DNA of 33,867 nucleotides. Origin: a virus. The position numbers and the translations under genes are program-made. The notes below the pieces were generated by a model, which made no database searches, was not told where the DNA came from, and saw nothing but the letters and a program-made list of their open reading frames with translations. Location: the IMG/VR virus record IMGVR_UViG_3300015164_000006, positions 1 to 33,867 of that record; one strand, written 5' to 3'. Positions 1 to 33,867 of this stretch are shown in pieces; the first letter of the stretch is position 1, and the number at the start of each line of letters is the position of its first letter.

Positions 1-347
1 TGGTCCTTTAGCCCGGCGAGGTCGAGCCATGCCGGCGTGTACTGCCGCACCAGCCAGTCGACGCAGAGCCAGCCGCGAGCGTCCTCGACCTTCTTCGTCG
101 AGCGGGTGCCGACCACCTTGACGATGTACGGCTTGAGCCGCTGCCGTCCGGCGTCGTCGAGGCAGTCGTTCCAGTTCCGCAGAAACTGGCCGATGACCCT
201 CGACGCGCACTTCGGATGATCCGAGTGCGGCTCCCCGGCGACATAGGCCACCGCCTCCATCACGCACAGGCCGTCGCCGGACTTGTGCGCTCCGCGCTGC
301 AAGAGCAGCGCCTCCATGTCCAACTTTCTCTTTTCGATTGCTGTCAT
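1..347 (-). CDS. Conserved phage protein of unknown function, N-terminal part (continues at 33867)
   Basis: The gene starts at the ATG at 347 (MTAIEKRK) behind a GGAG motif and is open to base 1, ending mid-codon. Joining base 1 to base 33867 completes that codon, and the frame runs on to a TGA at 33804-33806. This makes a 136-residue protein of 137 codons with no internal stop. It has a conserved-looking block with MEAVAYVAGEPHSDHP near residues 30-45, which recalls a hypothetical family common in phages and actinobacteria. No catalytic motif is recognised. It is the first gene after the SSB-like gene in the leftward operon, separated from it by a 101-base gap with a large inverted repeat. 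The function is unknown. Confidence 0.8.
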   Translation of the reverse strand, partial: MTAIEKRKLDMEALLLQRGAHKSGDGLCVMEAVAYVAGEPHSDHPKCASRVIGQFLRNWNDCLDDAGRQRLKPYIVKVVGTRSTKKVEDARGWLCVDWLVRQYTPAWLDLAGLKD

Positions 348-378
348 TTGCGGTGGCTCCGGTGAAGGGGAAACCCAA

Positions 379-437
379 CCCCACGGTCCGGTTGTCGAGA
401 GCAGCCTGGGGGGAGGCAACTCAGCCGGACCGTGGGG
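379..437. repeat. Large inverted repeat with perfect 13-base arms
   Basis: CCCCACGGTCCGG at 379-391 and CCGGACCGTGGGG at 425-437 are perfect 13-base inverted arms around a 33-base loop. The element fills most of the gap between the SSB-like gene and the next leftward gene. On the transcribed minus strand it is followed by a pyrimidine-rich stretch but no clean T-run. It could attenuate or terminate transcription, stabilise RNA, or bind a protein. The sequence alone does not decide. Confidence 0.7.
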
Positions 438-448
438 CCAGGAGGTGG

Positions 449-1006
449 CTAGAAGGGGATGTCGTCGGTGGCGCCCTGCGGCGGCGGGTTCGGGCCCGGG
501 GGGCCGGACGGCGCCGGCGTGGCCCCGTTGCGCTTCGCCTTGGCGTCGAAGGCCGCGAGCTTTGCCTTCATCTTCGCGGCGAGGACCTGCTTCTTGTCGG
601 CGGTCAGCGTCGACTTCATGCTGAGCCCGCCGGCGCGGTTGACGAACTGGATGCGCAGCCGGCGCTTCACCTCGCCGGTCTCCTCGTCGATCACCGGCTG
701 GCCGTTCTTCTCCTGGTCCTCCGGCTCGACCACGAGATCCACCAGGTTCGCGCCCATGCTGGCGCTCGCCGCGACGTCGTCCAGCTCGCTCAGGTCGAGG
801 CCGGTCCAGCCGCAGTTGCGCAGCTTCTCCAGCGTGTAGTCGGCGGCGTTGTCGCTCAGGAAGAAGTAGCCGCTGATGCGCTCTCCCTTGTGGTCGCCGT
901 CCTCCACCTCGAACTCGACACCGACCTGCGGCGTGCCCGTGCTCGCCTCGCCCAGGGCCCAGCTCTTCGCTCGCGCGCGGTAGCGCGCCTTCAACATCGG
1001 CAGCAT
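449..1006 (-). CDS. Single-stranded DNA-binding-like protein with SSB-type acidic C-terminal tip
   Basis: A 185-residue protein starting at MLPMLKARYR, behind a strong GAAAGGAG ribosome site. The frame stays open upstream, but that part overlaps the preceding gene and is a shadow. The N-terminal two thirds is a compact, probably beta-rich domain (residues about 10-145), as in DUF669-like phage proteins. The last 30 residues are a Pro/Gly-rich flexible tail ending in ATDDIPF, essentially the tip by which bacterial SSB proteins recruit partner enzymes. It lies directly downstream of a Sak4-like ATPase and a Cas4-like nuclease, so a role in phage recombination or replication as an ssDNA binder is likely. 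The tail is seen directly; the fold is inferred. Confidence 0.75.
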   Translation of the reverse strand: MLPMLKARYRARAKSWALGEASTGTPQVGVEFEVEDGDHKGERISGYFFLSDNAADYTLEKLRNCGWTGLDLSELDDVAASASMGANLVDLVVEPEDQEKNGQPVIDEETGEVKRRLRIQFVNRAGGLSMKSTLTADKKQVLAAKMKAKLAAFDAKAKRNGATPAPSGPPGPNPPPQGATDDIPF

Positions 1007-1041
1007 TGCATTCTCCTTTCGGGTTAACTGCTCTCTCTCAT

Positions 1042-2055
1042 TCACTGGTTCGCGGCCGGCAGCGCCTCGACGACGGGCACGGGCGCGGCGAGCTCGGCCT
1101 TCTCGGCCAGTTTCGCGTTGAGCTTGGTGTTCAGCAGGTTGAGCTGGACCGCGTTGGTGGCGTTCTTCACCAGGTACTCGCGGGCAAACTTCTCGACGTC
1201 GCCGCCCAACTCCTTTGCCTTGCGCTCGATCTCCGCCTTCAGTTCGACGGTCGCAACGTGGCTCGACGCCCGGGCCTTCTCGAACTCGATCCAGTCCAGG
1301 GGGAGCTGCTCGGGCAGGCCGTAGCGGTCCTTGGCGTCGTAGGCCGCGGTCCAGTGCGTGAAGAGCAGGCGGGCGCCGGTGCTGACCCCGCGCACGCGCT
1401 TCGTCTTCTTGTCGGTGTCCGAGTACTCCTCGTGCTTGGCGAAGTAGACGCCCTTCACCCACTCGCGGAAGAGGCCCGAGTGCTTCTCGTGCATCTTGAG
1501 CTGGTAGCGCTCGTAGTCGTCGCCCAGCGGATTCTTGACGTTCTTCTTGATCGAGTGCGCAAGGAGGATCACGTTCATCCTCTGCGCCGACTGAAGCCGC
1601 TCGAGCGCCGCGACCAGCACCCGCCACTCGTCGACCGCCGCATCGATCCACTTCTGGAAGCCGCCGCCGATCTCCTCGCGGTTCGTGACCCCTTCGCGCC
1701 GGCACAGCTCGGAGAGCAACAGCGGCTCGGTCCAGTCGATCGTGTCGAGCACGAACGTCTCGAAGCCGCCACCGTCAACGGTGAGCGTGCGCACCGCCTC
1801 GAGCACGTCCACCCAGGTCAGCGGCGTCGGGAAGCGCGCCACGTCGAGCTCGGTGGTGCCATCCTCGGCGCCGAGGAAGATCGGCTTCGGCGCGCCGGCG
1901 GCGAAGGTGGTCTTGCCGACGCCGTCGACGCCGTAGATCAGCAGCCGGGCGGGCCCGAGCTGCTTGCCGCGCGTGACGTTGGCGAGGGTCATCCGGCTCT
2001 GGCGGACCACGGCGGCGGGCTTCTGCTGCGGGACTACGGACGCAGGGGTGCTCAC
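1042..2055 (-). CDS. Sak4-like RecA-type ATPase, phage single-strand annealing/recombination protein
   Basis: A 337-residue P-loop ATPase with a GTG start that overlaps the TGA of the upstream nuclease (GTGA), so translation is probably coupled. Walker A is GVDGVGKTT at residues 42-50 and Walker B is FVLDTIDW, with the acidic residue at 104. A later strand reads NVILLAHS. This is the layout of the AAA_24 / phage nucleotide-binding family that includes Sak4 recombinases. These are shortened RecA/Rad51-like cores that work with an SSB to anneal or exchange single strands. A Cas4-like nuclease upstream and an SSB-tailed protein downstream support that role. The C-terminus is helical and Ala/Lys-rich. 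Confidence 0.8.
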   Translation of the reverse strand: MSTPASVVPQQKPAAVVRQSRMTLANVTRGKQLGPARLLIYGVDGVGKTTFAAGAPKPIFLGAEDGTTELDVARFPTPLTWVDVLEAVRTLTVDGGGFETFVLDTIDWTEPLLLSELCRREGVTNREEIGGGFQKWIDAAVDEWRVLVAALERLQSAQRMNVILLAHSIKKNVKNPLGDDYERYQLKMHEKHSGLFREWVKGVYFAKHEEYSDTDKKTKRVRGVSTGARLLFTHWTAAYDAKDRYGLPEQLPLDWIEFEKARASSHVATVELKAEIERKAKELGGDVEKFAREYLVKNATNAVQLNLLNTKLNAKLAEKAELAAPVPVVEALPAANQ

Positions 2056-3086
2056 GGGGTTACTCCTTGGGTTGGCTGCTCTCTCTCATCGGGGAGCGCG
2101 AGCTCGGGGTGCACGTTGGCGTCGCGCGTGAATCGGGTCTCGTCGTCGAGCGACGCCATGCCAGTGCAGGCGTCGAAGTAGGAGCAGCGGCGGCCGTACT
2201 GAATGCAGGCGCCCGGATTCCTCGGGAAGCGCTCGAGGCGGATCGAGTCGCGCAGCGTCTGCGCGAAGTGCCAATCATCGAGCAGGCCCTCGCGCATGTC
2301 CGCCTCGAGGCGGGCGACCTCGCCGCGCTGGAAGTAGCCGGAGAGGTCCTCGGCGATGAGCTCCGCCAGCCGGCTGCGGTACTCCTGCGGGGTCTCGTCG
2401 GTGTCGCGCTGGCCGGCGTAGAGGCGCGAGACCGGCTCCGCCTTCGTCGTCTTCGTGTACTTGCGCGCCTCCATGGGCGTCGCCTTGGCGGGCTTGGTGC
2501 CGGGCTTGCCGACGACGTCGTACAGGCACCCGGCGATGTCGTGCCCGAGCAGCCGGCCGCCCTCGAAGTAGGACGTGATCTGTCCGTCCATTCTGAGGCG
2601 GCGCCAATACTCGGAGCCCTGCCGGATATCGACCCCTGCCGTCTTGTGCTCTACGACCAGCACCCGGCCGGTGTCGCGCTCCCGCACCAGCGCGTCGATC
2701 TTCCCGGCGCGGCGCCAGGTGCGCGACTCCTGCCCGGTGAGCGGGCTCACCAGCGGGCCGTCGAACTCAACCTCAACGCCGAGCACCTCGTAGGTCTGAT
2801 CGCTCCAGCGCGTGTCGTAGCCGATGAGCAGCACCTCGGCCTTGGCCAGCTCGAAGGGGTCCGCCTCGCCGGCGGAGCGAACAGCATCGAGCGCGGCCTC
2901 GAGTGCGGACGTCCGCACGGCCATCGCGCGCCACCACGCCTCGAGGCCTTTGTGCACCAGCGTGCCGAAGCGGGTGGTCTCGGGCTCGTGCGCCGGCCGG
3001 TAGCCGTCGAGGTACTTGAGCTTGTGCAGGCGCAGGCAAGACCGCGCGGCCTTGAGGCGGCTGATGGTCAGCAGCGGGAGGTTCAT
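2052..3086 (-). CDS. PD-(D/E)XK nuclease, Cas4/RecB-like with probable iron-sulphur cysteines
   Basis: A 344-residue protein starting at MNLPLLTISR. The open frame extends upstream into the preceding gene, and that part is not used. Nuclease residues are visible: H45 in the GTLVHK segment, D131 in GKIDALV, and E146/K148 in VVEHKTAG. Cys17 plus Cys294, Cys301 and Cys307 form the split four-cysteine pattern typical of Cas4 and AddB-type Fe-S nucleases. It probably resects DNA ends to give single strands for the ATPase and SSB-like protein encoded just downstream. Its stop overlaps the next GTG start by four bases. The family assignment is firm; polarity and substrate cannot be seen. Confidence 0.85.
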   Translation of the reverse strand: MNLPLLTISRLKAARSCLRLHKLKYLDGYRPAHEPETTRFGTLVHKGLEAWWRAMAVRTSALEAALDAVRSAGEADPFELAKAEVLLIGYDTRWSDQTYEVLGVEVEFDGPLVSPLTGQESRTWRRAGKIDALVRERDTGRVLVVEHKTAGVDIRQGSEYWRRLRMDGQITSYFEGGRLLGHDIAGCLYDVVGKPGTKPAKATPMEARKYTKTTKAEPVSRLYAGQRDTDETPQEYRSRLAELIAEDLSGYFQRGEVARLEADMREGLLDDWHFAQTLRDSIRLERFPRNPGACIQYGRRCSYFDACTGMASLDDETRFTRDANVHPELALPDEREQPTQGVTP

Positions 3087-3148
3087 GGCTTGGGCTCCTG
3101 CGGTCCGGCGAGCTCGAAGATCGAGCTGCTCTCGTGATTTCCTTTCAC
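3082..3148 (-). CDS. Possible 21-residue leader-like ORF
   Basis: A GTG overlapping the TGA of the upstream gene, with GAGGAG at a sensible distance, opens a 21-codon frame. Its TGA overlaps the ATG of the nuclease gene. It may be a real tiny protein or simply couple translation across the 58-base gap. No motif is visible. Confidence 0.2.
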
Positions 3149-3423
3149 GACTCGTACTCCTCGATCGCATTCTCCAGCGCCTGCTTCCGCCCCTTGACCT
3201 GCGCCTGCGCCCACCGCAGCGTCAGCAGCAGCCGCACCCGGTAGGGGGAGGGCTGCGTGCTGGCCAGCCTCCGCTCCAGCGCGGCCACGCGCCCCTCGGC
3301 AAGCTCGACACGGCGCTGCAGCGCGAACATCTCCGGCCGCTCCAGCAGCTGCGCTACTGCGCCAGCGCGGGAGTCGGCGGGGTCCGTGGATTTCCAGGAA
3401 TCGTAGCTGTCGAAGGCGCTCAT
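3145..3423 (-). CDS. Small phage protein, coiled-coil, unknown function
   Basis: A 92-residue protein starting at MSAFDSYDSW. Its ATG overlaps the upstream TGA (ATGA). The N-terminus has the acidic, Trp-containing SYDSWKSTDPAD segment often seen in small early phage proteins. The rest, with segments such as ELAEGRVAALERRL and ALENAIEEYES, is predicted helical with coiled-coil character. It belongs to the leftward early operon. I do not recognise a function. Confidence 0.7.
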   Translation of the reverse strand: MSAFDSYDSWKSTDPADSRAGAVAQLLERPEMFALQRRVELAEGRVAALERRLASTQPSPYRVRLLLTLRWAQAQVKGRKQALENAIEEYES

Positions 3424-3659
3424 GGCAGCCGCCCGGTAGCGCGGGCCGCCATCACCTTGACCATCGCCGCATGGAGCGGCTCCGCGACGTCGCTCTGGTG
3501 CCGCTCCAGATACATGACGGCCCACCCGTGGCCGCACGACAGGCTGTAGAAGTGATTATCGCCGTAGCCGCCGAAGTTCTTGCCGTGGTACTCGGCCCGG
3601 AGCGAGTAGGCGCGTAGCTTTTTGCCGCAGTACAGGCAGAGCGGACGGTCGGCGCTCAT
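3420..3659 (-). CDS. Small zinc-ribbon-like protein, unknown function
   Basis: A 79-residue protein starting at MSADRPLCLYCGKK. Its ATG overlaps the stop of the gene before it. CLYCGK near the N-terminus and SCGHGW near residue 43 provide Cys/His ligands for one zinc site. No catalytic motif is seen. Small zinc-ribbon proteins of this kind are common in early phage operons and often bind nucleic acid or host proteins; that role is inference here. Confidence 0.7.
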   Translation of the reverse strand: MSADRPLCLYCGKKLRAYSLRAEYHGKNFGGYGDNHFYSLSCGHGWAVMYLERHQSDVAEPLHAAMVKVMAARATGRLP

Positions 3660-3886
3660 GCGACCCTCGCGATCCGCGCGTCCATGGCGGCGATCAGCTT
3701 CTCGCGCTCCACCTGCATCGCCGCGTACGCGGCCTGCTCGGCGGCCACCGCGCGGGCCAGCGCCTCCAGCAGCCCCGCGACGTGCGGGCTATGCCGCTCG
3801 CTGACCAACGCGCGGGCGACTCCCACCAACTCGCACTCTGCCCTGCTGTGCGCCCAGACTGCCAAGTCCTTCAGCTTCGTATCCAT
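3656..3886 (-). CDS. First gene of the leftward early operon, small helical protein
   Basis: A 76-residue protein starting at MDTKLKDLAVW, behind a GAGGGAGG ribosome site about seven bases upstream. It is almost entirely alpha-helical by composition (Ala, Leu, Glu, Arg). It is the first gene after promoter PL, which would leave a leader of about 30 bases. In lambda this position is held by the antiterminator N. This protein lacks an obvious arginine-rich RNA-binding motif, so that role is not supported. The function is unknown. Confidence 0.7.
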   Translation of the reverse strand: MDTKLKDLAVWAHSRAECELVGVARALVSERHSPHVAGLLEALARAVAAEQAAYAAMQVEREKLIAAMDARIARVA

Positions 3887-3922
3887 CCCGAACCTCCCTC
3901 TCGAACTGCTAGCGTGGGAGTG

Positions 3923-3951
3923 AGAGTAGCGGACGCTACCGGAGGTGTCAA
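3923..3951 (-). promoter_or_regulatory. Leftward early promoter PL
   Basis: On the minus strand TTGACA (3951-3946) is a perfect -35 box. A 17-base spacer and TACTCT (3928-3923) as the -10 box follow. Upstream of the -35 box lies an A/T-rich stretch containing CTATTTTTTAG, which could act as an UP element. The first gene starts about 37 bases downstream. The spacer and -10 overlap a perfect operator dyad, as expected for a repressor-controlled promoter. Confidence 0.8.
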
Positions 3952-3958
3952 GCGCTAC
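3926..3958. promoter_or_regulatory. Left operator, dyad plus half-site
   Basis: GTAGCGGACGCTAC (3926-3939) is a perfect 6-2-6 dyad in the spacer and -10 of PL. A further CGCTAC half-site at 3953-3958 abuts the -35 box. Read on the minus strand, the 14-mer GTAGCGCTTGACAC here is identical to 4440-4453 in the rightward promoter, so one regulator probably recognises both. Confidence 0.75.
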
Positions 3959-4099
3959 CTAAAAAATAGTTTGCCCTGAGAGTAAGGGAAGCTCAGCCGG
4001 GCATGCCGGCCATGCACCTGATAGGCGTGCGGGTAGATGCTCTTTGCGAGCGCCGCAGAGGGAACTGGATGATCTGCGCCGTGCTTCCGCCCTGCTGTT

Positions 4100-4396
4100 T
4101 TACTGCTCTGCCGCTCGGGTCATGCGGGGAGCAGTCACGGGGGAGGAGCGCTGGTTCTCTGGCTCTCTCTTGATCATGATGAGAGGATCGAGCCCCAGGT
4201 TGTTCACCGCCTTGAGGAACAGATCCAGTCCGATGCCCTTGGCGTTTCCGTTCTTGACGTTAGTCACGGTCGGACGGCTTACGCCCCACCGGTCAGCGAA
4301 CTGCTGCTGCGTCTCGCCCATGCGCTCGAAGAGTGCCTTGATGTGCCTTGCGATCCTCTGTCGCGCTGGCAGATCGTAGTCGTTTGCCTTGCCCAT
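4100..4396 (-). CDS. XRE-family helix-turn-helix repressor, probable lysogeny regulator
   Basis: A 98-residue protein with an HTH_XRE domain at about residues 12-70. The turn region reads TQQQFADRWGVSRPTVTNVKNG, followed by the helix LDLFLKAVNNLGL. It is the only leftward gene between PL and PR, the position of lambda cI, and two operator clusters flank it. It has no S24/LexA-like C-terminal peptidase domain, only a short disordered tail, so RecA-driven self-cleavage is not expected. Its own weak promoter lies at 4407-4434, and the ATG has a leader of only a few bases. The role is inferred from position and fold. Confidence 0.8.
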   Translation of the reverse strand: MGKANDYDLPARQRIARHIKALFERMGETQQQFADRWGVSRPTVTNVKNGNAKGIGLDLFLKAVNNLGLDPLIMIKREPENQRSSPVTAPRMTRAAEQ

Positions 4397-4406
4397 GAGG
4401 GCACCC

Positions 4407-4434
4407 TAGTTAGCTGCGGCGTAGCGGTGGACAA
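4407..4434 (-). promoter_or_regulatory. Weak leftward promoter for the repressor (PRM-like)
   Basis: On the minus strand TTGTCC (4434-4429), a 16-base spacer and TAACTA (4412-4407) form a weak promoter. The ATG of the repressor is ten bases beyond the -10 box, so the transcript leader would be about three bases. The -35 box lies inside an operator-like repeat (4420-4434), as lambda OR3 overlaps PRM. Confidence 0.5.
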
Positions 4435-4467
4435 CCAACGTAGCGCTTGACACGTAGAGGGCGCTAC
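4420..4467. promoter_or_regulatory. Right operator cluster, three related repeats
   Basis: CGTAGCG repeats start at 4420 and 4439, and a related dyad GTAGAGGGCGCTAC lies at 4454-4467. The first two are directly repeated with GACA at the same offset (CGTAGCGGTGGACAA and CGTAGCGCTTGACAC). They overlap the repressor promoter, the -35 box of PR and the PR spacer respectively. Confidence 0.7.
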
Positions 4468-4475
4468 TTTATTCT
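4447..4475 (+). promoter_or_regulatory. Rightward early promoter PR
   Basis: TTGACA (4447-4452), a 17-base spacer and TATTCT (4470-4475) form a strong sigma-70 promoter. Seven bases later, at 4483, is the ATG of the Cro-like gene, so transcription would start at or next to the start codon. The spacer carries an operator dyad. Confidence 0.85.
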
Positions 4476-4482
4476 GTGGGGC

Positions 4483-4704
4483 ATGGATGGACCCAAACTG
4501 CTGGCACGGTTTCTCCGCATTTCCAAGATGACGCAGGCGCAGTTCGGCCGGCTGTCGGGTGTTCCTCACAGCTCGATCAGCTTTTTTCTCTCTGGCCGGC
4601 GGCGCCCCGGCATCGGCACCGCCTCCGCCATCGAGATCGCCAGCAAGGGCGCGGTGCCGGTGGAAGCGTGGGCTCGCCCGCTCAAGGGAAGCATCGCGGC
4701 GTAG
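4483..4704 (+). CDS. Cro/YdaS-like helix-turn-helix regulator, leaderless or nearly so
   Basis: A 73-residue protein starting at MDGPKLLARF. The HTH spans about residues 14-40 (MTQAQFGRLSGVPHSSISFF) and is followed by AIEIASKGAVPVEAW, an ending typical of YdaS/Cro-like phage regulators. There is no Shine-Dalgarno sequence, and the predicted transcription start coincides with the ATG, so the mRNA is probably leaderless. It is the first gene of the rightward operon, divergent from the repressor. It probably competes for the GTAGCG operators to favour lytic growth; this is inferred from position. Confidence 0.8.
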   Translation: MDGPKLLARFLRISKMTQAQFGRLSGVPHSSISFFLSGRRRPGIGTASAIEIASKGAVPVEAWARPLKGSIAA

Positions 4705-4737
4705 CTCGGCAGGTTCCCTTTTCAGGAGGACAAGCCA

Positions 4738-4839
4738 ATGACCTTCCTTGATCGCGTCCGCACGCGCCTCGAACTGCGCAACAGCGGGGCGGATGTCGAG
4801 GCGATCGAACGACGCGCGTACCAGGAGGGGGAGCCATGA
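4738..4839 (+). CDS. Very small early protein (33 residues)
   Basis: Starts at MTFLDRVRTRL behind a strong AGGAGG site and ends at a TGA overlapping the next ATG. It is amphipathic and helical with no recognised motif. The good ribosome site and tight stop/start coupling with three further tiny genes make it likely to be expressed. Confidence 0.6.
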   Translation: MTFLDRVRTRLELRNSGADVEAIERRAYQEGEP

Positions 4840-4994
4840 ACGCGATCAGGTACTGGCTCGCGAGGGTGCTGGGCTTTATCGAGCGATGGGCGGGAACTGG
4901 GCGAGCACGTCTGTTGTACCCGGCCAACACCTTTTACGTCTGCCGGACATGCGGCGGCCACACGGCCATGACGCACGCGCAGCGTGCCGCATGA
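4836..4994 (+). CDS. Small early protein with one CxxC motif (52 residues)
   Basis: Starts at MNAIRYWLARVL, with its ATG overlapping the previous TGA and a GGAGGGGGAG ribosome site. It has an amphipathic N-terminal helix and then a VCRTCGGHTAMTH segment, a possible Cys/His metal site. It is coupled by an overlapping stop and start to the next gene. The function is unknown. Confidence 0.6.
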   Translation: MNAIRYWLARVLGFIERWAGTGRARLLYPANTFYVCRTCGGHTAMTHAQRAA

Positions 4995-5122
4995 GCGGCG
5001 ACATCCTGGCACTGGCGGTTGTCGCCGCAGGCGTCCTCTACTTCACCATCCGTGACGGGCTGGCTCGTCGTGAGCGCGAGCGCAGGCTGCGAGCTGCGCT
5101 GCAGCGAGTGCCGCATGAGTGA
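4991..5122 (+). CDS. Small single-pass membrane protein (43 residues)
   Basis: Starts at MSGDILALAVV. Residues about 4-19 form one transmembrane helix, followed by a strongly basic helical tail (GLARRERERRLRAAL). The likely topology is N-out, basic tail inside. It lies among other tiny genes of the early rightward operon. The function is unknown; a host-modifying or superinfection role is possible but not shown. Confidence 0.6.
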   Translation: MSGDILALAVVAAGVLYFTIRDGLARRERERRLRAALQRVPHE

Positions 5123-5240
5123 CGCCGAAGAGATCGCTCGCCTCCGCGCGGCCATAGCGAAGGCGCTGGCGGTGATCCGCAGAAGCGCGGGGGGCACATG
5201 TGCTGCGGTGCAGCGGCTGCTCGAGGAGGCGCTCAAGTGA
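5115..5240 (+). CDS. Small helical early protein (41 residues)
   Basis: Starts at MSDAEEIARLRAAI and overlaps the end of the upstream gene by eight bases. It is all-helical with a single cysteine (GTCAAV). Its TGA overlaps the GTG of the next gene, preceded by GAGGAGG. No family is recognised. Confidence 0.55.
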   Translation: MSDAEEIARLRAAIAKALAVIRRSAGGTCAAVQRLLEEALK

Positions 5241-5515
5241 CTCTAGACGCCTGGATCGCCGCATGGCGTGCGCGGCGCTATTGGGTCAGCCAGTGCCCTG
5301 CGTGCCGTTGGTGGTTTGCCCAGCGCAGATCTGCTCGAGGTGCGCGGGCGTTCCTCTGCAAGAAGCAGCGTTGCCACAGGTGGCACGTGTACCGACGAGT
5401 CCACGGTCGCGCGGCACCCGAATGGCTGCTGGCCAAGTGGGTTGCCATCTACGGGGACCGGCCTCGAACAGAGCACGCGAAGGCGCATGAAGAGCCGCGC
5501 TGGTGCGGGACATGA
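5237..5515 (+). CDS. Small basic zinc-finger-like protein
   Basis: A 92-residue protein with a GTG start overlapping the upstream TGA. Two cysteine pairs are visible, SQCPACRWW near residue 19 and LCKKQRCHRWH near residue 39, giving a C2C2-type site in a very basic, Trp-rich protein. Nucleic-acid binding is plausible. Its TGA (5513-5515) is in the same frame as the methyltransferase remnant that follows, so one stop codon separates the two coding stretches. Confidence 0.65.
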   Translation: MTLDAWIAAWRARRYWVSQCPACRWWFAQRRSARGARAFLCKKQRCHRWHVYRRVHGRAAPEWLLAKWVAIYGDRPRTEHAKAHEEPRWCGT

Positions 5516-5815
5516 GCGCGCGGATTCTCTGCGGGGCGCAACAAGCGCACCGTCTGGACCATCCCCACGCAGCCCTACTCCGGCGCTCACTTCGCCGTCA
5601 TGCCGGAAGCGCTCGCGGAGCCGTGCGTGCTCTCGGGCTCTCGCGTGGGCGACACGGTGCTTGACCCCTTCGCCGGCAGCGGCACGGTCGGCGTCGTCGC
5701 ACTCAAGCACGGTCGCTCCTTCGTCGGCGTCGAGCTCAACCCGAAGTATGCAGCGCTGGCGCAGGCGCGTATCCGCGACGATGCCCCGCTGTTCAATCGA
5801 CCGGAGGTCGCATGA
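5516..5815 (+). pseudogene. C-terminal remnant of a beta-class DNA methyltransferase (N6/N4 type)
   Basis: The frame directly after the TGA at 5513-5515 reads RNKRTVWTIPTQPYSGAHFA and then an ATG at 5600 (MPEALAEPCVLSG). Next come the SAM-binding motif LDPFAGSGT (residues 21-29 from that ATG) and GVELNPKY. This is the well-known C-terminal half of phage DNA methyltransferases with motif order IV to I. The N-terminal half with the catalytic DPPY/SPPY motif is absent from the window. The conserved block before 5600 has no ATG, GTG or TTG after the stop, so only a 71-residue piece could be made. I infer a decayed gene, or alternatively a SAM-binding fragment kept for another use. Confidence 0.75.
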
Positions 5816-5994
5816 GCGGGAGGCGCGGCCACCATCGGGACATGTCCGCCCAAGCGGCATTCGAGGCCGTGGAGCGTGCCCGCTGGCGCGAGCGGGTCCG
5901 CCACGCGCACGAGGTCAACCCCGAGCTGCCGGACGAAGTCCTTGCTGAGCGATTCGACTGCTCGGCCACGGCGATCAGGAGGGCACTCAAGTGA
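5812..5994 (+). CDS. Small helix-turn-helix-like protein (60 residues)
   Basis: Starts at MSGRRGHHRDM, with its ATG overlapping the upstream TGA. The C-terminal half (LPDEVLAERFDCSATAIRRALK) reads as a helix-turn-helix of the type that ends small phage DNA-binding proteins. Its TGA overlaps the GTG of the RusA gene, with AGGAGG just before. It may be a small regulator or an accessory to replication. The exact role is unknown. Confidence 0.65.
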   Translation: MSGRRGHHRDMSAQAAFEAVERARWRERVRHAHEVNPELPDEVLAERFDCSATAIRRALK

Positions 5995-6509
5995 TTGCAA
6001 CCGCTTGCGCTACGCGCGGGTGCAAGGGGATCGCGCCGCCGCGGTTCACCAAGTGCGCCGATTGCCTGCTCTGCACCAAGAAGGTGGACAAGATCGCTGC
6101 GCAGATCCGCGCTGTCGCTGCGCTGCCGCCCATGCTCGTGCCGCCCGGTTCGTGGGGCTTTCGGATCCCCGGCTCTCCGCGCTCGTGGAACCACGCGATC
6201 GTCCGGCCAGCTCGAGGGCGCGCGCATCTGGCGAAGTGGGCGAAAGACTGGAAAAAGCAAATCGCGTGGTCGGCTAAGCGGACGCGGCCGGCGAACTGGA
6301 ACATGAGCGGCCGCTACGTCGTCGAGATCCGCTCCTGGTTCTCCACCAACGCGAGCGACGTAGACGGGCCAGTCAAGATGGTGCTCGACGCGCTCAACGG
6401 GATCGCCTGGTTCGATGACAAGCAGGTCGCCCACGCGCCGCCGTGGAAGGAAGTCGATCCGGTCGCCCCGCGGCTCGAGGTGCTGATCAGGACGGAGGTG
6501 GGGACTTGA
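5991..6509 (+). CDS. rusA: RusA-like Holliday junction resolvase with N-terminal cysteine-rich extension
   Basis: A 172-residue protein with a GTG start overlapping the upstream TGA. The RusA core lies at about residues 55-165. Its metal-binding acidic residues are in SDVDGPVKMVLDALNG and FDDKQV (D123, D125, K129, D133, D142/D143), where E. coli RusA has its active-site aspartates. RusA dimers cut Holliday junctions and branched replication intermediates, here before packaging. An extra N-terminal segment carries Cys6, Cys11, Cys22, Cys25 and Cys28, absent from short RusA proteins, and may bind zinc. It is followed directly by the helicase gene (overlapping stop and start). Confidence 0.85.
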   Translation: MIATACATRGCKGIAPPRFTKCADCLLCTKKVDKIAAQIRAVAALPPMLVPPGSWGFRIPGSPRSWNHAIVRPARGRAHLAKWAKDWKKQIAWSAKRTRPANWNMSGRYVVEIRSWFSTNASDVDGPVKMVLDALNGIAWFDDKQVAHAPPWKEVDPVAPRLEVLIRTEVGT

Positions 6510-7726
6510 TGGCTGAGGTCATCCAGCACTCGGCGATGTTCCCGAATGGCGAGCTGGGGATGAGCGCAATCGTCGCGCGCTTCAAGCCGCGCAAGTCAGA
6601 GCATGACCAGGCCGGGCTTGTCGCGGACTGCCCTGTCGACCACGGCATCCCCAGCGTGTTCGACCTCAAGGAAACGTCGGCCGGGTGGCGCATCACCATG
6701 TGCGAACTTGGTTGCCTGCCCCGCGAGATATGGGCAGCAAGCGCACCCACGCCGCGCGACCCTGGCGAGGATGATGGGGAGGAGCAGGAACAGACACTCA
6801 GCGTCACAGCAGCGCAGTTCTACGCATCATGCGATGCGTCAATTGAGTGGCTGTTCGCGCCCTACGTGTTCAAGAGCGGGTTCACGCTGGTTCAGGGCGC
6901 GCCCAAGAGCGGGAAGACGTGGCTGGTAGCCTGGATCGCTGCCTGCGCAGCCGCGCAAGGACACCGCGTGCTGTTCGTGGAGGAGGAGGGGGCCAAGGAG
7001 ACTCTACGGGACCGTTTGCGGCCATTCACAGGCGCCGACCCGTCTCCGCTCCTGCGCATCGCCTACCGCAAGCGCGTGCGCCTGGATGCCTCCGGCAGCG
7101 TAGAGGCGCTAATCGCGGAGGTGCAGCTCCACAAGGCTGCCCTCGTGGTGCTTGACCCATTCGTCGCCCTGCATTCCAAGCGGGAGAAGGAACAGGACGA
7201 GATGGCGATGGTGCTCGGGGCCATCCGCGACATGATCAGCGCGACCGGCTGTGCGGTGCTCCTCGTGCACCACACACGCAAGGGCGACTCCTGGGACAAG
7301 GGCTCGAACGGCGACGCGCAGTCGGCCGACGCTCGAGGCTCCGGCGCCCTGGTAGGCGATGTCGACCTCGTGATTGCCGTCAAGGGCTTGCCTACGGCCA
7401 AGCGCAAGGACGGCGAGGTCGCGCTGGTCGTGGAGAACCCAGACACCCGTATGGGCGCGCCGTTCGGGAAGAAGACCATCTCCTTCAACCTGTCGGACGG
7501 CACCATGCACGAGGAGGAGGAGCGCGCCCCGGAGACGCCAGAGGAACTGCTGGCAAGGCTGCTGCCCATTCTCCCTGCTCAACCACAGGTCATCGGCCAG
7601 CAGGACGCGCGCAAGGCGCTCCGCGTGAAGCTCGACCGACTGCGTGAGGCGATCTACCTGGGCATACAACAGGGGTGCATCATTTCTACCCCGAAAGGAA
7701 TGTCTCGTGCACAGCATAACCCATAA
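6509..7726 (+). CDS. Replicative helicase, RepA/AAA_25 type with primase-like zinc finger
   Basis: A 405-residue protein starting at MAEVIQHSAM behind GGAGGTGG, its ATG overlapping the RusA stop. Residues 41-69 hold C41, H45, C65 and C69 in the spacing of primase zinc ribbons. Residues about 115-340 are a RecA-like hexameric helicase core. It has Walker A GAPKSGKT (130-137), Walker B LVVLDPF (D215), LVHHTRKG (252-259) and the ARGSGAL motif near 275-281. It probably unwinds DNA at the origin and recruits or replaces part of the host primosome. An iteron cluster starts at its 3' end. The C-terminal 90 residues look like a winged-helix or linker region. Confidence 0.85.
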   Translation: MAEVIQHSAMFPNGELGMSAIVARFKPRKSEHDQAGLVADCPVDHGIPSVFDLKETSAGWRITMCELGCLPREIWAASAPTPRDPGEDDGEEQEQTLSVTAAQFYASCDASIEWLFAPYVFKSGFTLVQGAPKSGKTWLVAWIAACAAAQGHRVLFVEEEGAKETLRDRLRPFTGADPSPLLRIAYRKRVRLDASGSVEALIAEVQLHKAALVVLDPFVALHSKREKEQDEMAMVLGAIRDMISATGCAVLLVHHTRKGDSWDKGSNGDAQSADARGSGALVGDVDLVIAVKGLPTAKRKDGEVALVVENPDTRMGAPFGKKTISFNLSDGTMHEEEERAPETPEELLARLLPILPAQPQVIGQQDARKALRVKLDRLREAIYLGIQQGCIISTPKGMSRAQHNP

Positions 7727-7739
7727 CCCGACTACTCAG

Positions 7740-7847
7740 GGTTACGCAGGTTACGCGGTTACGGGTAACAACCGGCAGCGTAACCCTGCGTGTGTCCAAT
7801 GGACACGCGGGTTACGCGGTTACGGTGGGGTTAGGAAGACCGTAACC
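7740..7847. repeat. Iteron cluster and large hairpin, candidate replication origin
   Basis: The heptamer GGTTACG occurs at 7740, 7749, 7757, 7810 and 7818 on the plus strand. Its complement CGTAACC occurs at 7779-7785 and 7841-7847. Looser TAACCC copies precede it (7717-7729). Copies 7740/7749 and 7810/7818 are spaced 8-9 bases apart. GCGTAACCC (7778-7786) and GGGTTACGC (7809-7817) are the outer arms of a hairpin whose inner arms are GTGTCC and GGACAC (7792-7806) around AAT. The cluster lies directly 3' of a RepA-type helicase gene. Phage and plasmid origins are often built this way; origin function is inferred. Confidence 0.7.
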
Positions 7848-7864
7848 CATACTTTTGACGCGGC

Positions 7865-8068
7865 ATGTCAGGTGCGCCGATGAACGCCTACTCCCCGCCG
7901 TTACCTCGCCAGCCGGCTAGCGCTCTTGCCCGGTGGCTCCGGCTGCCTGGCTGGCGCCGCGTGGCGATTGCGCGAGCGGTGGCCGCAGGCGACATGACCA
8001 CGCGGGAGATCGCGAGGGAGTTCCAGTGCTCGTGGGCGTTGATTGCTTGCGCTAGGATGCTGCGATGA
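7865..8068 (+). CDS. Small helix-turn-helix-like protein (67 residues)
   Basis: Starts at MSGAPMNAYSP; a second ATG five codons later (7880) is possible. The C-terminal half (RVAIARAVAAGDMTTREIAREFQCS) reads as a DNA-binding HTH, similar in plan to the protein at 5812-5994. It is the first gene after the candidate origin, and its TGA overlaps the next ATG. It could regulate late transcription, since no other late activator or antiterminator is recognised, but this is only positional inference. Confidence 0.55.
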   Translation: MSGAPMNAYSPPLPRQPASALARWLRLPGWRRVAIARAVAAGDMTTREIAREFQCSWALIACARMLR

Positions 8069-8181
8069 CGAGCGAACAGTGGGCCGCAAAAACGATTCAC
8101 TACGGCAAGCCTTGCACTGGACCGGAAGGCATGGGCCGCGAGCTTGGCCTTTGTTGCTTTGTGCAAGAGTCTCGCTGCTGA
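8065..8181 (+). CDS. Possible small protein, or 5' part of a frameshifted gene
   Basis: An ATG overlapping the upstream TGA, with TAGGA upstream, opens a 38-residue frame (MTSEQWAAKTIHYG). An A5 run at 8088-8092 lies early in it. A one-base slip there would join MTSEQWAAK to the downstream frame that ends at 8335, making an 89-residue protein. Either this short product is real or the gene is shifted in this sequence. Confidence 0.35.
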   Translation: MTSEQWAAKTIHYGKPCTGPEGMGRELGLCCFVQESRC

Positions 8182-8335
8182 TTTTAGTGTTGCCGTTCTT
8201 GATGGCCGCAAGGAGTTGCTAGTCGCGCTGAAGGATCTTGTGCTGGACTGCGGAGCTGATTTCGCCAACGCTGGCAGCAACACGCGAGCCGAGACACAGG
8301 CCATCGCCGCCATCGAAAAAGCCGAAGGGACTTGA
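8144..8335 (+). CDS. Small helical protein of unknown function, start uncertain
   Basis: The frame ending at the TGA at 8333-8335 has only a TTG (8144) as an in-window start, without a good ribosome site, giving 63 residues (LAFVALCKSLAADF onward). The frame is open further upstream to 8069 with protein-like composition, which suggests that the real start is the ATG at 8065 through a frameshift. It is helical with AIAAIEKAE at the end. No family is recognised. Confidence 0.4.
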   Translation: MAFVALCKSLAADFSVAVLDGRKELLVALKDLVLDCGADFANAGSNTRAETQAIAAIEKAEGT

Positions 8336-8382
8336 CACCGGCAACATCGCGGCAACTTGTAGCAAAGCCAAGGGAGATACCC

Positions 8383-8619
8383 ATGGCCGACATCAGCGCA
8401 GCACTCGACGCAGCGGAAGCGGAATTCAGCGCAGCACTCGACGCAGCGGAAGCGGAAGCAGCGAAGGCAGTCAAGCGCGTTCAGGACACCGTTGCCGCCC
8501 TGAAAGCGAAAGTTGATGCGCTTCCGGCCGGCTCCGATCCGGCTACCGTCGCCCGCATCGACAAACTCACCGCGACGCTCGCCGCTCTCGACCCCACCGA
8601 CCCCGCAGTTCTGCCGTAA
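8383..8619 (+). CDS. Small coiled-coil protein with internal duplication
   Basis: A 78-residue protein starting at MADISAALDAAEAE behind AAGGGAG. Two 32-base copies (8393-8424 and 8426-8457), one 33-base period apart, encode an 11-residue repeat SAALDAAEAE. The whole protein is helical with heptad character. It lies just before the terminase small subunit gene. The short size, coiled coil and recent duplication resemble small head-assembly or regulatory factors, but no family is recognised. Confidence 0.7.
   Translation: MADISAALDAAEAEFSAALDAAEAEAAKAVKRVQDTVAALKAKVDALPAGSDPATVARIDKLTATLAALDPTDPAVLP
8393..8457 (+). repeat. In-frame tandem duplication, two 32-base copies
   Basis: The two copies, 8393-8424 and 8426-8457, are identical and sit within the coiled-coil gene. 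The period is 33 bases (11 codons), so the reading frame is kept. Confidence 0.85.
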
Positions 8620-8621
8620 CC

Positions 8622-8927
8622 GTGGCTGATGTTTCGCCAAAAGTAGTAAAGAATAGACCCAAGTACGGCGGCCGGACCAAGGGCGTGCCGAACAAGGTCA
8701 CTGGAGAAGTGCGCGAGGTGTTCAAGAAGATTTTTGATCGACTTGCGCCGCAAGCCCAAAACTGGATCGCCAGAGCAGCCGAGGAAGATCCAGGCAGGGG
8801 CGCTGACCTGCTCTTGCGTCTGGCCGAGTTTCATATTCCCAAGCTCGGCCGCACTGAAATCACCGGCGCGGGCGGCGGCCCGCTTGCCCTTCACCTGACC
8901 ATCGACCTCGGAGGCAAGAATGGATAA
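8622..8927 (+). CDS. terS: Probable terminase small subunit
   Basis: A 101-residue protein with a GTG start two bases after the preceding TAA. The N-terminus KYGGRTKGVPNKVTGEVREVF is a signature of small terminase subunits, in which a basic GGR.KG.PNK arm precedes a helix-turn-helix. The middle (QNWIARAAEEDPGRGADLLLRLAEFHIPKLGR) is helical. The role is recognition of packaging sites and loading of the large subunit. The large terminase gene follows after two small genes, which supports the call. The terminase type (pac or cos) cannot be told. Confidence 0.75.
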   Translation: MADVSPKVVKNRPKYGGRTKGVPNKVTGEVREVFKKIFDRLAPQAQNWIARAAEEDPGRGADLLLRLAEFHIPKLGRTEITGAGGGPLALHLTIDLGGKNG

Positions 8928-9090
8928 GCAACTCGCGCTGGCCGCAGCGCTTCGCGGCCAAGGCCCATTGCAGCCCCCAGGATCGACGCAGCCGCTTGGG
9001 GTGAACCTCGGGGCCAACCGGGCGCCAACGGCGTCCGCAGCCCAGGATCCGGCCGCTATGCGACGTGTCCTGATGGGAGTCAAGCCATGA
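8920..9090 (+). CDS. Small protein between terminase genes (56 residues)
   Basis: Starts at MDKQLALAAALRGQG, overlapping the end of the small terminase gene by eight bases. It is Pro/Ala-rich with an ending MRRVLMGVKP. Its TGA overlaps the next ATG. The opening LALAAALR resembles TALAAALKRR of the next gene, so the two may be related by duplication. The function is unknown. Confidence 0.55.
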   Translation: MDKQLALAAALRGQGPLQPPGSTQPLGVNLGANRAPTASAAQDPAAMRRVLMGVKP

Positions 9091-9251
9091 CATGGCCAGC
9101 GAACAAGGCACCTGATGCGAACCTGACCAAGCAGACTGCGCTGGCTGCGGCGCTCAAGCGGCGCAAGAAGCCGCCGGCGCCGGGCGCCAACGAAGAGCAG
9201 TCTCAGGGCACCTCGACAAATCCAGCACGACCCGCCCAGACGGCGGACTAG
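9087..9251 (+). CDS. Small basic protein between terminase genes (54 residues)
   Basis: Starts at MTWPANKAPDANLTK. It contains TALAAALKRRKKPPAP followed by a Gln/Ser/Pro-rich disordered tail. Its TAG shares one base with the GTG of the large terminase gene. It may assist terminase or be a minor structural protein. There is no family match by eye. Confidence 0.5.
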   Translation: MTWPANKAPDANLTKQTALAAALKRRKKPPAPGANEEQSQGTSTNPARPAQTAD

Positions 9252-10645
9252 TGAACCTGCGCTACACCGCGCCGCCGACGCTTGCGCGTATGCTGCGCAG
9301 TGACGCGTTCGCGCGAGTGGCCAAGGGCCCGGTCGGTAGCGGCAAGTCAAGCGCGTGCGTGATGGAGATCTTACGCCGCGCCTCGCAGCAATCCGCGCAC
9401 GATGGCGTACGCCGCACCAGGTTCGCGGTCATTCGCAATACCTACCGAGAGCTGCGAGACACGACTCGGCGCACGTTCGAGCAGTGGGTGCCGCAGATGC
9501 TCGGCAAGTGGCGAGAGGCAGACTTCGCCTTCGACCTGAAGGCGCCGCTCTCGGACGGTACGCGCATCGAGTGCGAGGTGATGTTCCGCTCGCTCAATCG
9601 GCCGGAGGACATCAAGAAGCTGCTCAGCCTCGAGATCACCGGCGCGTATGTCAACGAGCTGCGAGAGATCCGCAAGGAAGTGATCGACGTGCTCGAGACC
9701 CGCATCGGTCGCTTTCCCTCGATGGCGCAAGGTGGCCCGAGCTGGCGCGGGTGGTGGGCGGACACGAATCCGTGGGCGATTGGCCAGCCCTGGCAGAAGT
9801 TCTTTCGCTCTCCGCCGGAAGGCTACGAGCTCTACGCGCAGCCGGGTGCGCGGACGGCCAGTGCGGAAAACGTCACGCATCTGGACCCCGGATATTATGA
9901 GCGCCTCTGCCGCGGCAAGGACGCCGAGTGGCTGCGCGTCTACATCGACGGAGAAGATGCAGCAAGCGATGTCGGCAGCGTCTACGGCACGCTGCTCGAG
10001 CGCTACAACTGCGATGCGTTCGATCATCCCAATGATGGCGTGTTCGCCAGCTACGATCTGGGGTTCACTGACTCTACGGCGATCTGGTTCTGGCGACTGA
10101 ACGGCAAAGGCGGACTGGACTTCGTAGACCACTACGAGAACCACGGACAGCCGCTCTCACACTACTTCGATGAGGTGGACAAGCGTGGCTACCAGATCGT
10201 CAAGCACTGGCTCCCGCACGATGCGGCAGCGCATACGCTCGCAACAGGGAGCAGCGTCGAAGACCAATTCCGACAGCGATATCCCGGACGGGTGCAGATC
10301 GGGCCGATGCTCTCTCTGCTCGACGGGATACAGGCCATGCGCTGGCTTCTGGAGCAGCCGTGCAGATTCCACGCTCGCTGCTCGGATGGAGTCGAGGCGC
10401 TGCGCGGCTATCACTACGAGTGGGATGACGAGACCAAGACCTACAGCAAGAAGCCAGAACACGATTGGTCCTCTCACACAGCAGACAGCGCACGCTATAC
10501 GGCGATAGTCGCGAAGTTCGTCATGCGTATCCAGAAGAAGCCGGAGCCGCCGTCAGGTCCTGTGGCTGTGCCGATCGACAAGGCATTTCACCTCGACCAA
10601 CTCTGGCAGGACCGCGAAGATGACCAGGGGAGGGAGCGGATATGA
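9251..10645 (+). CDS. terL: Terminase large subunit
   Basis: A 464-residue packaging motor with a GTG start. The ATPase part has Walker A GPVGSGKSS (residues 26-34), a Walker B-like strand ending YVNELREI (E136) and the coupling motif ADTNP (170-174). The RNase H-like nuclease part has SYDLGFTDST (D269, D274), then LPHDAAA near 320 and a final acidic motif in HTADSARY. It drives ATP-powered filling of the procapsid through the portal and cuts DNA. This sequence type, with an N-terminus beginning directly at the P-loop, is typical of podoviral and related terminases. Confidence 0.93.
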   Translation: MNLRYTAPPTLARMLRSDAFARVAKGPVGSGKSSACVMEILRRASQQSAHDGVRRTRFAVIRNTYRELRDTTRRTFEQWVPQMLGKWREADFAFDLKAPLSDGTRIECEVMFRSLNRPEDIKKLLSLEITGAYVNELREIRKEVIDVLETRIGRFPSMAQGGPSWRGWWADTNPWAIGQPWQKFFRSPPEGYELYAQPGARTASAENVTHLDPGYYERLCRGKDAEWLRVYIDGEDAASDVGSVYGTLLERYNCDAFDHPNDGVFASYDLGFTDSTAIWFWRLNGKGGLDFVDHYENHGQPLSHYFDEVDKRGYQIVKHWLPHDAAAHTLATGSSVEDQFRQRYPGRVQIGPMLSLLDGIQAMRWLLEQPCRFHARCSDGVEALRGYHYEWDDETKTYSKKPEHDWSSHTADSARYTAIVAKFVMRIQKKPEPPSGPVAVPIDKAFHLDQLWQDREDDQGRERI

Positions 10646-10901
10646 CCTCGCCTTCAACTACGGCATGACGACTGCGAGCAGCAACACGAACTTTCTCCAG
10701 CTCTACGGCGGCGGCCTCGGCGGTCTGGCCTCCGGTTGGGAGACTGGTGCGCTGGCGAACGATACGGGCGTGTTCCGCAGCGGCATGATCAACAACGTGG
10801 CGAACAGCGCGCTGGCCGCGACCATGCAGCTTTCCGGCATGACATTCACCGGCGCGAGTGCGCCTCTACAGCCCTGGATCGGGCTCTACGGCAGCTACTA
10901 G
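10620..10901 (+). CDS. Small Gly/Ser-rich phage protein of unknown function
   Basis: A 93-residue protein (MTRGGSGYDLAF) starting inside the end of the terminase gene, with an AGGA about ten bases upstream. An ATG at 10665 would give 78 residues. It is rich in Gly, Asn, Thr and Leu, with no charged clusters, like minor virion proteins. A Shine-Dalgarno site for the next gene follows its TAG closely. The function is unknown. Confidence 0.6.
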   Translation: MTRGGSGYDLAFNYGMTTASSNTNFLQLYGGGLGGLASGWETGALANDTGVFRSGMINNVANSALAATMQLSGMTFTGASAPLQPWIGLYGSY

Positions 10902-10910
10902 GAGGCACAG

Positions 10911-11117
10911 ATGCCAGTGACAGGACCGACCGCATGGAACAGCCCGGATGCGTTCGTGGGGCGCAATGTCCTCTCGGCATTCGAGCCGTACCCGATCGTA
11001 TCCGGCACCGCGTACAGCAGCAACGCACCGGCCAGCATCGAGTTCGTTCCATGGATCCAGCCGACACCGATCACTGTCAGCAACATCGTGGACTGGTTTG
11101 CCCTGAGCAACGCATGA
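10911..11117 (+). CDS. Small probable structural protein (68 residues)
   Basis: Starts at MPVTGPTAWNSPDAF behind TAGGAGG. The composition suggests a beta-rich, Pro/Ser/Asn-rich domain. Its TGA overlaps the ATG of the fibre-like gene that follows, so the two may act together, for example as an anchor and its fibre. I do not recognise the family. Confidence 0.6.
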   Translation: MPVTGPTAWNSPDAFVGRNVLSAFEPYPIVSGTAYSSNAPASIEFVPWIQPTPITVSNIVDWFALSNA

Positions 11118-11704
11118 CGCTTCCTGCTTCCATCGCAATCGGCGGACACGCGACCGATGCGGAGATCGTGGACATGCAGCTTGCGGTGCAGGCTCTGCTG
11201 GATTCGCATGTCGCTGGTGTGCTCAGCGTGGCCAACGGTGGCACCGCGCAGAGCACCTACGCGCAAGGCGATCTGATCTACGCGAGCGCGGCCAACACGC
11301 TGGCGAAGTTGGCCAAGGGCACGAGCGGGCAGTTGCTGCAGATCGGCGCGACGATCCCGGCATGGGCTGGGGATACGGCGTGGACGGCGCCGACGTTTCA
11401 GAACTCTTGGGTGAACTCCCCCGGTTCCCAGCCAGCAGGATTTTTCAAGGACTCGTTTGGTTTCATTCACCTGCGCGGCGCAATCAAGAACGGCTCTGCG
11501 ATAAACACTGTCGCCTTCATTCTGCCAACAGGGTACCGCCCTGCGACCACGTCCAGCTTTATTTGCCGGTCATTCAACGGAGTGCCTACCGATATTCACT
11601 GTGTCTCCACCGTGGATTCCGCAGGGAATGTGCTCGTTGGCGCCAACAACACAGGGGCGACCAACTTTATCTCCCTCGATGGCATCACCTTCGATACTAG
11701 ATAG
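11114..11704 (+). CDS. Fibre-like virion protein
   Basis: A 196-residue protein starting at MTLPASIAIGGHATD. Residues about 33-75 (VANGGTAQSTYAQGDLIYAS, then LAKGTSGQLLQIG) are the repeat-type shaft segment found in many phage tail and head fibres. The C-terminal 110 residues look like a compact beta domain (FGFIHLRGAIKNGSA, TGYRP). It lies between the terminase and portal genes, away from the main tail-fibre gene, so a head fibre or decoration role is possible. Confidence 0.65.
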   Translation: MTLPASIAIGGHATDAEIVDMQLAVQALLDSHVAGVLSVANGGTAQSTYAQGDLIYASAANTLAKLAKGTSGQLLQIGATIPAWAGDTAWTAPTFQNSWVNSPGSQPAGFFKDSFGFIHLRGAIKNGSAINTVAFILPTGYRPATTSSFICRSFNGVPTDIHCVSTVDSAGNVLVGANNTGATNFISLDGITFDTR

Positions 11705-11719
11705 CAAAGGAGCAACACA

Positions 11720-11965
11720 ATGGCTGACTTGAACGTGAGGGACGTGAAGGCGCAGGACGCAGCGCAGGCAGAGCAGGAGGTGGTCAAGGCAGACGCCGTA
11801 AAGGCGGAAGCGAAGCTGTACGACGCTACCGTGTTGGCGCTGGCGACGTTGACCCCCGATGAGGCAGCCTACCTGGTGAAGCGCCTCCTGGCATGCAGCC
11901 GCGGCGCTCCGCTCGTGGAAGGCGAGCTGCGGGCGGTGTTCCGCGATCTTGGAATCGGCGAATGA
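11720..11965 (+). CDS. Small helical protein of unknown function (81 residues)
   Basis: Starts at MADLNVRDVKAQDAAQ behind AAAGGAG. The first half is an Ala/Glu/Lys/Gln-rich helix and the second half (TPDEAAYLVKRLL) is amphipathic. Its TGA overlaps the ATG of the glycosyltransferase gene. No family is recognised. Confidence 0.6.
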   Translation: MADLNVRDVKAQDAAQAEQEVVKADAVKAEAKLYDATVLALATLTPDEAAYLVKRLLACSRGAPLVEGELRAVFRDLGIGE

Positions 11966-12696
11966 GCCAAACGCCAGCACCCACTTTCTCTGAGCCCCAG
12001 CTCGTCGGCTTCCACAACGCCGACTTGCCGGCCAGCACCTTGCGCATCATGGAGGGCAAGAGCTGGCTGAAGACGGATACGGTGATCCTGCTGCCGGCGG
12101 CGAAGATGGTGCCGATGAAGTGCGCGCTGAGCTGGATGAACCTCATGACGCCTCCGAATCAGAGCGCGCCGAAGATCGCGATGCTGGGAATGGAGGTAGG
12201 AGACGCCTACTCGCAGGCCATCGAGCAGGTGCTGGCGCATCCGGGGCTCTCGACGCACAAGTACATCCTGACGATTGAGCACGACAACTGCCCGCCGCAG
12301 GACGGACTGATGCGGCTGATCAAGCACATGGAGGATCACCCGGAGTTTGCGGCAATCAGCGGGCTCTACTGGACGAAGGGGCCGGGTGGCGTTCCGCAGA
12401 TCTGGGGAGACGTGCGCGATGCGCTGATGAACTTCCGCCCGCAGCCGCCTGATCCGCGCGGTGGCCTCGTCGAGTGCAACGGGCTCGGCATGGGCTTCTG
12501 CCTGTTCCGCACGGACCTGTTCCGTGACCCTAAGTTGCGCCGGCCGTGGTTCAAGACGGTGGCGAGCTCGAGCGAAGGGGTCGGAACACAGGATCTCTAT
12601 GCCTGGGGGGACTTCCGAAAGAACGGCTATCGCGCGGCGGTCGCTTGCGATGTGCTGGTTGGACACCATTCCGTCGAGGAGGACAAGACATGGTAG
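11962..12696 (+). CDS. Phage glycosyltransferase (GT-A fold)
   Basis: A 244-residue protein starting at MSQTPAPTFS. The strand TVILLPAAKMVP and the block YILTIEHDNCPPQDGLMRL, an acidic metal-binding motif in the DxD position, match GT-A family enzymes found in phages. The C-terminal DLYAWGDFRKNGYRAAV and VGHHS supply the usual late acidic and His residues. It would transfer a sugar from a nucleotide donor, cytoplasmically. It overlaps a SAM methyltransferase gene and lies inside the head-gene block, so modification of virion proteins or host surface sugars is plausible. Substrate unknown. Confidence 0.75.
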   Translation: MSQTPAPTFSEPQLVGFHNADLPASTLRIMEGKSWLKTDTVILLPAAKMVPMKCALSWMNLMTPPNQSAPKIAMLGMEVGDAYSQAIEQVLAHPGLSTHKYILTIEHDNCPPQDGLMRLIKHMEDHPEFAAISGLYWTKGPGGVPQIWGDVRDALMNFRPQPPDPRGGLVECNGLGMGFCLFRTDLFRDPKLRRPWFKTVASSSEGVGTQDLYAWGDFRKNGYRAAVACDVLVGHHSVEEDKTW

Positions 12697-13472
12697 AGGC
12701 ACAAGTCGGCAACGGCGCCCCGCATTGCCCGCACGTCTCCTTCGGCAACTGCGGAGAATGCGGAAAGCCGCAGACGAAGGAGCAGCGCGAGATCGCAGAG
12801 CTGAAGGACAAGCTCGCCGCGATGGAGAAGTTCCTCAACGTCCAGCACAGGCAGGACGCCGCGCCAACGACGGGCCCGATCAAGCTGGACCTCGGCTGCG
12901 GGACGATGGTGCGCAGAAGCGAGATGAAGAACTGGACCCGCGAACTCGGCTGGACCGGCGTCGACATCGAGGCATCGGACGGTGCGGACGTGGTCTGCGA
13001 TCTCGGCATGCAGAAGTGGCCGTGGGAGGAGAGCAGCGTTGATGAGACGAACTGCGCCCACATGCTCGAGCACATCCCGGCGAAGGATGTGGAGTGGAGT
13101 CTCGCGGACGGCAAGCTGACCAAGCACGTCACCTGGCCGCGCGCGCATTTTATGAACGAACTGTGGCGAGTGCTGAAGCCCGGAGCCAAGGCGGCCTTCG
13201 TCACCCCCTATTGGGCCTCCTGCCGCGCCTATGGGGACATCACGCACGAGTGGCCGCCAGTCGGTGAGATGTTCTGGCTCTATCTGGACAAGGGCTGGCG
13301 CGCGCAGAACGCGCCGCATGACTCCATGTACTCCTGCGACTTCACGCACGGGCTCGGCTACGCCCCCGGCCAGCACCTCGTCGGTCGGACGCCGGAGTTC
13401 GTGAACGAGGCGATCCGGGATCACAAGGAAGCTGCGGGCGACATGCTGGCGACGCTGGTAGCGAGGAAGTAA
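12690..13472 (+). CDS. Class I SAM-dependent methyltransferase
   Basis: A 260-residue protein starting at MVEAQVGNGAP behind GAGGAGG. The N-terminus has a small cysteine/His cluster (HCPHVSFGNCGECGK). Motif I is KLDLGCGTMV near residues 67-76, followed by WTGVDIEASD and the post-motif strand in ELWRVLKPGAKAAFVTPYW, typical of Methyltransf_11-like enzymes. It shows no DNA-methyltransferase NPPY motif, so a small-molecule, sugar or protein substrate is more likely. It is coupled to the glycosyltransferase gene by a seven-base overlap and precedes the portal gene. Confidence 0.75.
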   Translation: MVEAQVGNGAPHCPHVSFGNCGECGKPQTKEQREIAELKDKLAAMEKFLNVQHRQDAAPTTGPIKLDLGCGTMVRRSEMKNWTRELGWTGVDIEASDGADVVCDLGMQKWPWEESSVDETNCAHMLEHIPAKDVEWSLADGKLTKHVTWPRAHFMNELWRVLKPGAKAAFVTPYWASCRAYGDITHEWPPVGEMFWLYLDKGWRAQNAPHDSMYSCDFTHGLGYAPGQHLVGRTPEFVNEAIRDHKEAAGDMLATLVARK

Positions 13473-15512
13473 ATGGCCGACACCGCCCCCATCAGGTCTG
13501 AGGACCAGGCCGCAGAGACGCCGGAGCAGCTTGCTGCGCTGTGGGGGAAGGAGTTGTCTGCTGCGAGGGAAGCGCAGAAGACCTGGTGGGAGCGCTCGGA
13601 GAAGATCGTCAAGCGCTACCTGGACGACCGCGGAGAGAAGAGGGTCAATACCACGCGGCTCAACCTGTTCTCCTCCAATACGCAGACAATGGAGAGCCTG
13701 CTCTTTGGCAAGACGCCGGAAGTGGGAGTGCAGCGCAGGTTCGCGGATTCCTCCGACGATGAGGCGCGAGTTGCCAGCGAGACGCTGGAACGCATCCTCA
13801 ATACCGACATCGAGGACGAGGATGGAGAGCAGCAGGAGGCGCTGCGCAACGCCCTGCGCGACAGGCTGATCGTCGGCCTCGGCAATGTGCGCGTTCGCTA
13901 CGAGATTGGCGATACGGAGATGCAGCCGGAGCAGCCCGCACAGATGCATCCTGATACCGGACAGGAGCTCGCGCCGGCCGTTCCAGAGCAGGAGATGCGT
14001 CCGAATGAGAAGGCTTGCGTCGATTACATCTACTGGAAGGACCAGCTCTGGTCTCCGTGCCGCACCTTCGATCAACTCCGCTGGTGGGCATTCGCTTCAG
14101 AGATGAGCGAAAAACAGTTCAACGAGCGCTTTCCTGACGCGCAGGATGCATGGACGGCGAATCGCAAGAACCCATCGAGCGCGACCGATCCTGTGAAGGT
14201 GAAGGATCCACTGGACCGCTGCATCGTCTGGGAGATCTGGAGCAAGGAGCGCGAGACGGTCGATTGGTTGGTCATCGGCTACGACAAGATCCTCGACAGC
14301 AAGCAAGATCCATTGGGCCTCGACGGCTTCTGGCCGTTCCCGCGGCCCATGTTCGCGAACCTCACCACCTCGAAGATGGTTCCGACTCCAGACTTCGTGA
14401 TGGCGGAAGACCTCTACGAGCAGATCGATACGCTGCAATCGCGAATCTGGATGCTCGAGGACGTGATCGGCGTGCGCGGCGTCTACGACAAGAACTCGGA
14501 AGAGATCAAGCGGCTGATCAACCAGACCGGCAAGAACGAGTTGATCGGCGTGGATTCGTGGTCGGCCTTCGCAGAGAAGGGCGGGATCAAGGGCGTCGTG
14601 GACTGGCTGCCGATCGACATGATCGCGGAGTGTCTCGACAAGCTGAACGCGCAGCAGACGATCAAGATCGGGCTCCTCTACCAGATCACCGGCATGAGCG
14701 ACATCATGCGCGGGCAGGCGAGCGAGCAGAGCACGGCAACGGAACAGGCGATCAAGGCGCGGTTTGCGAGCGTCAGGGTGCAGACGCTTCAGGACGAGTT
14801 CGCGCGCTTTGCTTCTGATACGCAGAAGCTCCGGGCGGAGATCATCAGCAAGCACTTCGATCCGCAGACCATCATCAACCGCAGCAACGTCATGCGGACA
14901 CCTGACGCAGCACTCGCGCAGGCGGCGGTAGCCCTGATCAAGCAGCCTGACTTCGGGTTCCGGATCAGCGTCAACCCTGACAGCATCAGCCTTCAGGACT
15001 TCGCCGCGCTGAAGCAGGAGCGCTTCGAGTTTGCCAATTCGATTGGCCCGTTCTTCCAGAGCATGTTCCCGTTCATCCAGTTGGCAGGTTCAGTCCCTGG
15101 CGGAGCTCAGGCCGCAACCAAGTTCACCATCTCGCTTGCGCAGACGATGATCGCAGGACTCAAGGGCGCGAACGAGATGGAGGGAATCTTCGACGAGTTC
15201 GTGGCGGAGTTGACGCAGGCCGCGCAGCAGGCGGCGCAGAATCCGCCCCCGCCTCCGCCGCCAGATCCAAAGGTGATCGCGGCGCAGGTGAAGGGTCAGG
15301 CAGAGCAGTTCAAGGCGAAGGCTGACGTGATGAAGACGGGGCTTGATCTGCACGTCGCTCAGCAGAAGCACCAGATGGACATGCAGAAGGCTGGAATGGA
15401 CATGAAGAAGATGCAGATCCAGGCATCGACGGGGATCCAGAGCGCGGAGGCAAAGGCGCGGGCGCAGGGGCTCGAGGCTCTGAACAAGGTGACTGGAGAT
15501 GGACCCACATGA
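13473..15512 (+). CDS. Portal protein (podovirus/P22-like)
   Basis: A 679-residue protein starting directly after the methyltransferase TAA. The N-terminus (ETPEQLAALWGKELSAA, then RLNLFSSNTQTMESLLFGKTPEV) and the stretch LYEQIDTLQSRIWMLEDVI are typical of long podoviral portals. The region from about residue 600 is a Pro/Gln-rich linker followed by a coiled coil (KADVMKTGLDLHVAQQKHQM). It forms the dodecameric ring at one vertex through which DNA enters and to which neck proteins attach. It is the longest protein of the genome and is followed by scaffold and capsid genes, as expected. Confidence 0.9.
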   Translation: MADTAPIRSEDQAAETPEQLAALWGKELSAAREAQKTWWERSEKIVKRYLDDRGEKRVNTTRLNLFSSNTQTMESLLFGKTPEVGVQRRFADSSDDEARVASETLERILNTDIEDEDGEQQEALRNALRDRLIVGLGNVRVRYEIGDTEMQPEQPAQMHPDTGQELAPAVPEQEMRPNEKACVDYIYWKDQLWSPCRTFDQLRWWAFASEMSEKQFNERFPDAQDAWTANRKNPSSATDPVKVKDPLDRCIVWEIWSKERETVDWLVIGYDKILDSKQDPLGLDGFWPFPRPMFANLTTSKMVPTPDFVMAEDLYEQIDTLQSRIWMLEDVIGVRGVYDKNSEEIKRLINQTGKNELIGVDSWSAFAEKGGIKGVVDWLPIDMIAECLDKLNAQQTIKIGLLYQITGMSDIMRGQASEQSTATEQAIKARFASVRVQTLQDEFARFASDTQKLRAEIISKHFDPQTIINRSNVMRTPDAALAQAAVALIKQPDFGFRISVNPDSISLQDFAALKQERFEFANSIGPFFQSMFPFIQLAGSVPGGAQAATKFTISLAQTMIAGLKGANEMEGIFDEFVAELTQAAQQAAQNPPPPPPPDPKVIAAQVKGQAEQFKAKADVMKTGLDLHVAQQKHQMDMQKAGMDMKKMQIQASTGIQSAEAKARAQGLEALNKVTGDGPT

Positions 15513-15877
15513 TGTTCTTCTTCCGCCCCGGCCATCCTCGCGCCTCTCCCGGCGGGTTCGTGTCCGCAGTGGACCTGGCTGACATTCCGATGGACGTTCC
15601 GAAGGCGCTGAACGCGCCGATCATGGCGGGCAGGTTCTACGAGAACACCTGCGCGCCAGACCTTGAGCATACGGACATCGGTAGCAGGGAGAGGCACCGC
15701 GAGTACATGAAGCAGCGGGGCCTTACCCACCCGTCTGACTTCACGCAGGAATGGGCCAATGCCGAAGCAGAGCGCAAGAAAGTGCGCGAGGGCCAGCCCA
15801 TTCCCGACAAGGAGCGCCGGGAACTGATTGGCCGACTCGATTACGAGATGGAGAAAAAGTATGCCAAACGACGCTGA
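15509..15877 (+). CDS. Small conserved-looking protein between portal and scaffold
   Basis: A 122-residue protein beginning MMFFFRPGHPRASPGG, overlapping the end of the portal gene by four bases. The rest is charged and helical (RERHREYMKQRGLTHPSDF, AEAERKKVREGQ). Its last 17 bases overlap the scaffold gene. No catalytic motif is visible. The position suggests a head-assembly role, but this is not certain. Confidence 0.65.
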   Translation: MMFFFRPGHPRASPGGFVSAVDLADIPMDVPKALNAPIMAGRFYENTCAPDLEHTDIGSRERHREYMKQRGLTHPSDFTQEWANAEAERKKVREGQPIPDKERRELIGRLDYEMEKKYAKRR

Positions 15878-16970
15878 CCAGCCAGAAGTAGACGACCATC
15901 GCGCGGACATGGAGGCGGCATACGATGCGGTAGAGGCCGCGCAAGCCACAGCGGAGCCCGCTGCAGCAACGCCGGAGCCGGCGGCTACCACTGAGGCTGC
16001 AACTCCAGCGGAGAGCCCGGAGGGCAGGGCTCGCGACGAGAAGGGCAGGTTTGCGCCGGGAGCGGCGAAGGGTGAGTCTTCCCCGCCGCCACCGGCGGCA
16101 AAGACGCAGGAGGGAGTAGCCGCACCCGCAGTAGCTATCGGCACCCCTCCTGCGCCTGTTGTTGAGGTGCGCGCTCCGCAGTCGTGGAAGCCTGACGTGC
16201 GTGAGCTGGTTTCCAGGCTGCCGCCGGAGTTCCGGCCCATTCTCGACGAGGCCAACCGGCGGGAGCGGGAGACGCAGCTTGCCATGCAGCGGGCGTCTGA
16301 GGCACAGCGCGGGCTCGAGCCGCTTCTGCGTTCGGTGCAGCCCTTTGTGCAAGGGCTCCAGCAGAGGGGATTCGATCCGGCGCAGATCGTCGGTAACATG
16401 CTCCGCACCGAGCAGGCGCTTTCTAACCCTGACGAGCGGGTCAGGGCCAACGTGATCGCCCAGGCATTGAAGCAGTACGGGGTCGGCGTGGAAACCCTGG
16501 CGGCTGCGATCGACGGCCAGCCGCGTCAAACACAGCAACAGGCGATCGACCCACAGCAGATCGTGCAGCAGGCAAAGGCCGAACTGCTCAGGGAGATTGA
16601 GCAACAGCGCATCCAGCAGGCGTCCAGCGCGGCGTCTAACGAGATTGAATCATTCGCTCCACAAGCGGAGTTCCTCGACGACGTGAGAATGACCGCCGCG
16701 GCCATCTTGCAGTCAGCGGCGGAGGCTGGGGTTGCCAAGACATTGAAAGAGGCATATGAAGAAGCATGTTGGGCAGATTCCAGGATTCGAGGGATCTACC
16801 AGCAGCGTGAAGCGAGCAAGAAGGCTGCGACCGGAGCACAGGCCACGCAGCGCGCCCACGCAGCAGCAAGCTCGGTAAAGTCTCAGCCGGGAGGTGGGAA
16901 CGGAACCACCCCACTCGGAGATAGCTGGCGAGAGCACCTTGAAGCAAGCTGGGACAAGCTGTCCCAGTAG
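15861..16970 (+). CDS. Probable scaffolding protein
   Basis: A 369-residue protein starting at MPNDADQPEVDDH behind a GGAG. It has an acidic, Ala/Pro/Thr-rich disordered N-terminus with the KGRFAPG motif (residues about 1-110), a helical Gln-rich middle and a charged C-terminus (SWREHLEASWDKLSQ). This composition and its place directly before the major capsid gene are those of phage scaffolding proteins, which template procapsid assembly and leave before DNA entry. Sequence identity in scaffolds is low, so the call rests on position and character. Confidence 0.8.
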   Translation: MPNDADQPEVDDHRADMEAAYDAVEAAQATAEPAAATPEPAATTEAATPAESPEGRARDEKGRFAPGAAKGESSPPPPAAKTQEGVAAPAVAIGTPPAPVVEVRAPQSWKPDVRELVSRLPPEFRPILDEANRRERETQLAMQRASEAQRGLEPLLRSVQPFVQGLQQRGFDPAQIVGNMLRTEQALSNPDERVRANVIAQALKQYGVGVETLAAAIDGQPRQTQQQAIDPQQIVQQAKAELLREIEQQRIQQASSAASNEIESFAPQAEFLDDVRMTAAAILQSAAEAGVAKTLKEAYEEACWADSRIRGIYQQREASKKAATGAQATQRAHAAASSVKSQPGGGNGTTPLGDSWREHLEASWDKLSQ

Positions 16971-17090
16971 AAGTAGCGGGAACCCACAGGGTCCACCCGG
17001 ATAGCCCCCAAACGTCGCGGGGCGTGAGCGAAGGCCAGCAGGTCTCCACGCGCAGAATGCGACGTAAGGCTTTCCACTGTGGAGTCCCCT

Positions 17091-18089
17091 ATGGCATTTC
17101 CGAGCAGCACCACCGACGTAATCGTCGGGGCGATCGAAAGTCGCCGCGGCAAAATCGCAGACAACGTGACCAAGAACAATGCGCTTCTCACCCATCTCAG
17201 GGAGAAGGGGAGAGTTCTCCCCATCACCGGCGGCAACTCAATCCTCGAAGAGCTCTCCTTCGCGGCGAACGGGAACGCCAGCTACTACAGCGGATACGAT
17301 CTGCTGCCGGTGGCCGCGCAGGACGTGATCGGGGCGGCGCAGTACACGCTCAAGCAGGCAGCGGTGCCGGTCAGCATGAGCGGCCTCGAGATGCTGCAGA
17401 ACGACGGCAAGGAGAAGCGGATCGATCTCATGGATGCGCGCCTCTCCGTGGCGGAGTCCACGCTGGCGAACATCATCACGCAGGGCTGCTACTCCGACGG
17501 CACGATCTTCAACGGCAAGGCCATCGTCGGCCTCGACGCGGCAGTGGAAGCGACCGTCACATCCTCGCAGAGCAGCACCTACGCCGGCATCTCGCGGAGC
17601 ACGTTCCCGTTCTGGCGCAGCCAATGCACCAGCACGACCGCCACCATCAACACGGCAGCCACCTGCCAGGCGGTGATGAACGCGCTCTACGCCACGACCA
17701 TCCGAGGCAGTGACAACCCCGACTTCGGGATCATGGACAACACCTTCTGGGCCGACTTCATGGCGTCGCTGCAGAACATCCAGCGGTTCACCGACAGCAG
17801 GAAGGCCAGCCTCGGATTCCAGTCGATCCAGTACATGAACGCCGACATCTACCTCGACGGAGGGATCGGCGGCTTCGCTGGCGATGCAGTGAGCACGCAC
17901 GGGACGTTCTACTTGCTGAACAGCAAGTATCTGAAGTTCCGCCCGCACAAGGAGCGCAACTTTGTTGCGCTGTCTCCCAAGCGGTACGCCGTGAACCAAG
18001 ACGCGGAAGTTGCCATCCTGGCATGGGCGGGAGCCCTCACTGTTAGCGGCGCGCAGTTCCAGGGCCGCGTCGTCGCTACCACCGTTTAA
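17091..18089 (+). CDS. Major capsid protein
   Basis: A 332-residue protein starting at MAFPSSTTDVIVGA behind TGGAG. A GTG four codons earlier is less likely. The sequence (IESRRGKIADNVTKNNALL, then AQYTLKQAAVPVSMSGLEML) resembles HK97-fold capsid proteins annotated in podo- and siphoviruses. The middle holds the expected domain with NPDFGIMDNTFWADFM, and the C-terminal part has FRPHKERNFVAL and a compact beta end. A 120-base untranslated stretch precedes it, which suits a highly expressed gene with its own leader. Decoration protein follows. Confidence 0.85.
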   Translation: MAFPSSTTDVIVGAIESRRGKIADNVTKNNALLTHLREKGRVLPITGGNSILEELSFAANGNASYYSGYDLLPVAAQDVIGAAQYTLKQAAVPVSMSGLEMLQNDGKEKRIDLMDARLSVAESTLANIITQGCYSDGTIFNGKAIVGLDAAVEATVTSSQSSTYAGISRSTFPFWRSQCTSTTATINTAATCQAVMNALYATTIRGSDNPDFGIMDNTFWADFMASLQNIQRFTDSRKASLGFQSIQYMNADIYLDGGIGGFAGDAVSTHGTFYLLNSKYLKFRPHKERNFVALSPKRYAVNQDAEVAILAWAGALTVSGAQFQGRVVATTV

Positions 18090-18101
18090 GGAGACCAACC
18101 C

Positions 18102-18641
18102 ATGTCCTCATACGTCATTGTGGATGCAATCATCGGCGGGGCTCCGGTGTCACGTATCGACACCACGCCTCTCGTTCCCACTGGCTACCTCGCGCACGCC
18201 ATCGACAACGCTACCGTCAAGAGCAGCGTCAACGTCGGGGCTGGCATGTTCGTCTACGCGCGCGGGTCCAACGCCACCACCAACGGGCAGTTCGTTCACC
18301 TGTCCGGTGGCCTCGGCGGCGTCTCTGCGGTGTTGCTCGCGAGCGCGAACAGCACGGTGTTCTGGCCGATCGGGGTGTGCGCCGGCGCGCTCACCGGGAC
18401 CGGTCAGTTCGGATGGGTGCAGGTGCAGGGTCTTTGCGACTACGCGACGGCGAGCAATACGTCGGTGGCCGCGAATGCCTACATCGCGCTCGGCTCGACT
18501 GCCGGGCAGGTCGGCAGCGTGACGGCGTTGGGTTCCCGCATCATGGGGATCGCTGTTCCCAACTCGTTCACGTCCAGCCAGACGAGCCTGACGGTGTTCC
18601 TGAACTTCCCCGCCATCATCGGCGTCACCGCCAGCAACTAA
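18102..18641 (+). CDS. Probable head decoration protein
   Basis: A 179-residue protein starting at MSSYVIVDAIIGG behind TAAGGAG, 12 bases after the capsid stop. It is Gly/Ser/Thr/Val-rich with many short beta segments and no catalytic motif. Features such as ARGSNATTNGQFVHLSGGLGG fit the capsid-stabilising proteins found directly after major capsid genes. It is followed by a strong hairpin. The assignment is from position and composition. Confidence 0.65.
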   Translation: MSSYVIVDAIIGGAPVSRIDTTPLVPTGYLAHAIDNATVKSSVNVGAGMFVYARGSNATTNGQFVHLSGGLGGVSAVLLASANSTVFWPIGVCAGALTGTGQFGWVQVQGLCDYATASNTSVAANAYIALGSTAGQVGSVTALGSRIMGIAVPNSFTSSQTSLTVFLNFPAIIGVTASN

Positions 18642-18645
18642 CCAC

Positions 18646-18671
18646 AGGGGGGCGGGGAAACCCGCCCTCCT
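18646..18671 (+). terminator. Strong hairpin after the capsid/decoration genes, partial terminator candidate
   Basis: GGGCGGG (18650-18656), GAAA loop and CCCGCCC (18661-18667) form a perfect stem that extends to 11 pairs with one G-U. There is no following T-run, so it may be a 3' RNA-stabilising element or a weak terminator that keeps capsid mRNA above downstream genes. Confidence 0.5.
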
Positions 18672-18685
18672 CACATGGAGTTCGT

Positions 18686-19318
18686 ATGGACATGCAGGAA
18701 GCTACCGCCGAGGTCATGGCGTCGATTCAGGCGCAGAACGGCAACCAGCCGAGCACGATGATCGTCAAATTCTACCGGGATGGCGTGCTGGACGAGAAGC
18801 GCACCAACGGCTGGATCGAGCAGAACTATGATCCGACCACCGGCCTGCCGGGACCAATCCGCAGGCACCCCGGAGAGGGCGGCACCTTCTTCAAGAACGA
18901 GATCTGTGTCGAGATCCGCGCCCCCGGAGAGAAGGACTTCATTGTCCGGCGCCAACTGCGCCCGTCCGACAAGTACCGATTCCCGATTCAGTGGAAGGCT
19001 TTCGAGGACTCCGAAAAGGGAATGGCTCCGGGGCAGGACGGCACGCCGCTCGACCTTTTACCGTTCTTGACAAAGGCGCAGGTGATGGAGTTCCAGGCTG
19101 TCGGAATCACGACCGCGGAGCACCTGGCCGACACCTCCGATGTCAACGGGCAGAAGTTCATGGACTTCCAGCGGGTGCGCCGCAGGGCGCAGGACTTCGT
19201 GGAGGCGGCGAAGGGCAACGCTCCGATCCTGGCGATTCGCGCGGAGAACGACGATCTGCGCTCCCAGCTCGTGGCTATGCAAAAGCAGATCAAGGAGTTG
19301 GCAGAGCGGAAGAAGTAG
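18686..19318 (+). CDS. Virion-region protein of unknown function
   Basis: A 210-residue protein starting at MDMQEATAEVMAS (ATG 18686 with GGAG before it; ATG 18675 is out of frame). The front half carries beta segments (STMIVKFYRDGVLDEKR, EICVEIRAPGEKDFIVRR). The C-terminus is a coiled coil (RAENDDLRSQLVAMQKQIKELAERKK). It contains a helix-hairpin-helix-like stretch, FLTKAQVMEFQAVGITTAEHLAD, recalling DNA-associated or head-completion proteins. It sits between decoration and neck genes. I do not know its function. Confidence 0.65.
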   Translation: MDMQEATAEVMASIQAQNGNQPSTMIVKFYRDGVLDEKRTNGWIEQNYDPTTGLPGPIRRHPGEGGTFFKNEICVEIRAPGEKDFIVRRQLRPSDKYRFPIQWKAFEDSEKGMAPGQDGTPLDLLPFLTKAQVMEFQAVGITTAEHLADTSDVNGQKFMDFQRVRRRAQDFVEAAKGNAPILAIRAENDDLRSQLVAMQKQIKELAERKK

Positions 19319-19321
19319 CCC

Positions 19322-20398
19322 GTGGCCTACGATACCGCAGGTGCGATCATCAGCGACGCGGCTGCCGAGCTCGGGCTCGGCACCGTGTCGGATGCCTACG
19401 GTAGCACCGACGCGAATGTGATCCAGCTTCGCAGCCTGCTCAAGAGTGCCGGTCGCGATATTCTGCGAGATCGCGACTGGTCGAGTCTGCTCAAGGAGTA
19501 CAGCTTTGTTACTTTACCGAATTGGGTAGCGTCAACCGCCTATACGGCAAACGCTCCTCCTTTTGTGCCCGGAGATGGCCCATATGTGATCGGCAAACTG
19601 GTGCAAAATAACGGCAACCTGTACCGGGTAGCTGCTGGATCCAGCGGTAGCGGATCCGGAATCGGACCAGGCCCTCAGACACAAACTCAGGGAATCGCGG
19701 ATGGCACTGTAAAGTGGAATTTCCAGAGCGTTGGTAGCGCCTCGATCGTAGTCAAGGGTTTGTATTCCTATACCTGTAAAGTTAGCGGTACATCCGGCAC
19801 GGCAGGCCCCTACGGAAGTGTCATCGGCGCCACGGAAGTAGAAGGTACGGTTACGTGGCAATGCACCGGCCGCGCTTCCGACTACGCGCTCCCATCCGAC
19901 TTTTCCAACATGGTCGATCAGACCGGGTGGAACAGGACCAATCGGTTGCCGTTGGGAGGCCCGATCAACTCCCAGATGTGGCAGTACCTCAAGGGGCGAA
20001 CGCAAGGGATCGTTTTCAACGTCGCGTTCCGATTCGCTGACAACATACTCCGGCTCTACCCGGACACCGATCCGCCCGGCGGCTACAATGTCGTGCTCGA
20101 GTACGTCAGCTCGTGGTGGGTGAGTCCGACCGGCGGGACTGTCCCGACGACAGACGCGCCGACAGCGAACAGCGATGTCATCTACTTTGATCAGCTGATG
20201 ATGATGCGGCGCCTCAAGGTCGATTGGCTGAAGGCAAAGGGCTTCGACACGACCAACGCGCAGCAGCAACTTGACGAGGCGGAAGAGCAGGCAATGAACA
20301 CGGACGGGACCGCTGAAACGCTCAGGCTGGGCGGCCCTGGTGACTTCGATCCGCTCGTTGGACCCGCGAACATTCCATTCACCGGGATCGGGAGCTAA
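19322..20398 (+). CDS. Probable head-tail connector (neck) protein with inserted beta modules
   Basis: A 358-residue protein with a GTG start. The outer parts (AAAELGLGTVSDAYGSTDANVIQLRSLL replaced after 60 by ILRDRDW; C-terminal FDQLMMMRRLKVDWLKAKGFD) are helical and look like podoviral neck or gp4-type proteins. Residues about 70-137 and 146-183 are two copies of a beta module (A..Y..G..V..NG.LYR then DGTVKW; SYTCKVSGTSGTAGP then EGTVTW). The DNA of this insert is visibly less GC-rich than its surroundings. The same module occurs once in the 601-residue protein downstream. The neck role is inferred from position. Confidence 0.65.
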   Translation: MAYDTAGAIISDAAAELGLGTVSDAYGSTDANVIQLRSLLKSAGRDILRDRDWSSLLKEYSFVTLPNWVASTAYTANAPPFVPGDGPYVIGKLVQNNGNLYRVAAGSSGSGSGIGPGPQTQTQGIADGTVKWNFQSVGSASIVVKGLYSYTCKVSGTSGTAGPYGSVIGATEVEGTVTWQCTGRASDYALPSDFSNMVDQTGWNRTNRLPLGGPINSQMWQYLKGRTQGIVFNVAFRFADNILRLYPDTDPPGGYNVVLEYVSSWWVSPTGGTVPTTDAPTANSDVIYFDQLMMMRRLKVDWLKAKGFDTTNAQQQLDEAEEQAMNTDGTAETLRLGGPGDFDPLVGPANIPFTGIGS

Positions 20399-20772
20399 AA
20401 GTGTATCATGAGCCCGTCAGCGAAATTCATGGTGACGGCGTAGGCTTCGCCTCCGATCACTCCACCGATCGGAACATTCCGCCAGCCACTTGGCAGCGCG
20501 TACCATATCGCTGTCATGGCAATGGTTGGCAGCACGCCACCGACCATGATCACTCTTGCGGTGGTCGGATGCGGACCGAGGAATCGGTTCTGTTCGGACC
20601 ATCCGCGTCTCGTCCCGTCGATGGTCTGCGCGACATCTACCCAGATCAGGGCGGTTGCTGTGGCGAGTACGGCGATCTCGTAGCCGCGTGGCTGCTCCCA
20701 GCCCCAAAGAGGAGTGGGATTGGCCCTTGCCGCTCCTGCGCAGAATGCCATCGCTACCATGAGTTTTCGCAT
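20395..20772 (-). CDS. Membrane-protein moron, opposite strand inside the late block
   Basis: A 125-residue protein starting at MRKLMVAMAFCAGAARA, a good signal peptide with a likely AxA cleavage site. At least two further membrane segments follow (YEIAVLATATALIWV and VIMVGGVLPTIAMTAIWYAL). The central motif WSEQNRFLGPHPTTARV resembles the E.NP.LG.HPS motif of a recurrent small membrane-protein family of phages, whose function is unknown to me. It lies on the minus strand between two plus-strand neck genes, with its stop overlapping the stop of the first. This is the classic position of a moron expressed in lysogens. No clear promoter is seen upstream. Confidence 0.7.
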   Translation of the reverse strand: MRKLMVAMAFCAGAARANPTPLWGWEQPRGYEIAVLATATALIWVDVAQTIDGTRRGWSEQNRFLGPHPTTARVIMVGGVLPTIAMTAIWYALPSGWRNVPIGGVIGGEAYAVTMNFADGLMIHF

Positions 20773-20792
20773 AACGGAGGAAGCTAGCACCC

Positions 20793-22598
20793 ATGCAGGG
20801 CTTGGCACAAAGACAAAGAAAGCCCACTCCGCGGCCCACGGTCGGCAGCGTCACCATTCCTGCGCCGATCGGCGGCCTGAACACGATCGATGCGGGCGCG
20901 TCGATGCCTCCGACCGACGCGATCTCTCTCTACAACATGGTCGGCGCCGAGCTTGGCTTGCGGACGCGGCTCGGCACATCCGAGTGGTGTACGACGCTGA
21001 CAGGGACAGGCAACAACGAGGTGCGTAGCATCCTGCCGTTCACCGGCCGGGCGAAGGATGGGAGCAAGAACAAGCTGTTTGCCTGCACCACGGACGGCAT
21101 CTGGGATTGCACTACGTCCACCAACGCGCCCGCGAAGTCGGTCACATTCCCAATCAAGACCGGCGACGCGGGCTATTGCCAGTCCACCGTATTCGTCAAC
21201 CTGAACGGCGATCACTTCCTTCTCGTGACTGACGAGGTAAACGGCTACTACGTCTACACGGAGAGCACTGGATTCTGGGTCAAGGTCACGCAGCAGGCCA
21301 CGGCGGCGTGGGCGCCGGGTACGGTCTACGGTGCCGGCGCTTACGTGCTGGCCAACGGCGCCAGCTACCTGACTGCGGGCGGCGGAACCAGCGCTGCCTC
21401 GCCGGCTACGGGGCCTTCAGGCACGGGCGCAGCGATCACCGATGGGACAGCGACGTGGGCATACACGCCTGCGATCGGGACGGGTGATCCGGCTACGTTT
21501 GTTAATGTGACCGTCTGGGGAAATCGGGTCTGGTTCACCCAGGTAGACACGCCGAACGCTTGGTACACTGGGATCGGCTCGCTGTTCGGGACGGTGACGA
21601 AGTTCCCGTTCGGTGCGCGCTTCCGGGCTGGCGGCGATCTGCGCGGGTTGTTCAACTGGACCCGCGACGGCTCGACCGGCTCGATCAATTCCCTTGTCGG
21701 CATCTCTGGCGGCGGCGACGTGGTGGTCTACGAGGGCACCGATCCGGCGAATGTCGCTTCATTCGGGCTCAAGGGCGTCTGGTCGCTCGGCGGCGGCGGC
21801 GTTCCTTACGGGCGCAGGATCGCTACTGACTACGGCGGCGATCTGCTCATCCTGACCACGATCGGGCTCCTCCCGCTCTCGAGGCTGGTGGTCGGAAACG
21901 CGATCACCGAGCGCGGGCTTTATGCGACGGCAAAGATCGCCAACACCTTCACCCAACTTGCCTATGCTGGCCGCGCGCTGAAGGGCTGGCAAGTCAGGCT
22001 GCACCCGCAGGACAACACGCTGCTAATCAACGTCCCTTCCGCGGACACATCGACGCAACAGCTCGTGATGAGCCTGATCACCAAAGGCTGGAGCATCTAC
22101 CCGGACATGCCGCCGCTTCTCTCGATGGAGAGCTGGCAGGGTGACTTGTACTTCGGTACGGTTGACGGTCGCGTGATCAAGAACACCGGCTACGTGGACG
22201 GGGTGACGCTGGCGGCACAGAGCTCATTTACACCGATTCAGTGGCAGCTTCAGACCTCGTTCCAGAACGGCGGCAGCCAGAAGTACAAGAGGATCGGACT
22301 GATCCGCCCGCAGTTCGTGTCACAGGGTGGGGCTCCTGCTTACATCGCCAATGCGCGATTCGACTATGACATGTCCGCTCTGTCGCCAATCGTAGGAGTT
22401 CCTGCCGTTGGATCCAATGTCTGGGGAACAGCGAAGTGGGGCGTGGTCGCATGGGCGGGGGCGTCGGTGCCTAACCTGACTCTGGTTGGCGCATCCGGTG
22501 CGGGCGTGGCTGTCTCGATCGCCATCCGCGGTAACGCGACCAACCGAACTAGCCTCGTCGGGATCGATGTCGTGTTCCAGGAGGGGGGCATTTTGTGA
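20793..22598 (+). CDS. P22 gp10-like packaged-DNA stabilisation / tail hub protein
   Basis: A 601-residue protein starting at MQGLAQRQRKP behind GGAGG. The opening IPAPIGGLNTIDAGASMPPTDAISL and regular beta repeats (SILPFTGRAK, LFACTTDGIWDC, HFLLVTDEVNGYYVYT) are those of the large beta-propeller-like neck proteins of podoviruses. These form the knob under the portal and hold packaged DNA. Residues about 171-225 carry an inserted beta module (W....VYG..AYV..NG.SYL and TDGTATW) shared with the protein at 19322-20398. The family call is moderate, based on motif and location. Confidence 0.7.
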   Translation: MQGLAQRQRKPTPRPTVGSVTIPAPIGGLNTIDAGASMPPTDAISLYNMVGAELGLRTRLGTSEWCTTLTGTGNNEVRSILPFTGRAKDGSKNKLFACTTDGIWDCTTSTNAPAKSVTFPIKTGDAGYCQSTVFVNLNGDHFLLVTDEVNGYYVYTESTGFWVKVTQQATAAWAPGTVYGAGAYVLANGASYLTAGGGTSAASPATGPSGTGAAITDGTATWAYTPAIGTGDPATFVNVTVWGNRVWFTQVDTPNAWYTGIGSLFGTVTKFPFGARFRAGGDLRGLFNWTRDGSTGSINSLVGISGGGDVVVYEGTDPANVASFGLKGVWSLGGGGVPYGRRIATDYGGDLLILTTIGLLPLSRLVVGNAITERGLYATAKIANTFTQLAYAGRALKGWQVRLHPQDNTLLINVPSADTSTQQLVMSLITKGWSIYPDMPPLLSMESWQGDLYFGTVDGRVIKNTGYVDGVTLAAQSSFTPIQWQLQTSFQNGGSQKYKRIGLIRPQFVSQGGAPAYIANARFDYDMSALSPIVGVPAVGSNVWGTAKWGVVAWAGASVPNLTLVGASGAGVAVSIAIRGNATNRTSLVGIDVVFQEGGIL

Positions 22599-23017
22599 TC
22601 GTCCGCGCAATGCCACGGGAGCGCCTGTCATGGCTTGCAGAGCGCAGCGGGTGCTCTGTGACCGACGCGCTGCGCGCTATCGAGGCTGTGGATGACAAGG
22701 GCGTTATCAGGGGCGCGGTTGGATTCGACGGCTGGCTCGGTAACGCCGCGCAGATGCACGTCGCGCTCGACTCGCCGGCGGCTCTCCGCGCGCTTCTGCG
22801 CCCTGCGTTCCAGTATCTCTTCGATACGTGCGGCAAAGACATCGCGCTTGGACTCGTACCCGCCCACAACGAGCGCGCGCTGCGCTTCGATCGGCACATC
22901 GGCTTCCGGCAAATCTACCGCCTCAAGGACGCATTCGCGCCGGGCGACGACATGATCCTGATGGAGCTTCGCAAGGCTGACTGCAAATGGTTCTCAGATG
23001 AAAGGAAGGTGGCGTAA
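22595..23017 (+). CDS. GNAT-like acetyltransferase-fold protein
   Basis: A 140-residue protein with a GTG start overlapping the upstream TGA and AGGAGG before it. The order VRGAVGFDGW-like strand (KGVIRGAVGFDGW), helix and then ERALRFDRHIGFRQIYRLKDAF is that of phage GNAT-fold proteins. It ends in the beta strand DDMILMELRK. The usual acetyl-CoA loop (Q/RxxGxG/A) is not clear, so activity is unproven. Proteins of this type are found among the tail or internal-protein genes of podoviruses. The cellular substrate is unknown. Confidence 0.7.
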   Translation: MIVRAMPRERLSWLAERSGCSVTDALRAIEAVDDKGVIRGAVGFDGWLGNAAQMHVALDSPAALRALLRPAFQYLFDTCGKDIALGLVPAHNERALRFDRHIGFRQIYRLKDAFAPGDDMILMELRKADCKWFSDERKVA

Positions 23018-24045
23018 TGGGCGGCGGCAAAGGTGGGGCTCCTGGCCCGCAGTTCGGGCAGGGACCGTTCGCACAGGCAGCGCAGTCGCAGGGCGCGCAG
23101 AGCCATGTCGGGCTGCAAGGGCCTATCGGCGGCAGTAGTTGGTCGCAGGATCCGAATGGGCAGTGGACGCAGAGCAACCAGTTCAACGGGCCGCTCGGGC
23201 AGGCCGCGCAGGGATACCAGCAGCAGATCGCAGGACAGGGCGCGCTGGACCTCTCGGGGCTTCCGCAGATCGATCAGGGCCAGGGAGTTCAACAGCAGGC
23301 CATGAATGCATCCTACGGGCAGGCCAAGTCCAGGCTGGATCCGCAGTGGGGACAGGCAGGAGAGCAGTTGCAGAGTCAGCTTGCTTCTCAGGGTCTGGAT
23401 CCGGGTACGGAGGCGGCCAACAACGCGCAGGGCAACTTCGACCGCGCGAAGACGGACGCCTACCAGACCGCGCAGAACGCATCCGTAGGGCAGGGGCTGC
23501 AGGCGCAGCAGCAGGCGTTCGGGCAGAGCATGGGCGCGCAACAGCAGGCTCTCTCCAACATGCTGACTCAGCGCGGAATGCCCGCGCAGCAGCTTCAGCA
23601 ACTCATGGGGATGCTCGGCGGTGGGCAGTCAGCAGGCGCTGCCCAGCCGGCTAACCAGCTTGGAGCGATGCAAGGGCAGGCTGGGTTCAACCTCGACAAC
23701 CAGAACATGCAGAACCAGGCTGGTGGCGGCTTCTGGAACAACATTCTCGGGGCTGGTGCCTCCGTGCTTCCGATGTTCTTCAACAAGAACGTCCAGCAGG
23801 CTGGCGTACAAGCGGGAGCTGGTGCCGCTCTCTCCGACGAACGCGCCAAGCAGAAGATCGAGCGGTTGCCGATCGAGGTGGTCGATGGCGTTCCGCTGGC
23901 TGTTTTCGAGTATCGCTATGCTCCGGGCCGCAAGCTCCTCGGGGTGATCGCGCAGGACGTACTCAAGGTTCTCCCGCGGCTCGTCCACAAGCGGCCCGAC
24001 GGCCTGCTCTGCGTTGACTACGGAGGCTTGGCATGGACCCGGTAA
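23017..24045 (+). CDS. Gly/Gln-rich virion protein with S74-like C-terminal domain
   Basis: A 342-residue protein starting at MGGGKGGAPGP behind AAAGGAAGG. Residues 1-260 are low-complexity Gln/Gly/Ala-rich, with a hydrophobic patch AGASVLPMFF. The last 75 residues (LSDERAKQKIERLPIEVVDG, then GVIAQDVLKVLP) match the intramolecular chaperone domain of the peptidase S74 family, including the Ser-Asp at the usual cleavage point. In tail spikes this domain trimerises and then cuts itself off. Here it may play that role, or mark an ejection or tail-tip protein. Confidence 0.7.
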   Translation: MGGGKGGAPGPQFGQGPFAQAAQSQGAQSHVGLQGPIGGSSWSQDPNGQWTQSNQFNGPLGQAAQGYQQQIAGQGALDLSGLPQIDQGQGVQQQAMNASYGQAKSRLDPQWGQAGEQLQSQLASQGLDPGTEAANNAQGNFDRAKTDAYQTAQNASVGQGLQAQQQAFGQSMGAQQQALSNMLTQRGMPAQQLQQLMGMLGGGQSAGAAQPANQLGAMQGQAGFNLDNQNMQNQAGGGFWNNILGAGASVLPMFFNKNVQQAGVQAGAGAALSDERAKQKIERLPIEVVDGVPLAVFEYRYAPGRKLLGVIAQDVLKVLPRLVHKRPDGLLCVDYGGLAWTR

Positions 24046-24425
24046 AGCCTGATCCGATGGTCGCTCTACTGCAGGGGATGACGCCAGAGCAACTTGCTGC
24101 CTACCTCGGCGGCGGCACGGTAGACCCGCAAGCGCAACTTCTCGAGCAGCAGCAGCAGATGGCGCACCAACTTCGCCAGCAGGCCGCGGGCTCGCATCCC
24201 TACGGCGCCGGCGCGGGTATCGGTGCCGGGCTTCAGCAAATCGCAGGCGGAGTGCAGCAGGGGATCATCGGCAGGCAGCAACAGGACAACGTTGCCCAGC
24301 GACAGGCGTCCTTGCAGTCGATCATCGATCAACTGCTCGGCAAGAAGAACGATGCCGGTGCCATCAACGCGAGTGCGGTGGCCGGCGGCTACGACCCTGG
24401 CAGTATCGCTGGAAGCGGGATCTAG
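24033..24425 (+). CDS. Small Gln-rich protein, probable internal/ejection component
   Basis: A 130-residue protein starting at MDPVKPDPMVAL and overlapping the upstream gene by 13 bases. It is Gln-rich and helical (QLLEQQQQMAHQLRQQ), with a Gly-rich segment GAGAGIGAGLQQIAGGV that could insert in membranes. Size, composition and place are like small podoviral ejection proteins. This is inference. Confidence 0.6.
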   Translation: MDPVKPDPMVALLQGMTPEQLAAYLGGGTVDPQAQLLEQQQQMAHQLRQQAAGSHPYGAGAGIGAGLQQIAGGVQQGIIGRQQQDNVAQRQASLQSIIDQLLGKKNDAGAINASAVAGGYDPGSIAGSGI

Positions 24426-25676
24426 ATGCCCGACTACCTCGCAGATCCGACGCCAGACATGATCCAGCAGGCTCTGGCTGCGAGGCTCAAGCAGTACGCG
24501 GCCAGCGGGCTTACACCCGAAGGCAAGATGCAGCCCGACCAGCCCACGAACACCGGGCCGCAGGGCAACGACATGATGCGCGGTGTCGGCGGCCTGATGA
24601 GTTTGCTAGGCCCTGGCAACAAAGGCATGGGCGAGGCCGGCCAGCGCATTCAGGAAGCCGCGCAGCAGCAGGCGCTATTCCAGAGGCAGCAGCCGATGGT
24701 CGAGGCGCAGACACAGCTTGAGCAGACCAAGGCGCGCGGGGCGCAGCTCGAGCAGGAGGCGGGGCAGAGCCCTGGCCTTGCCACAGCCAGAAGCACGCTG
24801 ATGGGCAAACAGGGATTCACGCCGCCGGCAGGCATGAGCCCTTCGGCGTTGTCGATCCTGATGCCGGAAGTGGAGAAGCAGTATGGGGAGCAGACCAAGC
24901 GGCAGATGGTGCCGAAGTTCGTTCCGGTTCCTCCTGGCAGCGGCACACTGGACGTGCACACTGGCAAGACCACTGGCGGCGGGATCGAAAGCTTGATGAC
25001 ACCGGAGGCTATCGACCAGAGCGCGAGAGCGTATTTGAAGCAGGGGCCGTCGGCGCTGCCAAGCATGGGGCGCGCCAATCCAGTCATCCACGGACTGATC
25101 ATCAAGCGCGCCGCCGAACTGGATCCGGGCGGCGACCTGACCGCAAACAAGGCCACCACCAAGGCGGACACCGGCTCTCTCGTCTCGCAGCAGAAGATCC
25201 TCGACAACGCCGAGGGTTGGGAGCGTACAGGCAAGGCGAACCTCGGCGTCATGCTCAACGTTGCGCAGAAGCTTTCGGACACCGGCAGTCCGTGGCTGAA
25301 CGAGCCCGTTCGCAGGTTCCTCGAGAAGGCAACCGGCGATCCGAACATGACGGCGTTCAGGGCGGCTCACGCAACGGTCGTGAACGAGTACGCCAAGATC
25401 CTCTCGGGTGCGCAGGGTAGCGGCAGCGTGACCGAGGGCGCACGGCATGAGGCTGAGTCCATGCTGCCGCTCGATGCGACATGGGATCAGTTGTCCGCCG
25501 CGGCGAAGGTGCTCGCCACCGACGCCGGCAACCGCATCAACTCCGCGCGCCAGCAGGTGGGACAGATCAAGGGGCGCATGGGTGGGCAACAGCAGTCGGC
25601 GCCTGCCGAGACGGCACCGGCGGCAACCGCTCCGCGACGGCGCAAGTACAACCCGGCAACCGGAGGCCTTGAATGA
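24426..25676 (+). CDS. Probable internal virion (DNA ejection) protein, 416 residues
   Basis: Starts at MPDYLADPTPDMI, immediately after the previous TAG. It is Gln/Ala/Gly-rich and mainly helical with a hydrophobic segment MMRGVGGLMSLLG. The second half has repeated helices (LMTPEAIDQSARAYLKQGPS, KANLGVMLNVAQKLSDTG). The C-terminus is Ala/Pro-rich and basic. It lies in the usual place of podoviral ejection proteins, which leave the head with DNA and build a channel through the envelope. No specific family is certain. Confidence 0.65.
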   Translation: MPDYLADPTPDMIQQALAARLKQYAASGLTPEGKMQPDQPTNTGPQGNDMMRGVGGLMSLLGPGNKGMGEAGQRIQEAAQQQALFQRQQPMVEAQTQLEQTKARGAQLEQEAGQSPGLATARSTLMGKQGFTPPAGMSPSALSILMPEVEKQYGEQTKRQMVPKFVPVPPGSGTLDVHTGKTTGGGIESLMTPEAIDQSARAYLKQGPSALPSMGRANPVIHGLIIKRAAELDPGGDLTANKATTKADTGSLVSQQKILDNAEGWERTGKANLGVMLNVAQKLSDTGSPWLNEPVRRFLEKATGDPNMTAFRAAHATVVNEYAKILSGAQGSGSVTEGARHEAESMLPLDATWDQLSAAAKVLATDAGNRINSARQQVGQIKGRMGGQQQSAPAETAPAATAPRRRKYNPATGGLE

Positions 25677-26923
25677 GCCAGATCGTAGAGATCCCCGGCC
25701 AGGGCGAGGTGGAGTTCCCGGACTCTATGAGTGATGCGGACATTGCCGCAGCCGCCAAGAGGATGTCGGCTCCGCAGGCCCCCGCGCAGGCACCTGTCGG
25801 TGCGGGAACAGCTGCCCTTCGTGGTGCCGCCCAAGGCGCGACGATGGGCTTCGGGGACGAGGCGCAGGGCGCGGTTCAGGCCATCGGCGGGCGGATCCTG
25901 CCTGAGTCGATGGGAGGCTTCGGGCCTGAGCACCATGCCACCGTGGCGCAGGACTACAGCCTCAACCGTAACACCGCGCGGGCAGAGAACGATGCCGCGC
26001 GGCAGCAACACCCCGTTGCGTACACGGCCGGCGACGTGGCTGGTAGCATTGCCCCCTCGCTGCTCACTGGCGCGGCTACCGGGACGCTCAGCGCTGGCTC
26101 CGGGGCGCGGCTTCTAGCCACGCTTGCTGGACAGGGCGCGCTGCAGGGTGCAGGGTACAGCGATGCCAATACCGCCCGAGGACTTGCTGGCGATAGCGCT
26201 CTCGGGGGGGTTATGGGGGCTGCTGGCTACGGCGCGGGGCAAGCGGTTGGTGCGGTGGGCTCAAAACTATCGGGTGCGCTGGCCGGGCTCAGGGCAAGAG
26301 CCGCCGCCAGAGCCGCCGCCCAGGCCGCAGAAGAAGAAGCCGCCAAGGTAGCTTCTCTCGCAGGCAAGTATGGCGGTGAGCTCCAAAAGGGCTCCCGCAT
26401 GGGCGAGAATCTGGGCCGCATCGGAACGCCTCTCGGGCCAACCGAGCAGGCCGCGGCTGACGCGATCCAGAACCGAGTGGAGAGCGGCACGCTGCGGGAT
26501 CTGCCATCACAGGCGGGCACAATCGACGCCAGGGAAGCTGAACTTCGCGCAGCGCAGGCTGCGCTCCCGCAGGCTGTGGCCGACCGCACGACGCAGTTGC
26601 AAACGCCACAGTTCGGCAAGGATGCGGCCTCGTTCTTCAAGTCCTACGGCGAGCCGCTGGTCTGGGGCGCGCTCGGGGCTGGGGCTGGTCATGCAATGGG
26701 GCTTTCTCCAGCGGAGACGGCCATGCTCGGCACAGTTGCCGGCTCGATTGGCGGTCGCACCCGAGCAGGTAAGGCGTTGATGAGTCGGCTCACAAGGCCA
26801 GGCAACGCGATGGCACTGGCCGGAGCAGGCGAGAAGGTTGCTACCTCTTCCGGTGAACTGCTCAAGCAACTCCTGCAGCGCGCCGCACCCGTTGCTGCCA
26901 CGCAGGCACTGGAGAGCCAATGA
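25673..26923 (+). CDS. Probable internal virion (DNA ejection) protein with FPDSMSD motif
   Basis: A 416-residue protein starting at MSQIVEIPGQGEVEF, its ATG overlapping the upstream TGA. The N-terminal VEFPDSMSDADIAAAAKRM is a short motif common in phage ejection and tail-tip proteins. The following GATMGFGDEAQGAVQAIG is a second conserved block of the same group. Most of the rest is Ala/Gly-rich with amphipathic and hydrophobic helices (GALGAGAGHAMGLSPAE), fitting membrane insertion during DNA ejection. An Ala/Arg/Glu coiled coil lies near residues 205-230. Confidence 0.7.
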   Translation: MSQIVEIPGQGEVEFPDSMSDADIAAAAKRMSAPQAPAQAPVGAGTAALRGAAQGATMGFGDEAQGAVQAIGGRILPESMGGFGPEHHATVAQDYSLNRNTARAENDAARQQHPVAYTAGDVAGSIAPSLLTGAATGTLSAGSGARLLATLAGQGALQGAGYSDANTARGLAGDSALGGVMGAAGYGAGQAVGAVGSKLSGALAGLRARAAARAAAQAAEEEAAKVASLAGKYGGELQKGSRMGENLGRIGTPLGPTEQAAADAIQNRVESGTLRDLPSQAGTIDAREAELRAAQAALPQAVADRTTQLQTPQFGKDAASFFKSYGEPLVWGALGAGAGHAMGLSPAETAMLGTVAGSIGGRTRAGKALMSRLTRPGNAMALAGAGEKVATSSGELLKQLLQRAAPVAATQALESQ

Positions 26924-27885
26924 GCCGCAGCGGCGCCGGAACCTACAGCCTCCCGAACGTCGCTGTCGTCACCGGCACGACGATCACCGCGGGCGACGAG
27001 AACACGACGCGATCGGACATCGCGACTGAGATCACCGACAGCCTCTCCCGTAGTGGCAAGGGGGCAATGCTGGCGGCCCTGCTGAATGTCAACGGAACGG
27101 TGGGGTCTCCGTCGGTCAGCTTTACCAACGACACCGGCTCCGGCCTCTACCGCATCGGATCCAATGACATCGGCTTCGCGATCAACGGCGTCAAGGTGCA
27201 GGAGTGGACCGCAACCACCGCGTTGATCGTGCAGCCTCTGACCGCAAGCGGAACGCTAACCGTGACCGGCGCGACCATCCTATCTAGCACGCTTGCCCTG
27301 GCAAGCGACCTTGCGATCAACACCAACAAGTTCACCGTGACCGCAGCGAGCGGCAATACCGTGGTTGCTGGAACGCTGGGTGTTACCGGCGCCGCCACGC
27401 TTTCCAGTACGCTCGGAGTGACTGGCGCGGCCACGCTGACGGGTGGCTTCGTAGTTGGTGCCGGTGTCACGGTAGATGCGGGGTCGAACAAGATCATCAA
27501 CGTGACAGATCCGACCACAGCGCAGCAGGCGGCTACTAAAAACTACGTGGACACCAGTACCATCACGCTGAATAAGGGGGCGCGGGTGTGGGGGACATTG
27601 CAGTGCGGGGCCGCTGGTGCGGTGACTGTTATCAAGGCAGTAAATATCACCAGCGCAAGCTATTCCACCAATAACCTCACCATCGTATTCACGTCCAACA
27701 TGGCCGATGTCAATTTTGCCGTTATCGCCATGCCGTACCTTAGCGCCAACGTTAACCAGAAGCTCACTTCTGATTCCGCAAACAAGCTGGTTGGCTCCTG
27801 CCGGGTCAACAGCCTGAATTCCACCACCGGAGCGGGCCTGAACTTCGCCAACGGCGATGGTGTTGAAGTAGTGATCTTCGACTGA
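26920..27885 (+). CDS. Tail fibre protein
   Basis: A 321-residue protein starting at MSRSGAGTYSLPN. A short N-terminal anchor (residues 1-55) precedes SFTNDTGSGLYRIGSNDIGF, a fibre-shaft signature. Repeats of the type GTLGVTGAATLSSTLGVTGAATL (residues about 150-170, written here only in part) form a beta-helical shaft. DPTTAQQAATKNYVDT is the common phage-fibre linker. The last 110 residues, with AT-richer codons, form the probable receptor-binding tip. Only one fibre of this size is seen, so it is the best candidate for host adsorption. Confidence 0.8.
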   Translation: MSRSGAGTYSLPNVAVVTGTTITAGDENTTRSDIATEITDSLSRSGKGAMLAALLNVNGTVGSPSVSFTNDTGSGLYRIGSNDIGFAINGVKVQEWTATTALIVQPLTASGTLTVTGATILSSTLALASDLAINTNKFTVTAASGNTVVAGTLGVTGAATLSSTLGVTGAATLTGGFVVGAGVTVDAGSNKIINVTDPTTAQQAATKNYVDTSTITLNKGARVWGTLQCGAAGAVTVIKAVNITSASYSTNNLTIVFTSNMADVNFAVIAMPYLSANVNQKLTSDSANKLVGSCRVNSLNSTTGAGLNFANGDGVEVVIFD

Positions 27886-27892
27886 GGGACCA

Positions 27893-28072
27893 ATGCCTGA
27901 AACCGAGATCAGCGAAGTCGATCGGCTCAAGCTTCAGGTCGCCTGGTTCAAGAAGGAGCGCGCTCGAGAGGCATTCGATCTGGAAGTGATCCGCATCGGG
28001 CAAGCCTACGGAATGACCGCAGTGGATTCGGTGGACATGGACACCGGCAAAATCAGCCGGAAGGAGAAGTGA
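27893..28072 (+). CDS. Small helical protein (59 residues)
   Basis: Starts at MPETEISEVDRLK behind GAGGGA. The first 40 residues form a charged amphipathic helix (DRLKLQVAWFKKERAREAF). The end (SVDMDTGKISRKEK) is basic. It lies between tail fibre and lysis genes, where many phages have a short coiled-coil protein of unknown role. Confidence 0.6.
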   Translation: MPETEISEVDRLKLQVAWFKKERAREAFDLEVIRIGQAYGMTAVDSVDMDTGKISRKEK

Positions 28073-28073
28073 T

Positions 28074-28262
28074 ATGGCAACGCTCTTAACCATCGTCATC
28101 GTCCTCGCAATCGTCGGCGTCATAGTTTGGGCCATTCAGACGTACGTGCCCATGCCGCCCATCTTCAAGGGCCTGATCTCGGTGATCGTCATCATCGCGG
28201 TCCTCCTCTGGCTGCTCGATTTCGTCGGCGGGGTCCACCTGTTCGGCGGACGGCTCCGGTGA
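28074..28262 (+). CDS. Two-helix membrane protein, Thivi_2564-like, possible holin component
   Basis: A 62-residue protein starting at MATLLTIVIVLAI behind AAGGAG. Two membrane helices (residues about 3-23 and 30-51) are joined by TYVPMPPIFKG. This plan matches the small Thivi_2564 family membrane proteins of phages and proteobacteria. A holin-like or antiholin role is plausible because the gene opens the lysis block, but a second candidate holin lies at 30326-30577. Its TGA overlaps the next GTG. Confidence 0.7.
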   Translation: MATLLTIVIVLAIVGVIVWAIQTYVPMPPIFKGLISVIVIIAVLLWLLDFVGGVHLFGGRLR

Positions 28263-29320
28263 TCGACGGCTGGTCCTTCGAGGGCGTAGACGCGGCTCGC
28301 CAGGTCCAGGTGGTCCCGAACCCGGACCCCTCGCGCGGGCCTGCGCAGCTCTACCGCTTTGAGGTCAAGTTCGGTGACGTGCGGCCGGGCATGAGCGACC
28401 AGCGCGCGCTCATCTCGCACGAGTCGCCACCGCTCGTCTGGCACGCGGGGGATGATGTCTGGTTGCGCTGGTGCCAGTACAACCCGCCCGACTGGATCGC
28501 GAAGTACCCGAAGCCGGACGAGCTGTGGAATTGGCCAAAGGCTTACCGCTCGGGCGGATCGTGTCTGGAGCTACACCACGGAGGAGTCGGGCTGGCCAGC
28601 TACGACGGCAGCGATGACGTGGGATACAGCCTGTCCCTGAACGGCTGGAGCCCGAATACCGAGAAGGCGCGGTGGACGCTGCCGTTTGCCAAGGTGCCGT
28701 TAGGCAAGACCCACGAATGGCTCCTGCACATCAAGTTCTCCCACGCGGGCGATGGATTCCTCGAGGCGTGGATCGATGGGCAGGTGCTGGTGCCGTTGGC
28801 CCACACGATCACGATGCACCCAGATCCGTACACGACGATGTACCCCTGCATGGGGATTTACCGTCACGAATCGGTCGGGGATCCATCGCTGGTCTGGGAT
28901 GTCAGCCTTCCCGTCCGTGCCTTCGGCTTTGTGCCTGTGGAGGGTACCCCGATCTATACCGCCACCGATGGCACTCCTCGTTATCAACTTGCCGGCGGAT
29001 TCGCAGTCGTTACCGGAGGTGTACCTGTGTCAGTTCCACCCGTTCCTGCACCCGTTCCTGCACCCGTTCCTGCACCCGCTGGTGTCAGCCTCAAGGCCGC
29101 CGCGTTGCTTAAGCGATTCGTTGACCAGCAGCCGCAGCTGGCTGACCTGCTCACCTTCTGGGACGCGGAGATCGCCAGCAGCAAGACGCTGGATGCGGGC
29201 GTGGTCAGCCTCGTCAACGGCCTCGATGCGGCGATCCTCAACCGGATCGCCCTGCGCGCTAAGCTGAAGGCGATCTACGACGCGAATAAGGCGATCTTGG
29301 ACGCGGGACCGCCCTGGTGA
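28259..29320 (+). CDS. Polysaccharide-lyase-like protein (concanavalin fold) with helical C-terminus
   Basis: A 353-residue protein with a GTG start overlapping the upstream TGA. The N-terminal 230 residues show the jelly-roll lyase pattern of the heparin-lyase-I-like group: LEAWIDGQVLVPL in the place of the usual vW.DG strand, then YPCMGIYRHE. A linker of three perfect 12-base repeats (29039-29074) encodes PVPAPVPAP. The last 85 residues are helical (LKRFVDQQPQLADLL). It probably binds or cleaves acidic polysaccharide of the host surface. It lies in the lysis block, so it may be virion-bound or released at lysis. No signal peptide is seen. Confidence 0.65.
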   Translation: MIDGWSFEGVDAARQVQVVPNPDPSRGPAQLYRFEVKFGDVRPGMSDQRALISHESPPLVWHAGDDVWLRWCQYNPPDWIAKYPKPDELWNWPKAYRSGGSCLELHHGGVGLASYDGSDDVGYSLSLNGWSPNTEKARWTLPFAKVPLGKTHEWLLHIKFSHAGDGFLEAWIDGQVLVPLAHTITMHPDPYTTMYPCMGIYRHESVGDPSLVWDVSLPVRAFGFVPVEGTPIYTATDGTPRYQLAGGFAVVTGGVPVSVPPVPAPVPAPVPAPAGVSLKAAALLKRFVDQQPQLADLLTFWDAEIASSKTLDAGVVSLVNGLDAAILNRIALRAKLKAIYDANKAILDAGPPW

Positions 29321-29814
29321 GCGGCGAGACGCAAGATGCGGTTTCAGGGCTCACGCCGGACACCCTGCGCGTGCTGCTCGAGTTGCGCATTGACGACGTG
29401 CGCAACCTCATGACCGAGGCGCTGGAGGCTGCCGACAAGCGATACGACCAGCGATTCGAGGGCCAGGAGAAGGCTGTCAATGCGGCCCTCGCTGCCGCCG
29501 AGAAGGCCGTCAACGCCGCGCTGGTAGCGGCTGATCGCGCGGTTGCCAAGGCGGAGATCGCAGCAGAGAAGCGCTTCGATTCGGTCAACGAGTTCCGGGG
29601 GCAACTGCGCGATCAGGCTACGACGTTGCTCCCGCGTGCGGAGGCAGATGCGCGGCTGCTGGCAATCGAGCAGCGAATTACCCGCCTCGAGGGAATGCAG
29701 ACCCGCATCAGCGGAAGGGACGAGGGCAAGACTGTATCCGCCGGCGCAGTGGCTAACGCCATCACTATTCTGATCGCCATTGCGGCCGTCGTCGCCGCAT
29801 TCTTGAGGCACTGA
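29317..29814 (+). CDS. Coiled-coil protein with C-terminal membrane anchor
   Basis: A 165-residue protein with a GTG start overlapping the previous TGA. The central part is built of repeats such as EKAVNAALAAAEKAVNAAL, followed by KRFDSVNEFRGQLRDQ, a segment widely found in phage lysis-region proteins. A single C-terminal membrane helix (AITILIAIAAVVAAFL) follows. The layout resembles accessory holin or anchored regulators of lysis, but no biochemical role is established. It stands directly before the endolysin gene. Confidence 0.7.
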   Translation: MSGETQDAVSGLTPDTLRVLLELRIDDVRNLMTEALEAADKRYDQRFEGQEKAVNAALAAAEKAVNAALVAADRAVAKAEIAAEKRFDSVNEFRGQLRDQATTLLPRAEADARLLAIEQRITRLEGMQTRISGRDEGKTVSAGAVANAITILIAIAAVVAAFLRH

Positions 29815-29816
29815 CC

Positions 29817-30329
29817 ATGAACGTCATTCAAGAGCGACCGGCGAGTCTGGGCAACTTCCGCACTGGCAGGACACACCGGGTCGACATGCTGGTTATTCAC
29901 GTCATGGATGGATTTTTCGGCCCGACAGCCGCTTGGTTCGCCAACCCGGAGGCGCACGCGAGCGCCCACTTCGGGATCAGCGTGGACGGAGGGATCGCCC
30001 GCTACGTCCGCGAGGCGGACACCGCCTGGCACGCGGGGAATCAGGACATCAACGCACGCAGCATGGGGATCGAGCTTGAGGGCCACAGCGACGATCCAGA
30101 CGCCTTCACCACCCAGATGATGCGGACCCTCGTGGAGCTCGCGGGCTTGCTCTGCACCGAGTTCGGGATCCCGCGCGACCGCCTGCACATCATCGGGCAC
30201 AACGAGGTGCCAGATCCGCGATGCCCCGGCCAGTTCGGGGGGGCCGGACATCATACCGATCCGGGCGAGTATTTCGACTGGCCGGCGTTCATGGCCGCGC
30301 TTCAGCCGCCCAGCATCGGAGTCGCATGA
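29817..30329 (+). CDS. N-acetylmuramoyl-L-alanine amidase (endolysin)
   Basis: A 170-residue amidase_2/AmpD-type domain with no signal peptide, starting at MNVIQERPAS behind TGAGG. Zinc ligands are visible: H28 in MLVIHVMDG, H128 in IIGHNEV and D148 in HTDPGEYFDW. It cuts the bond between MurNAc and the stem peptide, after the holin lets it reach the wall. No cell-wall binding domain is present, as is usual for Gram-negative phage endolysins. It is followed immediately by holin-like and spanin-like genes. Confidence 0.9.
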   Translation: MNVIQERPASLGNFRTGRTHRVDMLVIHVMDGFFGPTAAWFANPEAHASAHFGISVDGGIARYVREADTAWHAGNQDINARSMGIELEGHSDDPDAFTTQMMRTLVELAGLLCTEFGIPRDRLHIIGHNEVPDPRCPGQFGGAGHHTDPGEYFDWPAFMAALQPPSIGVA

Positions 30330-30577
30330 GGACCAGCCAATGGCGGACGTGGAGCGGGCTGCTGATCCTCGGGGTCTTCATGCTGATCGCGCTGTGGATC
30401 GTCCGCGAGCGACCTAACGGGGCGGAGCTGGTGTCCAGCGTCGTGACCGGCCTTGGGGGCCTTGGGCTTTGGCTGGCGGGCAAGTCCTCGATCGAGCACG
30501 CGGCGAACGCGAGTGCGGCCACGAAGGCAAAGGAGCCAGCGGCTAGCGTACTCGCCGGCGCAGCGGCCAAGGAATGA
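30326..30577 (+). CDS. Small holin-like membrane protein
   Basis: An 83-residue protein starting at MRTSQWRTWSGLLI, overlapping the endolysin stop by four bases. Residues 10-26 form a strong membrane helix (GLLILGVFMLIALWIV). A second hydrophobic stretch (LVSSVVTGLGGLGLWLAG) lies at about 36-53, and the end is charged and Ala-rich. Two-helix size and the place between endolysin and spanin-like genes suggest a holin. The family is not certain. Confidence 0.65.
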   Translation: MRTSQWRTWSGLLILGVFMLIALWIVRERPNGAELVSSVVTGLGGLGLWLAGKSSIEHAANASAATKAKEPAASVLAGAAAKE

Positions 30578-31107
30578 GACGCGCTGCGCTGATCGCACTT
30601 TGCGTGGCCTGCAAGACGGCCAGCTCCGCGAGCTCTCACGCGACCGCGCAGGTCGAGCAGCAGACGGACGCGAGCGGCAAGGTCACGACCACGGAGACGG
30701 TGACAAGCGGGCCGGAGACGGTGACGACGACGACGGAGGAGTACGGGCTGGAGGATGCAAGCCCCCGCGCCGACGCGCCGGTCGGCCCCAGACCTGCGCC
30801 CGCAACAGGCCCCGGATTTGAATCGGGCGAAGCACTTGCGACAGTGCGCCGCCGTGGCCCCCTAGTCAAGCGCACCGTCGTCGTAGACCAGCGGTCCCCG
30901 GCCGTTGCCGTCACCCGTGCCGAAGGCACTACAGCCACGGAGACGCGCACGGAGGTCAAGACCGACACGCAGGCGCAGACGGCGCACAGCAACGCGCCCA
31001 GCGGGCTATTCGGCTCCCTGCTGGGCCTCTGGCCCCTCCTCCTGCTGGCCATCCTAGCGCTGGCGGGCTGGATCGGGTGGAGGGTGCTCAGGGCAAGGGT
31101 GCCGTAG
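30574..31107 (+). CDS. Probable unimolecular spanin (u-spanin)
   Basis: A 177-residue protein starting at MRRAALIALCVACK, with a short signal and Cys13 (or Cys10) as a weak lipobox. The middle (residues 20-145) is Thr/Val-rich and beta-prone (VTTTETVTSGPETVTTTTEE). A C-terminal membrane helix lies at about 147-168 (LLLLAILALAGWIGW). A lipid anchor at one end and an inner-membrane helix at the other is the topology of T1-type u-spanins, which fuse inner and outer membranes in the last step of lysis. It directly follows the holin-like gene. The lipobox is imperfect, which lowers confidence. Confidence 0.65.
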   Translation: MRRAALIALCVACKTASSASSHATAQVEQQTDASGKVTTTETVTSGPETVTTTTEEYGLEDASPRADAPVGPRPAPATGPGFESGEALATVRRRGPLVKRTVVVDQRSPAVAVTRAEGTTATETRTEVKTDTQAQTAHSNAPSGLFGSLLGLWPLLLLAILALAGWIGWRVLRARVP

Positions 31108-31112
31108 TGGGC

Positions 31113-31280
31113 TAGTTACGTCACCCGAAAGACACAAAATCAGCCTCATTCTCCTCTGACGCGCATCCCCTTTTGAGTCCGCTGCGTCTGCCAGTTCCGC
31201 CAGAGGGCCGCTCTGTACTGACTGCCTAGATGGTGCCCTGTTCATGCCCTGAACAGTGTAGTTACGTCACACTACGTCAC
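31113..31280. other. Phage attachment site (attP) with tRNA-Leu(CAA) 5' half and integrase arm repeats
   Basis: On the minus strand 31209-31171 reads as the 5' half of a tRNA-Leu: acceptor strand, D arm (GCGGAACTGGCAGACGC), anticodon stem GCGGA and loop CTCAAAA (anticodon CAA). Resemblance then stops, with no 3' stem or T arm. TAGTTACGTCAC occurs at 31113-31124 and 31259-31270, with a partial copy at 31272-31280. These are direct repeats on both sides of the core, as arm-type integrase sites are. The integrase gene ends in the last copy. The likely core is the anticodon-loop region; crossover position is inferred. Confidence 0.75.
31238..31256. repeat. Perfect 7-base inverted repeat inside attP
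   Basis: CTGTTCA-TGCCC-TGAACAG lies between the tRNA-like core and the integrase gene. It may be a binding site for the excisionase or integrase, or a hairpin separating the converging operons. It has no T-run. Confidence 0.6.
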
Positions 31281-32383
31281 AACCGATCCACCGCTCCTTT
31301 CGACTGCTTCGCGTCGGCATGAAAGTACCGCATTGCCATCGCTGGCGTGTCCCATCCCCCGAGTGCCATTAGTTCCGCCAATGTCGCCCCGTTGTTGCCC
31401 GCGATCGAGCAGGCGGTATGCCGTGTGACGTGGTGCGCGGTCAAGCCATCAAGCGGGATCTTCGCCCTTCGGGCAGCCGTCCAGAACAGCCCCTGCCGTC
31501 CCTTGCTCGCGTTGTGGCCGTCGTAGTCGAAGGCGCCAAAGACCGGCGCATCCTGGTCAAGCTTCCCACGGCTGGCTAACTCGCCCTTGATCGCCTTTCG
31601 CGCGAGAGGGTGCAGGTAGAAGCTCCGGCTCTTGCGCTTCTTCATGGCGCTGGCAGGGAAGGTGACGTAACCCGTCTGCCAGTTGATCCACCTCGGCAGC
31701 AGCCGCTCAAGGGCGGACTTCCTGAACGCCGTGTAGAGCAGCGTCGTGTAGATTCGATGCGCCCGCACGTCCAGCCTCGCCAACTCCCTCAACAGCCGAT
31801 CCCTCTGCGCTTCGCTCAGCGCCTCGCGCGCTGGAGCCTCGCCCGCTACTTCCTCGCCAGATGGCGCGCGCAGCTCGGGCACCAGCTGGATCGCTCCGAT
31901 GCGAGCGCAGAAGGTCAGGAACAGCCGCGCGCTCACCGTCACCCGCTGGATGGTGGCGAGCTTGGTCCCGCTCGCGTGCGCGGTGGCTTGCCACTCTTCC
32001 CACGCTGCCGCGGTGAGCATCCCGATCGCAGGGAAGTTCGGGACCACGTGCTCGGTCAGCCTGCTCTCTTCTGTTTCTGCGTAGCGCAGGCCGCGCTTGC
32101 GGGCGCGGACGGCCAAGTCCCCGACGATGTACTTGGAGAGCAGGGTCAGGGTGTCTGCTTCGATACCGAGCGCAGCCGCGTCGGCGCGCTTCCCGAGACG
32201 CGCGCACTCCTGGAGCCAGAACGCTGCAGCTTCTCGAGCAGCCTCTCTCTGACCGCCGTCTCCGGGTCCGATGGGGACGTGGAGCGGGCGCCGGATGCGG
32301 TGGCCTTCGATCGTCGTGTCGATCCACCAGAAGGGGGAGCCTTTGTGCTTGACGACGTGGAACGGGCCACGTTTTCCGCCCAT
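31277..32383 (-). CDS. int: Tyrosine-type phage integrase
   Basis: A 368-residue protein starting at MGGKRGPFHVVKH behind AGAGGAGG. The frame stays open upstream to 32539 but overlaps the excisionase gene there. An N-terminal DNA-binding part and core-binding domain (about 75-170) precede the catalytic domain. The catalytic residues are R221 (TAFRKSAL), H318-R321 (HHVTRHT), W344 (LGGW) and Y353 (AMRYFHAD). It recombines attP, next to its 3' end, with a host tRNA-Leu gene. It is the last gene of the leftward operon, as in lambda. A lysine candidate in the beta-hairpin is K249 or K251. Confidence 0.92.
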   Translation of the reverse strand: MGGKRGPFHVVKHKGSPFWWIDTTIEGHRIRRPLHVPIGPGDGGQREAAREAAAFWLQECARLGKRADAAALGIEADTLTLLSKYIVGDLAVRARKRGLRYAETEESRLTEHVVPNFPAIGMLTAAAWEEWQATAHASGTKLATIQRVTVSARLFLTFCARIGAIQLVPELRAPSGEEVAGEAPAREALSEAQRDRLLRELARLDVRAHRIYTTLLYTAFRKSALERLLPRWINWQTGYVTFPASAMKKRKSRSFYLHPLARKAIKGELASRGKLDQDAPVFGAFDYDGHNASKGRQGLFWTAARRAKIPLDGLTAHHVTRHTACSIAGNNGATLAELMALGGWDTPAMAMRYFHADAKQSKGAVDRL

Positions 32384-32583
32384 GAAGGCCGCCTCCTCTG
32401 TCCGCGCAGGAAGTGCTCGAGATCCGTCCTCATCCATCGCGGAAGATCGCCAAGGTACACCACAAGCACCTTCGGCTTGACATGGCGATCGAAGGTGTCC
32501 GGCGAGACGGCGCAGTAAGCAGCCGAGCAGAGACGGCACAAGACCGCCCCGTCACAGGCGTGCCGCTGCACCGCCGCCGGCAC
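32146..32583 (-). CDS. xis: AlpA/MerR-like excisionase overlapping the integrase gene
   Basis: The GTG at 32583, with GGAGAG upstream, opens a frame whose residues about 14-60 (LCSAAYCAVSPDTFDRHVKP and VVYLGDLPRWMRTDLEHFL) match the winged-helix AlpA/excisionase pattern. The domain ends just before the integrase ATG, but no stop appears until 32146. The frame thus overlaps the integrase gene by 238 bases, and residues after about 66 look like a shadow (Ser/Thr/Arg-rich). Either the long tail is really made or the product is trimmed. It probably directs excision together with the integrase. Confidence 0.7.
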   Translation of the reverse strand: MPAAVQRHACDGAVLCRLCSAAYCAVSPDTFDRHVKPKVLVVYLGDLPRWMRTDLEHFLRGQRRRPSWAENVARSTSSSTKAPPSGGSTRRSKATASGARSTSPSDPETAVRERLLEKLQRSGSRSARVSGSAPTRLRSVSKQTP

Positions 32584-32585
32584 GG

Positions 32586-32843
32586 CTACTTGCTCTCCGG
32601 GGTGGGCTGGCGCAGGTGATGGCGAAGGTGCCGCCCGGCCGCGCGGCGACGGATTAGAAGCCGGCCCTCGCCTCTGTACAGACACTGCCGGCACATGACG
32701 TAGCCGCGCGCGGGGCCGCCAAAGTCAGTCAGGAATGGACCGCGCGGCATCTCGGCGGCCAGCCGCATCGCTTCGTAGCCGTGCGCCAGCGCGCTGTTCA
32801 GAAGCGCGGTCATTGCTTCAATCGCCGAAGGCTCCGCGCTCAC
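32586..32843 (-). CDS. Small protein of unknown function before xis
   Basis: An 85-residue protein with a GTG start overlapping the TGA of the preceding gene, with GGAGAG before it. It has an N-terminal helix (AIEAMTALLNSALAHGYEAM) and one CRQC pair, then a strongly basic C-terminus ending TPESK. That ending is identical to the last residues of the 38-residue gene upstream, because both contain the same 18-base DNA repeat. The function is unknown. Confidence 0.6.
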   Translation of the reverse strand: MSAEPSAIEAMTALLNSALAHGYEAMRLAAEMPRGPFLTDFGGPARGYVMCRQCLYRGEGRLLIRRRAAGRHLRHHLRQPTPESK

Positions 32844-32859
32844 TTGCTCTCCGGGGTGG
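32588..32859 (-). repeat. Pair of 18-base direct repeats at gene ends
   Basis: ACTTGCTCTCCGGGGTGG occurs at 32588-32605 and 32842-32859. Each copy encodes the C-terminal TPESK of one gene and supplies the GGAGAG ribosome site of the next. The pair suggests that a gene end plus start signal was duplicated. Confidence 0.8.
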
Positions 32860-32956
32860 AGGGGGGCGGGGGTGGCGGGACGGGCAGCAGCGCCCGGTCA
32901 AGGTGCCTGCCGTCGGTCATGCCGCCGCAGCCGGCGCAGAAGTAGGGCTTCTTCAC
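32840..32956 (-). CDS. Very small CxxC protein (38 residues)
   Basis: A GTG start overlaps the TGA of the upstream gene, with GGAGGGG before it. The sequence opens KKPYFCAGCGG, a single CxxC, and ends in a proline-rich tail (VPPPPPPSTPESK). It is coupled by an overlapping stop and start to the next gene. The tight packing supports that it is real. The function is unknown. Confidence 0.5.
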   Translation of the reverse strand: MKKPYFCAGCGGMTDGRHLDRALLPVPPPPPPSTPESK

Positions 32957-33549
32957 TTCCCCTCCTTGGGCGCGGGCGCGGGCGGATGCTCCGAGAGGGC
33001 GCGGTCACACAGTTCGAGCGCAGCATTCAGGTCGATCACCTGATTGTCGGAATCGAGCGCATACCGCAGCGCCCGCAGCGCTGCGTGTTTCTCGGCCAGC
33101 GCAGCTTCGGCCTTCTCCGCGCGAGCGAGGCATTGGTCAAGCGCTGCGCTGAATGCCGCCTCGTTCTCGGCGATGCAGCTCTCGTGCGCGGCCAGCGCGG
33201 CGCGGGAGGCGGTGAGTTCGGATTCGAGCGAGGCGATCTTACCAACATTGTCCGAAGTCATCCCGCTGCACCATGCGCAGTATGGCTGGTCCTTGCCGCC
33301 GGCGCAGAGGCAGCCCGGCGATTGTCCTGGTCGTGGCCTCACCGCCAAGTTCTTCTCCGCCTCCGCCAACTGCTCCCGCAGGCGGGCGACGGTGAGACGC
33401 AGGCAGGACGCAGATGCAAGCGCCCAGTCCCAATCCTCCAGAGGACCGAGCATCGCAGGGCATTCCTGCAGTCCGTCATCTCGAACAACCGCCTGCGTTG
33501 CTTTCGGTGCCGGGGCTGGCCTCCCGCAATCAGGACACTCAGCGGCCAT
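32953..33549 (-). CDS. Zinc-finger and coiled-coil protein of unknown function
   Basis: A 198-residue protein starting at MAAECPDCGRPAP behind GGAGG. CPDCG at the N-terminus and CLCAGG plus CAWC at residues about 80-95 provide probable zinc ligands. The remainder is a long coiled coil (KIASLESELTASRAALAAHE, CLARAEKAEAALAEK). It is in the leftward operon between recombination genes and integrase, a region that varies between phages and often encodes host-interaction functions. No family is recognised. Confidence 0.65.
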   Translation of the reverse strand: MAAECPDCGRPAPAPKATQAVVRDDGLQECPAMLGPLEDWDWALASASCLRLTVARLREQLAEAEKNLAVRPRPGQSPGCLCAGGKDQPYCAWCSGMTSDNVGKIASLESELTASRAALAAHESCIAENEAAFSAALDQCLARAEKAEAALAEKHAALRALRYALDSDNQVIDLNAALELCDRALSEHPPAPAPKEGK

Positions 33550-33751
33550 CGGCCACCTCCTTCAGTCGCGGTGATGCGCTGCTCAGAGGCACGGCCTTCT
33601 TGTGCTTGCAGTCGCGCTGCCAGATCCATCGCGCGCCCGCCTTGGTGTCCTGCGCCCCGATGTTGAGCACGAACGCGCGCCGCAAGACGTAGGGCGCACG
33701 GCATTCGCTGCACAGCGGATAGACGTTCACCTTCGGCATCGCGCTAGCCAT
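33539..33751 (-). CDS. Small zinc-ribbon-like protein (70 residues)
   Basis: Starts at MASAMPKVNVYPLC behind GAGGAGG. CSEC and DCKHKK provide possible zinc ligands. The rest is basic. The 17 bases at its start (GCCATCGGCCACCTCCT on the plus strand, 33747-33763) recur exactly at the start of the next gene (33545-33561). Both genes therefore use the same ribosome site and start, probably through duplication. The function is unknown. Confidence 0.6.
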   Translation of the reverse strand: MASAMPKVNVYPLCSECRAPYVLRRAFVLNIGAQDTKAGARWIWQRDCKHKKAVPLSSASPRLKEVADGR

Positions 33752-33807
33752 CGGCCACCTCCTCTTCCTCGATCGGCAGCGCGGACGACGGCGAGGGCGG
33801 TGCTCAT
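33727..33807 (-). CDS. Possible 26-residue ORF
   Basis: An ATG overlapping the TGA at 33804-33806 opens a 26-codon frame (MSTALAVVRAADRG) that overlaps the next gene by 25 bases. It may only couple translation. The evidence is weak. Confidence 0.2.
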   Translation of the reverse strand: MSTALAVVRAADRGRGGGRWLARCRR

Positions 33808-33867
33808 GCGGACTCCTTCGCGCCGAGCGCGATCATCTTGTCGAGCAGGTTGAAGGCGGATGCCTGC
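33804..33867 (-). CDS. C-terminal part of the gene that crosses the window ends
   Basis: Read from 33867 downward, after the two bases left over at position 1, the frame gives QQASAFNLLDKMIALGAKES and a stop at 33804-33806. No start for this fragment exists at this end, but it fits the open gene at 347-1 exactly. The joined length is 411 bases. Its stop overlaps the ATG at 33807, like most gene pairs of this operon. It forms one gene with the feature at 1-347. Confidence 0.75.
   Translation of the reverse strand, partial: QASAFNLLDKMIALGAKESA

Follow-up and report, generated by a model that had tools for sequence, protein, structure and literature searches.

A genome-length contig of an excised temperate tailed phage, probably opened within a repeat-array gene and missing the insert of that gene

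Genome organisation

The window analysed here is the whole of the virus contig IMGVR_UViG_3300015164_000006 (33,867 bases), a record without annotation for which a DNA-similarity search returned no similar phage. The features below were located, with parts of one gene, referred to as the array gene after the tandem array it contains in relatives, lying at both ends.

1..347, minus strand: array gene, N-terminal domain (residues 1-116), truncated at base 1 where the contig ends; recognised by its homologues, the CVMEAVAY motif and a weak phrog_3416 match
449-1006, minus strand: open reading frame without an assigned role, in the operon upstream of the array gene
1042-2055, minus strand: Sak4-like annealing protein/AAA_24, same operon
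2052-3170, minus strand: PD-(D/E)XK exonuclease, same operon
4100..4396, minus strand: HTH repressor-like regulator (phrog_2339, E 1.3e-8, and others)
9251..31107, plus strand: head, tail and lysis module, in an order common to the relative G048, with the terminase at 9251, the portal at 13473, the major capsid protein at 17079, the amidase at 29817 and small genes up to 31107
31171..31201, minus strand: attP core, the 5' half of a tRNA-Leu(CAA), with one mismatch to an ARAGORN-confirmed tRNA-Leu(caa) gene
31277..32539, minus strand: tyrosine integrase (PF00589, E 1.3e-11; phrog_1; homologue in G048)
33804..33867, minus strand: C-terminal tail of the array gene (QASAFNLLDKMIALGAKESA, then TGA), cut by the other contig end; recognised by the C-tail profile

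Minus-strand genes run from 3886 to base 1 and from the right end to the integrase gene (31277), in agreement with the original prediction that the leftward genes continue through the origin to int. The promoter PL that it placed at 3923 found no consensus support, as a sigma-70 scan of 3700-4600 gives one site only, on the plus strand at 4447-4475. A search for relatives of the 449-1006 reading frame found none. Two short repeats were also noted: a perfect tandem repeat of two 33-bp copies at 8393-8457, and a 12-bp repeat of 3.5 copies at 29037-29078, which codes for a Val-Pro-Ala-Pro linker in the protein encoded at 28127-29320.

As had been predicted, the attP core has phage genes on both sides, sitting between the lysis genes, whose cluster ends at 31107, and int, which ends at 31277. 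In the prophage form, host chromosome would occupy one side of the attachment site. With a tyrosine integrase beside attP and phage genes to either side of it, the window has the layout of a temperate phage in its excised form.

The closest relative by portal is G048 (IMGVR_UViG_3300010371_000066, 40,026 bp), with identities of 68% for the portal, 89% for the capsid and 57% for the integrase. Like the window, it has the order structural genes-attP-int, and it carries the same tRNA-Leu half with 2 mismatches, 79 bp from int and with the structural genes on the far side. Unlike the window, it has no array gene of this family and no detectable homologues of the window's early genes. Its contig opens (L166) and closes (L180) inside a pentapeptide-repeat gene, another tandem-repeat gene; opening at repeats therefore occurs in more than one gene family.

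The array gene at the two contig ends

When the ends are joined, a minus-strand frame runs from 347 to 1 and then from 33867 to 33804, giving a product of 136 aa. Base 1 falls two bases into codon 116 and base 33867 completes it as a Gln codon, after which 20 codons (33866-33807) lead to a TGA (33806-33804) overlapping an ATG (33807-33805). The reading frame that was predicted to cross the join is thus present, as is its overlap with the next start codon. Such agreement is weak evidence for closure, because two independent cuts that fall in one gene will agree in frame one time in three.

The N-domain has homologues in 74 viral contigs and 19 genome contigs, and the CVMEAVAY motif, invariant in this family, is present in the window. 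So is the motif LQxSAxxLLxRMI of the family's C-tail. A profile built from the C-tails of 41 homologues was run against all six frames of the window and scored 26.6 bits at 33807-33866, the next place reaching 6.9. Since this single strong match sits at the right end, the two ends of the window are halves of one gene. In relatives this gene is uninterrupted, as expected for a circular or circularly permuted source. The gene shared by both ends, together with the position of attP (int on one side, lysis genes on the other), shows that the source was a circular genome, one that is circularly permuted, or a concatemer.

The comparison of the joined 136-residue protein with its family, proposed in the original prediction as a check, turned out against it. 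All 41 scored complete homologues continue differently and carry extra residues exactly at the join: the gap between N-domain and C-tail is 28-264 residues (median 117), compared with 0 in the window, and is 0 in none of them. This insert begins with a conserved spacer, after which comes an array of units of four residues each (Ala-Ala-X-Y), encoded by GC-rich 12-bp units (GCNGCNNGGGMC)n that translate as (Ala-Ala-Trp/Arg/Gly-Asp/Ala)n. Gap lengths differ between homologues mostly by multiples of four residues, and one homologue (L051) has a gap of 28 aa and no array. Spacer and 12-bp Ala-rich array, present in relatives, are both absent from the window record.

A terminal overlap, another check proposed, was not found: no exact overlap of 8-200 bp exists between the window ends, and the outer kilobases share only a chance 12-mer. 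According to the CheckV authors (PMC8116208), closed circles normally keep a k-mer-long repeat at their ends from the assembler, while repetitive sequence gives false terminal repeats. The window lacks the terminal repeat by which CheckV recognises a closed circle (at least 20 bp identical at both ends). A search with exact 32-33-mers from both ends found no second copy of the window phage with its array.

Of the complete circular genome that had been claimed, the circular source therefore stands, based on the two halves of one gene and the placement of attP. That the window closes on itself and is complete does not stand, given the insert of 28-264 residues in 41 of 41 homologues, the missing terminal overlap and seven other contigs broken in the same way. 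The circular map is right, but 'complete' is wrong, and a piece is almost certainly missing at the join. This piece probably amounts to about 350 bp, within a range of 84-790 bp.

Recurrent contig breaks

Contigs end in the array gene far more often than expected. This is the case for 25 of the 74 homologue contigs (4.4 expected; P about 4e-14) and, at lengths of at least 30 kb, for 13 of 49 (1.7 expected). The portal gene gives a rough comparison: among 18 contigs of at least 30 kb that bear it, none ends inside it. Seven contigs of 37-47 kb (G016, G017, G019, G020, G023, G037 and G043) are like the window in being genome-length and in carrying the N-part and the C-tail of the array gene at opposite ends. 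Their ends retain array or spacer sequence, whereas those of the window do not. Most homologue contigs cut in the array gene end within the array; the window holds no array units at its ends, one of which lies immediately before the spacer and the other directly behind the array, and three others (L067, L072 and L075) likewise end before the spacer. Assembled arrays contain exact internal repeats of up to 107 bp (median 42), compared with 9 in control stretches.

Contigs of isolates and of metagenome-assembled genomes also terminate in the array gene. The loss is recurrent, with phages in many bacteria breaking at this gene, and databases built from short reads therefore under-represent such arrays. 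A reading frame that stays open across joined contig ends can look like proof of a finished circle even when a hypervariable region is missing.

Explanations for the join

The explanation that we hold with considerable confidence is that the window is a genome-length contig of an excised temperate tailed phage, opened in the array gene and with its insert lost. The source of the single contig would be an excised circular or circularly permuted genome, opened inside the array gene since short-read assembly could not cross the GC-rich 12-bp repeats. What separates N-domain from C-tail, namely spacer and array, would thereby have been lost, and the continuous frame at the seam would be a one-in-three coincidence. 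Coverage loss or end trimming would also be needed, as the window ends hold no array units. We infer that the window phage had an array of its own, and likewise infer its length and assembly, not biology, as the cause of the loss.

If instead the join were a natural allele without array or spacer, at which the assembler happened to open the circle, the intact frame and the stop overlapping the next ATG would follow directly, and the arrayless homologue L051 offers a partial precedent. This is quite unlikely. None of the 41 homologues lacks the spacer, which in the structural model of a short homologue forms a helix of its own (117-124) and the start of the next one; moreover, a chance opening at exactly such a site in 33.9 kb is improbable, and the ends lack the k-mer overlap.

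It is less likely still that the ends do not adjoin at all, the window being a linear fragment or chimera that starts and stops by chance in two copies of the gene family. One 54.6-kb contig (G004) does hold two array-gene copies (L005 and L007), which are about 90% identical and about 45 kb apart. Against this, the genome length, the full set of modules and an attP flanked by int and the lysis genes fit one circle, and the seven other contigs have the same architecture. That many related contigs end in the array gene might also suggest that the window stops at a physical end of packaged DNA (cos or terminal repeat). This reading, which we consider hardly credible, was rejected because many relatives carry the array gene internally, flanked on either side by at least 9-10 kb; in addition, the window ends lie in an early-gene operon far from the terminase and carry no terminal repeat.

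Variation of the array

The array is a more interesting find than the question of the circle. Two near-identical phages from two metagenomes (L047 and L048), with flanks 99.8% and 98.8% identical, have 56 and 17 array units respectively, a difference of 39 to which assembly collapse of the shorter array may contribute. Within 46 arrays, the mean entropy is 1.34 bits at base 7 of the unit and 0.97 at base 11, compared with 0.09 and 0.13 at the silent bases 3 and 6; bases 1, 2, 4 and 5 were set by the pattern used in the search and carry no information on variation. Changes at base 7 exchange Trp, Arg and Gly, and those at base 11 Ala and Asp. The silent bases differ between arrays though they are nearly uniform within each. 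Within one phage, then, the units are homogenised, while diversity is kept at two bases whose changes alter the amino acid. Diverse arrays have an advantage in short-read assembly, but such a bias leaves the choice of the varying bases unexplained.

A second array type, Ala-Ala-X-Ser (L010, L017, L019 and L065), varies at bases 7 and 8, not at 7 and 11.

Adenine mutagenesis of the kind caused by diversity-generating retroelements was considered and rejected, as base 7 varies over all four letters and the A at base 6, beside the variable base, is invariant in L047 and L048. The array might be a dedicated variable region, with homogenised units diversified at bases 7 and 11 by targeted mutation or strong diversifying selection, giving each phage a distinct helical stalk of variable length that is systematically lost from databases through assembly breaks; we regard this as doubtful. 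Copy number that varies between near-identical phages, and sequence variation concentrated in two codon positions, suggest that this phage protein evolves fast; long reads could allow it to be studied directly.

The array protein and its family

No match for the array proteins was found in Pfam, NCBIfam or PADLOC, a sequence search of the PDB gave nothing convincing, and a literature search for the family motif or such arrays found no paper. The model phrog_3416 (248 positions) matches the window N-domain weakly (E 1.3e-4), as well as L152 and L153 over about 210 residues; it has no function recorded and is silent on array variability. A distant homologue (37%) occurs in the human faecal phage MT835534.1 (38,247 bp), a record marked UNVERIFIED that begins inside an Ala-rich array and shows no C-tail within the 600 bases read at its other end.

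The short-array homologue was modelled with a mean pLDDT of 94.5 as a helical domain in which the C-tail is the returning arm of a hairpin, as read from helix boundaries rather than inspected coordinates. Fold searches with this homologue gave weak helical matches only (best Z 5.5) and, in BFVD, uncharacterised phage proteins. A 27-unit array was modelled as an antiparallel pair of helices of about 70 residues, with a lower confidence for the array (46-80). On these models, a small head domain would bear a helical stalk whose length depends on the array copy number; this number would change by slippage or unequal recombination. Our best guess, a tentative one, is that the gene encodes an early phage protein that contacts a variable target in the host through its stalk; a role as passive spacer has about the same likelihood.

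The array gene does not have conserved neighbours among relatives. The 19 homologues in genome contigs include Methylorubrum, Rhodovarius, Caldovatus, Neoroseomonas and Microbacterium. Two actinobacterial relatives of the N-domain (L163 and L164; Agromyces and Amycolatopsis) occur without any array. In two isolates a terminase lies 13-22 kb from the array gene on the same contig, and these loci therefore look like prophages.
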